Below are positions 1-64,000 of a stretch of DNA of 64,000 bases, one piece after another (position 1 is the stretch's first letter; every line of letters begins with the position of its first letter). The position numbers and the translations under genes are program-made. Source of the DNA: Brenneria alni (GTDB lineage Bacteria; Pseudomonadota; Gammaproteobacteria; Enterobacterales; Enterobacteriaceae); assembly GCF_003666245.1 (NCBI RefSeq), contig NZ_MJLZ01000008.1:1-64000 (forward strand). Reading direction: 5' to 3'. A model generated the notes under the pieces. The model did not search any database. It was not told the DNA's origin and saw only the letters and a program-made list of their open reading frames with translations.

Positions 1-332
1 CTGTAATACTGTGCCGCTTCACTTTAACGAAAATAGTAAACTCGTTCCCTAAAGAGTTGATGATAATAATTCTACTCTTTATTATGACTTTATCATTGTT
101 TCTTATGAATTTTGTTAATTCAAATTCATTTTATGTTATCCCTTCGGCTTTGCTTGGTCTTTCCTATGGTCTTGTTTACCCTCTTATTCAAAATGCTTCT
201 GTGAGAAATGCGGATACTGAAAGTGAAAGAAAAAGGAACTTAACCTTGTTTAGCCTGTTTTACTTTATCGGAGTTTACGCTTTTCCTTATGTTTTTTCTT
301 TGATTGTGACAAGATACGGGTTTTATTATTGA
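1..332 (+). CDS. MFS transporter, C-terminal part (runs in from before the window)
   Basis: The frame is open to the first base, so this is the end of a longer gene; about 109 residues are visible. It is almost entirely hydrophobic, with four likely membrane segments. The stretch GLSYGLVYPLIQNASVRNA, followed by a charged loop with ERKRN, resembles the second-half signature of major facilitator transporters. The protein stops at TRYGFYY, where one more helix would be expected, so the C-terminus may be truncated. The base composition is clearly more AT-rich than the neighbouring genes, a sign of transfer or of decay. The substrate cannot be told. Confidence 0.6.
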   Translation, partial: VILCRFTLTKIVNSFPKELMIIILLFIMTLSLFLMNFVNSNSFYVIPSALLGLSYGLVYPLIQNASVRNADTESERKRNLTLFSLFYFIGVYAFPYVFSLIVTRYGFYY

Positions 333-398
333 TGACGGTTGGTTTAAGGGCCGCAACAACGATCTCAGTTCCCGCAGTAAACTAACCAATGAAAGCAC

Positions 399-428
399 GC
401 TGGCCGTCACCATAACCTGACGGCCAGC
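399..428. terminator. Strong inverted repeat, probable bidirectional terminator
   Basis: GCTGGCCGTCA and TGACGGCCAGC form an 11-bp perfect stem around an 8-base loop. It lies between the MFS end and the asr promoter and is followed by an AT-rich stretch. There is no long T run, so termination is inferred. Confidence 0.45.
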
Positions 429-439
429 AATCTTATTTG

Positions 440-453
440 TACATTCGGTTACA
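440..453 (+). promoter_or_regulatory. RstA-box-like site upstream of asr
   Basis: TACATTCGGTTACA matches the known RstA box (TACATNTNGTTACA) at all but one fixed position. It lies about 105 bases before asr. In Escherichia coli, asr is a target of the RstBA acid-responsive system. The site is seen; the regulation here is inferred from that family knowledge. Confidence 0.6.
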
Positions 454-557
454 CGCCGAAACCAATCACTTACGGAACGCGCTTCACCTTTTCCCTATGC
501 TCTCCTCACCGGCCCGGCTCAGGGTCCGAAACGTGAACAGGAAATGAGGAAATGATG

Positions 558-860
558 ATGAATAAAGTATTAGTGATGATCGCAGGTGCAGCTTTGGGTC
601 TCTCCTCTGTAGCATTTGCCGCGGATACCGCCCCCACCACCCCGGTACAAACGGCTGCTACGGCAACAACGTCTGCGCCAGCTAAAGTTATCCACAATAA
701 AAGACAGGTAAAAAAGACCAATACGACAGAGCAAAAAGCACAAGCGACCAAAAAGCATGTGAAAAAAGCTAAACCTGCCGACCAAAAAGCACAGGCAGCG
801 AAAAAACACGTGAAAAAAGCAAAAACGGTAAAACCGGCCCCTACCACACCGGCGGCTTGA
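558..860 (+). CDS. asr: Acid-shock protein Asr
   Basis: A small exported basic protein of about 100 residues. It has a signal peptide (about 1-21, ending SSVAFA), a Thr/Ala/Pro-rich segment, then Lys/Ala/Gln repeats with [13 protein letters not shown] and [13 protein letters not shown] as two imperfect copies. This is the usual layout of enteric Asr, a periplasmic protein induced at low pH. Three ATG codons stand in a row (552, 555, 558). The Shine-Dalgarno AGGA sits only two bases before the first, so 555 or 558 is the better start. The order asr-ydgU-ydgD matches Escherichia coli, which supports the assignment. Confidence 0.85.
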
Positions 861-938
861 TAAGCGTTTACCTGATGCAGGTGCGGCGGCATAGAGGGCA
901 GGATAACAACAATGGCCAGATTTTGTCGTCAATGCTAA

Positions 939-1182
939 ACACCCGGTCAACCGAGTGTGAGGTTGCTGACAAAGTCGCTTGTAAGCCTGCGATACACGGG
1001 CCTAGCGTACCGAGTGGCCATTATGGGACACATCCTTGTGTCCCACCCTGCGGGTCAGCATAAATGCTGTTCAAATTTTGCTCCCGGCAAATTTGTCGGC
1101 GGCTTACGCCGCCACCCCCCCTCAGTACGCTCTCCCTAATAAGGAACTTTGTTAATGGTCTGACACCCGGTCAACCGGATGT
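939..1182. mobile_element. Non-autonomous mobile element, copy 1, with duplicated hairpin target
   Basis: The body (about 959-1162) begins gaggttgctgacaaagt and ends ggaactttgttaatggtctgac. The two ends share the inverted core TGACAAAGT / ACTTTGTTA. It is flanked by two copies of ACACCCGGTCAACCG (939 and 1163), which with the following bases form a small hairpin. No protein is encoded. A shorter relative with the same ends and the same type of flanking duplication lies at 38867-39029 inside the prophage; this copy carries about 75 extra internal bases. It separates asr from ydgU. Confidence 0.7.
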
Positions 1183-1201
1183 TTATTTCATGGGAGTTCG
1201 G

Positions 1202-1285
1202 ATGATGCCGTATCGTTACTCATTTGAAATCATGCTATCCCTGGTACTCATCTGTGGGATCGTCACCCTGCTCTTTTTTCTATAA
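1202..1285 (+). CDS. ydgU: Small membrane protein YdgU
   Basis: A 27-residue protein starting MMPYRYSFEIML, with a single hydrophobic helix (LSLVLICGIVTLLFFL) reaching the C-terminus. Escherichia coli YdgU is also 27 residues, has the same RYxFE start, and lies between asr and ydgD, as here. A GGGAG ribosome-binding site precedes the start. It is probably an inner-membrane microprotein; its function is not established. Confidence 0.75.
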   Translation: MMPYRYSFEIMLSLVLICGIVTLLFFL

Positions 1286-1419
1286 CTCACAGGTCAGTCC
1301 CTCTTGAATGTTAAAAAACATTATCAGTCCTAACCTCTTCCCGGCAAAAATGCATCTATAGTTATTTCAGTTAACCTGGTTAACAAATTGCTGACTTTTA
1401 ACCTAAGGCACTATATTAC

Positions 1420-2253
1420 ATGCGCATATCAGCCTGGTTGCTATGTTCATTGTTCTTTCCCCCTCCTTTCAGTTGGGCTGAAGACGCCGTTTCCGAAGCC
1501 GCAAAACAGCAGATCTTATTTTTTAACCACGATGATCGGGATAGCGTTCCTGACGCAACACAATGGCCGTGGCAAGCTATCGGGCAACTTGAAACCGCCA
1601 GCGGGAATCTGTGTACCGCAACGCTTATTTCCCCACACCTGGCGCTCACCGCCGGGCATTGCGTGTTGACGCCACCTGACGGCCAGATTGACCCGCCAGT
1701 CGAACTACGTTTTTTGCCAACAGAGACTGGCTGGGGGTATGAGACAAAAGAGGTTGAGGCACTGGTAAATAAGAAACTCAGTAAAAGGCTGGAAGCCGAT
1801 GGCGAAGGCTGGATTATTCCCTCTGCCGCAGCGCAGTGGGATTATGCACTCATTCGATTAAAGCAGACTCCGCCGGGGATAGCACCGCTGCCCATATGGC
1901 AAAAGAGTCGTCAGGCGTTAATACAATCACTCGCGCAAAATGGACAGCGTATTACTCAGGCAGGCTACCCTGAAGATCATCAAAATACGCTTTACCGCCA
2001 TCAGGACTGCCTTATTACGGGCTGGATTCATTCTGCGGTGTTATCGCATCAGTGCGACACCTTGCCCGGTGACAGCGGTTCGCCATTACTCCTGCACACA
2101 GCCTCCGGATGGGTATTAATTGGCATTCAAAGCTCTGCGCCCGCCGCCAGCAACCGTGACAAAGCAGATAATCGTGCGGTTTCCGTTACGGCGATCCGTC
2201 AGGCGCTGGAAGCATTGGCTAAGAAATCGAAATCGTTACTGCCAATGCCTTAG
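1420..2253 (+). CDS. ydgD: Exported trypsin-like serine protease YdgD
   Basis: 277 residues. A signal peptide (1-20, ending SWA) leads to a trypsin-like domain. The catalytic triad is visible: His80 in TAGHC, Asp141 in DYALIRL, Ser219 in GDSGSPL. Two cysteine pairs are plausible (Cys65/Cys81 and Cys197/Cys212). It is the third gene of the conserved asr-ydgU-ydgD locus. It should act in the periplasm; its substrate is unknown. Confidence 0.85.
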   Translation: MRISAWLLCSLFFPPPFSWAEDAVSEAAKQQILFFNHDDRDSVPDATQWPWQAIGQLETASGNLCTATLISPHLALTAGHCVLTPPDGQIDPPVELRFLPTETGWGYETKEVEALVNKKLSKRLEADGEGWIIPSAAAQWDYALIRLKQTPPGIAPLPIWQKSRQALIQSLAQNGQRITQAGYPEDHQNTLYRHQDCLITGWIHSAVLSHQCDTLPGDSGSPLLLHTASGWVLIGIQSSAPAASNRDKADNRAVSVTAIRQALEALAKKSKSLLPMP

Positions 2254-2337
2254 TTTGCCGCATCATCACACGGTACTTTAAGCATTAGATTATATTAATT
2301 GTATGATACTAATTACTACGAGAAAGGGGGAGCCAGC

Positions 2338-4107
2338 ATGTTAAGACATTTAAACCAGGATGAAAAAAAGCGTATGCAAACGCTGGATTTATTACAACTA
2401 ATTGATATATCTCAAGATAATATTCTTAATAAGATCACCTCGCTGACTTGCCAGTTACTAAATATGCCAACCGCGTTGGTGACGCTGAGTGGCTCACAGA
2501 AACAGCACGTCAGGGCAAAAACCAATTTTGCCTTGAAGGAAATGGAAAAAATAGGCTCATTCGATCAATTCACTGTGCAGACTGGCTGTTTTCTTATCTG
2601 TCAGGATGCATTGCAGGATGAAAGATTTAAAGATAGCCCTTACGTTTCTGGTGCGCCATATATTCGCTTTTATGCTGGAATTCCGCTCTTTACCGATGAA
2701 GGTTATGCCATCGGTACGCTGTGTGTCATTGATTATACGCCCCGCACTTTCAGCATGAGCCAATTGCATACGCTACAGAATTTGGCCACTGTCGCTATGT
2801 CATTGATTAAATACCGTAATGCCATAGGCTTAATCGATGCGGTCACCATGCTGCCAAACCGCCAGCGCTTAATAGAGGATATTAATCAAATGACTGATAT
2901 CCATGAAAACTATCTGCTTATACTTATCGACAGCATTAATATTTCTTACGCTTACGAAATGGGGCGCGCACTTGGTATGCCGACAGTCGAAAGTGTGCTG
3001 AAAGATATTGGCATGTTTCTGCGCCTGACCTTTCATTCACATGAAAATATTTATTGTGTTGCCGTGGGCCGCTTTGCCTTGCTGGTCAAAACCGATAGAA
3101 AAGAGCAGGTTTTGGCTAAACTAATGACCTGTGCCGACCGCATTCCGGAAAGTATTACCAGCCATGTGCCATTAAAATTGGAATTATTTGTCGGCTATAC
3201 GGAATTTCAGATTCCCGTGAATGACCCACAGCGCATACTGCGTGAGTCAATGAGCGCACTGCATGATGCCATTAAGAATAATATCCCTCAGAGTGCTTAC
3301 CACGAAGATAGCGATAAGGCGCAACAAACAGCCTTTGCCCTACTCAACGAACTTTCCGATACATTGCAGCATAACAAACCTGGCCTGTATTTGGTTTATC
3401 AGCCCAAACTGAATATCAAGACCAGAAAAATCATTGGTGCGGAAGCACTTATTCGCTGGCATCATCCCGATCTGGGTGAAATTTTCCCCGACAGTTTTAT
3501 TCCTTTGGCAGAGGGAACTACGCTGATGCGTCCGCTTACCGAGTGGGTCATTCAGCAAGCTGCTCAACAGGCAAAGCTCTGGCGACAGGCAGGAATATTA
3601 TTTCCGATATCCATTAACATCGCCGCCAGTAATTTCGCTGAAGATAATTTTATTACCCGGCTGATTACCATCCTCAATAACCACGGGCTGACGACTTCTG
3701 ATATTGAAATTGAATGTGTGGAAACGCAAAAAATAGTGGAAAGCTCTGAGACGCTCGCCACTATTGTGGAGTTAAAGCACCGGGGCTTCACTATTTCACT
3801 GGATGATTTTGGTACTGGTTATAGCAATTTGAGTTACCTGAAAAATATTCCGGCAAGCATAATAAAGCTGGATAGATCGCTGATCAAAGATATTGATACC
3901 GATAAAGATGGTCGAACTATCGTGGAATCGGTCATCAGCATGTTGCATAAACTTGATTATGATGTTCTGGCTGAAGGCGTTGAAAATAAGGAAACGCTGG
4001 ATTACCTTGCCCAATTTGAATGTGATGAAGTTCAGGGCTATTATTTCTCGCGCCCGCTCTTGCCTGCGGATTTCACTATCTGGATGAATAAGCATGAAAC
4101 CTGTTGA
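2338..4107 (+). CDS. GAF / degenerate GGDEF / EAL c-di-GMP phosphodiesterase
   Basis: 589 residues from the ATG at 2338, which has GGGGGAG in front of it; an upstream in-frame start at 2299 has none. Order of domains: a GAF sensor domain (about 15-160), a GGDEF-like domain (about 165-320) and an EAL domain (about 335-585). The GGDEF signature is missing (VAVGRFALLV stands in its place), so it should not make c-di-GMP. The EAL domain keeps GAEALIRW, DDFGTGYSNLSYL, KLDRSLI and AEGVE, so phosphodiesterase activity is likely. No membrane segments are seen. The gene stands alone. The ligand of the GAF domain is unknown. Confidence 0.85.
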   Translation: MLRHLNQDEKKRMQTLDLLQLIDISQDNILNKITSLTCQLLNMPTALVTLSGSQKQHVRAKTNFALKEMEKIGSFDQFTVQTGCFLICQDALQDERFKDSPYVSGAPYIRFYAGIPLFTDEGYAIGTLCVIDYTPRTFSMSQLHTLQNLATVAMSLIKYRNAIGLIDAVTMLPNRQRLIEDINQMTDIHENYLLILIDSINISYAYEMGRALGMPTVESVLKDIGMFLRLTFHSHENIYCVAVGRFALLVKTDRKEQVLAKLMTCADRIPESITSHVPLKLELFVGYTEFQIPVNDPQRILRESMSALHDAIKNNIPQSAYHEDSDKAQQTAFALLNELSDTLQHNKPGLYLVYQPKLNIKTRKIIGAEALIRWHHPDLGEIFPDSFIPLAEGTTLMRPLTEWVIQQAAQQAKLWRQAGILFPISINIAASNFAEDNFITRLITILNNHGLTTSDIEIECVETQKIVESSETLATIVELKHRGFTISLDDFGTGYSNLSYLKNIPASIIKLDRSLIKDIDTDKDGRTIVESVISMLHKLDYDVLAEGVENKETLDYLAQFECDEVQGYYFSRPLLPADFTIWMNKHETC

Positions 4108-4326
4108 CGTATTTCGTATGATTTTAACCTTCATAACGGGTTTGTTTTAATTCATCGTAATCACATTGCATATCTTCCCATCATTCACTACTACTTAAGT
4201 ATCCCTTTCTCACTTAACGTTGCAGCGTAGTTAGCGGGGCTCACTTAACCGGCCTGACAAGCAGCGTTCCAATCTGCCCCAGGCAGATTTGTCACTCGAA
4301 TCACTAATAAAGGCCGATGCATTTTT

Positions 4327-5181
4327 ATGACCATTTTTGATGACCGACAAGACATGAATGATATCAGGCAAGCCATTACTCTGCTGGAAGCCCCTTCAAT
4401 TACGATACAACTGGCGAATCTGGTTGGCGGGCCAATTGAGTGGAGCATGTCTAAACTGCCTAAGTGGGTAAAAAACAAGATACAGGATGTGGTTCAGGCC
4501 GCTTTGCACAAATCCGTTGATGCCGCGCTGTATACCCTGAATGACGACCCGAAAAGGGCATCATCGCCTAAAACACATAAGCTGGCGGCGGCCACTTCCG
4601 GAGCAGTCAGTGGTTTTTTTGGCGCGGCAGGATTAATCGTCGAGCTTCCCATCAGCACCACGATTATGATGCGCTCAGTCGCTGATATCGCCCGCAGTGA
4701 AGGTTTTTCGCTGGCCGATTTTTCCGTCAAGGCCGCCTGTGTTGAGGTTTTCGCGCTCGGCGGCCGCACCAAAAGCGATGATGCGGCAGATTCCGCCTAT
4801 TATGCTTCCCGCACGGTACTGACCGACATTACCAAACATACCACGCGTGAATTAATCGACATAGCCAGTAAGAAGAGCGCGGAAAAAGCCTCGGCGAGGA
4901 TCACATCCTCACAGGCAGGAAGAACGCTGGCAAAGCTGATTGATGCCGTGGCTACACGGCTGGGCATTACTATTACGGAAAAAATGGCTGCCCAAATCGT
5001 CCCGGTTATCGGTGCGGCAAGTGGTGCGGCAATTAATACGTTGTTCATCAACCATTATCAAAATATGGCGAAAGGCCACTTTATTATCAAACGTCTGGAA
5101 CAAAAATATGGTGAAGATGAAATCAAGTCGGTTTATGTCCGGCTAAAAGATGAAATTAAACCAGCCGGGTCTGTCATTTAA
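4327..5181 (+). CDS. EcsC family protein
   Basis: 284 residues, with the Ala/Gly-rich amphipathic helices typical of EcsC proteins. The central motif runs AAATSGAVSGFFGAAGLIVELPISTTIMMRSVADIARSEG. The family takes its name from the third gene of a Bacillus ABC-transporter locus, but its biochemical role is not settled. No signal peptide. No operon partner: the flanking genes are over 200 bases away on one side and convergent on the other. Confidence 0.75.
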   Translation: MTIFDDRQDMNDIRQAITLLEAPSITIQLANLVGGPIEWSMSKLPKWVKNKIQDVVQAALHKSVDAALYTLNDDPKRASSPKTHKLAAATSGAVSGFFGAAGLIVELPISTTIMMRSVADIARSEGFSLADFSVKAACVEVFALGGRTKSDDAADSAYYASRTVLTDITKHTTRELIDIASKKSAEKASARITSSQAGRTLAKLIDAVATRLGITITEKMAAQIVPVIGAASGAAINTLFINHYQNMAKGHFIIKRLEQKYGEDEIKSVYVRLKDEIKPAGSVI

Positions 5182-5407
5182 ATCTGAATCAGGACGTACT
5201 CCGAAAGCTATCGCTGCAAAATAGCTTTCCGAAACGGTAATATCCCTTTGACTAAAAATAGCGCCTTTCGATTGTAAGATTTTGGGTGTTTTTTATTGGT
5301 GATTTAATACCGGAACCCGTATCAGACTTCGATACAGAGGTTATTAGCGGAATCATCCAGGCCCATTAAACAACGCCCCTGACAGCAGGCCGGTTTTTTA
5401 ATTCGTC

Positions 5408-5440
5408 TGACGGTAACACGGCATAACCAGGTTACCGTCA
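5408..5440. terminator. Inverted repeat between EcsC gene and convergent 140-residue ORF
   Basis: TGACGGTAAC and GTTACCGTCA form a 10-bp stem between two convergent genes, so a shared terminator is plausible. The rest of 5182-5479 holds nothing I recognise. Confidence 0.45.
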
Positions 5441-5479
5441 CATCTATCCTCTCACATCATCATATTGATCTGTTGTTTG

Positions 5480-5902
5480 TTACCTGGGCCCCGGTCTTGC
5501 CTGATGCCCCAGACTAAACGAGCCTGAGTAGTCAAAAGCGTTATACGATTCGCTGCCACTGGTTCTGGCTGCACCGCTTGATTCGCCCCTCTCGTAAGTT
5601 GGATTAACGATATCCTCCGCATCTTTTTTGATTTCATTTAGTTCATGCCAGGACTCAATCAGTGGAGCTGTTCTCCTATCACAGAGTTGAAGCTGTAAGT
5701 CAATGGCTCTCCGCCTCAATTGATCCGTCGCCGGGGTTCTGAGTCTCTTATCCAGATCTTGCATCTGAGAGACTAATCTAGAACATTCCTTATACAACTG
5801 TTTCCGCTCCTCCTGTTTCGCCTGATTGTTTCGGGGCTGCGCTGTTGCTCTGGTTGGTGTATTATCCGGCGACGGAGGGCTGTTTGGTCGTAAACATCTC
5901 AT
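5480..5902 (-). CDS. Hypothetical protein, 140 residues
   Basis: Not recognised. The start is supported by AGGAGAGAG a few bases before the ATG. The protein is polar and basic at first (Pro/Thr/Asn/Arg-rich, about 1-35), then has a charged, probably helical segment (about 30-95), and ends in a Ser/Gly-rich tail (SGAARTSGSESYN...). There is no signal peptide or membrane helix. The disordered N-terminus with a helical middle would fit a secreted effector or a chaperone-like protein, but nothing specific supports either. It lies alone between EcsC and an ERIC element. Confidence 0.5.
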   Translation of the reverse strand: MRCLRPNSPPSPDNTPTRATAQPRNNQAKQEERKQLYKECSRLVSQMQDLDKRLRTPATDQLRRRAIDLQLQLCDRRTAPLIESWHELNEIKKDAEDIVNPTYERGESSGAARTSGSESYNAFDYSGSFSLGHQARPGPR

Positions 5903-5969
5903 AACTCTCTCCTGTTTTTATTAAGAAAAAGGTATCCATATCCACAGCAAAGCGCCTCCTCAGTGCAGT

Positions 5970-6084
5970 CTACCCAATAGATTTCAGGCGGCAACTGAGC
6001 GAATCCCCAGGAGCTTACAGTAGCAAGTGACTAGGGGGAGTGAGGGAAGCCAACACACCTGCAACTTGAAAGATGACGGGTATA
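5970..6084. repeat. ERIC (enterobacterial repetitive intergenic consensus) element
   Basis: Contains the ERIC core gaatccccaggagcttac, followed by agtagcaagtgactaggggg and the right end ctgcaacttgaaagatgacg ggtata. The left arm is shorter than in the full 127-bp form, so this copy is slightly deleted. ERICs are miniature inverted-repeat elements confined to enterobacteria and relatives, which supports the host assignment. Confidence 0.8.
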
Positions 6085-6245
6085 CATTGAATCAGCGGGT
6101 AATCATGCCTGAACCTATGAATATGGATTTATCATTAACCTCACTTAATATGTGGACTCAGGCTCTGTTTAGTTGCCAAACCAACAATATTTTTTATCCC
6201 CGCCCCTAAAAAGCCAACCTGAAACCTATTGGCGAGAGAAAATAA

Positions 6246-9200
6246 TCACGATGCAACCTGTTCCATCGCCTGCAATATCCGCTTGTCCGAGATCGGAAAT
6301 GGGGTTCCCAACTGTTGGGCGAAATAGCTCACCCGCAGTTCTTCAATCATCCAGCGAACCGCTTTCACCTCATCGTCGTCACGGCGCTCGGCTGGCAGTT
6401 TATTCCACCACTGCCGCCACGCCTGCTGCACGTGTTCCACCTTCAGCATTTGCGCCCGATCGCGGTGTACATCCTGCGCCAATTTTTCCAGCCGACGATC
6501 AATGGCCTGTAAATAACGCATTACATCCGGCAACCGCTGCCAGCCATTGGCGGTGACAAAACCCCGGAACACCAAACCACCGAGCTGGCTTTTAATATCG
6601 CTTAACGCTAACGCCATCGCCATATCCACCCGGCCTTTCAGTCGTTTATTGATGGCAAACACCGCCGTCAGGATCTGCTCTACCTGCCTGGCAATATCGA
6701 CAACCGACGCATTGAGTTCTGCCCGCACTTTTTCATGCAGGCGCCGGAACGCCTCCTCCTGCCAAACGGGGCCGCAAAACTCGGAAATCAGCTTATCTAC
6801 CGCGCAGGCAATGCAGTCATCAATCAGATCGAGTACTTTGCCGTAAGGGTTAAAATAGAGACCCAGTTTCGCCTTATTTGGCAACTTCTCATGCAGATAC
6901 TTAATCGGTGACGGAATATTCAACAATAGTAAACGCCGTAGACCCTGTCGCATAACCTGCTGTTGCTGATGCGGCGTATCAAATAAACGGATCGCCACGC
7001 TGTCTTTTTCATCCACCAATGCCGGATAGGCCTTCACTGAATAGCCGCCGCGTTTCTGCTCATAGCAGTCCGGCAGGGAGCCGAAACTCCAGACATGTAA
7101 ACCGCGCTGTTCCAGCCCACTGTCGGCCACCGCCGATAACGTCTGCTGCACGTTGTCTTTAAGCCGCTCTTTCAGCGCATTGAGATCTTTACCTTCCCGC
7201 AGGGTACGGTTTTTCTCATCCAGCACCCGGAATGTGATTTTAAGATGATCGGGAACCTGTTCCCACTGCCATTCATCACGCGGCACCGTGACGCCGGTCA
7301 TCAACCGTAATTCCCGCTCTAATGCGTCCAATAGCCCTCTTTCCAGCGGCGTGGCCCGTGCCAGAAACGCTTCAGCATAATTGGGCGCCGGCACAAAATT
7401 ACGGCGCATCGGTTTAGGTAATGATTTGATCAACGCAATAATCAGTTCACGACGCACGCCGGGTATCTGCCATTCAAACCCCGCTTCCCGTACCTGATTA
7501 AGAATAGGCAGCGGGATATGCACCGTTACGCCATCAGCATCCGTTCCCGGTTCAAACTGATATGACAGACGCAGTTTCAGGTTCCCCTGATGCCAGAAAT
7601 TGGGATAATCCAACGCACTGACGTTATCTGCGCCGTCCTTAATCAGCATACTTTTTTCAAAGTTCAGCAGATCGGCATCCTGACGGCTGGCGGTTTTCCA
7701 CCAGTTATCAAAATGACGGGCAGAAATAATATCGTGCGGCAAACGCTGATCGTAGAATGCGAATAGCGTTTCATCGTCCACCAGAATGTCACGGCGGCGG
7801 GATTTATTTTCCAGTTCCTCAACTTCGGCCAGCAGCTTCAGATTGGCGCGGAAAAAGGCGTGCTGCGTTTGCCAGTCACCTTCCACCAGCGCATGGCGAA
7901 TAAAAAGCTCACGCGCCAGTACCGGGTCTACCTGGCTGTAATTCACCTTGCGCGCCGCCACAATCGGCAGGCCGAACAGGGTGACTTTTTCCTGCGCCAT
8001 CACCGTACCCTGCGCTTTTTCCCAGTGAGGATCGCTGTAACTGCGCTTAATCAGGTGCTGGGCCAGCGGCTCAACCCATTCAGGATCGATGCGGGCGGCA
8101 ATACGCCCCCATAGCCGGCTGGTTTCCACCAGTTCGGCAACCATCGTCCATTTCGGTGGTTTTTTAAATAAACCGGAACCGGGGAAAATCGCAAAACGGG
8201 CATTGCGCGCCCCACTGAACTCTTGCTTTTCAATATCTTTCTGGCCGATATGCGACAGCAATCCGGTCAGCAATGCGCAGTGGATGCTGCGATAATCGGC
8301 AGGCTCGCTGTTAACCGGCAGCCCCAACTCTTTCACCACCTGACGCAGTTGGGTGTAGATATCCTGCCACTCGCGCACCCGCAGGTAATTCAGGTAATCA
8401 GTGCGGCATAACCGACGGAACTGACTGGATGACAAGGCTTTTTGCTGTTCATGCAGATAGTCCCACAAATTGACGAACGCCATAAAATCGGACTCTTTGT
8501 CGGCAAAACGCCGATGCTTTTCATCCGATGCCTGTTTTTTATCCATTGGCCGTTCTCGCGGGTCCTGAATGGACAGCGCCGCGGTAATCACCATCACCTC
8601 GCGCACGCAACCGGAGTGACGCGCCTCCAGCACCATGCGCGCCAGGCGCGGATCGATAGGCAACTGAGCCAGTTGCCGTCCCATAGGCGTTAACTGATAG
8701 TGACCATTTTCTGCCAGTTGGATGGCACTCAGTTCTTCCAGCAGCCGTACACCATCCTGAATATTGCGCTTATCCGGCGCTTCCACAAACGGGAACGCCG
8801 CAATATCGCCTAACCCCAGCGCCGTCATTTGCAGAATGACGGACGCCAAATTGGTACGCAGAATTTCAGGATCGGTAAACTCAGGGCGGGACAAAAAATC
8901 CTGCTCGGAATACAGCCGGATACACACCCCGGCGGCGACACGTCCACAGCGTCCTTTGCGCTGATTGGCCGACGCCTGCGAAATGGCTTCAATCGGCAAA
9001 CGCTGTACTTTGGTGCGGAAACTGTAACGGCTGATACGTGCGGTGCCGGGATCGATAACATAGCGGATACCCGGTACAGTCAGCGAGGTTTCCGCCACGT
9101 TGGTCGCCAGTACGATGCGGCGACCGTGGTGCGACTGAAATACCCGGTTCTGTTCCTGATTCGACAAGCGGGCATATAGCGGCAGGATCTCGGTGTGGGG

Positions 9201-10133
9201 TAAATCCAACCTGGCCAGGGCATCCGCTGTATCGCGGATTTCCCGCTCACCGCTCATAAAGATCAGGATATCGCCCGGCCCTTCGCGCCCCAGCTCCTCC
9301 ACTGCATCAAAAATAGCCTGTAGCTGATCGCGGTCGCTGTCTTCAGCATCCTCCACCACCTGACGATAACGTACATCAACCGGGTAAGTGCGCCCGGAAA
9401 CCTCAATGATGGGCGCATGATCAAAATGGCGCGAAAAACGCTGGGGATCGATGGTGGCAGAGGTGATAATCACTTTTAAATCAGGACGTTTTGGCAACAA
9501 TTGACGCAAATAGCCCAGAATAAAATCGATATTCAAACTGCGCTCGTGCGCCTCATCGATAATCAGGGTGTCGTACTGCATCAACAGGCGATCCTGCTGA
9601 ATTTCCGCCAGCAGAATACCGTCGGTCATCAGCTTCACCAACGTGTTGTCACCCACCTGATCATTAAAGCGAACCTTGTAACCCACGCACCCGCCCAGCG
9701 GCGTATCCAATTCCGCCGCAATGCGATCGGCTACCGTTCTGGCGGCCAGCCGGCGCGGCTGGGTATGGCCGATCAGCCCACGGACGCCCCGCCCTAATTC
9801 CAGACAGATCTTCGGTAGCTGTGTGGTCTTACCCGAACCGGTTTCCCCGGCGACGATGATCACCTGATGGTCGCACAGCGCCTTGAGGATATCGTCTTTT
9901 TTCTGGCTGACCGGCAGTTGTTCAGGGTAATTGATCGACGGGCAGCTCGCACGCCGGTTTTCCACTTTCTGGCGGGCAACGGCGATCTCACCTTCAATGT
10001 CTTGTGCGATAGCGGTTTGCGCCTGTGGGTTGCCAACTTTCGCTGCCCCTTGTAAACGACGGCGCAGACGTTGCTGATCGCGGAGCATTAACTCATTTAA
10101 CTGCGAAGATAATGCGTTGAGAGGTGATTTCAC
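6246..10133 (-). CDS. hrpA: ATP-dependent RNA helicase HrpA
   Basis: 1,295 residues, close to the usual 1,300. DEAH-box helicase with Walker A GETGSGKTTQ (about 96-105), DEAHERS, the SAT motif (ITSATID) and the RKGRCGR motif VI. The large C-terminal HrpA-specific region follows (about 700-1295). HrpA is a cytoplasmic helicase linked to rescue of stalled or collided ribosomes and to mRNA processing. It is transcribed away from azoR, with about 240 bases between their starts; hrpA next to azoR is the usual enteric arrangement. No frameshift is seen. Confidence 0.95.
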   Translation of the reverse strand: MKSPLNALSSQLNELMLRDQQRLRRRLQGAAKVGNPQAQTAIAQDIEGEIAVARQKVENRRASCPSINYPEQLPVSQKKDDILKALCDHQVIIVAGETGSGKTTQLPKICLELGRGVRGLIGHTQPRRLAARTVADRIAAELDTPLGGCVGYKVRFNDQVGDNTLVKLMTDGILLAEIQQDRLLMQYDTLIIDEAHERSLNIDFILGYLRQLLPKRPDLKVIITSATIDPQRFSRHFDHAPIIEVSGRTYPVDVRYRQVVEDAEDSDRDQLQAIFDAVEELGREGPGDILIFMSGEREIRDTADALARLDLPHTEILPLYARLSNQEQNRVFQSHHGRRIVLATNVAETSLTVPGIRYVIDPGTARISRYSFRTKVQRLPIEAISQASANQRKGRCGRVAAGVCIRLYSEQDFLSRPEFTDPEILRTNLASVILQMTALGLGDIAAFPFVEAPDKRNIQDGVRLLEELSAIQLAENGHYQLTPMGRQLAQLPIDPRLARMVLEARHSGCVREVMVITAALSIQDPRERPMDKKQASDEKHRRFADKESDFMAFVNLWDYLHEQQKALSSSQFRRLCRTDYLNYLRVREWQDIYTQLRQVVKELGLPVNSEPADYRSIHCALLTGLLSHIGQKDIEKQEFSGARNARFAIFPGSGLFKKPPKWTMVAELVETSRLWGRIAARIDPEWVEPLAQHLIKRSYSDPHWEKAQGTVMAQEKVTLFGLPIVAARKVNYSQVDPVLARELFIRHALVEGDWQTQHAFFRANLKLLAEVEELENKSRRRDILVDDETLFAFYDQRLPHDIISARHFDNWWKTASRQDADLLNFEKSMLIKDGADNVSALDYPNFWHQGNLKLRLSYQFEPGTDADGVTVHIPLPILNQVREAGFEWQIPGVRRELIIALIKSLPKPMRRNFVPAPNYAEAFLARATPLERGLLDALERELRLMTGVTVPRDEWQWEQVPDHLKITFRVLDEKNRTLREGKDLNALKERLKDNVQQTLSAVADSGLEQRGLHVWSFGSLPDCYEQKRGGYSVKAYPALVDEKDSVAIRLFDTPHQQQQVMRQGLRRLLLLNIPSPIKYLHEKLPNKAKLGLYFNPYGKVLDLIDDCIACAVDKLISEFCGPVWQEEAFRRLHEKVRAELNASVVDIARQVEQILTAVFAINKRLKGRVDMAMALALSDIKSQLGGLVFRGFVTANGWQRLPDVMRYLQAIDRRLEKLAQDVHRDRAQMLKVEHVQQAWRQWWNKLPAERRDDDEVKAVRWMIEELRVSYFAQQLGTPFPISDKRILQAMEQVAS

Positions 10134-10364
10134 GTTGCTATTCCTTAATACTTTTTGCTATGGCGGAATGTCGGCACGCCCTTATTTTTCGGCGGGCATG
10201 GTAGCACATCGACGGTCGCGGCTCTAACCAGCGATACCGAATCCTTGTTCAATAAAATCGAACAATGTGCTCGAAATATTGCACTTTCAACCGACTTATC
10301 AGGCGAATAAGATGTGACTCATCAGGGGGGCGACTCATCAATCTGTCCCAATCTCAATAAATAA

Positions 10365-10979
<615 letters not shown>

Positions 10980-11030
10980 CCTAAAAGAGTCATCATTACT
11001 ACCTTGGTATTAATTTTTGTGTCTGGCTGT

Positions 11031-11267
11031 TTATTGCGCGCCCTGCGGCGCGCTTTTCTTTATCGCTTCACCTGTCGCGTTTTCTGATTTTTCCAGCAGT
11101 TGTGTAGCATCTTTATCCGCCTTGATATAAATCTCATGATCGATTTTGACATTCATATTGATGGTTATCGGCTCTTTGGACGCGGCCACTTCTATTCGCG
11201 GTACACATCCTGCCAGTAAAAACACAGCGCCGAGCGTTGCCTTCGATGCATACAGATTTTTCATCAT
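11031..11267 (-). CDS. ynbE: Lipoprotein YnbE with an altered C-terminus
   Basis: 78 residues. A lipoprotein signal (LLAGC, lipid-modified Cys near 21) leads to PRIEVAASKEPITINMNVKIDHEIYIKADKD, almost identical to enteric YnbE. YnbE is an outer-membrane lipoprotein that joins the AsmA-like protein YdbH to form an intermembrane lipid-transport bridge. Escherichia coli YnbE has 61 residues. Here a tail ENATGEAIKKSAPQGAQ follows, and its last codons lie within the terminator of the convergent azoR gene. The third gene of the operon, ydbL, is absent. This suggests a deletion that fused the end of ynbE to the azoR downstream region. Confidence 0.88.
   Translation of the reverse strand: MMKNLYASKATLGAVFLLAGCVPRIEVAASKEPITINMNVKIDHEIYIKADKDATQLLEKSENATGEAIKKSAPQGAQ
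11036..11061 (+). terminator. Intrinsic terminator of azoR, overlapping the ynbE 3' end
   Basis: GCGCGCC-CTGC-GGCGCGC followed by TTTTCTTT on the + strand, 57 bases after the azoR stop. The stem also encodes the last residues of the convergent YnbE. Confidence 0.75.
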
Positions 11268-11279
11268 CCTATCCTGCCT

Positions 11280-13868
11280 TTATTCATTCGCCTGCTGCTC
11301 CAGCGTATCCTGCAAATTATCGCCAAAACGTAAACTGCGCCATAGCTGGAAGATATTCTCCTGATGACTGTAATTGAGTATCACCTGCGTGTCGGCACTG
11401 AGTGTAGGATTTTTCCCCTGAATCTGCGAGGTAAGCGATAACGTCCCCTGATTATTCAGCTCAACCGTTGCATAGGAACGGCCAATTTCCAGATAACGCA
11501 GCCAGTTGATTGCCGCTCCGCTGGCCATATTTTTACCTTCGAGATCATCGGCCATTTGTTTGTCCAGCCGCAACGTCAGGAAGCGATCGTTGCTAAACCG
11601 ACCGCCCTGAATCAACATTTGCCGGTGGTTAAAATTCAGCGGTAATACCCCGCTCACCCGTCCAGATATCGCAAGTTGTTTCAATTTCAATAACGTCAAC
11701 AGTTCGCTGAGTTCCACGCTTTCCACATTTAATAATGCCGCCTCCCGCTGTGGCCAGCGCAATGCGGAAAGGCTGATATGCCCGCGTAATACATCCATAC
11801 TGGCCTGCGACATCGTCAGTGGCTGTCTTTCGCTGTAAGGATAAAACCCATGCAGATCGACACGGATATTGGTCATGGTGAACAGGTTATCCAGGCTCTC
11901 AATGCGCAGCGTGGCTGGCTGTTTCACGCCTAATTGCCAATGTTGATCCTGAAGACGATAAGGAAGAATAAAGTTAACCCCGCTGACCTCACCGTCCTGC
12001 AACCACAGGCCGCCATTTTTCACTACCCAGTGTCCGCCTGCGCGGAAGCCTTCCCCGCGGGCCGCAGAAAAAGCCGATTGGGCGTAAAACTGCCCGGCAC
12101 GGATATTCATTTTCAATCGGGGAGACAGTAGCGGCTGAAATACTTTCAACGGTTGTTGCGGCCACCATGCGCCACCCCGCAGGCGCTCCCCATCCCAGCG
12201 TCCGCGCAGCGCAACCGGGCCAATATCCTGCGCCCGCAGTTGTCCTTGCCATAGAAAATCGCCGGGATCGCGCCCTTGCAGCTTAAGCGTCAACAGTGAC
12301 GGCGGAAGATAACCACCGTTACTGAAATCCACCTGTTGCGCCGCAAGCTGTAAGGCCCCCTGAAAATTTGCCCCCGATCGGTCACGCTGCCAGCGCACGG
12401 GTTCGGCGATCGAAAGCCGTGGCCGATGCACCCTCACTAACCCATAGCGCAGTTGATCCAGCCCGCTGGAAAGCTGGTCGATCTCAATAAGGGTATCCTG
12501 CCAGCGACCACGGCCGGCAACATCCCATTTCCCTTTTAGTGGCGGCAGTTGTCCACTGCCCCAGTAGCGCCATTGCCACTGTCCTTTATCCGGCCAGAAG
12601 TCTTGCGCCTTGCCATCAAGATGCAGATTAAATCGCCCCCAATAGACGTCCCGCGCTTTAACAATTGCCTGTAAACGACCATTAACCCCCGTGGCGCCGA
12701 CCCGTAACCCGGCCAACGGCCAGCGGGCTTCTTCAAGCCGTAGCTGTGGCGTCAGCCTTCCCCAGGCCCGTAACAACGCGCCCGGTAAAATAGACAATTC
12801 AGGATTTAACACCGAGCCTTGGATCATGCCCGGGAGTGATGCCGTCAACGAAACATCCGACAGGTTAGCCTGGCCGGTCAACTGGAATCGCAACGCGCTG
12901 TTTATCAGCCCCAGATTGCCCGGCCCCAATACCAGCACCGCGTTGGCTTTACCGTTATGCCCCTGCGTTAACATGTTCATACGCGCATCAATACGGGTTT
13001 TATCCAGCCCATTGCGCCAGTTTTGCAGTGTGATGGATACCTGTCCGGAGAGGGGTTGCGTGGCATAAGGCCAGCGCCAGAAACCATCATTCACCTGAAT
13101 GGTTTCGTCAGTTAGCCGCCACGGTAACGACACCAAAGGTTGGTTGTCGCCGTCTGCATTCAGCGAAAATTCACCCTGCTTGCCTTGCCAGCGTAATAGC
13201 ACAGAGAGAGGTTCCTGGGTTTGCCCGCTATCAAGATGACCTGTTAATCTTCCCTGTACGGGTGGCTGCGACAACGTATCAGCCAAATCCATCTCCCCGC
13301 TGACCTGTAACCGGGAATAACCTGCCGGGGTAGCCAACATACCGTCTCGCAATACCAGGTGCTGATTTTTCAATTCGGCCTGAAAAGCCAGCTGATCGCC
13401 CTGATAATGGAGTATTTGTTGCCTGTGACCATCGGTACTTAACTGCACCTGCCCGGCATAATCCTGCCAGGGTTGCAGGATAAATTGATCGATGGTGATA
13501 TCTGCCGCAGGCAGACGCTGTTGCCACTGAGAGAGTTGCGCGGGTGCAGCGTGATTATTTGCAGGCAATAGCGACAGACAGTCGCTATCCAGCGTAACGA
13601 CGTCCATACCGACACGCCACCGGCCTGACTGTCGATGCAGCGAGATGTCACGCACATTAAGCAACGGACAGTCACCCACCTTCAGACTAAAACCATCACT
13701 TTGCAGCCCCCGATTATGCCAGCCTGGAGAGGAATGCAGCGTGAAGCTAATCTGTGGCGGCAGCCAGAGAGCCAGCAGCCGTGGTAACCACCGGGGCAGT
13801 GTCCACCATGATACGACCAACAACAGAAGTACCAGTACCAAGCCTATAAGTGAGTATTTTTTAATCAT
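11280..13868 (-). CDS. ydbH: AsmA-like intermembrane phospholipid transport protein YdbH
   Basis: 862 residues (about 880 in Escherichia coli). A single N-terminal membrane anchor (SLIGLVLVLLLLVVSWWTL, about 5-25) precedes a long, Trp- and Gln-rich, mostly beta periplasmic region ending in the DUF748/AsmA-like C-terminal part. It should form a periplasm-spanning groove for phospholipids with YnbE at the outer membrane. It is followed by ynbE after 12 bases, one operon. The chaperone-like partner YdbL is missing here. Confidence 0.92.
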   Translation of the reverse strand: MIKKYSLIGLVLVLLLLVVSWWTLPRWLPRLLALWLPPQISFTLHSSPGWHNRGLQSDGFSLKVGDCPLLNVRDISLHRQSGRWRVGMDVVTLDSDCLSLLPANNHAAPAQLSQWQQRLPAADITIDQFILQPWQDYAGQVQLSTDGHRQQILHYQGDQLAFQAELKNQHLVLRDGMLATPAGYSRLQVSGEMDLADTLSQPPVQGRLTGHLDSGQTQEPLSVLLRWQGKQGEFSLNADGDNQPLVSLPWRLTDETIQVNDGFWRWPYATQPLSGQVSITLQNWRNGLDKTRIDARMNMLTQGHNGKANAVLVLGPGNLGLINSALRFQLTGQANLSDVSLTASLPGMIQGSVLNPELSILPGALLRAWGRLTPQLRLEEARWPLAGLRVGATGVNGRLQAIVKARDVYWGRFNLHLDGKAQDFWPDKGQWQWRYWGSGQLPPLKGKWDVAGRGRWQDTLIEIDQLSSGLDQLRYGLVRVHRPRLSIAEPVRWQRDRSGANFQGALQLAAQQVDFSNGGYLPPSLLTLKLQGRDPGDFLWQGQLRAQDIGPVALRGRWDGERLRGGAWWPQQPLKVFQPLLSPRLKMNIRAGQFYAQSAFSAARGEGFRAGGHWVVKNGGLWLQDGEVSGVNFILPYRLQDQHWQLGVKQPATLRIESLDNLFTMTNIRVDLHGFYPYSERQPLTMSQASMDVLRGHISLSALRWPQREAALLNVESVELSELLTLLKLKQLAISGRVSGVLPLNFNHRQMLIQGGRFSNDRFLTLRLDKQMADDLEGKNMASGAAINWLRYLEIGRSYATVELNNQGTLSLTSQIQGKNPTLSADTQVILNYSHQENIFQLWRSLRFGDNLQDTLEQQANE

Positions 13869-14046
13869 TAGTGGATGTTAAGGATCCTATTCAGGCCAGA
13901 GAGCATGTGGCGCACCGTTCTATTATTATGGATGAATTATTTATCCTTACTTCATATTCTCAAGCTGTTATTGTTAGTCGGGCAACAGTTTGTCTGTTCA
14001 GTATTTTCTGATAGCTTAACCTAAGTATTTTGCGGAGAAACACGCT

Positions 14047-15039
14047 ATGAAACTGGCAGTTTACAGTACCAAACAATATGACCGTAAATATTTAGAGCAG
14101 GTCAACCAGCAGTTTGGCTATCAGATAGAGTTTTTTGATTTCATGCTGACGGCACGCACCGCGAAAACAGCGGACGGCTGCCAGGCGGTGTGCATTTTTG
14201 TTAACGATGACGGCAGTCGTAACGTGTTGACCGAACTGGCGCAACTCGGCGTAAAAACGGTGGCGCTGCGCTGCGCCGGTTTCAATAACGTCGATCTCGA
14301 TGCCGCCAAACAACTGGGGATAAAAGTGGTTCGGGTTCCGGCTTATTCACCGGAAGCGGTTGCCGAACATGCTGTCGGAATGATGCTGTGCCTTAACCGT
14401 CGCATTCATCGCGCTTATCAACGTACCCGTGATGCGAATTTTTCACTGGAAGGGTTGATTGGCTTCAATATGCACAACCGAACCGCCGGTATTATCGGCA
14501 CCGGGAAAATCGGTATCGCGGCGATGCGTATCCTTAAAGGATTTGGTATGCGCCTGCTGGCGTTTGATCCCTACCCTAATCCTCAGGCGCTTGAACTGGG
14601 CGCTGATTATGTGGATCTGAAAACCCTTTACGCCCGTTCGGATGTGATTTCACTACACTGCCCGCTGACGCCGGAAAACCATCATCTACTTAATCAGGCC
14701 GCCTTTTCACAGATGAAAACCGGGGTAATGATCGTCAATACCAGCCGGGGGGGATTAATTGATTCACAGGCGGCCATTGATGCGCTGAAACAGCAGAAGA
14801 TCGGGGCGCTGGGCATGGACGTCTATGAGAACGAACGCGACCTGTTTTTTGCCGATAAATCTAACGACGTTATTCAGGACGATGTTTTCCGTCGTTTGTC
14901 TGCCTGTCATAACGTGTTGTTTACCGGGCATCAGGCATTCCTGACCGAAGAAGCCCTGACCAGTATTTCACAAACCACGCTGCAAAACCTGCATCAGATA
15001 AGCCGGGATGAAGACTGCCCTAATCTATTGAATCCCTAA
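14047..15039 (+). CDS. ldhA: D-lactate dehydrogenase (fermentative)
   Basis: 330 residues, as expected. Converts pyruvate and NADH to D-lactate in fermentation. D-isomer 2-hydroxyacid dehydrogenase fold: NAD-binding GTGKIGIAAMRI (about 152-163), the signature VNTSRGGLIDSQAA with the substrate-binding Arg, the catalytic Glu in YENERDLF, and His in TGHQAFLT. GCGGAG stands before the ATG. It is divergent from ydbH, as in Escherichia coli. Confidence 0.95.
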   Translation: MKLAVYSTKQYDRKYLEQVNQQFGYQIEFFDFMLTARTAKTADGCQAVCIFVNDDGSRNVLTELAQLGVKTVALRCAGFNNVDLDAAKQLGIKVVRVPAYSPEAVAEHAVGMMLCLNRRIHRAYQRTRDANFSLEGLIGFNMHNRTAGIIGTGKIGIAAMRILKGFGMRLLAFDPYPNPQALELGADYVDLKTLYARSDVISLHCPLTPENHHLLNQAAFSQMKTGVMIVNTSRGGLIDSQAAIDALKQQKIGALGMDVYENERDLFFADKSNDVIQDDVFRRLSACHNVLFTGHQAFLTEEALTSISQTTLQNLHQISRDEDCPNLLNP

Positions 15040-15083
15040 GCCAATATCGCTCTCCCTGCGGCAGTCTAGTGCTTACGCAGGGA

Positions 15084-15371
15084 TCAGCCGGCCGGACAGG
15101 TCCCATTCATCAATGACCGTTCATCACAACGTTTGCCATTGGCCAGTTGGCAGGTTCCCACATTGGCGCCATTTAATTGTCTGGATAACGCCATCGTTCC
15201 CCCCATTAATGAACAGCTAACATCAGCAGGCGAATTGCTTTTTAACAACGCAACAGCATTATCGTTATAAAATGCACGATCCTGCTGATTTACGGCAGTG
15301 GTTTTTTCACTATTGCTGCAACCAGATAGTACGAGGACAACCACAGTGAATAACCATTGATACACTTTCAT
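15084..15371 (-). CDS. ydbJ: DUF333 lipoprotein (YdbJ-like)
   Basis: 95 residues from the ATG at 15371, which has GGAG seven bases upstream. The signal peptide ends VLVLSGC (lipobox). The mature part carries the DUF333 pattern (NSPADVSCSLMGGTMALSRQ ... GTCQLANGKRCDERSLMNGTC) with paired cysteines. YdbJ is a DUF333 lipoprotein near hslJ/ldhA in Escherichia coli, which matches this position. It is the last host gene before the prophage. Confidence 0.78.
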   Translation of the reverse strand: MKVYQWLFTVVVLVLSGCSNSEKTTAVNQQDRAFYNDNAVALLKSNSPADVSCSLMGGTMALSRQLNGANVGTCQLANGKRCDERSLMNGTCPAG

Positions 15372-15876
15372 TCTCTGGCTCCGGTACGTTTGCAATAACG
15401 GGAAGGGTTAATTAATTTGCACTACTTTATTTACCACAGCTTATTTCACCGTCACACTGATAAATCACCGTATGCGGCATAAGATCAAAGAATAGCGTCG
15501 GGATAAAGGCGCGGCGAGCAAGAAAAGGTAAAATACCGCCGAATACGATAAATCCTTCTGGTATTCAACCGCGCAATCCGTACCATACTGACGATAACCT
15601 GCGCCGCGCATTTCATGCAGCGGCGTTCGCTTTGTTCACTGTTAATTGTGCTTACAGTAAGAGATGCCCGTGGTCAGTCAAAAACAACAATACAATCTCA
15701 ACAAGCCTCACTCCCAAATATAAATAATTGAAAATATTATATTTTGTTTATATTTCAGAGTGTTGACTAATAATTCTCATCACCATAAGTTACCTTGTGC
15801 ACCCCAAAAAATGCCCCTTTTTTGCCCTTTCCCCTTTATTTTGCCCCTAAATTTGCCCCTAAAATTAAGGATATTT
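15372..15876. other. Gene-poor host/prophage junction, candidate attL
   Basis: About 500 bases without a convincing gene. The first part has host-like composition and may hold a worn-out minus-strand coding remnant (about 15470-15640). From about 15690 the sequence becomes AT-rich. Since the genes after 15877 look like prophage cargo, the left attachment site probably lies here. The exact core cannot be set without the right end. Confidence 0.4.
15811..15860. repeat. Repeated TTTGCCCCT motifs, possible integrase arm sites
   Basis: TGCCCC occurs at 812, 842 and 854 (plus tgccct at 823 and cccc at 831) in a T-rich setting, with spacings of about 11-19 bases. Short direct repeats next to a core are typical of arm-type binding sites of tyrosine integrases. 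Position at the prophage edge fits; the function is inferred. Confidence 0.35.
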
Positions 15877-16089
15877 ATGTCATCCACCGCCTTCATCATC
15901 TGCCTGATTCTGGCTGCCGTTATGATCACCATTCACCCAGTGTTTTCAGTCCCGTTCATCATCGCCGCTTTTCTGATAACCGGTAAGTGTCGAATGGATC
16001 TGAATAGCAACACCAGCATTATCCTGGGCGTAACCGGTTTTCTGCTTTTTCTGACACTTATCATGTGCATCAGAAGCTGGTTACGATAG
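15877..16089 (+). CDS. Small membrane protein, 70 residues
   Basis: Starts at the ATG at 15877 after TAAGGA. Two strongly hydrophobic segments (about 4-36 and 46-67) are joined by a short polar loop (TGKCRMDLNSN). No family recognised. It lies at the extreme left of the prophage on the strand opposite to the late genes, as lysogenic cargo often does. A decayed partial copy of the same gene is seen at 16430-16541. Confidence 0.6.
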   Translation: MSSTAFIICLILAAVMITIHPVFSVPFIIAAFLITGKCRMDLNSNTSIILGVTGFLLFLTLIMCIRSWLR

Positions 16090-16139
16090 AATATCTTCGC
16101 AAAGCAATTGATTTATAAATAATATATAGGGAAATTAAT

Positions 16140-16379
16140 ATGAAATACCTTTTACTCATTCCTGTTCTTTTATTGACTACCGCATGCACAACTGTCTATA
16201 ACCCGGCCACCTGTTGGGGAAGAATAGAAATAGGGAGGCATGTCTACGATCAGCCTATATATGAGCAGCGAGACGGTTTTTATGAAAAAGAATACCTTGT
16301 AGGTGATGCTTTTAAATATACATGGGTTGAGAAACATGAGTTCAAAGACTTGTCTGACTGCGAGGGTAAGTTTAATTAG
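16140..16379 (+). CDS. Small lipoprotein, 79 residues
   Basis: Signal peptide with lipobox LLTTAC (Cys16), then a short mature part with two further Cys and many aromatic residues (IYEQRDGFYEKEYLVGDAFKYTW). AGGGA precedes the start. No family recognised. It follows the small membrane gene by 50 bases in the same direction, so the two may share a transcript expressed in the lysogen. A hairpin (16400-16420, CCAGGGAT/ATCCCTGG) follows. Confidence 0.65.
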   Translation: MKYLLLIPVLLLTTACTTVYNPATCWGRIEIGRHVYDQPIYEQRDGFYEKEYLVGDAFKYTWVEKHEFKDLSDCEGKFN

Positions 16380-16429
16380 CCTGACCATGCCGAATTCCGC
16401 CAGGGATGTAAAATCCCTGGTTTGGTCAT

Positions 16430-16541
16430 GATTCATCCTGTGTTTTCGTCTCTTTTGTTAACACCGCGCTACTGATAACCGGTACATGCCGAATGATTCT
16501 GGATAGCAACACCAGTTTCATCCTCGTCATTACCGGTTTAA
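16430..16541 (+). pseudogene. Decayed partial duplicate of the 15877 membrane gene
   Basis: Stretches such as ctgataaccggta, gatagcaacaccag and attaccggttt recur in the same order and spacing as in 15926-16042 (second half of the 70-residue membrane gene). The frame is broken and no start exists. The lipoprotein gene lies between the two copies, which points to an old tandem duplication. Confidence 0.6.
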
Positions 16542-16590
16542 TGACACCACCTGGACACTCGATAATTTATTACAGGTCGCTTCTTAGTGT

Positions 16591-19500
16591 TCAGTCAAAA
16601 TACGGGTTAACCCGTTCCACTGCCAGTTGAACCAGCTTGTTCCTCTTTGCCATCAGGCGATCAATCCTTTCCCTCTTCTGCTCAGACGTTAAGATGCGGT
16701 CAGCGCGGGTAAGCTCAATCTGAGCATTGAGTTGTTTCACCTGCTTCTGCGTCGCCGTCAGCGCCCTGCGTTGCGACAGTTTCCCCTTGTTTTCCTGCAA
16801 CAACTCATTGGCATTATCCTGGCGCCCCTGTTTTCGGTAATCATTAATCGTGCTGTTGATCTGGTTAGCCTGAGTCATCATCCGGTAAAAGTCTTCGGTG
16901 AACTGTGTGGACTTGGCCGGATCAGAACCGCGAGCGAATGCTTTAATGACGGGCATTTCGTCAAGGCGCAGTGAGGGTGACTCGCCGCTATCTCCCAAAT
17001 TACGCATTACAATGTTTGTCGCCCCAAGTATGTAGGCTCCCAACGTACCGGTATAACCGGTAATGATGTGATCCAGCATCTTAGGTGACAAATTAGTGGC
17101 TTCTCCAATCTCGCGCATAAGCAGACTGGTTTGGTCGTTATAGCGAGCCCCGGCAATCAGGTTGCTATCTGCCATGTTCTCAATCGGCCCGCCTTTGAAG
17201 AAGTCATAATTGACATAGGCTTCCGCGATCGGCATAGCAACTTGCGGAATTGGGTTAAACGCCATCGTTTCAATGAAATTATGGGCTACCAACTTGCCGA
17301 ATTTGGCCGGACTGTCCTTACTACCCAAAGCGCGAACAAAGCGCTCCGGTATCGTCGCGGAAAGCAAACCTAACTCGAATGGCTTCGGGACTCGCCAGTG
17401 TTGATCGCCTGTCCAGAAATGCCAGTAGGTATCCTTATCCCAATCGGGCAACTCCTCGTACTCTTTTCGATCCCAGTTAAGCGCCAACAATGCCAGTGAC
17501 GCGGCCATAATGTAGCTGCTGCGCTTTAACACCTCTTGAGGATTATCTTTTATTGCCCGACTCAGTTTGCTTAACCCCTGCATCCTGGCATTAAAGAATG
17601 GCAACATATCGCTGAGGTTAATCATTAAATTGCTGGCCCCCATCATGCTGAAGTCCATCAAATCGCGGGATTCAAACGCTGCCTGCGCCCTGCTCTTGCC
17701 TGCTTTAATCGCGGCGTCATAAGTGGCAATGCGGTTGGCATTCTCGGCCCCTTCACTGACCTTCTTGTATTTTTCCATCGCCCAGCCGACCTTATCCATC
17801 GCCTCTTTACTACTTCGCACAATGGACGATTCAAATTCACGAATCTGGCTATCGTTATATCCCTTACGGCGTAGAACTTTGCGAATACTGGAGGCGGTGC
17901 CAGCCGGATCATACACATTGGAGTAACCACCGCCGAATGTCGCGCCGGCGAACATCATATCCACCAGCGTGTCGTCTGTGCTCATGGCTTTTTTCAGACC
18001 TTTCAACGAATCTAGGCCAAGCCTGAAGCCATCCTTGTTAATGGCCCATGAATGAATAGCATCACGAACAAAGTTGCGGATGATAAAATCCGGCATAGCC
18101 GTGGTGCCGATGGTTAGTACCCGTTTGGCCTGCCGTGCTGCTCTCATAAACAGTGAATTGCTGCGCTCCAGGTCAATCATGGTGAAAGCACGGTACAAAT
18201 CCGGGTCATTGATGCGGGCAAGCTGCTCTTTACCGTCAACGAAAACCTTTACCGTGTCTTTCTTCAGGCGCTGATAGTCGATCTGGTTGGGATTCTCGAT
18301 AATGTCGATTACCCCGGTATCCCCCAGATTGACGACCGAACGGCGCATGGCCTCATTCTTCATTGAAGCATCAACAGATTTCGCAACATAGTTAAACAGG
18401 TTTTCAATCGGGTCTTTAATGGTGAGATCAGAGCCTTTCAGCTTGCGGATCGTGCTGCTCTGATTGGCAATTCCGCGTGTCGTCCAGGGGCCATGCGTTT
18501 CACCGTTTTCGGCCTCACGATAGTAAGGTAAATACCAGGCATCCTCCCACATGGCCCGACTTTCTGGATCTATCAGCCCCATATCCTGCTGCAAGTCGAT
18601 AATGGACTTGATGAACGCATCGTATTTTTTCTTCTGCTCCGCAAACAATTTTTCATTGCCGCGATTCAGAGACTTCATGTAGGTAATTTCATCAGCGGTG
18701 AAGTTATTTTCCCTGCCCTCCGCCATCAGGCGTTCGGAGCGGTGGCCAGCGATCCATTTGAGGAAATTTTCTCGATGGTTGCCGAGCCCATCCAGAATGC
18801 CTATAAGTGAGTCAGCTTTTCCGGTGCCGGGGATACGTTCAGTAATGCCCTCGGTTTTGTTGTAACGCACCAGACCATGTTCCAGAACAGCAGCGGTCAC
18901 CGATCTAGATCCCGCAGACATACGCGCCGCCGTGTAGCCGGAAACAGTCGCATCTGATTTACCGACCGCATCCTCGGCATATTTTAGCGGCGCCAGGCCG
19001 TCAAAGGTTTTGGTATTCAACTTGCGGAAGGTTTCTTGCCACCATTGTTTAAGCTCCGTCTTATCCTTGTCGGTCGCTATCTGATAGAAGTCTTTGGCTT
19101 TATCAAACCAGCCTTTTTCGACGTTGAAGCCCATTTTCCGGGAGGTTTCAGCATCCATTGCAGGATTACCGGAGCGTGAATAGAGCGTCTTGTTCTTGCG
19201 GATATCGTCGGAAGAGAGTATATTTTGACCTGATTCTGCGGGGTCGCCCTCCTTGGGCAATTGGAGCCCCTGCGAGTATCGGCGACTGGCAGAATCGGAA
19301 CCCTGGTAAGAACGCTCCTCCTTGGGCAATTGGAGCCCTATGGATAGAGGGTTACCAGGGTTTTCTTTTTCCCGGCGATATAGCGCCAGACCTTCCCGTT
19401 CCATCGTGTTAATTTTCTTCCCTTCTTCGGTTCCGTAAACAGACGCAATACGATTGATCTCCATATGCTGACGCACCGCATTCATGTGGACGGCAGACAG

Positions 19501-22500
19501 CACGGGATCGCCATTGGCGTCATTGGCTTCCAGTAGTACCACTACCGCATTATCTTCTGTGCGCGAACGATAAACCGCCACTGGGTCATGCATCAATTCC
19601 GGCAGACGCTCTATCACGCCCATCGGCACGTCGTGCTTAACACCGTTGGTAGCCTTACGCACGGTGTCGCGAGTGATCACCATATCCAAATTCGGTGCGC
19701 CTAATGCCCGCAATACCGGCGGCGTCCGCCCGATAGTAACTGGCGTGTCTGCGGAGCGGAGCGATCGCATAGCTTTACCCAAATTCTCGCGGAACTGTTC
19801 CGCTTCCGCCGGCAGCGGTTTGAGCGGATCAACGTTATCGTTGCTCTGGGAATAAAGCGCATCAGTACGTGAGAAGGTGTTATCAAACTCGCGGGTGCCA
19901 GGCTGCTCGTTAGCATACATGGCCGTCTTCTGGAACCGTCCAGTGATGGTGCGCAGGATATTGCGGATCTCCGCTGGCGTGATATCCATCGGATTCAGTA
20001 TCCCTGCTTTGCGCAGCGCATTGGTCAACAACGTAACAAATCGATCCCACACGCCACCCAACTTTGTTAACTCGGCGCGTTCGGCCATATGCGCCAGAAA
20101 CTCGTTAGCCTGCGTTTCCAGTGATTCCTGTCCGTAAGATTGTTCTACCTGGCGCCAGACACCCTGAATGGTGTTGTTTTTGCTGTCGCGTGTCTGGTGA
20201 AGCACCCGCATTATGCGATCGTACTCCACATCGCCGATAACCGAGGCCAGACCATGATGGGCGATAATTTCATGTCGCAATTTGGCGCGCAGTTCGCGGG
20301 GATTAGCGATATTGTCGGCGATGACAATCACCCGACTGAGTTCCGGCTGATAGATGGCATGAACTGTGCCGAACTCTTCAGGAATACCGTTCGGCATCAT
20401 GGCAGCGGCTTCTGCCTGTGTCTGTACCGCTTTAACCTTGATCTTGGCGGCACCGTTAAGATTGGAAACGAAAAGATCCGACGCCAGTTGTACACGGTTT
20501 CGCGTCATACCTTGAGCGGGTTTGCCGCCGTCTTTGCTAAAGCTGCCATCGTGAATGATGTTGCCGCCGCCAATATCGGTGGCAGAAACAACAACGCCTC
20601 CGGGCTTGGAGGCGTTTTGCTGCTGATCGCTATCTCGTCGGAACTGATCCTGATCGGTTTTCGGGAACGTTTGTTGCTGTCGCCGTCCGCTGCGAATACC
20701 GGCGGCTACCGCGTCAACGGCATCATAAAGTTCGCTGATTTTCATCGGGCCTTTAACCAGACCGCTACGGCGTAGAGCCATCTGGAAAGCATGCAGGACT
20801 TCGGAGGGAATAATCCGACGACGAGTGCGAGCATTGCGTTCGGCGCGCTCCAGTTCGGCTGCGTGAGCGAAAACCTCTTCTGCCTGAATGGATTCCTGCC
20901 GATCGCCGTAATTCTGTCTTACTTGTTCCCAGAGTGATCGGAATTTAGGGTCTTCACGCGTTTTGAGAAGCGAATCAAGAACCAGTCTTTTATCCGCTGG
21001 CTTAAAGGTGTTGATTCCAAAGTGGCCAAGCACTTCGTGACGGAGTGTTGCTCGTCCGTCCGCCGTGTCACGAATGCTGGCAGCGTTAAGTACGATCCTT
21101 CCTTTTCCGGCGGCATGATACGCACCCGGGATTCTTCCGATATTTTCTCGCGTTGCTTGCGGACCATAGGCATCTTCCTGTCGAGCATACACCCGGATAT
21201 CAAGCGGAATGTTGCCATTGTACTCACTCTGGAAATCATCGGCAATGCGACGAGCTTCTTCTACGGTCAGACCGTCTTTGCGATCGTTCTGGCGCGAGTA
21301 GAGTGTACCGGAGTTTTTCTTAGACGAGCGTTTGGCAACCAGATGTGCGGCAAAATCATGCTCCGTTTTTGTCACGTTATAGAGATCGCCATCATCAGAA
21401 ACAATCCGGTATAACGTTTTGCTCTTCCCGTCACCAGACGTCCTTTGCTTGGTTTCCGGGCGCCAGCCGCGTCCAATCAATCTCTGAACAACCTCCGCCC
21501 TTGTCAATGGGCGGTCAAATTCAGGGTAATTCACTATTTCCAGTAACGCTTTGTCCGCCTTCCCGCGCTGCATGGGAGTGAAATTCTGCGCACCAAGAAA
21601 CTCGTTAATTGGCGCACGCTTCTCGGCCTCCACCGCCTCCCTCTCTTTGTGATCCGCTACACGTTTGCCTCTGGATACCGCGTTGCGTTCATCCCGATCA
21701 GCCAACCGGTCAGCGTAGGATACCGCCTCTTCACGCGTTTCAAAGAGTCTTGGCGCCATCTTAATCGGACTATTTGGTTCCGCCTGAACTGCCCATGCCT
21801 TCACCGGCTCGCCGGTGTCTCGGCGCGTCGCGTCTACCGGGAAAAGAGGATAGCCACGGTGATTTATCTCACTGCTATCCGTGATTTCTGATTGAGCGGT
21901 GCTGTCCGCCTCGGTTGGGTTCGGTGCTTTCGGTGGCAGACGCACACCGTAACCATCCCCAACAGGCTCCACTGTAGCCCCCGGCATTTTCGCCCAGCGG
22001 GAAGCAAGGGCAACTCGTTCACTGGAATAGGGCTTGTTGCCTGCGAACAATTTCAACTGACCGACCAGTTCTCCTCGAGCATAGGCTTCGGTTTGCGCAT
22101 CGACCGGTACGCCGGCGACACGGTGGCGTTGATCTGGCAGGCCATCAGGCTTGTCACTATTAGCCCCCATCGCTTCTGTAAATTCCCGTGTCTGCCGCTG
22201 GGCGCGCGTCTCGCCCTGGCTGAATTGCGGCGGCTGGCTGGCCTGTCCCTCGTCGATCGTCGGCGCACCGGCGAAGATGATATTTTTATCTTCAATGGCA
22301 TTTGACGGTACAGTTTCTCCTTCAAAAGTCCGCGAGGCTCGGCCAACTTCTTTACCGCCAGTCTGGCTACGCTCTGCCGGGATGTACTCTTCACCTCGCA
22401 CCTGGCGGCCAGCGTCAAACTGCGGCCCCGGCCCGACTTGCGTTTCATCACCAACCGGCAGGCGAACTTCACCCGGCATGGCGATCACTGACGTTTGACC

Positions 22501-24429
22501 TGGTGCGGGAAGGCGAGGTTGACGTGATGCCCTGATTTTTTCAGCCTGATCCAAAATGGCTTGTTCTTCCTGCGTGTACCCCTGATCACCCTGTTCTATC
22601 TGCTGGCGAATTAACTCGTCGGCGGTTGGTGCGGGCTGATGTTCACTGAGCGTACGCTGCACTTCACTATCTTCCGCAAATCCCTGCACTCGAGGATCCT
22701 GACGAAGATATGCGGGCGTGTCGCGGAATTCATCAATACGACTTTGCGGCGTACCAGTAACATTCTCTGGATTGAATTGCGGCGCATCAGCCCCACTGGT
22801 AACCGATATAACCGGCTCTCCATCGCGCCACTCGCCTTGGTATCCCGGCGGCGGGCCGTCTTCTCCCAACTTTGCCACCGGGATGCCCGAACCACTGCCG
22901 GTTTCATTACCCGAGTTCTGCCATTCAGGTACGTCCACTTTGAGCCCGCCAACATCCATCCGCCGGGCCAACGCGGATTGGGCGGCCTGAAGTTGTTCCT
23001 GCTCGTCGGAGGTTAGTTCTTCCTTCTGGTTCAGGTTCTGGAAAGCAGTCAACAGATCGCCGTCCAGCATCTGCCCGTACTGTTTTTCCAGTTGCTTTTG
23101 CTTGTCCTGGCGCTGTTGCTCGGCTACAGGATCGGTAGACTGCTGTTCAGTCGCCCCTTTTCTTCCACGCATTCCACCGACGGCGCCAAATCCCCCACCC
23201 ATGCCTGCGCCAACCACGGCATTATTAAGGCCGGTTTTCAGCACGTCTGTCATGGGGTCGATATTCTGTCCGGCTGTGTCGATCAACTGTTCATTCTGAA
23301 CGTAGCGCTGCGTCGCGCCCTGAGCGAACTCCGTCGAGCCTTCAGCAGTAGCGCCCTTCGCCATACCTGAGAGAATTCCTCGCGCCGCCGCTCTTTTTGT
23401 GACGAGCGATATCAATGTGTGGTCGCCCAGCATTGCCGCGCCGATATTAACCGCTAATGCTTTAGGATCGAACGTAGCGGCATTTGCCGCCTTTTCCGCC
23501 ACCATACTGCGAGCCATCGTCAGTTTTTGCGTATCATCCATATTGGAGTAGTTCGGATCAGTATCAATATCACTGAACGCCTGCTGGAAGGTGGTGCTGC
23601 TCATCAGTTCATCGAAAGATAGCGCATTGATCTCGTTGCGCATATCGATGCCACCCTGCCCCTGCTCGGTAGCAGCTTGCGAACCAACGAATGTACCTTT
23701 CCCCGCGGCTGCGGCGGCACGATCCGCCGTCGCCTTGGCAACTTGTCGCGCAGATTCTTCCGGCAATTTTTGACGCAGTTTATTGAATGCCGCCTTCTCG
23801 ACCATTTCCCGCACAGCGGCCGATCCCAGCCTTGCGGCACCCGCACTGGTGAACATAGTGGCCATACTGGGAATTGCGTTCTGCATCCATGCACTGGGGT
23901 TGAATAACCCCTCGCCTGCACTGATACCGGTAATATTACCGTCTTTATCACGGTCAATGGTTGCAAAATCCTGAGCGGCAGCCTGTTTCGCCCCCTCGGT
24001 GCGTGAATCCAAGATGGATTGCGCTGCGCTTCCGGCCAGTTCGCCAGCGCCCTGAATAGCGGCGGTGCCAGCACGCGACAGAGGATTGCCGTTGTTCTGG
24101 CGCATGACGCTCATCATTTGATCGTCGATGCCCCACGGGTTGGGATTTTCCTCCGCCCCCTCCGTAGTAGCAGCATCAAGGATTTGATCTCCGGCTTTGA
24201 ATATCTGTCCAACGCCAGCCACCATGTTGAGAGGCGCGGCAGCGAGAGCCTTAAAGTCGTCGCCCCAGGTTGATTTGGGACGTTCGTGCGGCGCCTTATT
24301 CCAATTTTCAAGCGTGAAGTCTTGGGGATCATATGCGGGAACTTCACCGGGCTGCTGAATATTCAACCCCTGCCGGTTGTCGTTCGCTCGCTGCGCTTCC
24401 GGGCGAAGTTGTTGCGGGTCATTAGCCAT
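16591..24429 (-). CDS. Large polyvalent phage protein (LPD38-type C-terminus), 2,612 residues
   Basis: The last and largest gene of the late operon. The N-terminal 600 residues are Gln/Glu/Pro-rich with Ala-rich helices (about 110-430). Two metallopeptidase-like motifs of the same form occur in two related segments: RHEVLGHFG (about 1130) and RHEIIAHHG (about 1385). A short repeat GLQLPKE occurs twice near 1700-1730. The C-terminal third (about 2090-2420), with MPDFIIRNFVRDAIHSW, DMLPFFNARMQGLSKL and RVPKPFELG, looks like the large-polyvalent-protein domain LPD38 found in long phage proteins. Such proteins are thought to be packed in the head and ejected with the DNA. Activity is inferred, not shown. 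Confidence 0.8.
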   Translation of the reverse strand: MANDPQQLRPEAQRANDNRQGLNIQQPGEVPAYDPQDFTLENWNKAPHERPKSTWGDDFKALAAAPLNMVAGVGQIFKAGDQILDAATTEGAEENPNPWGIDDQMMSVMRQNNGNPLSRAGTAAIQGAGELAGSAAQSILDSRTEGAKQAAAQDFATIDRDKDGNITGISAGEGLFNPSAWMQNAIPSMATMFTSAGAARLGSAAVREMVEKAAFNKLRQKLPEESARQVAKATADRAAAAAGKGTFVGSQAATEQGQGGIDMRNEINALSFDELMSSTTFQQAFSDIDTDPNYSNMDDTQKLTMARSMVAEKAANAATFDPKALAVNIGAAMLGDHTLISLVTKRAAARGILSGMAKGATAEGSTEFAQGATQRYVQNEQLIDTAGQNIDPMTDVLKTGLNNAVVGAGMGGGFGAVGGMRGRKGATEQQSTDPVAEQQRQDKQKQLEKQYGQMLDGDLLTAFQNLNQKEELTSDEQEQLQAAQSALARRMDVGGLKVDVPEWQNSGNETGSGSGIPVAKLGEDGPPPGYQGEWRDGEPVISVTSGADAPQFNPENVTGTPQSRIDEFRDTPAYLRQDPRVQGFAEDSEVQRTLSEHQPAPTADELIRQQIEQGDQGYTQEEQAILDQAEKIRASRQPRLPAPGQTSVIAMPGEVRLPVGDETQVGPGPQFDAGRQVRGEEYIPAERSQTGGKEVGRASRTFEGETVPSNAIEDKNIIFAGAPTIDEGQASQPPQFSQGETRAQRQTREFTEAMGANSDKPDGLPDQRHRVAGVPVDAQTEAYARGELVGQLKLFAGNKPYSSERVALASRWAKMPGATVEPVGDGYGVRLPPKAPNPTEADSTAQSEITDSSEINHRGYPLFPVDATRRDTGEPVKAWAVQAEPNSPIKMAPRLFETREEAVSYADRLADRDERNAVSRGKRVADHKEREAVEAEKRAPINEFLGAQNFTPMQRGKADKALLEIVNYPEFDRPLTRAEVVQRLIGRGWRPETKQRTSGDGKSKTLYRIVSDDGDLYNVTKTEHDFAAHLVAKRSSKKNSGTLYSRQNDRKDGLTVEEARRIADDFQSEYNGNIPLDIRVYARQEDAYGPQATRENIGRIPGAYHAAGKGRIVLNAASIRDTADGRATLRHEVLGHFGINTFKPADKRLVLDSLLKTREDPKFRSLWEQVRQNYGDRQESIQAEEVFAHAAELERAERNARTRRRIIPSEVLHAFQMALRRSGLVKGPMKISELYDAVDAVAAGIRSGRRQQQTFPKTDQDQFRRDSDQQQNASKPGGVVVSATDIGGGNIIHDGSFSKDGGKPAQGMTRNRVQLASDLFVSNLNGAAKIKVKAVQTQAEAAAMMPNGIPEEFGTVHAIYQPELSRVIVIADNIANPRELRAKLRHEIIAHHGLASVIGDVEYDRIMRVLHQTRDSKNNTIQGVWRQVEQSYGQESLETQANEFLAHMAERAELTKLGGVWDRFVTLLTNALRKAGILNPMDITPAEIRNILRTITGRFQKTAMYANEQPGTREFDNTFSRTDALYSQSNDNVDPLKPLPAEAEQFRENLGKAMRSLRSADTPVTIGRTPPVLRALGAPNLDMVITRDTVRKATNGVKHDVPMGVIERLPELMHDPVAVYRSRTEDNAVVVLLEANDANGDPVLSAVHMNAVRQHMEINRIASVYGTEEGKKINTMEREGLALYRREKENPGNPLSIGLQLPKEERSYQGSDSASRRYSQGLQLPKEGDPAESGQNILSSDDIRKNKTLYSRSGNPAMDAETSRKMGFNVEKGWFDKAKDFYQIATDKDKTELKQWWQETFRKLNTKTFDGLAPLKYAEDAVGKSDATVSGYTAARMSAGSRSVTAAVLEHGLVRYNKTEGITERIPGTGKADSLIGILDGLGNHRENFLKWIAGHRSERLMAEGRENNFTADEITYMKSLNRGNEKLFAEQKKKYDAFIKSIIDLQQDMGLIDPESRAMWEDAWYLPYYREAENGETHGPWTTRGIANQSSTIRKLKGSDLTIKDPIENLFNYVAKSVDASMKNEAMRRSVVNLGDTGVIDIIENPNQIDYQRLKKDTVKVFVDGKEQLARINDPDLYRAFTMIDLERSNSLFMRAARQAKRVLTIGTTAMPDFIIRNFVRDAIHSWAINKDGFRLGLDSLKGLKKAMSTDDTLVDMMFAGATFGGGYSNVYDPAGTASSIRKVLRRKGYNDSQIREFESSIVRSSKEAMDKVGWAMEKYKKVSEGAENANRIATYDAAIKAGKSRAQAAFESRDLMDFSMMGASNLMINLSDMLPFFNARMQGLSKLSRAIKDNPQEVLKRSSYIMAASLALLALNWDRKEYEELPDWDKDTYWHFWTGDQHWRVPKPFELGLLSATIPERFVRALGSKDSPAKFGKLVAHNFIETMAFNPIPQVAMPIAEAYVNYDFFKGGPIENMADSNLIAGARYNDQTSLLMREIGEATNLSPKMLDHIITGYTGTLGAYILGATNIVMRNLGDSGESPSLRLDEMPVIKAFARGSDPAKSTQFTEDFYRMMTQANQINSTINDYRKQGRQDNANELLQENKGKLSQRRALTATQKQVKQLNAQIELTRADRILTSEQKRERIDRLMAKRNKLVQLAVERVNPYFD

Positions 24430-24451
24430 TGCGACTCCAAAATTTAGGCAT

Positions 24452-24470
24452 AAAAAAACCGCCGAAGCGG
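24452..24470 (-). terminator. Intrinsic terminator between KilA-N gene and the large polyvalent gene
   Basis: On the minus strand CCGCTTCGGCGG is followed by a run of seven T. It would stop transcripts before the 2,612-residue gene unless they are antiterminated. Confidence 0.7.
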
Positions 24471-24504
24471 ATTATTTGGGAAGATAGATTGAGGCGAAAG
24501 ATGC

Positions 24505-25020
24505 TCACTGCTCTAGACCAGGCACCAGTAATTGAATCTCCGATGCCATGCGTTCGCGAACTGTATGCAGGATTTGCTTTCGGCCTCCAACACCCCACTG
24601 ATTCATCCGGCGAGCGCAGGCGCTGATCTCTTTTTTTTCAGTGTCAATCAGCAGATCAAGACGATTAAGGCGATTCATCGCGGAAATGCCGCTAAGTACC
24701 GCCTCTCTGAATGTTTCGTATACACGGATTTCAAAGCGGGGATTAAGCCAAGCAGCATAACGAATGGCGACAAGTTCATGCCCCCAAGACCCTTGCTCGT
24801 TGCCTCCTTTAATGGTTTTTACCGATGCGATTTTCTTCGCATCGCTCAATTCACGAACAAATGCTTTGATTTGCTTTGTCTTGAGAAACTCGCCGGGTCT
24901 TTGGGATTCTGTTGCCTGCCCGTTCGCTACTGCTGCGGCATGGAGATCATTAAGGCTATAACGTCCCGCTTCATCAACACGAACGGAAACGCCGTTTACT
25001 GCTACGGTTGGATATTTCAT
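24505..25020 (-). CDS. KilA-N domain protein
   Basis: 171 residues from the ATG at 25020 (AAGG in front of it; a longer in-frame start at 25104 is not supported). The KilA-N DNA-binding domain covers about 1-115: YSLNDLHAAAVANGQATESQRPGEFL, then GSWGHELVAIRYAAWLNPRFEIRVYETF. A short charged C-terminal part follows. KilA-N proteins are common phage DNA-binding proteins, often linked to lytic or antirepressor functions. A 20-residue leader frame lies directly upstream. Confidence 0.85.
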   Translation of the reverse strand: MKYPTVAVNGVSVRVDEAGRYSLNDLHAAAVANGQATESQRPGEFLKTKQIKAFVRELSDAKKIASVKTIKGGNEQGSWGHELVAIRYAAWLNPRFEIRVYETFREAVLSGISAMNRLNRLDLLIDTEKKEISACARRMNQWGVGGRKQILHTVRERMASEIQLLVPGLEQ

Positions 25021-25025
25021 AACGT

Positions 25026-25088
25026 TTACCTTGCTTTGAAATGAACCTTTGCCGCACAGGAAATCAGCCCGTCGAGGCTCGCCAGCAC
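25026..25088 (-). CDS. Leader peptide upstream of KilA-N gene
   Basis: A 20-residue frame (MLASLDGLISCAAKVHFKAR with GTG start) with a very strong GAGGAGGT ribosome-binding site, ending six bases before the KilA-N start. Its size, strong site and position suggest translational coupling. Short frames of this kind before ant/kil-type phage genes are associated with c4-like antisense RNA control in P1-type phages; that link is inference. It could also be non-coding leader. Confidence 0.4.
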   Translation of the reverse strand: MLASLDGLISCAAKVHFKAR

Positions 25089-25156
25089 TAACTGACCTCC
25101 TCAAAGGCTCATTCCAAAGGGTTGGGTTCGACGTGAGTGAATGCGCGGGCGGTGCG

Positions 25157-25235
25157 CATAAAAAAACCGAGTCAGCTTTTTAGGGCGTAACTCGGTATCT
25201 TTGGGGAATTTAGCGCTTATCGACGATGATGGGAA
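25157..25235 (-). promoter_or_regulatory. Late promoter-terminator module, copy A
   Basis: On the minus strand: TTCCCA (25235-25230), 17-bp spacer ending AAGCGC, -10 TAAATT (25212-25207), then CCCCAAAGATACCGAGT and a terminator stem ACCGAGT/ACTCGGT with seven T. The same arrangement is at 34930, 41984 and 48556. The -35 is the weakest of the four. It lies upstream of the KilA-N and large polyvalent genes. Confidence 0.65.
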
Positions 25236-25237
25236 GA

Positions 25238-25265
25238 GGTTTATCCCCGCGAGTGCGGGGAACAC
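25238..25265 (-). CRISPR. Solitary type I-E CRISPR repeat-like unit (no array)
   Basis: Read on the minus strand, 28 bases match the enterobacterial type I-E repeat: GTGTT, stem CCCCGC, loop ACTC, stem GCGGGG, then ATAAACC, which is the 5' handle of I-E crRNA except that the following base is T instead of G. Only the loop differs clearly from common enteric repeats. It begins at the base after the stop codon of the upstream gene, and no second repeat or cas gene is nearby. Single repeats in phages are known as possible RNA anti-CRISPRs (Racr). Confidence 0.7.
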
Positions 25266-25475
25266 TTATCCTTCTCGTTTCCTCGCCCCAGCTTCCACTT
25301 GATGAACGAGAATAGACAGATGGGCCAGTATACTTTCAGCCTCGAAATCGTCCGGGCGCGCAGGTCCGATCCTGCCCTGACACACGAACGAGTTGATGAT
25401 GATCGCAGCATCTTCCAATGTATTGATGGAAGTACCATCAATACCGTCAATATTCCCAGAATCTTCGTCGCGCAT
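25266..25475 (-). CDS. Hypothetical small acidic protein downstream of ant
   Basis: 69 residues from the ATG at 25475 (TGGAG in front; a GTG at 25499 in the same frame is less likely). It is acidic at first (MRDEDSGNIDGIDG) and mostly helical after; no family recognised. It is the last gene of the arc-ant operon. Its stop codon is immediately followed by the solitary CRISPR repeat. Given that neighbour it could be an anti-defence protein, but nothing in the sequence itself shows this. Confidence 0.55.
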   Translation of the reverse strand: MRDEDSGNIDGIDGTSINTLEDAAIIINSFVCQGRIGPARPDDFEAESILAHLSILVHQVEAGARKREG

Positions 25476-25524
25476 TTGTTTCTCCAGTTTAAAGAACACA
25501 GGCCCTATGTTACCGGCATCTACA

Positions 25525-26376
25525 CTAGCCCCGATTTCTCTCCAGTCCGCGCCGCACAGTGTTGACGATGGCGCAGGAGTCCCGGATGCGATCCATTAGC
25601 TCGTAGGCCAGCGGTGAGCGCACGGCTTTCAGCGCCGGGTAAAGTTCACTGCCCCACACCCGCCAGATATATTCGATATGCCCGCAAGCAATTCCGATGT
25701 TGTGTATTTCCATGCTTAGATCCACGGATGGTTCTGGCGTGGGCAGGAAGACGGGCGGCATGAGTTCGCCTTCCAGCGGTACGCGCGCCGCCAGCGACAG
25801 AGCCTCCGCAAACTGGCTTTCCTCAATTTCCTTGTAACTGACGCCAAAGTGGGATTTCAACGCTGACCACATCGTAATCATCGCTTTAGCTTGGCGATCT
25901 TTTGGTAAGGCCTTGCCGCGATTCATCACCAACTGCTTGATGGCCTCCTGCTGTTCGAAGGTAATTTTACCGAGTAAAGCTTTCTTGGTTTTGCTGTATA
26001 CGCCGTTCTTACGAATGGATGGCAGTACTTCAGCCGTCACCCATTTACGAAACTTATGAGGAACAGAACCTGGTTTAATGGCATCGCGGCAGCGAAGAAC
26101 CAGTGTATACATGCCAGACTCGGATACAGTTGCTACTTCTTGGTTTCCTCCAAGGGTGTAAGTTAAAGTTACACCCTTTTCATCTTTATCAAGCGCGGTA
26201 AGAGCTTTCCGTGAGTTGGTGAGAGAAAGAGCATCACAAACATCCTTCGCAACGAACCACGGCTCGCCGCCTTTGTTTATGACACGGATCTCTTTCTCGC
26301 CAAATGTAAAAGTGGTGAGTTCTCCAGCGATCATGGGGACTGTGCTTGTTGCGCTGTTTGCTGTTACACTATTCAT
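25525..26376 (-). CDS. ant: Antirepressor with Bro-N domain (P22 Ant-like)
   Basis: 283 residues from the ATG at 26376 with AAGGAA in front. The N-terminal Bro-N domain (about 15-120) is clear: TTFTFGEKEIRVINKGGEPWFVAKDVCDALSLTN, then SESGMYTLVLRCRDAIKPGSVPHKFRKWVTAEVLPSIRKNG. A phage-specific C-terminal region follows. Next to arc- and mnt-type genes it completes a P22-like immI locus. Ant of that type inactivates phage repressor and so drives induction or overcomes immunity. Its expression should be limited by the Arc-like protein encoded just upstream. Confidence 0.85.
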   Translation of the reverse strand: MNSVTANSATSTVPMIAGELTTFTFGEKEIRVINKGGEPWFVAKDVCDALSLTNSRKALTALDKDEKGVTLTYTLGGNQEVATVSESGMYTLVLRCRDAIKPGSVPHKFRKWVTAEVLPSIRKNGVYSKTKKALLGKITFEQQEAIKQLVMNRGKALPKDRQAKAMITMWSALKSHFGVSYKEIEESQFAEALSLAARVPLEGELMPPVFLPTPEPSVDLSMEIHNIGIACGHIEYIWRVWGSELYPALKAVRSPLAYELMDRIRDSCAIVNTVRRGLERNRG

Positions 26377-26404
26377 GTCTATTTCCTTGTGGGGATTGGA
26401 CAAA

Positions 26405-26587
26405 TCAGAAGCCCTGGCTATTTCGAGTAGTCAGGGCTTCGCCATTTTTATTCAAATGCTCGACAAGAACCTGAATAATTTCAGAGTTCATCGAACGTCC
26501 ATTACGCGCTGCAATGCGCTTTAATCCATCTTTAACTTGTTGAGGAATCCGGAGATTCGTCTGTGGCATTGCCCTAGTCGGCATCAT
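26405..26587 (-). CDS. arc: Arc-like ribbon-helix-helix repressor
   Basis: 60 residues from the ATG at 26587 (GAGGTG just upstream). Contains a ribbon-helix-helix fold: strand MPQTNLRIPQQVKDGLKRIAARNGRSMNSEIIQVLVEHL. In P22, Arc represses ant and mnt transcription. It is the first gene of the ant operon, 28 bases before ant, and divergent from a second ribbon-helix-helix gene across an operator region with palindromic sites. Confidence 0.85.
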   Translation of the reverse strand: MMPTRAMPQTNLRIPQQVKDGLKRIAARNGRSMNSEIIQVLVEHLNKNGEALTTRNSQGF

Positions 26588-26606
26588 GTTCACCTCTGCG
26601 CCTCAG

Positions 26607-26653
26607 TGATAGTACGGTACTACGACTTGAACTGTAGTATTACCGAACTATCA
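26607..26653. promoter_or_regulatory. Arc/Mnt-type operator region between divergent repressor genes
   Basis: Two related half-palindromes face each other: TGATAGTACGGTACTAC (26607-26623) and GTAGTATTACCGAACTATCA (26634-26653). The second, read backwards, gives TGATAGTTCGGTAATACTAC, close to the P22 arc operator type with TGATAG at one end and CTAC at the other. The region holds the divergent promoters of the arc-ant and mnt-type transcripts, so both repressors are likely to act here. Confidence 0.6.
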
Positions 26654-26681
26654 TGTCAATATGATTTTTTGAGGCTAACAA

Positions 26682-26987
26682 ATGGCTAGAACAGATCCAC
26701 AATTCAACGTTAGGATGCCAGCTGAACTAAAGGAAAAATTAGTTCGTATGGCCGAATCCCGTAACCGCTCGATAAATGCGGAAATCATCAGCGCCATTGA
26801 AGCTGCGGTACAATTACATGAGTTGACGGAAGGGCTACACGGGACTGAGTACATTACAACCACCATAACTGTCAAAGATCCCCGCGTTATAGAGCAGCCA
26901 GATCCTGCTCACTCATCGGAAGATTTTCTCCGGCTCATGCTTGAAAAGCTCAATGACATTGAAAAGAAAATAGACAATAAGGAATAG
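26682..26987 (+). CDS. mnt: Mnt-like Arc-family DNA-binding repressor
   Basis: 101 residues. The N-terminal ribbon-helix-helix (FNVRMPAELKEKLVRMAESRNRSINAEIISAIEAA, about 8-43) is followed by a linker and a helical C-terminal part (EDFLRLMLEKLNDIEKKIDNK) that probably mediates oligomerisation, as in Mnt. Mnt in P22 represses ant in the lysogen. It is divergent from arc-ant, the P22 immI arrangement. GAGG precedes the ATG. The next gene starts three bases after its stop. Confidence 0.85.
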   Translation: MARTDPQFNVRMPAELKEKLVRMAESRNRSINAEIISAIEAAVQLHELTEGLHGTEYITTTITVKDPRVIEQPDPAHSSEDFLRLMLEKLNDIEKKIDNKE

Positions 26988-26989
26988 AC

Positions 26990-27472
26990 ATGTATTCCAT
27001 GAAAAAATTTTTACTTTTATCTTGTTTTTTTATACCTCAAGCTACACTGGCCGAAACCTATGAGATTTCAGTAACAAGAGATTCAAGCAACGTTTATCGC
27101 ATTGATGGGAAAAACTCTATCATTCATACTAAATATTGTTATGTATATGCTTATTCTGAAAATGCCTATCTTCGTACCGATGGGTATAACAATCAGTTAA
27201 TATTCATAGATAGCAAAGATTCATGCGATGTGTCAGGAGTTTATGGGGAAAATGAAATAAAAAATGGATCATACGAAGTAAAAGTCAGCCGTGAAGATGA
27301 TGACTGGTATAATATATGGGGAACTGACCACTTCATAAAAACATCAATGTGTCTTAATCTTGCGTTAATGGACGATGCCATACTAAGAATAAATGGCATG
27401 CGTGGAGATCTTATTTTTAACAATGGCAGCCAATGCCAAGCAGAGAATATATATTCTAAAATAAAACTTTAA
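26990..27472 (+). CDS. Exported protein with two tandem repeats
   Basis: 160 residues. Signal peptide (about 1-21, ending ATLA), then two related ~65-residue units: TYEISVTRDSSNVYRIDG...TKYCYVYAYSENAYLRTDG...LIFIDSKDSC and SYEVKVSREDDDWYNIWG...TSMCLNLALMDDAILRING...LIFNNGSQC. Each has two Cys, probably one disulfide per unit. No family recognised. The gene is AT-rich and directly follows mnt, where P22 carries sieA. Expression in the lysogen and a role at the cell envelope, such as superinfection exclusion, are plausible but inferred. Confidence 0.7.
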   Translation: MYSMKKFLLLSCFFIPQATLAETYEISVTRDSSNVYRIDGKNSIIHTKYCYVYAYSENAYLRTDGYNNQLIFIDSKDSCDVSGVYGENEIKNGSYEVKVSREDDDWYNIWGTDHFIKTSMCLNLALMDDAILRINGMRGDLIFNNGSQCQAENIYSKIKL

Positions 27473-27486
27473 AAAGGAATTTCAAA

Positions 27487-27867
27487 ATGGCTAACTTATT
27501 TAAACTATACACACTTCTTTCATCTGCGCTAATTTTATCCTCTTGCGCATCAAACCCACGCATAGAATATCTATCAGGAGAACAACGCAGTAAAGCTATC
27601 AATATGGCTGTATATAAAAACAACCCTTTCTCTGATGCCACCATAATAAAAACTGTAGACGGATTATCCTGTAACCGGAACAAATATCAAGCACAGGATA
27701 TTTCTGAATCAGAGGCTATGGACGGGGTAAAAATAAAAGCGGCGATGCTAAATGCTGATGCCGTCGTAAATACTATTTGCCAGAAAAATTCAGATACTGA
27801 CTGGATAAATAATTGTTGGGCATCAGTGAAATGTATCGGTGATGCTGTCACTGTGCCCCAAAATTAA
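27487..27867 (+). CDS. RcsF-like lipoprotein
   Basis: 126 residues. The signal peptide ends LILSSCAS (lipobox). The mature part follows the RcsF pattern: NPFSDATIIKTVDGLSCNRN, then KIKAAMLNADAVVNTICQ, NNCWASVKCIGDAV. Four cysteines fall where RcsF has its two disulfides, and the closing C-I-G-D-A fits the C-I-G-S-A of RcsF. RcsF is the outer-membrane sensor of the Rcs envelope-stress system. A phage copy could set off Rcs signalling or change the envelope against superinfection. AAGGAA precedes the start; 14 bases from the previous gene; AT-rich. Similarity was judged by eye. Confidence 0.65.
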   Translation: MANLFKLYTLLSSALILSSCASNPRIEYLSGEQRSKAINMAVYKNNPFSDATIIKTVDGLSCNRNKYQAQDISESEAMDGVKIKAAMLNADAVVNTICQKNSDTDWINNCWASVKCIGDAVTVPQN

Positions 27868-27870
27868 GAA

Positions 27871-29196
27871 TTACTGTCCGGTGTAGTAAGGTGGTGCCAC
27901 TGGCTGCCGAGACTGAGCGCGCTCACGCAATTTCTGGGCTGTGTCGGCATCCTTCGCCTGGGTATCCCGTTTTTGTGCTTCGGCATACTTCGCGTCAAGA
28001 TGCTCCTTAGACAGGTTATAGCCTGGAGTGGAAGCCGCGGCGGCGGCAAGCTGTTTAGCATAGGCGATCTTGCCCGGATCACCTGCGGCCCATTGCTGCA
28101 ACACCGGCGTAGTCCGATCTTCTGGCTGCTGACCATGGGCTTGTTTAACCTGATCAAGCAGTTGGTCATACTGAGCATTGATGGTTACAGCGTTGTCTGG
28201 ATCTTTAGCAATCGCTTTATATCTTTCTTTTTCAACATCAAGCAGATCTTTACGCAGCCCTTTCGCTTCTTCACGCACGGTAGCCTTATCTGGCGGGTTA
28301 ACCATGTTATTGATGAACTGTGCACGGTTGCCATCATTTAGCTGGACGACCATCTGTCCGTAACCGCGAACCTCATCCATCAAGCGTGTGACAGGGATCG
28401 GCGCTATCGTATCCTGCGGATCAGAAGAACCATATCGGGTCATTGGCTTGAGCGCTGTCGAACCATCGCTGTACGTGACTTTCAGAGTTGGGATTACGCG
28501 CTGACCATCTTCAGTCAGACCAATGTGAGCAAGCTCTTTACCCTTGATGGTTAAACCAGTAGCCGGATCTTTGTCGCCAATACCGCGTTGAATATGCGGC
28601 GATAATACTTCATTGACGGCGCTGATCGCTGCTGGGTCGTTGTAATCCATATCACCATTAATAACCGCTGGCATAACCCGGTTGATTTCCATTACGTTCT
28701 TGATGGCTTTTTCGCCAAAGAAGCGTTTGGGGTGAAGGGAATTATCCGTTGAAATCAGCTTGTAGAGGTCTGGATCGATGTTTCCCGTTTTTTCAAGCTG
28801 GTCATAGAACATTTTGATGGTAGGCATTTCATCTTTAAGCCGCTGCTGGCGCTTCTGCTCAGAACGTTGATAGGCCAACTCTTCGCGCCGCAACTTTACC
28901 CCTTCGGCTTGCATGGCGTAGGTGCGATCTGAATTTCGCTTATTCAGTTCAAACTCGGTCTGCCACTGCCCATCCCCCACCCTGTAACGCTCTGCCTGCG
29001 TTTCCCGATCTTTGGTGTCGGACTCTTTACGGTAATCAAACGTCTCTCGCTCAAAGTCATAGGCACGATCCGCGTTTTTCTGTTGCTGCTCCAACGACCA
29101 GCGCCGCAGTTCCGATTCTTCACGCCGACTGATAGCTGAATCAACCGTGTTAAACCCGGCCAGAAACCCATCAGCCAATCCTCTTACATCCGCCAT
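27871..29196 (-). CDS. Phage internal virion / structural protein, 441 residues
   Basis: Start at 29196 with GGAGG; a longer in-frame start at 29277 is not supported. The first 130 residues are highly charged and helical (SRREESELRRWSLEQQQKNADRAYDFERETFDYRKES), probably a coiled coil. The rest is soluble and Ala/Asp-rich. No catalytic motif is seen. It sits with four other small helical proteins between the tail genes and immI, the usual place of injected (ejection) proteins in podoviruses. Function is inferred from position only. Confidence 0.65.
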   Translation of the reverse strand: MADVRGLADGFLAGFNTVDSAISRREESELRRWSLEQQQKNADRAYDFERETFDYRKESDTKDRETQAERYRVGDGQWQTEFELNKRNSDRTYAMQAEGVKLRREELAYQRSEQKRQQRLKDEMPTIKMFYDQLEKTGNIDPDLYKLISTDNSLHPKRFFGEKAIKNVMEINRVMPAVINGDMDYNDPAAISAVNEVLSPHIQRGIGDKDPATGLTIKGKELAHIGLTEDGQRVIPTLKVTYSDGSTALKPMTRYGSSDPQDTIAPIPVTRLMDEVRGYGQMVVQLNDGNRAQFINNMVNPPDKATVREEAKGLRKDLLDVEKERYKAIAKDPDNAVTINAQYDQLLDQVKQAHGQQPEDRTTPVLQQWAAGDPGKIAYAKQLAAAAASTPGYNLSKEHLDAKYAEAQKRDTQAKDADTAQKLRERAQSRQPVAPPYYTGQ

Positions 29197-29207
29197 AAAT
29201 CCTCCGA

Positions 29208-29507
29208 TTAAGAAAACAGTGATCCGGCCAATAGCCCAACGGCGGCACCGATGCCCATACCGATAGGGCCAGCCCATGATCCATAGGTCGCCCCCATCGC
29301 TGCCGATGAAGCCCCAATGGATGCACCAGCCGCCGCCCCCATCCCCGCGCCCATTCCCATCGTCTGGTTCTTCATCATCTTCTGCTGCGCTTTCAGTTGC
29401 TCGTTGGCCGCCTCGCGCTGCTGTTCAGCTTCCGACGCCTGCTGCATGCCAGACATTGCCTGTTGGCGCGTTTGCGCCGCGATATCGATTAACCCATATC
29501 CCGCCAT
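29208..29507 (-). CDS. Small Gly/Ala-rich virion protein, possibly membrane-active
   Basis: 99 residues. Charged helical N-half (TRQQAMSGMQQASEAEQQREAANEQLKAQQKMM) then a Gly/Ala/Met-rich hydrophobic C-half (MGMGAGMGAAAGASIGASSAAMG ... GMGIGAAVGLLAGSLFS) that could enter a membrane. Lies among putative ejection proteins, so a role in the DNA channel is possible but not shown. Confidence 0.6.
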   Translation of the reverse strand: MAGYGLIDIAAQTRQQAMSGMQQASEAEQQREAANEQLKAQQKMMKNQTMGMGAGMGAAAGASIGASSAAMGATYGSWAGPIGMGIGAAVGLLAGSLFS

Positions 29508-29514
29508 AAATGCC

Positions 29515-29715
29515 TCATTTAGCCTGCACGTGGCCTTTTTTAACCAATGCGAGGCCTAGCCTCTTGGAGAACTCGTCCATGCCCATAGCGGTGAGAGTTT
29601 CCTCTATATCCCCCCTCGCCAAATCTTTATCAAGCCCCGTGATTTCCGTGCCTTTCACCTGTTTATTCGTCGATTTTTTTTTCAACACATCAATCAGTCC
29701 GTAGTTATTAGCCAT
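29515..29715 (-). CDS. Small hypothetical phage protein, 66 residues
   Basis: Begins MANNYGLIDVLKKKSTNKQ; soluble and basic/helical, no family recognised. It shares the start pattern -YGLID- with the previous gene (MAGYGLIDIA), hinting at a shared short N-terminal motif. Start overlaps the stop of the upstream gene by one base, so it is translationally coupled in the tail/ejection operon. Confidence 0.6.
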   Translation of the reverse strand: MANNYGLIDVLKKKSTNKQVKGTEITGLDKDLARGDIEETLTAMGMDEFSKRLGLALVKKGHVQAK

Positions 29716-30095
29716 TATGAATCATTCCCAATATCAAGAAGACTGCGCAGAGACGTGGAGCCACCAGTGAGAATGGATAATTGCCGATCAGTTTCCGCAT
29801 CACGAACGCCATTTTTTGCACCCGCAGTTGCGAGGGCTGATTTCAGCCCCAGGCTGTTGTCTTCGCTATTGGCTTGTTGCGCTGCGCCATAACGGGCCTG
29901 CTGATTGGCCGCACCGACGGTCGAAGTGTTCAGTGCCTGTTGCTGGGTTGAACCCACTCGCGCCAACTCGTTATTCATCATCTCCCCACTGGTAGAGTAA
30001 TCCATTAACTCTTGTAGTTTGGGATAATAGCGGTCTACCCAGTCGGCATACTGCTGCCGGGTGATGTTGGCAAAAGTGTCCGAAGCCACGCCCAT
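29715..30095 (-). CDS. Hypothetical virion protein, 126 residues
   Basis: Ala/Gln/Ser-rich helical protein (TQQQALNTSTVGAANQQARYGAAQQANSE) with aromatic residues near the N-terminus (YADWVDRYYPKLQELMDY). It resembles in style the neighbouring 221-residue protein, and both may be parts of the ejected core. No family recognised. Coupled to the following gene by a one-base overlap. Confidence 0.6.
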   Translation of the reverse strand: MGVASDTFANITRQQYADWVDRYYPKLQELMDYSTSGEMMNNELARVGSTQQQALNTSTVGAANQQARYGAAQQANSEDNSLGLKSALATAGAKNGVRDAETDRQLSILTGGSTSLRSLLDIGNDS

Positions 30096-30103
30096 GATTC
30101 ACC

Positions 30104-30769
30104 TCAATATTTCAAGTTGGAATAGTTGTTGCTATTCCATGAATTGTTTCCACTAAGCCCGCCATATACGCCGCTGGAACCGCTGCTGGGTGTCGAAGTT
30201 TGCAGGTCGGATAATCCGTAACTGGTCAGCGCACCGCCCACCGCTCCAACCAATTGCTGATTAGCCGCCTGTTTTGACAGTGAGCTCTGTGCGTCAGAAA
30301 TGGCTTTCTGTTGTGACGCAGAAGCTATCCCCTGATAGCCTTGTAGCGCCTCCGCTTTCTGCCCTGCGCCGATCGCCTGTGCATCTTGCAACCCGGCAAT
30401 ATATTTATTTTGCTGGTCCGTCTGAGACCGGGCCGTCGCGTCAATTGTGCCCGTCACCTGATCCTCAGCTATATCGCTCAACGCCGACTGGAATTTGCCG
30501 CTGCTCGGATCAACACCTGCAGACGTCAGATTATCGGCGGTCTGCTGTCTTGCCTGGCTAAACGCCTGCTGGTATCCCAGATTGACGTCACCGGCAATGT
30601 CGGTGTAGTTCTGTTCACCATTCAGTGAGTCCACCTTATCCATGAATAGGTTTTCGTAAGGCTTTAACTCGTTCTGATACAAATCCCATTGCTGCCGTGC
30701 CACCTCTGCCGCCGCTTTTTGCTGCGTGGTTTCTTGAACTTCACTGCTACCGCCTCCTCCACCGCCCAT
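30104..30769 (-). CDS. Hypothetical virion protein with Gly-rich start, 221 residues
   Basis: Begins MGGGGGGSSEVQETTQQKAAAEVARQQWDLYQNELKPYENLF, a pattern seen in phage tail or internal core proteins. The middle is Gln/Ala-rich and helical, the end Ser/Asn/Gly-rich (SGVYGGLSGNNSWNSNNYSN). It lies between the distal tail genes and the putative ejection proteins. No catalytic motif. Confidence 0.62.
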   Translation of the reverse strand: MGGGGGGSSEVQETTQQKAAAEVARQQWDLYQNELKPYENLFMDKVDSLNGEQNYTDIAGDVNLGYQQAFSQARQQTADNLTSAGVDPSSGKFQSALSDIAEDQVTGTIDATARSQTDQQNKYIAGLQDAQAIGAGQKAEALQGYQGIASASQQKAISDAQSSLSKQAANQQLVGAVGGALTSYGLSDLQTSTPSSGSSGVYGGLSGNNSWNSNNYSNLKY

Positions 30770-30777
30770 ATCTCACC

Positions 30778-31143
30778 TCACATCGGTATTTTGAATTTCA
30801 TTAACGCGCCTTCATCGGCCAGCCGTTCCCAGCCGAGGCGCTGCGCCACCCTGATAAACCCTTTCCGTGCCGTACTGAATTCAACCCAACGACCGCCAAT
30901 CATGCGTGTTAGCGTCTTTACTTCTTCCAGATAGCGGGAAATACTTCCCGGTTCAGTGCTGGCCGCCAGCCAGATAAAAATATATGGAATGCCGTCACGC
31001 GATTTTGGAGCCAGAACGATTCGTCCGTGCTCGGTTCCAAAGCAAAACGCCTGCTTTTTACGGCAGGCGTCTTGGATTTTATTAATTAACTCAGGATCGT
31101 TTGTATCTGAAATCACACGGTCAGTTAATGTTTTAATATTCAT
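30778..31143 (-). CDS. Internal virion protein resembling GNAT fold (T7 gp13-like), 121 residues
   Basis: A compact alpha/beta protein: AFCFGTEHGRIVLAPKSRDGIPYIFIWLAAST, then VKTLTRMIGGRWVEFSTARKGFIRVAQRLGWERL. The order and the late -A-Q-R-L-G-W-E- element recall acetyltransferase-like internal virion proteins such as T7 gp13. The likeness was seen by eye and is weak; enzymatic activity is not claimed. Confidence 0.5.
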   Translation of the reverse strand: MNIKTLTDRVISDTNDPELINKIQDACRKKQAFCFGTEHGRIVLAPKSRDGIPYIFIWLAASTEPGSISRYLEEVKTLTRMIGGRWVEFSTARKGFIRVAQRLGWERLADEGALMKFKIPM

Positions 31144-31147
31144 GTAA

Positions 31148-31858
31148 TTAATATCCAGTCACATCCACAATCATATATTGTGAATCCGAGCTATTTCTTG
31201 TTGCATTAGCGCCACCACTTATATAGTTCAACGATTGATACATATCAACATGCCGGGAGATTTTATCAGCTGAAACTTTTATCCCATCATAGTACCACGT
31301 TAAATCCAACTCACCCCCATTCACACGTGAAGTGTAACAATAGCTAATTTTATTAGTCACTACCGCAAGTTTTTTATTCATGTCAGTATCGATAACCACA
31401 TCAGCAGGAAGTCTACCAAATTCATCATGTTGGTATGTTGGGTAATTCTGTATAGAGTGAACTCTCAAATACTTTTTATCACTGTCGAACGTAACATAAC
31501 CGTCCTTATTTCTAATAATAAGAAGGCCTGTTCCGGTTTTTGTGAGTTCCCCCGCATCAAATATGAAGTAGTTGCCAGAAAAATTGGGATTATCCCCCGA
31601 TGCATCCACGAAAATTACGATATATGTATATATATTGTTTATTTTTTTTACTGAAAGTAATGATGCATGATGAGTAGAGCAAGATACAGCCAGAACGGGT
31701 GGCAGGTCTGATTTTGCAGAATATGTAATTAATGCTATCCATCCAACCTCAACATCCCATTGAGCAGAGAGCGTCCCTTTTTGAGCTAAGTATAAGTTGA
31801 AAACCTCAGAGTCAATCAACGTTACTCCATCATCGTTTGTTACTCTAATGAACGCCAT
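31148..31858 (-). CDS. Distal tail protein, 236 residues (unrecognised)
   Basis: Start at the ATG at 31858 (a longer start at 31888 overlaps the upstream gene too far). Begins MAFIRVTNDDGVTLIDSEVFNLYLAQKGTL. It is rich in beta-forming and aromatic residues, with no signal peptide. The opening resembles that of the next gene (MANFIIRDESGTVILDLSNSI), so both may be beta-sandwich tail-tip or receptor-binding proteins. The coding region is more AT-rich than the tail genes before it, as expected of fast-changing adhesion genes. Confidence 0.6.
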   Translation of the reverse strand: MAFIRVTNDDGVTLIDSEVFNLYLAQKGTLSAQWDVEVGWIALITYSAKSDLPPVLAVSCSTHHASLLSVKKINNIYTYIVIFVDASGDNPNFSGNYFIFDAGELTKTGTGLLIIRNKDGYVTFDSDKKYLRVHSIQNYPTYQHDEFGRLPADVVIDTDMNKKLAVVTNKISYCYTSRVNGGELDLTWYYDGIKVSADKISRHVDMYQSLNYISGGANATRNSSDSQYMIVDVTGY

Positions 31859-31860
31859 AA

Positions 31861-32145
31861 CTAATATATCCCGTACACACAAAAGCAACGTACATCTCTG
31901 ACCGTACTTACGGTAATATTATTACCGTCAATTACTGCTGCCGGTGGCGTGCTCCACACACCAATATCGAATTGTATTTGTTCCGCAGATGCTGACACCC
32001 ATAATCGCCCACCATAGACGTTAGGGATCGTAACTGTTTTAGATGAGCTTGGCTCTACAGTAAAATAGCCGAGTGTCTTTGTTATACTATTAGATAAATC
32101 GAGAATAACTGTTCCACTCTCATCTCTAATAATAAAATTAGCCAT
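31861..32145 (-). CDS. Small beta-rich tail protein, 94 residues
   Basis: MANFIIRDESGTVILDLSNSITKTLGYFTVEPSSSKTV... is a short all-beta domain. The N-terminus is of the type seen in tail-tip accessory proteins encoded after lambda J-like genes. Its start overlaps the stop of the J-like gene by one base. Confidence 0.6.
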   Translation of the reverse strand: MANFIIRDESGTVILDLSNSITKTLGYFTVEPSSSKTVTIPNVYGGRLWVSASAEQIQFDIGVWSTPPAAVIDGNNITVSTVRDVRCFCVYGIY

Positions 32146-33278
32146 TATAAGCCTATCTCTATTCTATTTATGTTGTTTTCGTCCCTTAGAATAATTTCGT
32201 TATTAGTAATATTAAGGCCAACATTATCTGTATTAGACTTAATACTGATCTGCCCTGCTGCCGAAATACTAACCAATTGCCCAAATGTCGCATTCCCCAG
32301 TTCATCAACCGTAAATCCGCCACTTTCTATCTTAGCGGTTTTGATATACGGAGAAACAATTTCAATCCCGACTTTGACGCTATCTGCCATAATAGTTTGC
32401 GCCGCCAGAATTTTAATCACTGCTTCTTTTGCTACAAGTTCATCGAGCACCACTTTTCCATCAACCACTGCAAATGGAATGGCGTATGTACCATCATCGT
32501 TCGGGTTGTTGGGGTCGAATATGAAAACTTGACCAGCGGCGATTGCTACCTGGCTGATGGTGTTTCCGTTGCTGTCCGTTGACGCCACGATCCCGATCCC
32601 GGCAGTGATATCCCCTGCTTGCGCCCTGGTGCTCCACATTGCCTTAACACCGTCAAGATCTGCTATCGCCTGCGTGTTAGTCTGTACCGCCGATGCATTC
32701 TCTTCTATTTTCCCGCTCATTTCTTCAATCAATGGCGAATTATTTAACTGTTCATTGATTACATCAATAATTGATGTTGGGTCAGCATGGGTTTCAGCAT
32801 AGGTCCCAGACGAATCGTTATAGGGACCGGGTTTACCCAGAGAATTAACGTGGCGGATCCAGTAATACCCCTTCCATTCCGGATCGACCGGATCGCCATA
32901 TACTCCCGCCGCTGTCGATGCAATAAGTACGGCGTTCGCCAGATTATCTTCCGGGCTACGATAAATTTCTGTCAGCGATCGCCCCGAATACTGCGGCATA
33001 TCCCATTCCAGCAGGACGTGGGCAAAACCGCCCGTTGCCTTAAAATTGGTTGGCTTTGTTGGGGTCTGCACCTTGCCGTTTGATGATTCGCCGCTGCCAC
33101 CGGTGCTCGGCGTCAACTTCAGTTTGCCACCCAGCGTCCGCAGGTTTGCCAGTCCCAGACTTGCCAAGTCGGCATAGGTTACCGCCCTGCTGCTGCCGTC
33201 GCCGCGCTGGCCGGTCAACGTCTCGATATTGTCCGCGACCGCATCCACGCCGCGCCCAGATCGCCACTTGCTGCTCAT
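32145..33278 (-). CDS. Tail tip / central fibre protein, related to the C-terminal part of lambda J
   Basis: 377 residues from the ATG at 33278, with AGGAG nine bases upstream. A fibronectin-like domain (about 75-150: PTNFKATGGFAHVLLEWDMPQYSGRSLTEIYRS, then GYYWIRHVNSLGKPGPYN) is followed by helical segments and the DUF1983-type region (about 215-330) with VKAMWSTRAQAGDITAGIGI and QTIMADSVKVG. These are pieces of siphovirus tail-tip protein J. Here they stand next to podovirus-like connector and nozzle genes. Probably contacts the receptor. Confidence 0.72.
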   Translation of the reverse strand: MSSKWRSGRGVDAVADNIETLTGQRGDGSSRAVTYADLASLGLANLRTLGGKLKLTPSTGGSGESSNGKVQTPTKPTNFKATGGFAHVLLEWDMPQYSGRSLTEIYRSPEDNLANAVLIASTAAGVYGDPVDPEWKGYYWIRHVNSLGKPGPYNDSSGTYAETHADPTSIIDVINEQLNNSPLIEEMSGKIEENASAVQTNTQAIADLDGVKAMWSTRAQAGDITAGIGIVASTDSNGNTISQVAIAAGQVFIFDPNNPNDDGTYAIPFAVVDGKVVLDELVAKEAVIKILAAQTIMADSVKVGIEIVSPYIKTAKIESGGFTVDELGNATFGQLVSISAAGQISIKSNTDNVGLNITNNEIILRDENNINRIEIGL

Positions 33279-34900
33279 GCTGGCATCTCCTGCATTGATG
33301 TGGCCAGCGTGATGCGATCTATCTGGGCACTGCCGTATACCCCAATTTGCCAACGCTTGCCACGCAGCGGCGGGAGTTTTAATAGCGACTCACGAATACT
33401 TCCAGGTGGCAGGTGAAGAACTGATTTACCATCAGCATGTAGAATGACGCCAATCTGCGACAGCGCCCCGCTCATTATTCGAAGACAAGAAAATGCGGTA
33501 TTCGATGGAGCAAGATAGATCTTCGACCGCCAACGGCAATTAACCGGCAACGCGCCATCGCCCAGCGTATAAAGTTGCTTTCCTTTGACGATATACAGCG
33601 TATCCCCTGACTCATCGTTGTAGGCAGCGTCGAACGTGGTGGTAATGCGCCGGATATCCATGCTGACCGGATCGAAAATAAACCCAGCGACACCTGTATC
33701 AATGTCATAAAGTGCCAGATATTCATTTTCTACCCGCCATGCACGGATAGTTGACGGATTAAAATCCCTGCGCCATTGCTTTGCTTCAATGATATTCGCT
33801 GTGGCAATTTCAGCGGCACCTGCGGCACTGACGGATACCAATCCATTGGGTGAGGCATACAGCGCAAACCCATCCATCGTGACCATGCTTTGCCGGGACA
33901 CACAGGACAAAGCTATAATCGGGTGATTGGAAGTGATATTGGATGGTGTGATACCAGAAAAAATGTATGGAATACCTTTTGTTCCGACAACCAGTGTAGT
34001 ACCGACAGGGGTGATAGCGACGATCTCATCCTGCGTCGTCTGCTTGTTCGAGTCCTTCCATGCGTACGGTAGGTAAGCCTCACTGAACATCACCTGGTTA
34101 CCCATAAACCCGGCAGCAATACCATTGCTCATCATACACAGGCCAATCATGCCATCGGGAGGCATGAAATAATCGTAGGTTTCCAGCGACGCGCTCAGTT
34201 CAGCATTGGTCAGATCGTCAACAAATGAGGCAACGGCAATCTCCAGTTCTGCCACCAGCAGATAATCGGCAGATTCGGTACTGGTTGCCGAGCGATAAAT
34301 GCGTCGATGGGTGATATTGTTATTCTGCGCTCCGGGCGGTTGTAACGTCAGCGTGACGGTGCTGTTGGGGTAAACAATGGTTATCTCCGCCGATGCGGGG
34401 CCGGGAGGACCTTCTTCACCATACGCCGTAACATAGGTTTCGGTGTAATAGCGGGTTTCATCGTCCGTCGCGTCGTCCTCGTCTGCATCCTCCGGCGGCG
34501 TGATATCACCGATAACAATTGGATTGGCCGGTGCAGGAATGCCGAGACGGTAGTATGCCGCCGGGTAATTGCCATTGCCTGCCGTCGCAATTTGAGCGCC
34601 TGTAACCTTCGGAAATTCACCGTCTGTGTAATACACGCGCCCATAGTCATCGTTGGCGACCGGGCTGCGAATGGCGTCAACAATCTTATTCCAGGCAAAC
34701 CAGAAATTGTCCCGATAGTGGAAAATGGTTTGCGGCGCGATAGGGAATGCCTTTTCCCGATCTTTATCGTCTTGCATCGGAGTGATAACGCCGTGCCGGA
34801 AATGGCAGCCCTGCGCCAATGTTGCATTGGATTCAGGCAATATGTGCCCAACGACACGCGGCATCTCGCCACGCATCGTGGTGATATCAATTGTCGCCAT
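33275..34900 (-). CDS. Tail nozzle / tail hub protein, 541 residues
   Basis: Begins MATIDITTMRGEMPRVVGHILPESNATLAQGC. The protein is beta-rich with repeated segments such as GVIPYIFSGI, GFALYASPNGLVSVSAAG and YLALYDIDTGVAGFIFD, as expected for a beta-propeller. It resembles nozzle or stabilisation proteins (T7 gp12, P22 gp10) of short-tailed phages. The fold is inferred from pattern, not from a search. It is the first gene after late promoter module B. Confidence 0.68.
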   Translation of the reverse strand: MATIDITTMRGEMPRVVGHILPESNATLAQGCHFRHGVITPMQDDKDREKAFPIAPQTIFHYRDNFWFAWNKIVDAIRSPVANDDYGRVYYTDGEFPKVTGAQIATAGNGNYPAAYYRLGIPAPANPIVIGDITPPEDADEDDATDDETRYYTETYVTAYGEEGPPGPASAEITIVYPNSTVTLTLQPPGAQNNNITHRRIYRSATSTESADYLLVAELEIAVASFVDDLTNAELSASLETYDYFMPPDGMIGLCMMSNGIAAGFMGNQVMFSEAYLPYAWKDSNKQTTQDEIVAITPVGTTLVVGTKGIPYIFSGITPSNITSNHPIIALSCVSRQSMVTMDGFALYASPNGLVSVSAAGAAEIATANIIEAKQWRRDFNPSTIRAWRVENEYLALYDIDTGVAGFIFDPVSMDIRRITTTFDAAYNDESGDTLYIVKGKQLYTLGDGALPVNCRWRSKIYLAPSNTAFSCLRIMSGALSQIGVILHADGKSVLHLPPGSIRESLLKLPPLRGKRWQIGVYGSAQIDRITLATSMQEMPA

Positions 34901-34929
34901 GAGTATCCTGAGACGGTATAAAAAAGGAA

Positions 34930-35003
34930 TAAAAAAAGCCCCGCTGTTTAAGGCGAGACTTGGTATCTTTCTGGAATTTAGCGCGTATTATTGATGGGCG
35001 CAA
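34930..35003 (-). promoter_or_regulatory. Late promoter-terminator module, copy B
   Basis: Minus strand: -35 TTGCGC (35003-34998), 17-bp spacer ending ATACGCGC, -10 TAAATT (34980-34975), then CCAGAAAGATACC and a terminator stem AGTCTCGC/GCGGGGCT with seven T. The stem bases differ from copies C and D, but pairing is kept. It lies just upstream of the tail nozzle gene. Confidence 0.7.
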
Positions 35004-35021
35004 TATCAACGGTTAAATGAA

Positions 35022-35243
35022 ATGAACACTATCGATTATCACGGAACGACGATCTGCGTACTCGACGAGAACGACATGCTAATGGAATGTCCTGCAGGTT
35101 CTTACGCAGTGATAGAAGACTTTGGGTTTTATGTCGTTGTGCGTGTCGGAGATAAAGAGGCACCAGCAATTCATACAGACCTTGTGCCGACGCTTGAAGA
35201 TGCACTCGACATTATCGCCGAGCAACATGCGTTTTTTGCGTAA
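35022..35243 (+). CDS. Small acidic protein on the strand opposite to the late genes
   Basis: 73 residues: MNTIDYHGTTICVLDENDMLMECPAGSYAVIEDFGFYVVVRVGDK... The composition is protein-like and acidic, without signal peptide. It starts 18 bases beyond the -35 of module B and runs the other way, into the end of the fibre gene. No good ribosome-binding site is seen. It could be a lysogeny-expressed cargo gene; no family recognised. Confidence 0.42.
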   Translation: MNTIDYHGTTICVLDENDMLMECPAGSYAVIEDFGFYVVVRVGDKEAPAIHTDLVPTLEDALDIIAEQHAFFA

Positions 35244-35260
35244 TTGATCGGTTATAGCGA

Positions 35261-37147
35261 TCAATTCACTGGCAGTGCATCATCAGTTGCAGACGTTTCC
35301 AATTCTGGCATCTGAACACGCACATCGATCCAGCGGCTGGCGGGAATATCGATTGGCTGGCCGTTCTCAACACCATCAATGTTATTTCGTGCAAATTCTG
35401 GTGCATCAGGGTGAGTACGATGATATGTACTGATGATTATTGAGCCGTCCGCTTCGATTGATGTGTCGGCCCAGATAAGCGGCTGTTTGTTAATATCGAG
35501 AGGTATCTCAATCCCGCCGTCAATTCCTCCCCACGCCGGATCAGAATTAAATCCCAAGCATCCGGAAATACGATATTCACCAATTCCTATTTTCTCTGCT
35601 GTTACACCAGCCGCTTCATCATTCGTTTCAATAGAACCGTCACTGAATAATTTAATGATTGGTGATGCTGTTTTCCAAAACCCGTTGGTGTCTGCCACAA
35701 TCCCCGACCCATTAATTTTGGGGCTGCCGGTAAGATTAGGGCTTGTCAACGACTTGTTTGTCAATGTCTCTGTACGCGTCAATGTTGCCACGCTCGTCGT
35801 TGTGTCGAGGGGTATAGCCAGCGTGATCTGACCTGTACTATCACCGCGATCAGACCGGCAATATATGCGCATTTGCGTGGCATTATCAACGTAGACGCCC
35901 TTCCAACGCCCGACAGTCCCCGCAGCTATATTTGTCGCTGTAAGTTCAACGCCGGGGTAACTCGCTACTTCTACACGCACGTTCGATGTAAACGTTTTAT
36001 CGCCAGCAATGGTCTGAGCGACACCCGATGTGACAATCGGAGAACTATTTGCTAATACACTACCCGCCAATAGATTTAAAGTGCCCCCGTTGTTAGCACC
36101 TGAGCCGCCTGTACATTGAATCCGCGCATCACGGTCAACAACTGTTGTGCCAGAGTTAAAGTCAATATGTGGCGAACTAGCAACGCCGTCAACACGCCCA
36201 ATTTTTAGCTTTTGTGAACCGGTAGTGCCTAAAAGCTGGAATGATTCTGCACTAAAAGTCTTGGCACCAGTGATCGTTTGAGAACCATCCAGCATTACTG
36301 CTGTGCCTGATGTGGCAACAGCTATACCGTTAAGCGTAAACGACCCCGCTACAACGTTAAGCGTGCCTGTTCCCACGGTAGATGTAGTGCCTCCGCTAGC
36401 GATAAGCCGCGCCCCATACACCGCGACACCAGTACTATAAAAATCAACGTACGGAGTGCCTGTCGTTCCATCTGTGCGGCCTATAGCTACACCGCTTTGA
36501 CCGTCAGTCCGTGCCACCGTGACATTCTGAGTAAACACTTTTTGCCCGGCTATGGTCTGCGCGGTATCAACAGTCACAGCTCCCAAAAGAGTATTCTGCG
36601 CGTTCGCTGCGGCAGCCTCTGCGGCGGTTTTAGCAGCCATTGCGGTATTGGCGTCAGCGGTTGCAGATGCGCTGGCATTCTGTGCCGCAGTGACGGCGGC
36701 GCCGAGGTTCTGGGCGTACTGTGCGGCGGTGTTTTTTGCCTCAGTTGCCGTGGCTGCCGATGTTTGTGCGCTATTATCAAGGTTCTGCATTGTTGCCAGT
36801 TTAGCGGCAACCTCGGTCTGAATATCCCGAAAATAAACAATGATGGACGGCGTTACTGCTTGTTCTAATACCTGTTGTTCCAATAATTCATTGATCGTGG
36901 CTGGTTCGGTATTTTCATTGACAGAAACTGAACCATACAGGGTGTTATGTCCACCGCTTTGAATAGAAATGGAGTATTCGCAAATTTCCAACGGGATCGA
37001 GTAACTACCATCCTGATTGGTAGTCGCTGATACAGAAAACCCGTTTAATACAGACGGTCCATTCGTTAGCGCACTGAAGGTAATTTCTGCGTTGGCTACG
37101 GGCTGGCCTGCCGGGTTAATTAATATACCAGAGATTAAAACACTCAC
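35261..37147 (-). CDS. Side tail fibre protein
   Basis: 628 residues. N-terminal prophage tail-fibre domain (1-75: MSVLISGILINPAGQPVANAEITFSAL). Then an Ala-rich coiled coil (about 115-190, NTAAQYAQNLGAAVTAAQNASASATA), repeats built on QTIAGQKVFT / QTITGAKTFS / QTIAGDKTFT (about 200-480), and a C-terminal domain (about 510-628) with SDGSIETN, IGEYRISGCLGFN and DGGIEIPLD, typical of lambda-Stf-like fibres. It should bind the host surface. It sits between the connector genes and the nozzle. Confidence 0.85.
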   Translation of the reverse strand: MSVLISGILINPAGQPVANAEITFSALTNGPSVLNGFSVSATTNQDGSYSIPLEICEYSISIQSGGHNTLYGSVSVNENTEPATINELLEQQVLEQAVTPSIIVYFRDIQTEVAAKLATMQNLDNSAQTSAATATEAKNTAAQYAQNLGAAVTAAQNASASATADANTAMAAKTAAEAAAANAQNTLLGAVTVDTAQTIAGQKVFTQNVTVARTDGQSGVAIGRTDGTTGTPYVDFYSTGVAVYGARLIASGGTTSTVGTGTLNVVAGSFTLNGIAVATSGTAVMLDGSQTITGAKTFSAESFQLLGTTGSQKLKIGRVDGVASSPHIDFNSGTTVVDRDARIQCTGGSGANNGGTLNLLAGSVLANSSPIVTSGVAQTIAGDKTFTSNVRVEVASYPGVELTATNIAAGTVGRWKGVYVDNATQMRIYCRSDRGDSTGQITLAIPLDTTTSVATLTRTETLTNKSLTSPNLTGSPKINGSGIVADTNGFWKTASPIIKLFSDGSIETNDEAAGVTAEKIGIGEYRISGCLGFNSDPAWGGIDGGIEIPLDINKQPLIWADTSIEADGSIIISTYHRTHPDAPEFARNNIDGVENGQPIDIPASRWIDVRVQMPELETSATDDALPVN

Positions 37148-37806
37148 GCCTGCGTACTCCCGTTGTATTGCGCCTGTTTTTTCTGTCCGGCAGCGGTATC
37201 AGTTTGGGTTTTAACGCCAAGCAGGTCGACAAAGGTTTGATAATGCTGAGAGGCAAACGCCGCGTTATTTCCGTTCTCACTGTCTTTACTGAAAGCACGA
37301 AATATAATCCACTCCAGTACAGGATTTACATACAGATCATCAATCGGAAATTCCCGAACATTAATCGGGCCAAGATCGGAAATACTGGCCGGAGCAGGCA
37401 AACGGGCCACGTTAACTTCAAGCTGAACCCCAGCAAGCGCACCAGGGAAGACAAAGAATGTTTGCGGTGTTTGCTCGTCATAACAGTAACGCTCAATTGG
37501 CCCGGTCATTGAATGCCAGTCTGGATACTGGTAATCCAGCGCATCACGCGGAAATGGCTGAATTGCGCGCCCACCAATTACCCGCGTTATTTCCAGTAAA
37601 CGGATAGCCCCATCAGGGATTTGCTGCCGCGTTCCGGGAGCACAATCAAATATTTCAATAGACGATCCGGCATCTGGTCGCATGATAATGACAGCGTTAA
37701 TGGCGTCATTAAAATAGTCCAGCAGTTCGGATTTGGGCCAGCGCAGCCATAGAGAATCCATCAGCAGGGTGTTGGCCCGGCCAATAATGTCATTGATCGT
37801 TGTCAT
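37144..37806 (-). CDS. Head-tail adaptor / connector protein (DUF6682-like)
   Basis: 220 residues: MTTINDIIGRANTLLMDSLWLRWPKSELLDYFNDAINAVIIMRPDAGS is the usual start of short-tailed-phage adaptors that sit below the portal. The phrase IPDGAIRLLEITRV is also typical. The start overlaps the previous stop, so the gene is coupled in the head-tail operon. Confidence 0.68.
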   Translation of the reverse strand: MTTINDIIGRANTLLMDSLWLRWPKSELLDYFNDAINAVIIMRPDAGSSIEIFDCAPGTRQQIPDGAIRLLEITRVIGGRAIQPFPRDALDYQYPDWHSMTGPIERYCYDEQTPQTFFVFPGALAGVQLEVNVARLPAPASISDLGPINVREFPIDDLYVNPVLEWIIFRAFSKDSENGNNAAFASQHYQTFVDLLGVKTQTDTAAGQKKQAQYNGSTQA

Positions 37807-38402
37807 CAGTAGAATTCGTGTCGGCGTACCGGGTTGTGGAACCCGGTTATTGGGGAATTATTAAGGGCATCACGATAGGCACGGCGGTAGCCATCAGTGA
37901 ATAACGCTCGGAAATAGGCCGCTCGCTGCGGATCACTCCACGGCCTGCCGGGCATCAGGTATAAATCATCCAGCGCGCCTGCGGCAATCACATCAATGTA
38001 ATCATCGGCCAGTGCGTCGGGGACTTCACTGGCGTTGCGCCGGGGTTCAACAGCAAAGAGGATTTCCACCCGTCCGAATGCACGGTTAAACGAGATATGG
38101 TTGGCGGATATCACGGCAAAGTCGATACCAGCCAGCAGTTCGCGTCCTGACGCATCGGCATTGTTCAGGCGCTCGCTGTAATCTTTCACCTGGAGGCGCT
38201 TGACGCATTTCACCTGATTATTTTCCGTCAGCGCATGCGTGGCGCCAGCGGCCACATTTTCAAGCGTCAACGTGTCACGACAAAACAGCGATTCACGGCA
38301 GAACGTGATAGCAGCCTCAAGCGCAGATTGCCGCATCATCAAATCTAACGGGCCGCTGATATGCTTGCGGATCACAGGCAGAAACACGTCAAGCGCAGCC
38401 AT
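37806..38402 (-). CDS. Head completion / connector protein, 198 residues
   Basis: MAALDVFLPVIRKHISGPLDLMMRQSALEAAITFCRESLFCRDTL, and later DDYIDVIAAGALDDLYLMPGRPWSDPQRAAYFR, a helical protein of the kind encoded between capsid and adaptor genes. The A-L-D-x-L-x-x-M-P-x-x-P-W pattern is shared by such gateway proteins. Overlaps its neighbours by one base on each side. Confidence 0.62.
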   Translation of the reverse strand: MAALDVFLPVIRKHISGPLDLMMRQSALEAAITFCRESLFCRDTLTLENVAAGATHALTENNQVKCVKRLQVKDYSERLNNADASGRELLAGIDFAVISANHISFNRAFGRVEILFAVEPRRNASEVPDALADDYIDVIAAGALDDLYLMPGRPWSDPQRAAYFRALFTDGYRRAYRDALNNSPITGFHNPVRRHEFY

Positions 38403-38842
38403 TATTCCACCCCGGATTTCGCTTTAATGGCTTCACGGACACGCACGCGGAACGCATCGACTTTTTCTTGCGCGCCTTGCTTTACCTCCAAATCTTCCGA
38501 CTCAACCAGCGTTGCCAGTTGCACCGATGTCAGCTTCGCCAGATCAATATCATCATTACCAATCTTCACCACAAAGCTGCTCGCCGCCGCCAGCGCCTGC
38601 AATCGCGCCAGTTCGTCGGCTTCGGCTCTCGCTTTAGCTTCTTCGCTATCCGCTTTCTGTTCCAGTACGGATTCAACTTCGCTTGCCCGGACAAAGACGG
38701 TCGGGAAATCCAGTAACTGATGCGCGATAGCACTTTCAACATCAACGGGCTGAAGACGAGGAAATACCAGCCGGGAGCCGGTTAACGTATCCCGCTTTTT
38801 GTCCTTCGGCCCGATGTAAACAACGGAAATTGTTTCTGCCAT
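38402..38842 (-). CDS. Head-associated protein, 146 residues
   Basis: A beta-rich start (VVYIGPKDKKRDTLTGSRLVFPRLQPVDVESAIAHQLLDFP) is followed by a charged helical region (EQKADSEEAKARAEADELARLQALAA). Similar small proteins occur between capsid and connector genes. Exact function not known. The mobile-element copy 2 lies just before it. Confidence 0.6.
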   Translation of the reverse strand: MAETISVVYIGPKDKKRDTLTGSRLVFPRLQPVDVESAIAHQLLDFPTVFVRASEVESVLEQKADSEEAKARAEADELARLQALAAASSFVVKIGNDDIDLAKLTSVQLATLVESEDLEVKQGAQEKVDAFRVRVREAIKAKSGVE

Positions 38843-38866
38843 TTTTCAGGTTCCTTAACAAAGAAA

Positions 38867-39029
38867 ACCCGCCGCAGCGGGTGAGGTTGCTGACAAAGTA
38901 GCCTGTAAGCCTGAGATACACGGGCCTACCGTACCGAGGGGCGCTCCGGCGGCTTACGCCGCTACGACCCCTCAGCACGCTTTCCCTAATAAGGAACTTT
39001 GTCAATGGTCTGACCCGCCGCAGCGGGTG
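38867..39029. mobile_element. Non-autonomous mobile element, copy 2, inside a duplicated terminator
   Basis: The body (38884-39012, 129 bp) has the same ends as copy 1 (ggttgctgacaaagt ... aaggaactttgtcaatggtctg). It is flanked by two exact 17-base copies of acccgccgcagcgggtg, a terminator hairpin. So one terminator was split into two by the insertion. Compared with copy 1 it lacks about 75 internal bases. It lies between two head genes of the prophage. Confidence 0.72.
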
Positions 39030-39048
39030 TATATGGAGATGAGGCTGA

Positions 39049-39432
39049 TTAGTAGCCGACGGCGACATACTTCACGTTAACCACCAACCGCCCGGTTGCC
39101 GCACCGCCAGCAATGACAGCGGTAATTTTCTCGCCAGCGGTGACGGTACTGTATGGCGAAACCGGTACACTCCTGGCTACGGCTGCCGCATGACTGGCGG
39201 CGGCAACCAGCGTCTGATCGCCGCTTTTAATCGTCACGGTGACGTCGGCCCCCAGCGCTTCGCTGACCACATCAACAGAATAAATACGCATACCGATCGG
39301 CATTTCCAGCAATTCAACCACATCGCCGATTGCCGCCGCTGATAACGTAACGCTGCTCTCCGCAATGGACAGATTGCCCTGCGGCCCTTGATACACCGCA
39401 TCCCGAATGGATGGCGCTTGAATAATTGCCAT
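39049..39432 (-). CDS. Capsid-associated (decoration-like) protein, 127 residues
   Basis: Small all-beta protein (SVTLSAAAIGDVVELLEMPIGMRIYSVDVVSEALGADVTVTIKSGDQTLVA), encoded right after the major capsid gene. The position and beta composition fit a capsid cement or head-fibre protein; not shown. The gene is followed by the split terminator that holds the mobile element. Confidence 0.6.
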   Translation of the reverse strand: MAIIQAPSIRDAVYQGPQGNLSIAESSVTLSAAAIGDVVELLEMPIGMRIYSVDVVSEALGADVTVTIKSGDQTLVAAASHAAAVARSVPVSPYSTVTAGEKITAVIAGGAATGRLVVNVKYVAVGY

Positions 39433-39458
39433 AGAATTTTCTCCGAATAAAACAGAAA

Positions 39459-39474
39459 GCAGGCCGAAGCCTGC
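39459..39474 (-). terminator. Hairpin after the major capsid gene
   Basis: Minus strand GCAGGC-TTCG-GCCTGC followed by TTTCTGTTTT, between the capsid and decoration-like genes. Probably lowers downstream expression or protects the mRNA 3' end. Confidence 0.55.
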
Positions 39475-39489
39475 CGTTAAGGGATGGGA

Positions 39490-40713
39490 TTAGCGACCAG
39501 TGGTGATCGCCGAGTCAACAACGATAATGCCGTGGTCATTCAGGCGGCCATCTTTCTGTTTGAACTGGATCTTCTTCAGACCGTTCACCCAGCGAATCGA
39601 CACTTCCGTACCGTTGCCGTGATCGACCTTCTCTTCGTGATAACCGAAGTGGCCGCCGCCTTCACCGGAACCATAAGCATTCGCCAGCGCCTGGCCGCCC
39701 AGCAGCAATGCGCGGTCAATGGTCGTACCGGCTTCTTTCTGGGATACCGTGGCCGCCAAATCATTATTAGACACGTCTACCACGGAGCCCGCATTAAAGC
39801 GGATCGGCATTCCGGTGTATTTACGCACCAGGATATTTCGCCACATCGCGCATTCGCCCTTAAACAACGGATGATCAAAGCCTTTAGAGCGTTGAATAGC
39901 GCGGGACAGCATCGCCTGCCAGTCCTTGCCAGAGGTAGAGGTGTACCAGTCATTCCACTGGCGCGGCGTCACGTTCAGGACGAAGTAAGGATCCTCGTTC
40001 GCCATTTCGTCTTTCGACATTTTGACCGGCTGAAGCGGATGCGCCATTTCATCAATGAACAATGACAGGTTATCCACTACCGACAGCGAGAACAGATCGG
40101 CTGCGTCCAGACCTTCAAACGTGGTCGCGTCACCGGCATAGAAGTGGCGGTCGTAGGTGGGCGGCAGTACATCATTAATCATGATTTTGCCGAACTCATG
40201 GTGACTGGCCAGCGGCAGGATGGTGTCATCAGCAATGAAGTCACCGCGGGCGCCAGCCAGATGAACAGTACCGCACTGATCTTGGAGGTCATTGAAGTAC
40301 GTCCCCAGCAGAGTACGTGCGGTTTTGTTCAGGTTATGCTTGAAGCGCTGCTCTGACATTTTGCCGCCAGCATCCACCAGGTGACGGCCCTGATTGATCT
40401 TTAACGAGAAATCGGCGAATGCCAGATTTTCACCTCGGCCTGCCAGCTTCTCATCGCCCATCGTCGGACGCTTGGACAGCTTATGGACGATCTGCATATC
40501 CACTTCATCGCCTTTGTTCTTTTGCAGATCGGTGATGCGCACTACCGGCGCGGTGTAACTGGTTTGTTTAACGCCTTTTTTATCCGGCGTAACAGCTTTC
40601 GGCGCTTCCTGCTGTTCCGTCATGATGTTGACGAAAGAGCGATTGCGATTGGCTGCAGTAAACAGCGCAACCTGCATCAACTTATTCGCCTGGGCAGTGG
40701 TAATTGTCGTCAT
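39490..40713 (-). CDS. Major capsid protein (N4 gp56 / DUF4043 family)
   Basis: 407 residues. Features of the N4-gp56-type capsid family: MTTITTAQANKLMQVALFTAANRNRSFVNIM at the start, the segment MQIVHKLSKRPTMGDEKLAGRGENLAFADFSLKINQGRH, and GTEVSIRWVNGLKKIQFKQKDGRLNDHGIIVVDSA at the end. Should have the HK97 fold. It lies between the scaffold and decoration-like genes, in the usual order. AGGGAG stands before the start. Confidence 0.88.
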   Translation of the reverse strand: MTTITTAQANKLMQVALFTAANRNRSFVNIMTEQQEAPKAVTPDKKGVKQTSYTAPVVRITDLQKNKGDEVDMQIVHKLSKRPTMGDEKLAGRGENLAFADFSLKINQGRHLVDAGGKMSEQRFKHNLNKTARTLLGTYFNDLQDQCGTVHLAGARGDFIADDTILPLASHHEFGKIMINDVLPPTYDRHFYAGDATTFEGLDAADLFSLSVVDNLSLFIDEMAHPLQPVKMSKDEMANEDPYFVLNVTPRQWNDWYTSTSGKDWQAMLSRAIQRSKGFDHPLFKGECAMWRNILVRKYTGMPIRFNAGSVVDVSNNDLAATVSQKEAGTTIDRALLLGGQALANAYGSGEGGGHFGYHEEKVDHGNGTEVSIRWVNGLKKIQFKQKDGRLNDHGIIVVDSAITTGR

Positions 40714-40734
40714 ATTGACTCCCTAAAAATGAAA

Positions 40735-40754
40735 AACCCGCACGCGGCGGGTTA
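40735..40754 (-). terminator. Hairpin between scaffold and capsid genes
   Basis: Minus strand AACCCGCCGCGTGCGGGTTTTT: stem CCCGC/GCGGG with a T run. Located between scaffold stop and capsid start. Confidence 0.55.
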
Positions 40755-40772
40755 TGAGTTAACAGTTTTCAA

Positions 40773-41822
40773 TCAGATGACTTGTTCTAACAACGCCTCA
40801 ATCTGTGCGTCTGTCATACCCGCAAACATGGCCTGTAACTGTTCAGGATCGGCATTCGCCGCCTGTTCGAGTGGTGACGCGGCGCTGCTGCTGGTTGTTG
40901 AACCGACATCTGACGGCGAGGCGGGTAATTGCGCAGCCGCTGTTGCCAGTGCGGCGGCGGCTTTTTTCTGAATCTCTTCGGCTGTCGGCTGTTTGGCATC
41001 CTGCGGAGGTGCACTCTCCACAGCTTCACCGTATGCAGCGCGAGTACGTTTAGCGACTTCGCCAAATCGTTCAGCGAGTGGTTTGCCTTTCCATACGGGG
41101 TCATTTTTGAGTGTTTCATCAATGTGAACGGCTAGCGTAAAGCGATCCGGATCGCCGGTCTGCCAGGCTTTCAAATCCGGCGTTGCGTCGAGAGCGGACA
41201 TAACAGGGTCAGCACCGGAGGACTGCTGCGCCGCTGGCGCTGCCGGTTGCTGTTCCTGCAGGTACTCCACTTTCTGCACCAGCGCATCCAACACGCCAGC
41301 AAGTTCAGGAAATGAATCACGCACACCATCTATCTGCTCCGGCGTAATCTGGGTTTTTTCGGGTAACTGTGCAGGCTGTAATCCGGCTGCGTTGATTTGG
41401 CGCGTGAGCACGTCAAGCTGACGCTTCGTTTCCGCCAGTTCAGCGGCGGTGCGCTGACTGGATTGTGCCAGACGTTGCTTATCGGCGCGTTCCGCTTCCA
41501 GCACGCCATACGGAATGACATGTTTACCATCGCGGCTCAGAATGCCTTTAGGCAAACTATCCCCTTCCGGCCCGGCTGTTTCAGCCCCGGTCTGTTGAGT
41601 ACCAACCTGTTGTTCAGCAGTTACGTCCGGCGTCGACGTATTGGTATCGCCCTTGTTTTCCTGCTGCGTTAATGGGTTGGTTTTCGCTGCCAGATCGCCA
41701 GCGTTTACAGTCGTATCTGCGGCGGACGTATCAGAAACCTCCACGTCACCGATGCTATCCAGCAATGCTTCCAGTTCTTCCGGGGTTTCGTTACCTGTTA
41801 AATTCTCAATATCGATGCTCAC
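40773..41822 (-). CDS. Scaffold (prohead assembly) protein
   Basis: 349 residues, acidic, Gln/Ala-rich, low-complexity. Contains a long coil (LEAERADKQRLAQSSQRTAAELAETKRQLDVLTRQINAAG, about 110-150) and ends with a short helical segment (ADPEQLQAMFAGMTDAQIEALLEQVI). Its position directly before the major capsid gene and its composition are those of phage scaffolds. Confidence 0.8.
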   Translation of the reverse strand: MSIDIENLTGNETPEELEALLDSIGDVEVSDTSAADTTVNAGDLAAKTNPLTQQENKGDTNTSTPDVTAEQQVGTQQTGAETAGPEGDSLPKGILSRDGKHVIPYGVLEAERADKQRLAQSSQRTAAELAETKRQLDVLTRQINAAGLQPAQLPEKTQITPEQIDGVRDSFPELAGVLDALVQKVEYLQEQQPAAPAAQQSSGADPVMSALDATPDLKAWQTGDPDRFTLAVHIDETLKNDPVWKGKPLAERFGEVAKRTRAAYGEAVESAPPQDAKQPTAEEIQKKAAAALATAAAQLPASPSDVGSTTSSSAASPLEQAANADPEQLQAMFAGMTDAQIEALLEQVI

Positions 41823-41935
41823 GTTATGACTCCTGCACGTCTATTTGTCGGATAGATCCGAAAGGGTTGAGGCGTATCGCTGCCCATGCGAATAAGCGCG
41901 CTGTTGCCAAAGCGCTTATCGGCACAAACAAAAAC

Positions 41936-41951
41936 GCCCTCCGAAGAGGGC
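41936..41951 (-). terminator. Second terminator downstream of module C
   Basis: Minus strand GCCCTC-TTCG-GAGGGC followed by GTTTTTG. With the terminator in module C this makes two terminators in the leader of the scaffold gene. Confidence 0.65.
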
Positions 41952-41983
41952 GAGGACGGACCAACAACAAGGGATAATCAGGC

Positions 41984-42060
41984 ATAAAAAAACCGGAGCA
42001 GCTTTTAAGGCATACTCCGGTATCTTTCTGGAATTTAGCGCGTATTTATTTTTAGTGCAA
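41984..42060 (-). promoter_or_regulatory. Late promoter-terminator module, copy C
   Basis: Minus strand: -35 TTGCAC (42060-42055), 17-bp spacer ending ATACGCGC, -10 TAAATT (42037-42032), CCAGAAAGATACC, terminator stem ACCGGAG/CTCCGGT and seven T. The hairpin and its loop are nearly identical to copy D at 48556. It lies between portal and scaffold genes. Confidence 0.72.
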
Positions 42061-42063
42061 TAC

Positions 42064-44187
42064 CTACACTGCAATCGCGTCTACCTGAGCCTGAATGCTC
42101 TGCATCATCTGTGATTTCAATGCCTCCACCTCCATATTCATGTTCTCCATATCCTGCAAAATTCGTCCGGTTTCCGCCTGCGTCTTTGCATCACCAAAGC
42201 GCTGGCTGTTGGTTAACGCCTGTTCGCGTTGCGCCGCTGCCGCTATACGTTGTGCCTCGGCTTCCAGCTTCGCCACCTTCCCTGCAATCTCGCGCATTGC
42301 CAGTTCTTGCTGTTGCATCTGCAATTGTTGCTGTTGCTGGGCGGCCTGTTGCTCTTCCGGCGTCATTTCATCTGGCGCTTTCGGCGTGCCCAATGCGCTG
42401 CGGATCCGTTCGATAAACTCGGCTTTCTTCGGTACATCCAGCAGTTCTACCCACATATCCAACACGGTAGCCTGTACCTGCGGCGGCAGGCCGGTGATAA
42501 CCTGAGACATACGTTCAGCCAATTGTGATTTATAAGCTGGCGTTTGCTGAATCGGCGCCAGCGCAATATGCGCCCGTAGCCGGGAAACATCGTTATTCAT
42601 GCCGCCATCGGATTCTTCATTGATGGTGACGGACTTGCGGCGGCGCGGATCGTCGCGATTAATTACCACGGCATAATTGCGGCGGCGTTTGAGGTCGTCC
42701 AGCAGATAGGAAAGCAGCAGTTGCCCAACCTGCTGGCAGGCAAACTGATAGTTATCGTTGATTTCCGCCAGCGTGGTCGCGCCCTGCTCAACCAGATTGC
42801 TGATTGCTACGCCGGAAGATGCATTTGACTCCTGCCCCAGAAAAGCGGAGTACACGCCCATGCCGTCCTGGATCAACTTCATGCTTTCCTGCATGACCTG
42901 AAACTGTTGCTGGGCCACCTGAAAATCCTGCTCAATTTTCAGCGCATCAGAGGCAGTAGTTTTGTTGGCTCGTTTGGGATTGAGATTGATCACCCCGTCC
43001 GGGCGCTCCGCTTCCTCGACCAACTGCTTGTCTGTCATATTGGTCGCGTCTTCATCTTTGATAATCCGCTTGGCCTGCAACAACCAGGTTAATTTAATCC
43101 GGCGGAAATTCACTTCATCCTGAGCGGGGATAGCACGGCAGGCGAGCCCATAGGGTGCGCCCGTTTTATCTTTGCGATACCCCCAGAACGGCACCAGCGG
43201 GAACATGCCCTGTGGCGCTTCACACGGACGGTCGGCAATAAAATGCGGCCCGACATACCACGCTTCACGAATACGGCTTACTCGCGCCATCGACACGGAT
43301 ACTCTGCCCGTCGCCAGCGCCACTGCGTGCATCACATTATTTTTATCGAACTGGATAATCCGTCCATTCGATAGCTCCATTACCGGCAAACGTTGATAGG
43401 TGCGGTAATAAACCACCTGCAACAGAACTCTCTTGCGATTCGATGATATCCATTCGCTATCCTGACGGCTCCATGAGTGATACTCCTCATAGCCGCTGAT
43501 CAGGTTGGATTCCTGCCCTTCAGCCAGATCGGACTCAACAAACCCTTTCCACTCATGCACCGAGTAATCAATCACATCCGCTTTATGCGGGAACGTACCT
43601 TTTACCTCATCAACATCCATCCAGCGCTTGCGCATCAGCCAACGGCAATCGCTTAGATCCGCCTCACGGCTGAACCAGTCCCAGAACACTTCGTTACGAT
43701 GAACCGTGCTGACCTTATAACGGTTGCCGAACGGATCGCTGTTCCGGCGCACCTCAACCCATGACAGTCCGGCTTTAATCTGATCGGCGTAGGCATCACT
43801 GCGAGCCTTGTTCAGCCCTGACAATCGGCAGGCATCAGAGAACTCGGCATTCACCGCCTCGGCCAGTTGTTCCATTTCTTCATTAGGATCGTCAGCAATG
43901 ACCATCAAATCGGTACGGGTCTTGGCCTCCATCCCCAGCACGCCGTCAATGGTCGGCGCAATCAGGTTATGCATGGTCAGCGGCTGCCCACGCTCACGCA
44001 GCTTCGCCACCAACTCCGGCGCCAGTTGATCACCATCGTAATAAGCACAGGCGGTATTGGCTGTGGTGCGCCAGTCTGGTTGAGCGTCAATATCCGATGA
44101 AATATCCAGTAGTTGACGCTGTGTGAAGCGATCGCGATTATCCTGCTGCTGTGGCCGGGCCTCAGCTTCAATAATGGCTGTATTCAT
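42064..44187 (-). CDS. Portal protein
   Basis: 707 residues, the size of portals of short-tailed phages. Typical elements: DGDQLAPELVAKLRERGQPLTMHNLIAPTIDGVLGMEAKTR (about 50-90), VFWDWFSREADLSDCRWLMRKRWMDVDEVKGTFP, and a Gln-rich helical C-terminus (QQAAQQQQQLQMQQQELAMREIAGKVAKLEAEAQRI) that should form the barrel. The ATG at 44187 overlaps the terL stop (TGATG). Confidence 0.88.
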   Translation of the reverse strand: MNTAIIEAEARPQQQDNRDRFTQRQLLDISSDIDAQPDWRTTANTACAYYDGDQLAPELVAKLRERGQPLTMHNLIAPTIDGVLGMEAKTRTDLMVIADDPNEEMEQLAEAVNAEFSDACRLSGLNKARSDAYADQIKAGLSWVEVRRNSDPFGNRYKVSTVHRNEVFWDWFSREADLSDCRWLMRKRWMDVDEVKGTFPHKADVIDYSVHEWKGFVESDLAEGQESNLISGYEEYHSWSRQDSEWISSNRKRVLLQVVYYRTYQRLPVMELSNGRIIQFDKNNVMHAVALATGRVSVSMARVSRIREAWYVGPHFIADRPCEAPQGMFPLVPFWGYRKDKTGAPYGLACRAIPAQDEVNFRRIKLTWLLQAKRIIKDEDATNMTDKQLVEEAERPDGVINLNPKRANKTTASDALKIEQDFQVAQQQFQVMQESMKLIQDGMGVYSAFLGQESNASSGVAISNLVEQGATTLAEINDNYQFACQQVGQLLLSYLLDDLKRRRNYAVVINRDDPRRRKSVTINEESDGGMNNDVSRLRAHIALAPIQQTPAYKSQLAERMSQVITGLPPQVQATVLDMWVELLDVPKKAEFIERIRSALGTPKAPDEMTPEEQQAAQQQQQLQMQQQELAMREIAGKVAKLEAEAQRIAAAAQREQALTNSQRFGDAKTQAETGRILQDMENMNMEVEALKSQMMQSIQAQVDAIAV

Positions 44188-45902
44188 CAATGTGACATCC
44201 AGTGAGAGGGTTTAGATCGGTCGATAGGTTTGGGTTTCGGACGCGCCGGCATACGGGCGCGCATTTCCTGTGCGATGGCGTAGCTCATGACCTGATCGTC
44301 AAAACAGCCGGTTTGCGCATTCATCCGGCCTTTCGGGTCATAAACATAGGTGTTCAGTTCATTGATGGTGCCGATCCAGCGAATGCCAGACACGTTTTCA
44401 CGTAACAGGGTTTTCAATCCCTCAACCACAATCGGCTTACTCTGCTTCGTGGTGAGCCAGCCGAGTTTAGGCGTCTCATCATCGTTATCGCGATCAAGGT
44501 ATTGCTCGGCGTAAATAGCGCGCACCGGATAAATATCACGCAGCTTCTGCAATACTGCATGACCATGATTGTTACGTTCCGGGCCAATGAAGGCGGTGTT
44601 ATACCAGGTGCCGATATGCGCCAGCAGTTGAGCGAACAACTCCGCATCCAGATGACCGAACCAGTGCGCCATCTGTTCGCCGTTAGATTTTTTCACCACG
44701 TCAAATGATGATCGGTCGCCGTTTTCCAGCCCCTCTGCAATGTCCGCGCCAATGGCGTAATCTTCATCAGGATCCGGCAGTTCCCAAACCAGCAGATGAT
44801 TTTGTAACGTGCGCTGAAGCTCTTCTTTGTCGCCCCCGCGCAACGCCTGAACTTTTAAGCGCTGGCCTGTAACCGGTTCCACATCATAAACAATCGCCGG
44901 AGGCTTACACTTCCCTTCGGCTTTCATTACGTTAATCGCCGGGAACACGCGGCGGCCAGAGGTCAGAAAGGCTTCCTGCGGCGTGGAAGGAAATTCCTGT
45001 TTCATTTCCTCGCCCTGCTCAACCTCTTTGCGGATATACCATTGCTTTTGCTCATCACTCAGCGTGACGTGCATGGTTTCTTCTACCGCCGCGAAGTACT
45101 CCTGATGGTATTTGCTCAGGCGCAGGCCACCTGCCGGAACAGGCGCAACATATTTCGGATCGTCAAACCACGGATAGAAATGAAACTTATAATCCTGCAT
45201 CGTCAACTCAATGCCGGACTGCGCCAATTCTAAAGCGCGGGTGCTCATGGTATGAAAATCGCCGCCAACGCCTTCCGCTGTGGACTCATCGAACACAATA
45301 CAACCATCATGTACCGCGTTCAGCGTACCGGTACGCACCTCTTTGGCCTTCGCAGGATACTTGGCGCAGATTTTACCGTGCTCGGAAATATGCAGCCGTT
45401 GAACCGTGCCGGAGCGGAAGGACGTCGCCACCTGAATACTGGAACCATGCGAAAACAGGATGTAACCGCCGTTGGCACCGCTGCGCCGCTCATTGATCTT
45501 GAATGTCGAACGCAACCAACCCGGCAGATTGTCAAAAGGTATCGATATCTTGGTACGGAAAATTTCACCGGCGGCAACTTTGTCCTGCGCGATGATCCCG
45601 CATTTCAAGTTCTTGTTGAACAGCGCCTGGTCAAGCAGATAGATATCAATCGCGGTGGAAAATCCCAACTGGCGCGCCTTGAGAATGATGTTTCGGTAAT
45701 GCATGTTCTGGAACAGCCGACGCTGCGCCGGACGCATCCTAAACGTGACCAGTTGGCCTTTCTCGTTCTCAATCTTATACAGATTGTTGAGCCGCCACCA
45801 CGGATTGCTCAGTTTGGACAAAACAAAAAGGCGCTGCTGCGCCTCGGTCATACTGTCCAGTTCGTCTTCAACCAAACCGGCATCGTAATGCGGTGTTGTC
45901 AT
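44187..45902 (-). CDS. Terminase large subunit
   Basis: 571 residues. ATPase part: Walker A-like KARQLGFST (75-83), Walker B-like RLHISEHGKI with Ser-Glu in place of the usual Asp-Glu, coupling segment FDESTAEGVGGDF. Nuclease part: GADIAEGLENGDRSSF with the first catalytic Asp, and GPERNNHGHAV, CFDDQVMSYAIA further on. Packages DNA into proheads together with the small subunit, whose gene overlaps its start by four bases. Confidence 0.9.
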   Translation of the reverse strand: MTTPHYDAGLVEDELDSMTEAQQRLFVLSKLSNPWWRLNNLYKIENEKGQLVTFRMRPAQRRLFQNMHYRNIILKARQLGFSTAIDIYLLDQALFNKNLKCGIIAQDKVAAGEIFRTKISIPFDNLPGWLRSTFKINERRSGANGGYILFSHGSSIQVATSFRSGTVQRLHISEHGKICAKYPAKAKEVRTGTLNAVHDGCIVFDESTAEGVGGDFHTMSTRALELAQSGIELTMQDYKFHFYPWFDDPKYVAPVPAGGLRLSKYHQEYFAAVEETMHVTLSDEQKQWYIRKEVEQGEEMKQEFPSTPQEAFLTSGRRVFPAINVMKAEGKCKPPAIVYDVEPVTGQRLKVQALRGGDKEELQRTLQNHLLVWELPDPDEDYAIGADIAEGLENGDRSSFDVVKKSNGEQMAHWFGHLDAELFAQLLAHIGTWYNTAFIGPERNNHGHAVLQKLRDIYPVRAIYAEQYLDRDNDDETPKLGWLTTKQSKPIVVEGLKTLLRENVSGIRWIGTINELNTYVYDPKGRMNAQTGCFDDQVMSYAIAQEMRARMPARPKPKPIDRSKPSHWMSH

Positions 45903-46732
45903 TGCGCCAGCATTCCATCATCCGGCATTGAGTGAATATCACGCACAACATCCGTAAGCGGCGTGGTTACATCTTTGCTTTCCGCCGTCAGTTTTTCCGT
46001 TTCCGCTTTCAACTTGGCGGTGGCCGCCTTGATGCGGTAGGTGTCGGCAGTCAGCCGGGGAACATTCACCGCATCAAGCTGCAATTTACTCAGGCTGTTT
46101 TCCAGCGATTCGATACGGGCAATGTTGCGATCAAGCCCCTGCTCGGCTTTGAGCATTTTGTCATACAGATCGATACGGGTTTCAACGTCCGGCGCGTTCT
46201 GTAAATCCTCCATTATTTTGTTCAACGTCTTGGTGACAGACAGTGCGCGGGCGCGGGTGAAAATTAGTTCGTCGCGCAGATCGGATTCTTTGGCGGCGTC
46301 GAAAAGTTCGTCGGCGTGGAGGTATTGGGCGTAGGCGCCGTGCTTTGTAGCGTATTGATGACCTTTCACAAACGGGCTGACAACATTGGGATTGCCGGGG
46401 TTGCCTTCCGTGAAGCGCCCTTTTTCATCCCGCCCGTTTAATCCCGCTTCTGGCCTTGAGGCGTCGGCACCGTCGTCGAACGCGTCCGTCGATTCATCTT
46501 CATCGTCCCGTTGTACATTCCCGCCTTTTGCGCATTTCTGCGCACTTTTACCTTTCTGCGCACTGTGCGCAGTTTTGCGCACTTTCTTCTGCGCAGAACG
46601 GGGCTTGATGTACCGACGTGCCGACTGATAGTTAAGACCATGTTCCTCACACCACTGTTGGGCGGTGATACCAGTCTCCGCATTATCAGCCAGAAAAGCT
46701 GCCAGCAATGCATCCCAATCGTGTTTTGCCAT
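45899..46732 (-). CDS. Terminase small subunit
   Basis: 277 residues. An N-terminal helix-turn-helix-like part (MAKHDWDALLAAFLADNAETGITAQQWCEEHGLNYQSARRYI) is followed by a basic linker with repeated SAQK, an acidic stretch (DDEDESTDAFDDGADAS), the terS-type phrase GRFTEGNPGNPNVVSPFVKGHQYATKHGAY, and a C-terminal coiled coil. The linker codons contain six TGCGCA sites. Directly upstream of terL. Confidence 0.85.
   Translation of the reverse strand: MAKHDWDALLAAFLADNAETGITAQQWCEEHGLNYQSARRYIKPRSAQKKVRKTAHSAQKGKSAQKCAKGGNVQRDDEDESTDAFDDGADASRPEAGLNGRDEKGRFTEGNPGNPNVVSPFVKGHQYATKHGAYAQYLHADELFDAAKESDLRDELIFTRARALSVTKTLNKIMEDLQNAPDVETRIDLYDKMLKAEQGLDRNIARIESLENSLSKLQLDAVNVPRLTADTYRIKAATAKLKAETEKLTAESKDVTTPLTDVVRDIHSMPDDGMLAQ
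46529..46595. repeat. Cluster of six TGCGCA palindromes in terS, possible packaging site
   Basis: TGCGCA at 46529, 46539, 46557, 46566, 46576 and 46590: six copies in 67 bases. Phages that package from a pac site often carry it within or near terS. However, the protein repeat SAQK is encoded here and explains some copies (tctgcgcag). The site role is therefore tentative. Confidence 0.4.
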
Positions 46733-46752
46733 AACGTCCTACTGAATAAACA

Positions 46753-46941
46753 TTATCGAACCACCTCTGGGAAGTGGCTCTGTAATGCCTTACTCCGAGC
46801 ATTCCGGTTGAGGTTCGAACGCCAAGTCGATATTCCCTTTGCGGCTGCCAAAATTTCTAATGTGCTGGCCACCAACCGACCGCGCTCATCTCTGCGAGCA
46901 GCAGACATTAGGGCGCTGGATATTAGTTCGCGTTGTCTCAT
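46753..46941 (-). CDS. Small hypothetical protein before terS, 62 residues
   Basis: MRQRELISSALMSAARRDERGRLVASTLEILAAAKGISTWRSNLNRNARSK..., basic and helical. TGAGGA lies six bases before the ATG, a good ribosome-binding site, and terS starts 20 bases after its stop. No family recognised. Could be a small DNA-binding or packaging accessory protein. Confidence 0.5.
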   Translation of the reverse strand: MRQRELISSALMSAARRDERGRLVASTLEILAAAKGISTWRSNLNRNARSKALQSHFPEVVR

Positions 46942-47014
46942 GCAAATCCTCAGTTAATGATTTGCACATACTGTATATAAACACAGCAACAGGAGCATCT
47001 CTACTTTAGTCCAG

Positions 47015-47557
47015 CTATTGCAATGCTCGGTTTGATTCCTCAGCCCCTCTTATGCCAGCCAATTGTGTGTTTGCTTGTTCAATGGCAGTCAGTAACGGGT
47101 CAATCCAATAAACCGCCTGCCCATACGTCAATCGGCAGTCGGAGGCAACGGCACCAGAACCGGCTGTGTCAGTTCCGCCGGCAGTGGCGTGCATTGCGCT
47201 GGCACGTAAACGGTGCGCGTAGTCGAGCAACCGACCAGCGACATCATCAGGCACGCACTGGCGGCCAGCCGGGTCTTTCTTGATGATCGTCCGGTAGATA
47301 ATTTGTTTTTCATCGGATTGACCTTTGATGTTGATTGCGTACTGATTGGCTTGCCTTGCGATTTCGTTATAGCGCTGAAACTGGAACGCCTGTCCTGCGA
47401 TGATCGACTGCTGACTGGCGCTGACATCATCGGCTTGGGCTTTATCGCGCTCCGCAATATCCGCATCCCAGCGCAATCCCTGCACATACCACCCGGCGCC
47501 GAACGCAGCCGCCAGCGCGCCGCCGATCAGCAGCAGCTTAGTTTTCGTGGATAGCAT
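47015..47557 (-). CDS. Rz: Rz-like inner-membrane spanin
   Basis: 180 residues. N-terminal membrane anchor (TKLLLIGGALAAAFGAGWYVQGL, about 6-28) then a periplasmic coiled-coil region (ERDKAQADDVSASQQSIIAGQAFQFQRYNEIARQAN). It follows the endolysin gene and holds an Rz1 frame inside it, the classical spanin layout. It fuses inner and outer membrane in the last lysis step together with Rz1. Confidence 0.85.
   Translation of the reverse strand: MLSTKTKLLLIGGALAAAFGAGWYVQGLRWDADIAERDKAQADDVSASQQSIIAGQAFQFQRYNEIARQANQYAINIKGQSDEKQIIYRTIIKKDPAGRQCVPDDVAGRLLDYAHRLRASAMHATAGGTDTAGSGAVASDCRLTYGQAVYWIDPLLTAIEQANTQLAGIRGAEESNRALQ
47128..47313 (-). CDS. Rz1: Rz1-like outer-membrane lipoprotein spanin, embedded in Rz
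   Basis: 61 residues in another frame within Rz. Signal peptide with lipobox SLVGC (Cys29), then a short Pro-rich mature part (STTRTVYVPAQCTPLPAELTQPVLVPLPP), typical of Rz1. The ATG at 47313 has AAAGGT nine bases upstream. Entirely nested in the Rz gene, as in lambda. Confidence 0.82.
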   Translation of the reverse strand: MKNKLSTGRSSRKTRLAASACLMMSLVGCSTTRTVYVPAQCTPLPAELTQPVLVPLPPTAD

Positions 47558-47669
47558 GGTTTACCTGTTAAAAAGTGAAGGGATTGATGATGGCGAGTGA
47601 TTCAGATTTTGCGTAGCGTTATCAAATCACGGTTAATTTGAACATTTAATAACCAAACCGGAACGATAT

Positions 47670-48218
47670 TCAAAAGTTTAAGCAAAGTGCCTTTTCTTTC
47701 TCGCGCCGAGTAACCAGTCCCGCCAGGATTTCTTTTCCTGCATAAATCCATCGCGGCAATTGATTGCAGGCCGCCGTGTACGCCTGGTTAATCAAGTGGC
47801 GATACATCGTAGACCTAAGAAATTTCGTGCATCCGACATTAAAAATAAAACTCCCAATCCCATCGAATACACCTTGCGGCAATTGCTTTCCCAGCTTTCG
47901 CTCTACATTGGCCTCAATACAGTTCTGTGCATCCAGTTGATCTTCAGCAAACCACTGCGCGATTTGCTGATCGCTGGCCTGAGCAACCATACCCGAACCT
48001 TTCCCTGTGTGGCCGATGCCTTGCGTAACGATTTTTGCCGGACACAAATACGGATCCCGACGGCAACCTTCGGCATTGCCCATCACTTCCATTGCAGCCT
48101 GGCTGAAGCGTAAGCTGTTTCCGGTCGCAGATTTATACTGTTCAGCGTTGTTCAGTACAATGCCAATAATCACGCTAACGGAACAGACAATGGCAGCCGC
48201 GATTTTACGTTCAGCCAT
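47670..48218 (-). CDS. SAR endolysin (GH24 lysozyme)
   Basis: 182 residues. Weakly hydrophobic N-terminal signal-anchor-release segment (AAAIVCSVSVIIGIVL, about 7-22). Catalytic Glu50 in GNAEG, Cys59 at the place of the T4 Asp20, and Thr65: the spacing 9/6 equals that of T4 lysozyme (11/20/26). The Glu/Cys/Thr form is known among SAR endolysins. Fits with the pinholin directly upstream: release from the membrane when it is depolarised starts lysis. Confidence 0.88.
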   Translation of the reverse strand: MAERKIAAAIVCSVSVIIGIVLNNAEQYKSATGNSLRFSQAAMEVMGNAEGCRRDPYLCPAKIVTQGIGHTGKGSGMVAQASDQQIAQWFAEDQLDAQNCIEANVERKLGKQLPQGVFDGIGSFIFNVGCTKFLRSTMYRHLINQAYTAACNQLPRWIYAGKEILAGLVTRREKEKALCLNF

Positions 48219-48220
48219 TC

Positions 48221-48469
48221 TTATTCCCCAGCCTTCAGATTAAATTCCTTGCGTTTGTAGTACCAATTCAACGCAAACGTACCGATGGTGCATACCATGC
48301 CGACGATGATTGCCCAATCACTCAGCGTTAATACTGAAATAGCGTCAAATAACTGCCACGATGGTTGATTAGTTACCGATGAATATGCCTTTTCTGATAC
48401 GCCTGCGCCCGTTAAAGCGGTCCCGGTTCCATATGACAACTTGCTATATATCGAGCTCATTCGCCTCAT
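48221..48469 (-). CDS. Pinholin (phage 21 S-like) with dual start
   Basis: 82 residues from 48469, or 79 from the second Met at 48460. The start MRRMSSIYSKLSYGTGTALTGAG recalls phage 21 S (MKSMDKISTGIAYGT...). Two hydrophobic segments: a mild first one (about 15-30, Gly/Ser-rich) and a stronger second one (about 55-73, DWAIIVGMVCTIGTFALNWYY), then a basic tail. Two Met with two Arg between them look like the holin/antiholin dual start. A GGTGAGG site lies before the first ATG. Ends two bases before the endolysin start. Confidence 0.78.
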   Translation of the reverse strand: MRRMSSIYSKLSYGTGTALTGAGVSEKAYSSVTNQPSWQLFDAISVLTLSDWAIIVGMVCTIGTFALNWYYKRKEFNLKAGE

Positions 48470-48510
48470 AGCCTCACCCCCGATTGTTCGGATGGCGCTG
48501 TGGTAGGAAA

Positions 48511-48540
48511 TAAAAAAACCTGCTGGGCGAACCATGCAGG
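48511..48540 (-). terminator. Second terminator in the late leader
   Basis: Minus strand CCTGC (48540) / GCAGG (48519) around a 12-base loop, then seven T. It follows the terminator of module D, so the lysis genes lie behind two terminators. Confidence 0.65.
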
Positions 48541-48555
48541 CTTGAGGACTGACCA

Positions 48556-48631
48556 ATAAAAAACCGGAGCAGCTTTTAAGGCATACTCCGGTATCTTTGG
48601 GGAATTTAGCGCGTATAGAGATTCAGGTCAA
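48556..48631 (-). promoter_or_regulatory. Late promoter pR'-like with leader terminator, module copy D
   Basis: Minus strand, directly after the Q gene: -35 TTGACC (48631-48626), 17-bp spacer ending ATACGCGC, -10 TAAATT (48608-48603), then CCCCAAAGATACC and a terminator stem ACCGGAG/CTCCGGT with six T. This is the place and design of a Q-controlled late promoter: a constitutive promoter whose short transcript stops at once unless Q loads. The ACGCGC in the spacer is kept in copies B, C and D, and could be the Q-binding element. Confidence 0.75.
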
Positions 48632-48637
48632 TTGGGT

Positions 48638-49453
48638 TTATATCACGTCTTCTATTTCATTATGAATTTGATTGCTCAGAACATTAGCCGCTTGGGATTC
48701 TTCGATATACAACCATCGCATACACCGCTTCACCAGATCCAGATACTCCGACCATTCGCCCGCCGGTATCACAGCCCCTGTGATAGCCATAGATTTTCGC
48801 AGATGCTCAAACGTTGCCGTAATCCGGCCATGTCCGCCACATTCATTACACAACACAACGGCTGGCCGTAACGTTTTCCCAGTGCCGTTACAGCGTGGAC
48901 AAACATTGCTCTGCGCAGCCTGATGCTCAGACCATGTGCGTAATACCGCACGCTCGACTTCAACTCTTGCTAATAATTGATCTATCTGCTGGCCGATACG
49001 TTGATACTCATCATCGCTGACACGATCCCGACCGCGCAGCTTTTCCAGTTGCTTGATTTCAGCCTGAAGCGCATCGGTATTCTTACGTGTTTGTGATGAT
49101 CGGATGCCATATCTGCGCAGTAACTTAGCAATGTGGTCGATTTGCGCAGGTAAATTCCGCTCCAGCACCATGCTTAACGCAAGTTGGCAGGCGGTGATCG
49201 CCAATTCTGGATGAGGCCGGGCATTTACCCAATTTGTAATAGCAGCCCGAATACGCTGTTCTGCATGGCTATCGTGCCGATACTTTGCCATCAGTAGATC
49301 GAAACCAACAGAATGATGGTGTTGTGCTGCGGCGAACGCCCCCAATATCTGCTCTTTGGTGAGGATTGCACGTCCGCGCCCCACATTCAGTGATTCAATG
49401 CTCATGCAGCGCGGATCGTGCATTTTGACAAGTTGTTCTATGGCTATGGTCAT
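48638..49453 (-). CDS. Q: Q-type late antitermination protein
   Basis: 271 residues from the ATG at 49453 (GGGACTGACCAA just upstream; a longer start at 49477 or 49522 is possible). A zinc-finger with CPRCNGTGK and CNECGGHGR (four Cys in two CxxC pairs) lies at about 180-215, within a helical, basic protein. Phage Q proteins of the 21/82 kind have such fingers. The position between the nin-like region and the lysis cassette, with promoter module D right behind it, strongly supports the role. Confidence 0.8.
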   Translation of the reverse strand: MTIAIEQLVKMHDPRCMSIESLNVGRGRAILTKEQILGAFAAAQHHHSVGFDLLMAKYRHDSHAEQRIRAAITNWVNARPHPELAITACQLALSMVLERNLPAQIDHIAKLLRRYGIRSSQTRKNTDALQAEIKQLEKLRGRDRVSDDEYQRIGQQIDQLLARVEVERAVLRTWSEHQAAQSNVCPRCNGTGKTLRPAVVLCNECGGHGRITATFEHLRKSMAITGAVIPAGEWSEYLDLVKRCMRWLYIEESQAANVLSNQIHNEIEDVI

Positions 49454-49562
49454 TTGGTCAGTCCCGGCGATGGTCATGGGACTGATTCTATGTAGTTGCC
49501 CCCTATATTGCAAAAACCGCAACGATCATTCTAACCATATCATTTATTGCAAAAATGCCCCA

Positions 49563-50141
49563 TCACACCCGCACCAACCTCTCTCGACTCACTTTACCTT
49601 CAACAAATCCCGTCGGCTGGTAACCGAGGTCGGTAGCAATGCCGTTGGCGATGGACCGAAACGTATTCCCACGCCCTTTCAATTCAACACAACCGCCGAA
49701 AACGGTATCGTAGACACGCACCTGCACCAGGTAACGATATTCATCGGTCGCTGGAAGGTCCGACAAATTAACTGAGGGACTGTGATTAGCATGTTGGTCG
49801 CTGGATCTCTGGCTGATTTTTTCAACCTCACGATCCAGAACATCCAACACCCATTTGCGGAATTCTTTGGCTACCGGTGTGCGGGCGAACATGGCGATCA
49901 GGTGGGCACCACGTAGGGAGAAGATGCGTGCTGTTTTTTGGAGGTTTCCCGAGACCGTCAATTTGACCGTCTCGGACATCTGTGGTGAAAACTCGTCGCT
50001 ATTGCGTGCATAGACGCGGCTAATGGCGTTGTCGTTTTTGTATCCCAACGCATGGGCGATGTCGGCAGCAGAAAGCCAAGTTTGGTTATTGCGAATGATG
50101 ACGTCGAATTGATGATCGTGGAATGTGAGTTGATCAGCCAT
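49563..50141 (-). CDS. Bro-N domain protein (antirepressor-like)
   Basis: 192 residues from the ATG at 50141, with a perfect AGGAGGT. Bro-N domain at 1-105: FDVIIRNNQTWLSAADIAHALGYKNDNAISRVYARN, then RIFSLRGAHLIAMFARTPVAKEFRKWVLDVL. A C-terminal part with DEYRYLVQVRVYDTVFGGCVELKGRGNTF is phage-specific. It is a second Bro-N protein besides Ant at 25.5 kb. The long structured leader upstream may control it. Confidence 0.82.
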   Translation of the reverse strand: MADQLTFHDHQFDVIIRNNQTWLSAADIAHALGYKNDNAISRVYARNSDEFSPQMSETVKLTVSGNLQKTARIFSLRGAHLIAMFARTPVAKEFRKWVLDVLDREVEKISQRSSDQHANHSPSVNLSDLPATDEYRYLVQVRVYDTVFGGCVELKGRGNTFRSIANGIATDLGYQPTGFVEGKVSRERLVRV

Positions 50142-50298
50142 GATAACCTCCTGATATGTTTTCAGTTTGCGGCCATCAGTTAGTAGCTGGTGGCCGGGTG
50201 TCAACTAGAGCCATATCAGAAGCTCCGGGCATATTTCCCTTGCGGGTATTGTATTACGCCTCTCCACCCGGCCTTTGGGTGCGATTATGCCGAATTGC

Positions 50299-50382
50299 AG
50301 GCATAAAAAAGCCGCAAAGCTATCGGGTGCGGGTGACCGCTGATATGTTCTAGTGCAGTCACTATGCGATAGCTGGTGCGGC
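50299..50382 (-). ncRNA. Structured RNA / complex terminator upstream of the Bro-N gene
   Basis: Minus strand: GCCGC..AGCTATCG (50382-50367) pairs with CGATAGCT..GCGGC (50325-50311), with an inner stem GTGACTGC (50362-50355) / GCGGTCAC (50340-50333), and a run of six T at the 3' end. The two nested stems fill about 70 bases, much larger than a plain terminator. It lies between the Rap1a-type gene and the Bro-N gene and could be a small RNA or a regulated leader. No known family recognised. Confidence 0.5.
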
Positions 50383-50401
50383 GTTGTCAAGGTTGTGGGT
50401 A

Positions 50402-50758
50402 CTACTTCTTGTTCTTGCACGGAAAAGCCTGAGACAACGCCAGCACCGACAGATCCAAGGCTGATTTGCTCCGGCTTTCTGGGTGACTCATCACATACTT
50501 TCCAACGACATCACTCACTTGACTAACAGTAAAATTCCCGGTTGACGGGATACAAAAAAGATACCCATTACCAAACTCGAACACACCAGCCACGTACCCT
50601 ATAAGTTGGCGCCTATTAAGATAGTCACTGTCAGTTGCCGTTCCTAATACGACTCTATTGTGGGATTCTGCCCACTGATTTAATTCGTTTCCGTCATAGA
50701 ACCCAGCACCAGCCGAAAAAGACATTCCCAGCAGCCCCACCAGCAATAACCTTTTCAT
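50402..50758 (-). CDS. Rap1a/Tai-family immunity protein
   Basis: 118 residues. Signal peptide (about 1-18, ending SAGAG), then FYDGNELNQWAES, IGYVAGVFEF, LFCIPSTGNFTVSQVSDVVGKYVMSHPESRSKSALDLSVLALSQAFPC. The pattern F-x-x-G-N-x-L, G-Y-V-x-G-V, F-C-I-P and the closing A-F-P-C with two Cys matches the Rap1a/Tai immunity family, which protects from type VI amidase effectors in the periplasm. It is odd in a nin-like phage region; no effector gene is beside it. Confidence 0.75.
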   Translation of the reverse strand: MKRLLLVGLLGMSFSAGAGFYDGNELNQWAESHNRVVLGTATDSDYLNRRQLIGYVAGVFEFGNGYLFCIPSTGNFTVSQVSDVVGKYVMSHPESRSKSALDLSVLALSQAFPCKNKK

Positions 50759-50819
50759 ACCATCCCCAGAGAAGAGAAATAATCCTCAAGATACACCGGG
50801 TTACGGCATGAAATCCACA

Positions 50820-51257
50820 TCAAGACAGGTATTCCTCTATCTCCGCCCGCGCCGCATCAAATCCATAACAGATCTCGGCTCGGTAGCCAGCAGAACGCAT
50901 CAATTCTTGCCACTCCAATTGTCCGGGCGTGGGCTTGCCGCCAGCGGCTTTCATTTCAATCCATAGTCCGGCATACCCGCCGCACGGCAGCGCCAGCAAC
51001 AAATCGCTGACGCCAGCACGCATGCCCAACCGTTTAGCGTCAGCCGCCGCCTTCGGCCCGCGCTTTCCTTCATTGGGGATATGAATCAGGTAGCGCCCCG
51101 GACGGATGCCGTTGACTGTGGCCATAGCCGCCCATTTAATCAGCGCCGCCTGCTCTTCCAGTTCCGGCTGATGGTAAACCTTTCGTGTCCTGCCGCCGCG
51201 CATTTCCAGTTTTGCCCGCGTTCCTATGGCATCCAGCGCGTCGATTGAATTACGCAA
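50820..51257 (-). CDS. VRR-NUC domain nuclease
   Basis: 145 residues from the TTG at 51257, with AGGAGG right upstream; the start lies inside the end of the previous gene. VRR-NUC elements: EEQAALIKWAAMA, GRYLIHIPNEGKRGPKAAADAKRLGMRAGVSDLLLALP (D in GVSDL), LWIEMKAAGGKPTPGQLEWQELMRSAGY (E and K of the nuclease core). Common in phage nin regions, where it acts on DNA junctions or ends. Confidence 0.85.
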   Translation of the reverse strand: MRNSIDALDAIGTRAKLEMRGGRTRKVYHQPELEEQAALIKWAAMATVNGIRPGRYLIHIPNEGKRGPKAAADAKRLGMRAGVSDLLLALPCGGYAGLWIEMKAAGGKPTPGQLEWQELMRSAGYRAEICYGFDAARAEIEEYLS

Positions 51258-51582
51258 ACTTGCCTCCTTTCGCCGCCAGCATCTCTTCTTCGAACCAGAT
51301 ACGCCAGGTAGCATGCAGCGCGGCCAGATAAGTTTCCTCCTTTTCGCCGGGGCGCCAGTCATACGGCACACGTCCGTCGATCACGTCGTGGCACGCGGAG
51401 CACCCAAACACGGCAAAGAAATCATCTGACTTATACGCCATTCCGTGCGTTGTACTGGGCAGATGGCACAATACGGTGGTTTCCCGGTGGCAATTACAGA
51501 CGCCAGGGATCTGGAGGGTACAAACGCGACTGCGCGCTGAGTCGCACAGGATCTTCGCACGATAGGCCGGTGATTTAAGCAT
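51250..51582 (-). CDS. DUF1364 family phage nuclease-like protein
   Basis: 110 residues from the ATG at 51582 (AAGGGAAG upstream). Starts MLKSPAYRAKILCDSARSRVCTLQIPGVCN, with Cys/His pairs (CTLQIPGVCNCHRETTVLCHLPS, FGCSACHDVID) that bind metal as in HNH-like proteins. DUF1364 proteins are regular members of lambdoid nin-like regions. Overlaps its neighbours on both sides. Confidence 0.82.
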   Translation of the reverse strand: MLKSPAYRAKILCDSARSRVCTLQIPGVCNCHRETTVLCHLPSTTHGMAYKSDDFFAVFGCSACHDVIDGRVPYDWRPGEKEETYLAALHATWRIWFEEEMLAAKGGKFA

Positions 51583-52042
51583 CGTTCTTCCCTTTAATAG
51601 CTTCAATATCACCCACCCGCTTCAACACAAATTGCAGCTCCTGATTAGCAGAGTGAATCTGCCCATTAATCTCAGCGAGCCGATTCTGAGCATTTCGCAC
51701 TCGCCCTTTGCAATTAGCCTCTTCGCGCTTCAACTTCTCCAGCCCCTCTCGGTGCGATTTAATTTCCATTCGCAGCGAACGCAATTCCCATTCAACTTTT
51801 GTTTCCTGCTTCGCCAGCGCCAGCAGATGATCGAACGGCTCCAGCACTGCGCCGCACAGACGACATTTCACCGAACGTTCATGTTCAGAGACGATAACCC
51901 GCTCATGCCGGCACGTTCTCCCCTCCGGCTTCGGCGCCTCAACAAAATTCCGCATTTCTTTGATGTCGGCGTTGTCATCAAAGCGTTTGGTAAACTGCAA
52001 AACGTTGTCGCTGTCGTCTGGAAAATCCACATTATCGGTCAT
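51575..52042 (-). CDS. Zinc-ribbon and coiled-coil phage protein, 155 residues
   Basis: N-terminal acidic part, then CRHERVIVSEHERSVKCRLCGAVLEPFDHLLALA (a zinc ribbon, about 43-75), then a long coiled coil (LRSLRMEIKSHREGLEKLKREEANCKGRVRNAQNRLAEINGQI). Leader GAGGGCTGACCA precedes the ATG, as for several genes of this phage. Function unknown; it may organise nucleic acid or partner proteins. Confidence 0.65.
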   Translation of the reverse strand: MTDNVDFPDDSDNVLQFTKRFDDNADIKEMRNFVEAPKPEGRTCRHERVIVSEHERSVKCRLCGAVLEPFDHLLALAKQETKVEWELRSLRMEIKSHREGLEKLKREEANCKGRVRNAQNRLAEINGQIHSANQELQFVLKRVGDIEAIKGKNDA

Positions 52043-52052
52043 TGGTCAGCCC

Positions 52053-52700
52053 TCAAAAATTCATCAACTGGTTAACGGCGTTTTCCATTTCTGCTTCATC
52101 AGAGAAATACTGGCTTAACGTCTCATTCCAGATAACGCCGAAAACGCCACGGTAAACCTTGCCGAACTTTTCTTGCCCCATGTTGGCAAACGCGATACTC
52201 CAACGCTGTTTCAACGTGCCGCCGTCTGGGTTCGGAGCCAGATCGTAAAATCCGGCTTTGATCATGACGTGGTTTAGATAAGCGTCTTCGGTTTTCACTG
52301 CTTCAGCATCAAAGCGTAGCTGGCGCTGTGCAGTAACTTCCCCCAATACCTCATTGGCAATCTCTTTGGTCACATTGTTATACAAAGAGTCATCACCGGC
52401 GGCCTGCGCCAATCTTTGGGCTACCTTATGGGCAATCCACTCTTCCGATCTGCTGACAAACGACCATGCAGGCTCCCAATAGGCAAAACCTAGCTCGAGC
52501 AATTTCCAGAATTTGCGGTGATGTTTAATGTTGCGCCGGTCGCCGAGAGGCGTTAGTGAGATGGGAGTGCCAATTGGCACCCCTTTCATTACTTCGCGGT
52601 CATGATCGGTACAATATTTAATGCCGCCGCCAGGCAGCAGCACGCCCAGCGCTTCGGTTTTGTGCTTTTTCGGGGATTTGCTGCGAGTTGCGGTGGTCAT
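52053..52700 (-). CDS. DUF1367 family phage protein
   Basis: 215 residues from the ATG at 52700 (GGGAGGAATC upstream). The family phrase RRNIKHHRKFWKLLELGFAYWEP is present at about 55-80. DUF1367 proteins sit in nin-like regions of lambdoid phages; no biochemical role is established that I know of. Confidence 0.78.
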   Translation of the reverse strand: MTTATRSKSPKKHKTEALGVLLPGGGIKYCTDHDREVMKGVPIGTPISLTPLGDRRNIKHHRKFWKLLELGFAYWEPAWSFVSRSEEWIAHKVAQRLAQAAGDDSLYNNVTKEIANEVLGEVTAQRQLRFDAEAVKTEDAYLNHVMIKAGFYDLAPNPDGGTLKQRWSIAFANMGQEKFGKVYRGVFGVIWNETLSQYFSDEAEMENAVNQLMNF

Positions 52701-53074
52701 GATTCCTCCCCAGTCCTGCACTTTTCGAACCAGAAAACGACAGGGGCGCCAGTCGGCTTAACAAGACCAAATATCTCAGCGGTTCGATAGCTACGCGATG
52801 CCCTGCGAGTCACATCAACCTGTGTTGCTATCCGTTCCCTGAATAACTCCACCGAGCAACTTGCTTTGTACAGATTGCATGGAATGCAGGCGGGATAAAG
52901 ATTTTCCAACGTGTTATTTTCCGGTCTTTCCATCGCGTAATTTTTGCTGATATTTCGCAATACTGGTTCGACGTGATCGACATGAAAACGACCAGTTAAA
53001 GATTCCCCGCAGTAAGCACAGTGTCCACCAAACTTCATACGCACGAATTCACGCTGTTTTTTTGTGAGTTTCAT
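52697..53074 (-). CDS. HNH endonuclease
   Basis: 125 residues from the ATG at 53074 (perfect AGGAGGT). Zinc/HNH motif: CAYCGESLTGRFHVDHVEPVLRN (first Cys pair and the D-H of HNH), then LENLYPACIPCNLYKAS (Asn and second Cys pair). A stand-alone HNH protein, possibly a nicking or joining enzyme in phage DNA metabolism. Overlaps the methyltransferase stop by four bases. Confidence 0.85.
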   Translation of the reverse strand: MKLTKKQREFVRMKFGGHCAYCGESLTGRFHVDHVEPVLRNISKNYAMERPENNTLENLYPACIPCNLYKASCSVELFRERIATQVDVTRRASRSYRTAEIFGLVKPTGAPVVFWFEKCRTGEES

Positions 53075-55152
53075 GCAGCCACCTCCTGCCGTTCTACACA
53101 CAGTTCCGGCAAATTAGCCCGTACCAGCGCTTCGGCAAACGGTGGCGGCACAGCATTACCACAACGTGCCACCTGCTTATCTTTCGCGTATTTCACTCCC
53201 CGATAATCCTGATCGATAATGTACCAATCGGGGAACCCCTGGGCGGCATACAGTTCATGCGGTTGCAACATGCGCATGCCGATATCCACTATTTGATAAT
53301 CAATACCCTCGACAGTAACCAGGCCAAAGCGATCGCGACTGGTGACAGTGTGCAGCGGATCATCGATGTTTAGCCCTTCCTTCTCGTTGCCGTAATACTT
53401 AAGCAAAAAAGCGCGTACTTCCCCAATGTGCAGACCTCCGGCGGTAATAGTCGGCATTGGCTCAGTTACGGGTTGTCCGTCTTTGCATGTGCCACGAAAC
53501 TTAACCAAATGAGACGACACCAGAGCATGATGATTACCTGTTGTAACCGTAAGAGTAGGTGCGTCGACTGCGCCACCCGGATGCCCGGTATTATTCACCA
53601 ATAGATGGGCCGCGACGACAGCATGATGATCGGTCGTCGTAACAGTATGTGTTGGCTTATCTAGAGGTACGCCGGGGCCGATATAGTTCCCGCCAAAGTG
53701 TTTCGCTAAAAACGCAGAAACCAGTTGGCTTTTTCCGCCAGCGCCCGCAGTGATCGTCCCGTTTGGCTCGTCGACACCGTGGGCTACACTGTTTCCGAAC
53801 TGGCGGGCAATAACCGGGGCCACCAATAAATGTTCATTTTTACTGGTGATAGTCGTCAGCGGATCCTGCGCGTCGTATGCCATGCGGTCGCCGCCAAAAC
53901 CTGTCTGACCGATTCGCGCAATAACTGGCGCGATAAGACAGGAATGATTGGTATTGCAGAGCGTATGCATCGGCTGTTCGACCGAACGCGGTTTGGCTGA
54001 ATACTTTGGCCCACCAGCGCCAGCAATGAACGGTGCCAGTTTCGCTTCAACCATACCCAGAGCGTGGCCGTTCCCACCAGGACGATTGGACGAACCAGCA
54101 GTAACTGTTGGCATGGGGTTCGCCACTTCTTGCCCGGTCGCACCAGTACGGAATTTCGTTAAATGAGGTGTAACAACAGCAAAGCCATGCGTACGGGTAA
54201 TCGTCTGCAATGGTTCATCCAGCGGCTGGCCGCGAAAGCAATCGTATTTCGTCTGATTGCTGGTGTGGTTGCACTTCACAATAAACGGCGTCGGGTTATC
54301 GAGCACGAATCGCTGAATACCGCGGGCGATACGCTTCAATGTATTTTCCGCCAGCGGGCGTTTGCGCTCGAAAATCGACGGGCAAGGAATTGACCAATCG
54401 ATACACTCCGCCGCAGTTCGCCACGGTTTCAACTTACCCGCCTGCACTGCTGGGGATTTTGGATCGCCATGCGTTGCCTCCGGCCATGTAACCGGATTAC
54501 CGTCGCAACGCATCACCATAAAAAAGCGTTTGCGAATCGTCGGTGCGCCGTAGTCGCAGGATCGCAGTTCGCGATAATCGACGTAATACCCCAACCCGCG
54601 CACCAACTCCTGAGCCTGTTCGCTGCTGGGTGCGATCTCCAGAAACTCGCACACCTCGGCCAGCGCCGGGTGATCCGCCTGAATGCCACTCGACAGTATA
54701 CCGACGAATGCCGCGAACGTTTCCCCGGCGCGCGCCGGATCCGGACGTTGTGTGCCATCGGCATCGGTCAGTAGCGGCCCCCAGGTCTTAAACTCTTCAA
54801 CGTTCTCAAGCATCATCACTCGCGGGCGGGTAGCCAGCGCCCAACGCAGAACGATCCACGCCAGCCCGCGAATTTCTTTTTTAACGGGCTTCGAGCCTTT
54901 GGCCTTTGAGAAATGTCGGCAGTCAGGCGAAAACCACGCCAACCCCACCGGTTTCCCTGCGCTGGCAGCGATCGGATCGATATCGAAAACACTCTCGCAG
55001 TAATGCAATGTGTCCGGGTGGTTCGTGCTATGCATGGCGATCGCGTTCGGATCATGGTTAATCGCAATATCCACGCTACGCCCGATCGCCATCTCAATGC
55101 CCGTTGAAGCCCCGCCGCCGCCGGCAAAATTATCGACGATGATTTCCCTCAT
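53071..55152 (-). CDS. DNA (cytosine-5) methyltransferase with nine internal repeats
   Basis: 693 residues. Motif I VDNFAGGGGASTGIEMA (about 6-22), catalytic Cys78 in SPDCRHFS (the usual PPC is changed to SPDC), motif VI LENVEEF (115-121), GAPTIRKRFFMVM, and a C-terminal QGFP...GNAVPPPFAEA. Between about 285 and 620 lie nine degenerate 32-40-residue units with a core (D/E)-P-x-x-T-(I/V)-T, then HH-x-LV, then hL. The repeats enlarge the target-recognition region. It should methylate phage DNA against host restriction. Confidence 0.85.
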   Translation of the reverse strand: MREIIVDNFAGGGGASTGIEMAIGRSVDIAINHDPNAIAMHSTNHPDTLHYCESVFDIDPIAASAGKPVGLAWFSPDCRHFSKAKGSKPVKKEIRGLAWIVLRWALATRPRVMMLENVEEFKTWGPLLTDADGTQRPDPARAGETFAAFVGILSSGIQADHPALAEVCEFLEIAPSSEQAQELVRGLGYYVDYRELRSCDYGAPTIRKRFFMVMRCDGNPVTWPEATHGDPKSPAVQAGKLKPWRTAAECIDWSIPCPSIFERKRPLAENTLKRIARGIQRFVLDNPTPFIVKCNHTSNQTKYDCFRGQPLDEPLQTITRTHGFAVVTPHLTKFRTGATGQEVANPMPTVTAGSSNRPGGNGHALGMVEAKLAPFIAGAGGPKYSAKPRSVEQPMHTLCNTNHSCLIAPVIARIGQTGFGGDRMAYDAQDPLTTITSKNEHLLVAPVIARQFGNSVAHGVDEPNGTITAGAGGKSQLVSAFLAKHFGGNYIGPGVPLDKPTHTVTTTDHHAVVAAHLLVNNTGHPGGAVDAPTLTVTTGNHHALVSSHLVKFRGTCKDGQPVTEPMPTITAGGLHIGEVRAFLLKYYGNEKEGLNIDDPLHTVTSRDRFGLVTVEGIDYQIVDIGMRMLQPHELYAAQGFPDWYIIDQDYRGVKYAKDKQVARCGNAVPPPFAEALVRANLPELCVERQEVAA

Positions 55153-56060
55153 GATGCCGCTCCTTCTTCTGCGGTTACGAACGAGCCCATTTTCTCAGTC
55201 AGGGAAGTGGCGATAGTGATAATCTCTGAATCCAGTACCCTATCCAGGCGCAATCGGTTGATGTGGTTGCGGAGTTTGTTTTGCAGTCTTGCGGACAACA
55301 TTTCCGTTGCCGGGATCTGCTCGAACAAAAAATTGACTTCAGACGGCCAGACGGTGTTGCCGGTGTCCGGCACTGGAATAATTTCTGGAATATTTTGGGG
55401 TTGGTTTCGTTGCACCAGCCGGGCAGCCTCACGGCGAATCTGCGCCAGAAATGCCTCTCCCTGCGCCAGCAACCGATCGCGCTCAACATACGCCATTGCC
55501 GAGCCGCGCCATGTCTTGTCGAACACGGCAATCGCTGCGGCGAATCCGGCAGAACTGGCAATCTGTTTTGCGTCTTTCGGGATAAACCATGCTGGTAGTT
55601 CGAACCCGATGCGCCCACGAATGAACGCGATATGATCCGCCTGCTCCGGCCACCACACTTCGGACGTAGCCGCTTTGATGAGAAACACGTACCGCCCGCC
55701 GCGCTCCCGCTGCTGGGCTGCGTAGTCCATGATGTGCCGCATGCCGGTGATATACTGACCATCGTGCTGACTGGCACGGCTGTACGGAGGATTAGCGAAT
55801 GCCGCACCGTTCAAATTAGCCAGACGCGCGGACCAGTCCTGAGCCAGCGCATTATCACGCGCCGTGTAATAGGACTGGCATTTTGCATTGTCCGGTTCCG
55901 AGAACAGATCCAGCACAAGCGGACCAAAAGCAGCGTTAATACCCCAGAACAATGCATCGGGCGTCTGCCACTGATCGCCAACGTGCTTCAGTTCGTGATC
56001 CGGCTGACGTTTGTAGCTGTCCAACGCCAGAACGTATTCAGACTGTGAAAAGTCGGTCAT
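55149..56060 (-). CDS. Phage N6-adenine DNA methyltransferase (Dam-type)
   Basis: 303 residues. The family's [34 protein letters not shown] (about 28-62) and catalytic NPPYSR (about 90-95), then [14 protein letters not shown] and [11 protein letters not shown]-terminal extension (about 190-303) is phage-specific. Methylates adenine in phage DNA, probably to evade restriction. Overlaps the cytosine methyltransferase start by four bases. Confidence 0.88.
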
Positions 56061-57205
56061 TCCACACCCTCCCCGGCCAACACTTTACGAATGCCGTCCT
56101 GCTCGGGCGCGGAGATTACGCCTTCACTCTCCAGTGCTTCGATAAGTCTGGCCGCTCGGTTGTAACCGATACGGAAATGGCGTTGTAGCTGGGAAATTGA
56201 GGCTTCTGTTTTGCCTGCGAGAAATTTAACAACATCAGCATAGAGCGGGTCTTTATCCAGATCGTCGCTATCGGCGGTAATAACCGTCATCGCATCACTA
56301 CGTTTAGACTCCCCGCCCAGCGCCACCACCAGTTCACGGAGCAGCGCGGCCAGTTCCCCGGTCAGCAGCACAAAATCAGCATCGAAACGTGCGACTTCAT
56401 CTTCGCGATCGATATCGTCATTCTGCTCCCGCAGCACATCGGAAAATTTCAGCTTTTTCAGGCTACCGTCATCGCCCAAAACGAACGAGATCCGCTCCCG
56501 CCACTCCAGCTCCAACTTGGTGACCAGCTTTCCGGCACGGATGTGATTGGTAATTTCGTCAGCGGTCAGATCTTGGTGTTTGCTGCGCAGTACGCCGCCC
56601 TCTTCCAGAACCCCTTTCAATTCAGCCTCATCCTGTAACGCAAACCCAACTGGTGCGGCGCCGTTTCGTACCCACTCGGTCAGCGTCAGCTCGATCGGCG
56701 TATCCAGTGTCAACGGCACCACCGGCAACGAGCCGAGGCTTTTACGCAGCAGCGCCAGCGCGTCTTCGGCTTTTTTGCCGCTGGCGGCATCCACAACGAT
56801 TAACCCGGCCCCTGAGTTAATCCAGACGTTGGTGGTATGGTACTTACTGAACGCCCGCGGCAGCAGCGTCTGAATAACTTCGTCTTTCAGCGCGTCTTTT
56901 TCCGTCTTTTTCATACGACGACGCTGTTCGGCTTCCAGCTTTTCCACTTTGGCCGCCATCTCGCGCGCAATCACCGGCGTTGGCAAAATTTTCTCTTCAC
57001 GCTGCAACGTGAGAAGAATCTGCCTGTTAGCCTGGTATGCCAGCACATCAAGCAGCGGATCTATCGGCGAAACCCAGCCGGTTTTTGCCCGGTCATGGCT
57101 GCCGCATGGCGTGAATGCGAACGCCGTCAACTTCTGTTCCAGATCAACCCAGTCCAGCTCTCGCGACAGGCGATAAATCAGTGCATTTTTGAAAGTGATG
57201 CTCAT
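56057..57205 (-). CDS. RdgC fused to an FtsK-gamma winged-helix domain
   Basis: 382 residues. RdgC fold at 1-300: [73 protein letters not shown]. The last 66 residues (317-382), [47 protein letters not shown], match FtsK-gamma, the DNA-binding winged helix that reads KOPS sites. RdgC forms rings on DNA and limits RecA. An RdgC with an FtsK-gamma tail could be guided to particular DNA sequences. Leader GAGGACTGACCA before the ATG. Confidence 0.85.
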
Positions 57206-57215
57206 TGGTCAGTCC

Positions 57216-57962
57216 TCATGTGGTCGTTATATTTTTCCGGGCATTACGCTGCCGGAGCGCGTCTAACCAGGCTTTGCCTTTTGCCTCGGTCTCAGGCGTG
57301 GACAAGCCCTTTTCTGCCACCGTTGGCGGTGGACGTTTTAAGTTTGGGATCTGCACTTTGGGTGCCGGGATTGGCTGCCCAGATAAAATTTTCTTACCCC
57401 ATTTGCTCAACTGCCGTTCTGCGAACTTCAGCAATTCGCCGTCGGTGTGGTTGTACTGATACATCGCCTGCCGCATGTCGGTGACGATCCAGTACATAAC
57501 CGGATGGCTCCACGGAAACTCCTCGGCGGACGAGAATTGCCCGCGATTTTTGCTGTAACGCCGAAACTCCGCCATCACGTCTTCTGCGCTAGGCAATCCG
57601 GCGAGTTGGGTCGCCCCCTCCCTGCACCAGACAACAAACTGGCCTGGCGATGGCAGGAACGGAGACTCACTTATCCTGGCCCGTTGCAAGCCCACGTCGA
57701 TCACCAACTTCGAATTGATGCCGTTTTCCGCGAATGCGCGCGTCCACTGCTGGCGTAACTCATCAAGTTCTGCCTGCGTTTTGATGTGAGCGCTGATCGC
57801 TGGGAAAATTACCCGTAACTGGCGAAACAGGTTGTTAAACAGGCTTCGAACATTGTCGTCCGGTTCAAAGCAGATCGCCGGTTGCACAGGGGATGACATG
57901 CTGGCCAGCGCGGCGCCGTTGTGGGCATCGATGTGTTTTTTCAATGACCGGAGAGATTTCAT
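57216..57962 (-). CDS. P: Replication protein P-like (helicase loader)
   Basis: 248 residues with lambda-P-family features: LFNNLFRQLRVIFPAIS, the segment RAFAENGINSKLVIDVGLQRARISESPFLPSPGQFVVWCREG, and PSAEDVMAEFRRY. Recruits host DnaB to the phage origin. It directly follows O, overlapping it by four bases, as in lambda. Confidence 0.85.
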   Translation of the reverse strand: MKSLRSLKKHIDAHNGAALASMSSPVQPAICFEPDDNVRSLFNNLFRQLRVIFPAISAHIKTQAELDELRQQWTRAFAENGINSKLVIDVGLQRARISESPFLPSPGQFVVWCREGATQLAGLPSAEDVMAEFRRYSKNRGQFSSAEEFPWSHPVMYWIVTDMRQAMYQYNHTDGELLKFAERQLSKWGKKILSGQPIPAPKVQIPNLKRPPPTVAEKGLSTPETEAKGKAWLDALRQRNARKNITTT

Positions 57963-59002
57963 ATCAGCCCCCCTAACCCATCAGCCCAATCGGTGTTATC
58001 CCAATCCAGTGTCTCGCGCTGCGGTTTGCCGCCCCGACTTTGCTGCTGGGCTTTCAGCGTTCCCCACTGCTTGCGCAGTTTCTTTGGGCTTAGGATGTTG
58101 CTGCCCCAGAACGGATCAGCGTTGGCCCATCGGAACAATTCGCAGATCTCCCGGTGGTCGCGATTATCCTGTTCGCGCATTAGGCGGATCGTATTGGCCC
58201 ACTCGGCCCAGTTGGGTGTTTTTGCCGATGCGTCCACCACTAGTATTTTTTTGTACATCCAGCGAACGGCTGTCAGGTCATCAGCGGTCCCCCATGACTT
58301 CCCGTTCGGGGTATACACCGATGCATCTGGGTGGCGACTTAGAAAACCATCAGGGGCTGATGCCGTTTCGTCGGTGTTGGTGAATTCGTCAGAATTCGGC
58401 AACGAAGAAGATCTTTTATTCTTGTTATTACCTTCTTGTTCATGGTGTGCGGTTATTTGTGCGGTCGTATGTGCGGCTATTTGTGCGGCACCACCACCGG
58501 AAGCCGCGCCATTACTGGCTTCGTCATGTGCGGTTATTTGTGCGGTCGTATGTGCGGTTATTTGTGCGGGTGAATTGTCTATTTTTTCGGCATATTCTGC
58601 GTAATTCAGGACTGTAATTACCCGCCCTTTCTTCTGCTCGCCTTCAATAGAAATCATCCCTTCCTTTACAAAAAAAGCCAACATACGCTCGACCGCATCG
58701 CGGCTGGTTGCCTTACCTTTCCTGTCACACAATGACAGCCCTAAATCCGCAGCCGTTGTCACCAGTTGACCGGACTGTAACTGCCATTCATGCCCTTTAA
58801 ACTGCGCCGTATATGGCAGCCTGGCTGCGCTCATCAGAATATTTTCCCACAACGTGCGCAGGTAAACGTCTTTTGCCCATGGTTTTTTCATGATGCTCCG
58901 ATACAGCGGGATGTAACCACTCTTCTGGTTTTTCATCCTGTTGCTCCCGACTTGCTCCCCGGTATAACGGACGGGGAATTGGATAACTTCTGCCGTGTTC
59001 AT
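57959..59002 (-). CDS. O: Replication initiator O-like protein with in-gene iterons
   Basis: 347 residues from the ATG at 59002 (AAAGGGG eight bases upstream; another ATG at 59008 lies too close to it). A winged-helix part (about 20-130: SGYIPLYRSIMKKPWAKDVYLRTLWENILMSA...) is followed by a repetitive linker (AQITAHTTAQITAHDEASNGAASGGGAAQIAAHTTAQITAH) encoded by the iterons, and a C-terminal DnaT-like domain (about 210-330: LSRHPDASVYTPNGKSWGTADDL, WANADPFWGSNILSPKKLRKQW). Binds the origin and works with P. Confidence 0.82.
   Translation of the reverse strand: MNTAEVIQFPVRYTGEQVGSNRMKNQKSGYIPLYRSIMKKPWAKDVYLRTLWENILMSAARLPYTAQFKGHEWQLQSGQLVTTAADLGLSLCDRKGKATSRDAVERMLAFFVKEGMISIEGEQKKGRVITVLNYAEYAEKIDNSPAQITAHTTAQITAHDEASNGAASGGGAAQIAAHTTAQITAHHEQEGNNKNKRSSSLPNSDEFTNTDETASAPDGFLSRHPDASVYTPNGKSWGTADDLTAVRWMYKKILVVDASAKTPNWAEWANTIRLMREQDNRDHREICELFRWANADPFWGSNILSPKKLRKQWGTLKAQQQSRGGKPQRETLDWDNTDWADGLGGLI
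58446..58569. repeat. Two arrays of four 12-bp iterons (probable replication origin)
   Basis: TGTGCGG starts at 58446, 58458, 58470 and 58482, then again at 58527, 58539, 58551 and 58563: two sets of four with exactly 12-bp periodicity. The two 43-bp blocks differ at one base. They lie inside the O gene, as the lambda origin does. The 12-bp pitch (not 10.5 or codon-random) and block duplication fit initiator-binding iterons. Confidence 0.7.
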
Positions 59003-59004
59003 GG

Positions 59005-59226
59005 TCATTCCCCTTTCAGAGTTTCCGGCCTCAATGCCATCACCACCCTGCCGTTTTCACATAGCCAGACATCCGTGGGGAACATCACGGGATAACCGCC
59101 ATGCAGTCGCGGATCAGTAATGCGTTCAGATGCCCGGCAGTAACGAAACGGCGTGACAGTTTTACCGACGTGATCGCCAGACATGACCCGACAAGGTTTC
59201 CAAGCGCGGATTTTTGATTTACGCAT
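59005..59226 (-). CDS. Hypothetical early phage protein, 73 residues
   Basis: MRKSKIRAWKPCRVMSGDHVGKTVTPFRYCRASERITDPRLHGGYPVMFPTDVWLCENGRVV. Start at 59226, overlapping the upstream stop. A small basic beta-rich protein with three Cys; no family recognised. Confidence 0.55.
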   Translation of the reverse strand: MRKSKIRAWKPCRVMSGDHVGKTVTPFRYCRASERITDPRLHGGYPVMFPTDVWLCENGRVVMALRPETLKGE

Positions 59227-59407
59227 GGTCGTCTTTAACCTCAGTAACATATTGCTTTACGTAAGAAACCGGACGCGCACAGAGATACTCATAACCTGGA
59301 CGCGTAAAAATCACGCGCTGCGTAGCCGGTTCATATCCAGTGACATGCACGATCACGCCGTTCTTGTCGCGAAATCGGCGATCAAGAGGTTTGATGTATT
59401 CCGTCAT
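59219..59407 (-). CDS. DUF4222-like small phage protein
   Basis: 62 residues: MTEYIKPLDRRFRDKNGVIVHVTGYEPATQRVIFTRPGYEYLCARP. The opening and the R-V-x-F-x-R-P-G-Y-E-Y phrase fit DUF4222, a small protein of lambdoid early regions with unknown role. Confidence 0.65.
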   Translation of the reverse strand: MTEYIKPLDRRFRDKNGVIVHVTGYEPATQRVIFTRPGYEYLCARPVSYVKQYVTEVKDDHA

Positions 59408-59576
59408 GTTGGGCCGCCTTTACTGTTTCTAAGAAGCTTTGCTGGCGGGAATAAAACGCGGTCACCGTGCCAGACAAAGCCCCTGTGATTGCCAAACGCC
59501 GGGTTTCATCCCCGGCAACACCCAGCTTCTCACCAACAATGCTGGATATCAGATCAACGCTCTGTGTCTGGTTCAT
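59382..59576 (-). CDS. Hypothetical early phage protein, 64 residues
   Basis: From the ATG at 59576 (GGGAGGGACT upstream): MNQTQSVDLISSIVGEKLGVAGDETRRLAITGALSGTVTAFYSRQQSFLETV. Helical and soluble; no family recognised. Overlaps neighbours on both sides in a tightly packed early operon. Confidence 0.6.
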   Translation of the reverse strand: MNQTQSVDLISSIVGEKLGVAGDETRRLAITGALSGTVTAFYSRQQSFLETVKAAQHDGIHQTS

Positions 59577-59929
59577 CGCGTAGTCCCTCCCGGTGCCGGC
59601 GGCAACCAATCGGGGATCGGTAATCCAGCAGCTTTTAGCTCGGCATGGACGTGGGCCAGCATTTCCGGTGATTCGGCGAACATCGCCAGAAACCCCCGGA
59701 TAGCGGCAGTATTGGTTTCAACTGCGGGATTGGATGACATGGCGCCGGCAACGCTTTTGATGGTTGCGGCTTCGCTTTCAGTCCAGCGGGTTTTGATCTG
59801 GTCTTCACGCACAACGTGAAACGGCAATCCAGCCTTACCCACTTTCTTGCGGGAAAGTAATTCTTTGCGAACGCCAGAAGCGATCGCGGCCCCTGCCGTT
59901 GGCCCGGCAGGTTGATGTATTGTGGTCAT
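59573..59929 (-). CDS. Hypothetical early phage protein, 118 residues
   Basis: MTTIHQPAGPTAGAAIASGVRKELLSRKKVGKAGLPFHVVREDQIKTRWTESEAATIKSVAGAMSSNP..., helical with a Pro-rich end (GLPIPDWLPPAPGG). AGGACTGACCA precedes the ATG. No family recognised; it lies where lambdoid phages have cII. Confidence 0.6.
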   Translation of the reverse strand: MTTIHQPAGPTAGAAIASGVRKELLSRKKVGKAGLPFHVVREDQIKTRWTESEAATIKSVAGAMSSNPAVETNTAAIRGFLAMFAESPEMLAHVHAELKAAGLPIPDWLPPAPGGTTR

Positions 59930-59945
59930 TGGTCAGTCCTTAGTT

Positions 59946-60191
59946 TTACTGTTCTTTTTGAGCATTACTCACCTGGTCAGGGTGAGGAAACAGGTGAGGT
60001 AAATCAGGGCGTAACTGATACCCTTTCACCACACCATTAGTTGCGTTAACAACTGCTTGTACATTTTCTGGCGCCACTTTCGCCTTGTTGTACAGCCACT
60101 TTTGTACGGCGGCCTGAGTCAGCCCACAGGCTTTACCCAGTTTCCGTTGTGATCCGACAACTGCAATAGCGGTTTTAATGACTTCGTTCAT
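59946..60191 (-). CDS. cro: Cro-like repressor
   Basis: 81 residues from the ATG at 60191 (GGAGG five bases upstream). Helix-turn-helix at about 14-50: AVVGSQRKLGKACGLTQAAVQKWLYNKAKVAPENVQAVVNATNG, of the Cro/YdaS type. First gene of the right operon, divergent from cI across an operator region; should repress cI and early promoters during lytic growth. Confidence 0.85.
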   Translation of the reverse strand: MNEVIKTAIAVVGSQRKLGKACGLTQAAVQKWLYNKAKVAPENVQAVVNATNGVVKGYQLRPDLPHLFPHPDQVSNAQKEQ

Positions 60192-60291
60192 AAAACCTCC
60201 GTGAGTTCGACCACATATTACAACTATAGTTTTTGAAAAGTCAAAACCATATTCGTTTGATGAATGACAACCGAGGTTGTAGATTGAGAGA
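60192..60291. promoter_or_regulatory. OR/PR-PRM operator region between cro and cI
   Basis: Palindromic sites ACAACCGAGGTTGT (60267-60280) and ACAACTATAGTTTT (60220-60233), with a possible third (TCAAAACC...TTTGA, 60241-60260). The minus-strand promoter for cro is TTGACT (60244-60239) with an 18-bp spacer and TAATAT (60220-60215), overlapping the second site. ACAACTaTAGTTTT recurs at pL (63235). Confidence 0.7.
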
Positions 60292-61023
60292 ATGAAAACG
60301 ACACTCGCAGAAAGACTTAAAAAAGCCAGAACGTCGCAGGGACTTAGCCAAAAAGCCCTTGGCGATATCATTGGCGTATCTCAGGCTGCCATACAAAAGA
60401 TTGAAGTGGGTAAAGCCTCACAAACAACGAAAATTTTTGATCTTTCCACTGCCTTAAATATTCGCCCCGAATGGCTGGCAAGCGGTGAAGGACCGATGCG
60501 TGCAGAAGGTTCCACATCACAGCCAGAATCGTCCATTCCACCGGAGTCAGAATGGGGTACTGTGGCAGTTTGGGACAACACAACAGCATTATCAAAGGAA
60601 GAAGTAGAGGTGCCATTTTTAAAAGACATCGAATTTGCCTGCGGTGATGGAAGAATTCACAGTGAAGATCACAACGGATTCAAACTGAGGTTTTCCAAAT
60701 CAACACTGCGGAAAGTTGGGGCCAATACTGACGGCTCTGGCGTTCTGTGCTTCCCCGCCACTGGCGACAGCATGGAACCTATCATTCCACATGGAACAAC
60801 GGTTGCCGTTGATACGAATAACAAACGTATTATTGATGGCAAACTATACGCCATTGCTCAGGAAGGCGGCGGCAACGACAAGTTGAAGCGGATTAAGCAG
60901 ATATACCGCAAGCCTGGAGGAAAACTGGTGATACACAGCTTCAACCGGGATGAAGATGAAGAAGCCTATGAATCAGAGGTTGAGATTATTGGGCGGGTGT
61001 TCTGGTATTCGGTGTTGTTGTAA
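60292..61023 (+). CDS. cI: CI-type repressor (LexA/S24 autoprotease)
   Basis: 243 residues. Helix-turn-helix at 8-40 (LKKARTSQGLSQKALGDIIGVSQAAIQKIEVG). C-terminal S24 domain: cleavage site FACGDG (Cys117-Gly118), nucleophile Ser160 in TGDSMEP, Lys199 in KLKRI. Keeps lysogeny by binding the palindromes at pR and pL; self-cleavage on RecA activation leads to induction. Leader before the ATG is very short. Confidence 0.9.
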   Translation: MKTTLAERLKKARTSQGLSQKALGDIIGVSQAAIQKIEVGKASQTTKIFDLSTALNIRPEWLASGEGPMRAEGSTSQPESSIPPESEWGTVAVWDNTTALSKEEVEVPFLKDIEFACGDGRIHSEDHNGFKLRFSKSTLRKVGANTDGSGVLCFPATGDSMEPIIPHGTTVAVDTNNKRIIDGKLYAIAQEGGGNDKLKRIKQIYRKPGGKLVIHSFNRDEDEEAYESEVEIIGRVFWYSVLL

Positions 61024-61129
61024 ATAGTAGAAAAAGATGAAGTATGATAACACCTAAAAGAAGTACATTAGAGGTAGGTATAAGTCAGTAAATTAATAAT
61101 CTTTTATGCTCGCAGCGATGGGGCGCTAA

Positions 61130-61858
61130 ATGCCTGAAAATGATATTTTTGTTGATGAGATAATTAGGCGTATCGAAGATTGCGCTACGCGGCCGTTCCT
61201 GTGTCGTTGTGATGATGGAAACCTCTATGTGGTCAAGGGATGGCCGGGCGTTCCAAACAATCAACTGATTGCTGAATGGGTTGCCGCTAACCTGGCAAAA
61301 AAACTTAATTTGTCCATACCGGATTTTTCTCTTGTCTATGTTAGCGCCGAGTTAACAGAATATGTTCCTGACTGGAAAAGCGATCTGGGTGAAGGCTACG
61401 CTTTTGGTATGCAATACATTGATGGAGTGTCGCCACTGACCTATCAGCAAGCCCATCATAATGTTGATTTGCAATCGCAAAAAGATATATATCTCTTTGA
61501 TAGATGGATAGTTAATGCTGATAGAACCCTTACTCAGATGGGCGGCAATGTCAATATCATATTTGATTACTTAAAAAACAGACATTACCTTATTGACCAT
61601 AACCTGGCCTTCGATCATCATCCAGGTGACGTCTTTGACTACCACGTCTACGGCCCTAAAAACAGAGAGTGGCACTATGACATAGTGGACAAACTGGAAG
61701 GTCTAGATAAGATTAGTGATTTTCAAGTAACTTTGGATGCAGCTATCAACACAATTCCTGAATATTGGATTACTGATGACACCAACGAATTTGTGGAATT
61801 GATGCGTAATCTCTTGTCCAGAGGAAGAGATAAGCAATTTTGGAGTGATCTCACATGA
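61130..61858 (+). CDS. HipA-like kinase domain protein (HipA_2 type)
   Basis: 242 residues. Kinase elements: VVKGWPG with Lys36, catalytic loop DRWIVNADRT (Asp124, Asn129, Asp131), and metal-binding Asp156 in YLIDHNLAFDHH. The protein is shorter than toxin HipA and lacks its N-terminal domain. Overlaps the DUF3037 gene by four bases, and follows cI by 106 bases in the same direction: the position of rexA in lambda. Likely made in the lysogen. A role in defence or growth control is inferred. Confidence 0.8.
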   Translation: MPENDIFVDEIIRRIEDCATRPFLCRCDDGNLYVVKGWPGVPNNQLIAEWVAANLAKKLNLSIPDFSLVYVSAELTEYVPDWKSDLGEGYAFGMQYIDGVSPLTYQQAHHNVDLQSQKDIYLFDRWIVNADRTLTQMGGNVNIIFDYLKNRHYLIDHNLAFDHHPGDVFDYHVYGPKNREWHYDIVDKLEGLDKISDFQVTLDAAINTIPEYWITDDTNEFVELMRNLLSRGRDKQFWSDLT

Positions 61859-62670
61859 CACCATGTTTGTATAGCATAGTACGCTATGCACCGTTTGCGG
61901 AAACTGAAGAGTTTGCCAATATCGGTGTGGTTTTGTGTGCGGTGAAGAAAAAAGAGCTATTTTTTTTGCTAACCCAAAGCAACGATTCTCGTATTAATGC
62001 CTTTTTTCGTGACGATACCATTTTCCCTTTGGCAAAAGATGCTATCAATCGAGAGTTGAAACTAGCTCAAACGCTAACGCCTACAATTAAAACGGTTGAG
62101 AATGTTTCTTACTTTTTTAATAACCTAACAGCAAAAAAAGAATCTATTTTTCACTTCAGTAGCGTCAGAAGTATTTTAACACGTGATCCGCAGCAGGAAG
62201 TAAAATTGCTCTATGATCGTTTTATCAATCACTGTGACTACAATAAAGAGCGCCGGGAAGAAATACTTACAAGGGAATTAAAAAATAGACTGAATTCTTA
62301 TGATGAGCTAAAAAATATTTTTAAAAAAGAAGTGATTGGTGGTGATCTAACCCGATTTACGATGCCGTTCGTTGCCAAGAAAGATGAAGATATCCTGTGC
62401 GCCATCAAACCACTGGCTTTTGTTCAAAAAGAGCCAGGGAAAATGATGGAGCACTGCGACTCTTGGGTCGCCAGGGTTGTCAGAGCTGCGAATGAAAATT
62501 TGCTGAACTTATCGAACATACTGTTCACGATTGATGGACAAAAAAATCCAACAAATTCCGAGTCTAAAGCAATGGACGAGATACGCCGGACGTTTGATAG
62601 AAACAACATTATTCATCTTAAACACGATGATGAATCGGCTATCGTGTCTTTTGCAAAAGCTGCGTTGTAA
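61855..62670 (+). CDS. DUF3037 family protein
   Basis: 271 residues: MTPCLYSIVRYAPFAETEEFANIGVVLCAVKKKELFFLLTQSNDSRINAFF is the DUF3037 start (Y-S-x-V-R-Y, E-x-x-N-I-G-V-V). A charged helical C-terminal half follows. DUF3037 genes are typically paired with a HipA-like gene, as here (four-base overlap). No activity is known to me. It is in the rexB position; a terminator follows. Confidence 0.8.
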   Translation: MTPCLYSIVRYAPFAETEEFANIGVVLCAVKKKELFFLLTQSNDSRINAFFRDDTIFPLAKDAINRELKLAQTLTPTIKTVENVSYFFNNLTAKKESIFHFSSVRSILTRDPQQEVKLLYDRFINHCDYNKERREEILTRELKNRLNSYDELKNIFKKEVIGGDLTRFTMPFVAKKDEDILCAIKPLAFVQKEPGKMMEHCDSWVARVVRAANENLLNLSNILFTIDGQKNPTNSESKAMDEIRRTFDRNNIIHLKHDDESAIVSFAKAAL

Positions 62671-62682
62671 GTAACCTCTTTA

Positions 62683-62707
62683 CATCCCGCCCCGGCGGGA
62701 TTTTTTA
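62683..62707. terminator. Terminator between DUF3037 and the convergent membrane gene
   Basis: ATCCCGCC-cc-GGCGGGAT followed by TTTTT on the + strand; ends the cI-HipA-DUF3037 transcript. Confidence 0.75.
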
Positions 62708-62719
62708 CCTGATAAATCA

Positions 62720-63091
62720 TCAGCTACTTTTCAAAATCGAAATCAACATCGACACCAAGTAAAGCCCATCCCACATTGAGAGTACCCCGATAATCAAGCA
62801 AAAAAGCGCGAGCATCCTCAGCAAAAGGGCCTTCACTCTACCGAATAGCTCCCGAGCAAGTCGCCAGAAACCAAACCCAATGTTTGTAGTGTAGAGCCCA
62901 TAAAAGAAAGTCAGCCCTGCGGCAACACTTACCCCAAAGACACCACCAAAATTCAACATAAAGGCATAGTTGACTACAGCGAGAAGAAGCGCTGCCACAA
63001 GGTGTCCAAAGGTTGTACTTACCCCGTAATCTCCTCTCGATAATTTTAATAACCAATTGTTATTTTTAATATTTTTCGAACGTGAGGTCAT
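62720..63091 (-). CDS. Phage membrane protein, 123 residues
   Basis: MTSRSKNIKNNNWLLKLSRGDYGVSTTFGHLVAALLLAVVNYAFML...: a basic N-terminus followed by three likely helices (about 27-45, 48-70, 90-115). AGGAAG precedes the ATG. It is divergent from pL and convergent with DUF3037. Proteins like this at this place often act in superinfection exclusion, but no family is recognised. Confidence 0.65.
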   Translation of the reverse strand: MTSRSKNIKNNNWLLKLSRGDYGVSTTFGHLVAALLLAVVNYAFMLNFGGVFGVSVAAGLTFFYGLYTTNIGFGFWRLARELFGRVKALLLRMLALFCLIIGVLSMWDGLYLVSMLISILKSS

Positions 63092-63210
63092 CGTTTTTCT
63101 TCCTTAAACACTAATCCAATCAATCCATGTAGATAAATCTTATACCACCAATCAAAAGAAAAATAAATTACTTATAAAAACAACCACATATATAATTAAA
63201 ACCAACAAAA

Positions 63211-63251
63211 ACAACTTTGGTATTGACATTAAAAACAACTAAAGTTTTAAT
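63211..63251 (+). promoter_or_regulatory. pL promoter with CI operators
   Basis: TTGACA (63223-63228), 17-bp spacer, TTTAAT (63246-63251). The operator ACAACTAAAGTTTT (63235-63248) lies within the promoter and differs at one base from the pR operator; ACAACTTTGGTATT (63211-63224) lies just before. Drives the N-like gene. Confidence 0.75.
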
Positions 63252-63271
63252 AAGCTCATCCCAACCGGGAT

Positions 63272-63283
63272 CGCTCTTTAACA
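63272..63283 (+). promoter_or_regulatory. nut boxA in the N leader
   Basis: CGCTCTTTAACA equals the consensus boxA bound by NusB/S10. A candidate boxB stem CGGT/ACCG (63308-63323) lies 25 bases further. A longer stem, TTATCACC (63350-63357) / GGTGATAA (63382-63389), stands right before the N ribosome-binding site and holds a boxA-like CGCTCTTGT in its loop. Confidence 0.7.
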
Positions 63284-63406
63284 GTCAGGTTAAGTTTCAC
63301 ACATCAACGGTCCGCATGTACCGGTGAGACGGCTACGGCTAAACCATGCTTATCACCAGTGCGCTCTTGTGAGGGCGTAGCGGTGATAACTGTAGAGGAC
63401 TGACCA

Positions 63407-63676
63407 ATGACCAAACCACGTAAAAAACGCTCTGCAATTGCAAAGCAACGCATGGAACACATTCAGCGCATCGCCCAACGCAAAAGCGACCGCATAGCAA
63501 AAGCTGTTCTGGTTACTGTTCGCTGTAAACCAATGCCTGATCTCCCTGCTCCCCGCAAAAAATCGCGTTCTGGCAAGCCCAATGACGGCAGTGATCCTGA
63601 TCGCTACGTTGGATACTCAGCAGCCGGACGGCAGAAAATGCGCGGAAGCAGTACCATTCCCCGCGGCGTTTACTGA
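63407..63676 (+). CDS. N: N-like transcription antitermination protein
   Basis: 89 residues. Arg/Lys-rich N-terminus (MTKPRKKRSAIAKQRMEHIQRIAQRKSDRIAK), as expected for nut RNA binding, and a C-terminus GRQKMRGSSTIPRGVY that resembles the end of lambda N (GRQKIKGKSIPLI). First gene behind pL with boxA in its leader. GAGGACTGACCA is its ribosome-binding leader. Two terminators follow directly, as expected for N-controlled early genes. Confidence 0.78.
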   Translation: MTKPRKKRSAIAKQRMEHIQRIAQRKSDRIAKAVLVTVRCKPMPDLPAPRKKSRSGKPNDGSDPDRYVGYSAAGRQKMRGSSTIPRGVY

Positions 63677-63690
63677 ACAAAATAAAATCA

Positions 63691-63779
63691 AGCTCACTAC
63701 GGTGGGCTTTTTTTTCGCCCAAAGCGAATTTTACGCCTCACCAGGCAAAACGCAGGTCACCTTCGGGTGGCCTTTTTTA
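63691..63779 (+). terminator. Two tandem terminators after N
   Basis: First: AGCTCAC-tac(g)-GTGGGCT with eight T (63691-63715). Second: AGGTCACC-TTCG-GGTGGCCT with six T (63754-63779). They form the tL-type block between N and the next gene. Confidence 0.75.
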
Positions 63780-63802
63780 TTGCTCTTAAAAAGGTAAAAA
63801 CC

Positions 63803-64000
63803 ATGTCCAACATTGCACTAACCCCCGTTAAATCATCACAGATCCACAGCATCGGCCACGACCCGGCAACCAACACGCTGGCCATTCGTTTCAACGGTCG
63901 CAATAACGCGCCGGGAAGCCTTTATCACTACAGCAATGTGAGCAGCGAAGACTTTGCAGCGTTCTCCGGCGCCGAGTCCGTTGGCTCCCATTTCTATCGC
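63803..64000 (+). CDS. KTSC-domain protein, cut by the window end
   Basis: First 66 residues seen: MSNIALTPVKSSQIHSIGHDPATNTLAIRFNGRNNAPGSLYHYSNVSSEDFAAFSGAESVGSHFYR. The V-K-S-S-Q-I-x-x-I-G-x-D and L-Y-H-Y-x-x-V phrases are those of KTSC domains, common in phage early regions. AAAGG precedes the ATG. The gene continues past 64000. Confidence 0.8.
   Translation, partial: MSNIALTPVKSSQIHSIGHDPATNTLAIRFNGRNNAPGSLYHYSNVSSEDFAAFSGAESVGSHFYR

What the first reader, a model, noticed from the sequence alone, without database searches (positions are those of the whole stretch)
25157..48631. Four copies of a Q-type promoter-terminator module along the late operon
Modules at 25157-25235, 34930-35003, 41984-42060 and 48556-48631, all on the minus strand, share: a -35-like hexamer (TTCCCA, TTGCGC, TTGCAC, TTGACC) exactly 17 bp before TAAATT; a spacer ending ACGCGC in three of four; TTCC(C/A)(C/G)AAAGATACC after the -10; and a terminator stem with T run starting within about 15 bases of the start point. 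Lambdoid phages normally have a single pR'-tR'. Here the module is repeated before the lysis, capsid, tail and KilA-N/large-protein genes, so one Q could load RNA polymerase at four places. Extra terminators behind copies C and D fit antitermination control.
Basis: partly seen in the sequence, partly recalled or inferred. Interest (0 to 1): 0.88.

Follow-up and report, generated by a model that had tools for sequence, protein, structure and literature searches.

The report
Four Q-loading late promoters per prophage
This prophage carries four copies of a predicted promoter-terminator switch along its virion genes, at places that most related phages examined also keep, and its one antiterminator protein Q likely works at all four rather than at a single site as in phage lambda.

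Summary
Four minus-strand modules share a -35-like hexamer, 17 bp, (A)nGCGC-TAAATT, 4 bp, AAAGATACC and a terminator, with a lambda-Q-fold gene (TIGR02642) directly upstream of the first. The next best match in 64 kb has 8 mismatches.

They precede lysis, capsid, internal-virion and giant-protein genes. Relatives keep these places: ten Pectobacterium/Brenneria-type phages, 5 of 9 records with Q 55-64% identical, and 20 of 21 Aeromonas-type records (Q 20-30% identical) carry four copies. Two records kept D and C but only a terminator at B.

A scan knowing only TTG-17-TAnnnT plus stem and T run, downstream of 63 Q genes, gave 94 hits at 17 bp, 0-3 at other spacings (12-22) and 1 on the other strand. 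All 94 carry GCGYTA at the -10, which was not asked for. In 47 class I copies TT lies at the -35 in 43 while flanks are near random; 30 of 30 distinct leaders fold into terminators. Lambda pR' read here is TTGACT-17-TAAATT-6-AACGAT, the same plan.

I read this as a distributed Q regulon: four loading stations instead of one. Transcription starts and Q binding are untested. It is a new variant of a known kind.

The parts
48638..49522 (-). Q-like antiterminator gene (TIGR02642 / phrog_127); conserved reading frame from about 49453
   Evidence: NCBIfam 290 bits vs cut-off 101.4; phrog_127 Q-like; model matches lambda Q 7ubn_Q
48558..48631 (-). Module D: -35 TTGACC 48631-48626, -10 TAAATT 48608-48603, pause box AAAGAT 48598-48593, terminator 48591-48558; before holin
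48512..48540 (-). Second terminator behind module D (CCTGC...GCAGG + T run)
   Evidence: sequence
41986..42060 (-). Module C: -35 TTGCAC 42060-42055, -10 42037-42032, pause box 42027-42022, terminator 42020-41986; between portal and p479/MCP
41930..41952 (-). Second terminator behind module C (CGCCCTC...GAGGGCG + T run)
   Evidence: sequence
34931..35003 (-). Module B: -35 TTGCGC 35003-34998, -10 34980-34975, pause box 34970-34965, terminator 34963-34931; before internal virion protein gene
25160..25235 (-). Module A: -35 TTCCCA 25235-25230, -10 25212-25207, pause box 25202-25197, terminator 25195-25160; before KilA-N gene and giant gene
48221..48556 (-). holin; lysis genes follow (endolysin 47670-48218, Rz 47015-47557)
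   Evidence: PHROGs
40773..41822 (-). p479 gene (phrog_479), first capsid-block gene after module C; major head protein 39490-40713 follows
   Evidence: PHROGs; near-fixed distance to module in relatives
33275..34900 (-). internal virion protein (phrog_511), first gene after module B
16591..24429 (-). giant 2612-aa protein (phrog_616), after module A and the KilA-N gene 24505-25104

Best explanation
Each of the four modules is a predicted sigma-70 promoter with a pause box and a terminator at which the phage's lambda-Q-like protein (TIGR02642) likely loads onto RNA polymerase, so that the late genes would be transcribed from four Q-dependent starts instead of one. Shown by sequence: the promoter grammar, the AAAGAT box in the initial transcribed region, the terminator, the Q-fold gene beside module D, and conservation of the four places in most relatives. 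Inferred: without Q, polymerase starts at each site, pauses with sigma70 held on AAAGAT and ends at the terminator, giving an RNA of about 40 nt. Inferred: with Q, which would read the GCGC box beside the -10, polymerase is modified at the pause, passes the terminator and transcribes the next block of roughly 7-10 kb. Also inferred: each terminator stops unmodified polymerase arriving from upstream, so the four blocks and the cargo genes just upstream of modules are insulated in the lysogen and switched on together after induction.
Against: No RNA or binding data. Of the ten phages, four A copies (TGTCAT in three, TGTTAT in one) and one B copy (GGTTGT) lack TT at the -35. Two records with Q 55% identical (G802, G803) keep modules D and C but have only a terminator at place B, and no A copy was found in what is held of them, so four is not universal. 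The gap from -10 to pause box is 4-5 bp (3 in G803's D copy) against 6-7 in lambda and HK97, and lambda's extra -35-like element is not seen. The core was used to fetch class I copies, so its conservation is partly circular; the -35 and one search are not. Q type and box type change together only between two related groups, so this is not an independent test. Three of 63 Q loci gave no hit (L148, L169, L170). In the Q profile search DnaJ chains score better (5.6e-7) than lambda Q through the shared zinc-finger motif.
Confidence: 0.85

Rival explanations
1. The modules are late promoters switched on by an activator (as P2 Ogr or Mu C promoters are), and the hairpins are ordinary ends of the preceding transcription unit.
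For: Other phages do run several late promoters from one activator (recalled: Mu C, P2 Ogr). At place B of G802 and G803 and at two places of phi296 a terminator stands without the promoter part.
Against: No conserved element upstream of the -35 (about 0.1 bit per column from -69 to -31); the hairpin lies downstream of the predicted start in 30 of 30 distinct leaders; the regulator beside module D has the lambda Q fold.
Confidence: 0.06
2. The modules mainly make four short RNAs of about 40 nt with the same 5' end, and gene control is secondary.
For: AAAGATACC is nearly invariant in the ten phages compared (0.99 identity), and a promoter plus terminator without Q must give such an RNA.
Against: The same bases serve as pause box; in Aeromonas-type phages the 5' sequence differs between copies (AAAGATGG, CAACATGG, CATCATGG); stems differ between places.
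Confidence: 0.05
3. Polymerase is made termination-proof by the leader RNA itself (HK022 put type), not by a protein at the DNA.
For: A conserved leader begins each late block.
Against: The leader is one terminator hairpin of variable sequence, not the two-stem put structure (recalled); much of the conservation lies upstream of the start, in DNA that is not transcribed.
Confidence: 0.02
4. Only module D works; C, B and A are relics of old duplications.
For: D has the best -35 (TTGACC in 10 of 10 phages); B is reduced to a terminator in G802 and G803.
Against: In those ten phages C, B and A keep the core nearly as well as D does, with randomised flanks, and an Aeromonas group keeps all four with its own box.
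Confidence: 0.03

Closest known systems
Phage lambda / HK97 pR'-tR' with Q (PF03589)
   Same: TTGACT-17-TAAATT promoter and -10-like AACGAT in the initial transcribed region just after Q, with a terminator hairpin visible in HK97 (sequence read); Q of the same fold
Phage 21 Q / QBE
   Same: Q binding element between -35 and -10, sigma-dependent pause (PMC6606751, passages read)
   Different: 21 has a direct repeat TGAGCA and another Q family (PF06530 per PMC7171158, passages read); here one GCG box
TIGR02642 (PF27659) prophage proteins
   Same: The window's Q scores 290 bits against a 101.4 cut-off
   Different: A 'hypoth_equivalog' without a function name; no paper in the library holds the name. 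This work gives it a predicted function and target sites
Traversvirus podoviruses (phi296)
   Same: Homologous portal (71% identity), virion and giant genes in a similar order
   Different: Terminators stand after the portal and before the giant gene but no promoter module was found in the late region examined; no match to this Q at E 1e-5
Mu C and P2 Ogr late promoters
   Same: Several late promoters under one phage regulator (recalled)
   Different: Those are activated at initiation (recalled); here a terminator follows the predicted start

Membership tests
Q-dependent pR'-tR' late control (lambda type) | Q protein of the lambda fold encoded at the end of the early genes, upstream of lysis genes | tested here: met
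Q-dependent pR'-tR' late control (lambda type) | Sigma-70 promoter with 17 bp spacer | tested here: met
   sequence grammar only:
Q-dependent pR'-tR' late control (lambda type) | -10-like pause element in the initial transcribed region | tested here: met
   AAAGAT in 47 of 47 class I copies (selected by core); lambda AACGAT; pausing itself untested
Q-dependent pR'-tR' late control (lambda type) | Conserved Q-binding element between -35 and -10 | tested here: inconclusive
   A conserved GCGY box exists in 94 of 94 hits; binding not tested
Q-dependent pR'-tR' late control (lambda type) | Terminator just downstream that Q overrides | tested here: inconclusive
   Terminator present in 30 of 30 distinct leaders; override not testable here
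Q-dependent pR'-tR' late control (lambda type) | -35-like element before the pause box (lambda Q only) | tested here: not met
   Only four bases such as CCCC, CCAG or CGCG separate TAAATT and AAAGAT
Q-dependent pR'-tR' late control (lambda type) | One such promoter for the whole late operon (usual, not defining) | tested here: not met
   Four
TIGR02642 | Score over the curated cut-off | tested here: met
   290.2 bits, cut-off 101.4
P2 Ogr / Mu C activated late promoters | Conserved activator site upstream of or over the -35 | tested here: not met
   No marked conservation upstream of -31

The most novel reading that the evidence does not exclude
Q control in this lineage is not one read-through operon but a four-station regulon. 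Q is loaded afresh every 7-10 kb, which would answer how antitermination lasts over more than 30 kb. The same stations act as insulators behind which cargo genes (immI-like Ant/Arc, a solitary CRISPR repeat) can be parked without late read-through in the lysogen.
Probability: 0.45. Interest if true: 0.8.

Novelty: new variant of a known kind. Interest (0 to 1): 0.7.

Why it matters
Textbook Q phages have one late promoter (recalled), and a lambda Q paper lists as one possibility that further Q molecules are recruited during transcription because the late region is 26 kb (PMC7171158, passage read). A phage lineage that repeats the Q-loading site at fixed gene junctions makes that question testable by removing stations one at a time. 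It also gives TIGR02642, a family without a function name, a predicted job and DNA target, and supplies two Q/box pairs, with Q about 25-30% identical, for a specificity test in a reporter.

Tried and rejected
Rfam over 24-50 kb at gathering scores gave nothing. The TIGR02642 search over 369 class-level genomes had 56 with a match, only the window's own above cut-off; the 55 others match mostly over the zinc-finger stretch (one, G718, elsewhere), look like DnaJ (inference) and were not used. A scan for a bridging Q (P0088, about 42% identity) found no locus. The generic scan gave no hit in the phi296 late region, Vibrio 1.205.O and 252E42.2, F116 and Parlo or lambda and HK97. It demands a stem start within 30-35 nt of the -10, so it also misses lambda's and HK97's real pR' and is no proof of absence there. 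The Pasteurella phage Pmp11 (Q 30% identical) has one such module and no GCG box. Records G802 and G803 were checked after one search showed too few copies: D and C are there (G803's D read by eye), place B has a plain terminator, no A copy seen. A recent-duplication origin was rejected because flanks differ between copies while position is kept. Papers: none on several Q promoters in one phage came up (titles and abstract starts of the listings; open-licence PMC only); TIGR02642 gave 0 papers.

Full report
What is there. The window holds a lambdoid podovirus-type prophage with late genes on the minus strand: O- and P-type replication genes, NinB and other early genes, then a Q-like gene at 48638-49522, holin, endolysin, Rz, terminase, portal, capsid, tail, internal virion proteins and a 2612-aa giant protein. 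Four modules D, C, B, A lie at 48631-48558, 42060-41986, 35003-34931 and 25235-25160. Core matches have 0, 0, 0 and 1 mismatches and the next best place in the window has 8; a shorter core matches only these four sites in the whole assembly at up to 2 mismatches.

Is it a promoter? Class I copies were gathered by core only, giving 60 distinct stretches. One, a coding chance match in L083, was dropped, and 47 remained after removing copies with near-identical upstream 40 nt. From -69 to -31 the columns carry about 0.1 bit. At the -35, the first T has 46 of 47, the second 43 of 47 and G 33 of 47. TTG falls at spacing 17 in 33 of 47 and at any other spacing from 5 to 29 in 0-3 of 47. The -35 was not used to find the copies, so this is unbiased by the search.

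Is it a terminator? Thirty distinct leaders from the 47 copies all fold into a hairpin at the T run; predicted RNAs are 36-44 nt counted from the first A of AAAGAT; mean z about -4.9 against mononucleotide shuffles. Stems come as CCGGAG/CTCCGG, CCGAGT/ACTCGG, CCGAAG/CTTCGG, AAGCCTCGC/GCGGGGCTT, AAGCCTCGC/GCGAGGCTT and AAGCCTCACC/GGTGGGGCTT, which is compensatory change read by eye; no pair count was run.

Do relatives keep the layout? Class I (Q 64-100% identical): 11 viral records reached by the exact core carry 2-4 copies each at up to 3 mismatches, in each record on one strand; six carry four, and the five with 2-3 are 10.9-49 kb records (G010 repeats part of G001). In 392 genomes of the host family 8 match a loosened core, of which G000, G252 and G379 carry four. 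Four named genomes found by Q (one Brenneria, three Pectobacterium) carry 4, 5, 6 and 5 matches; two in G405 and one in G406 are scattered 3-mismatch hits, and the fifth in G404 is a real-looking copy on a separate contig. G008 is the window's own prophage again, G405 equals G006 and G406 equals G252; counted once, ten phages have an assigned D, C, B and A.

Second Q type (55-64% identical; proteins of that identity are named mainly from Serratia and Yersinia): 5 of 9 records have four copies; three of the five also show one stray 3-mismatch hit, two of them on the other strand, and the backward control gave 1 hit in one record. The other four have 1 or 2. Two of these, G796 and G800, end soon after the match. 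The other two, G802 and G803, hold portal to p601 in full: D stands before the holin (G803's with a 3-base gap, read by eye) and C between portal and p479, but at place B only a terminator remains and no A copy was seen. So four copies is the rule here, with losses.

Aeromonas type (Q 20-30% identical): 21 of 21 records have three copies by the first pattern (the two-prophage record six; two records show the A copy too) with one backward-control hit in one record. The A copy is in 20 of 21, absent from the 40 kb fragment G786, and phiARM81mr has all four at the annotated junctions. Places in the other Aeromonas records are by order and spacing only; D lies 61 to 7555 nt after the Q match. The A copies have TTG at 17 bp in 22 of 22, though they are close relatives.

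Core-blind test. Downstream of 63 Q genes found with an 11-sequence alignment, in 577,067 bases, the pattern TTGnnn-N17-TAnnnT plus stem and T run gives 94 hits. Other spacings from 12 to 22 give 0-3 each and the reverse strand gives 1. Loci with two hits 34, one 26, none 3. All 94 carry GCGCTA or GCGTTA at the -10, which the pattern did not require. Many loci are related, so 94 is not 94 independent events.

Places. Of 59 modules, 57 are followed by a homolog of the window's gene for that slot: p479 in 16 (195-245 nt from core to match), internal virion protein in 13 (72-84 nt), giant in 11 (74-125 nt) or KilA-N then giant in 2, holin in 10 (55-57 nt in 8 of 10), Rz in 5. One more is placed by its upstream gene and one is unplaced. 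The gap to the upstream gene varies widely (portal 27-885 nt; Q 30-816 nt), so extra sequence sits just upstream of modules while the module stays tied to the gene it would drive.

Selection, not copying. Among the ten phages, the stretch -14 to -1 is 0.95 identical at the same place in different phages and 0.93 at different places in one phage; AAAGATACC is 0.99 and 0.99; upstream flanks are 0.35 and 0.27, near chance. One trans-acting factor reading all four fits this best (inference).

Comparison. Lambda reads TTGACT-17-TAAATT-TGACTC-AACGAT and HK97 TTGACT-17-TAAATT-TGACATC-AACGAT. The window modules have the same -10 and AAAGAT for AACGAT, with a 4-base gap. This is exact-match evidence only.

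Papers. PMC6606751, PMC7171158, PMC4604602, PMC7326022, PMC10651486 and PMC7556043: passages found by term. PMC6266700: outline and abstract only. Others: listings only. No paper describing several Q-loading promoters in one phage came up, which cover open-licence PMC papers only.

Limits. Which base is +1, whether Q reads GCGC, and whether all four sites are active are inferences.

Noticed in passing
25238-25265 (-): A solitary type I-E CRISPR repeat (GTGTTCCCCGCACTCGCGGGGATAAACC) ends two bases before module A's -35. It is the only such repeat in the 4.1 Mb assembly at up to 3 mismatches, while genomes of the same genus carry I-E-like arrays (G229, G125, G301). It is a candidate RNA anti-CRISPR unit (compare PMC10651486, passages read); module A's terminator would end its RNA.
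   Followed up: partly
25525-27867: The slot upstream of module A holds a Bro-N antirepressor gene facing an Arc-like repressor gene (26682-26987 +) and a gene with a sub-threshold RcsF match (27487-27867 +), which looks like a P22 immI-type set (comparison with P22 recalled).
   Followed up: partly
53071-57205 (-): Two phage DNA methyltransferase genes (C-5 and Dam type) in a row, beside an RdgC homolog carrying an FtsK gamma domain (56057-57205).
   Followed up: no
L109:19630 (Pasteurella phage Pmp11): A diverged TIGR02642-like Q (30% identity) with a single TTGACT-17-TAAGAT module and close terminator, without the GCG box.
   Followed up: partly
L074:330-560 and 16520-16620 (phage phi296); G802 and G803 upstream of the internal virion gene (L339, L337): Plain terminators stand at module places without the promoter part, so promoters were gained or lost at kept terminator positions.
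   Followed up: partly
1420-2253 (+): Weak match to the defence protein LmuA (6e-9).
   Followed up: no
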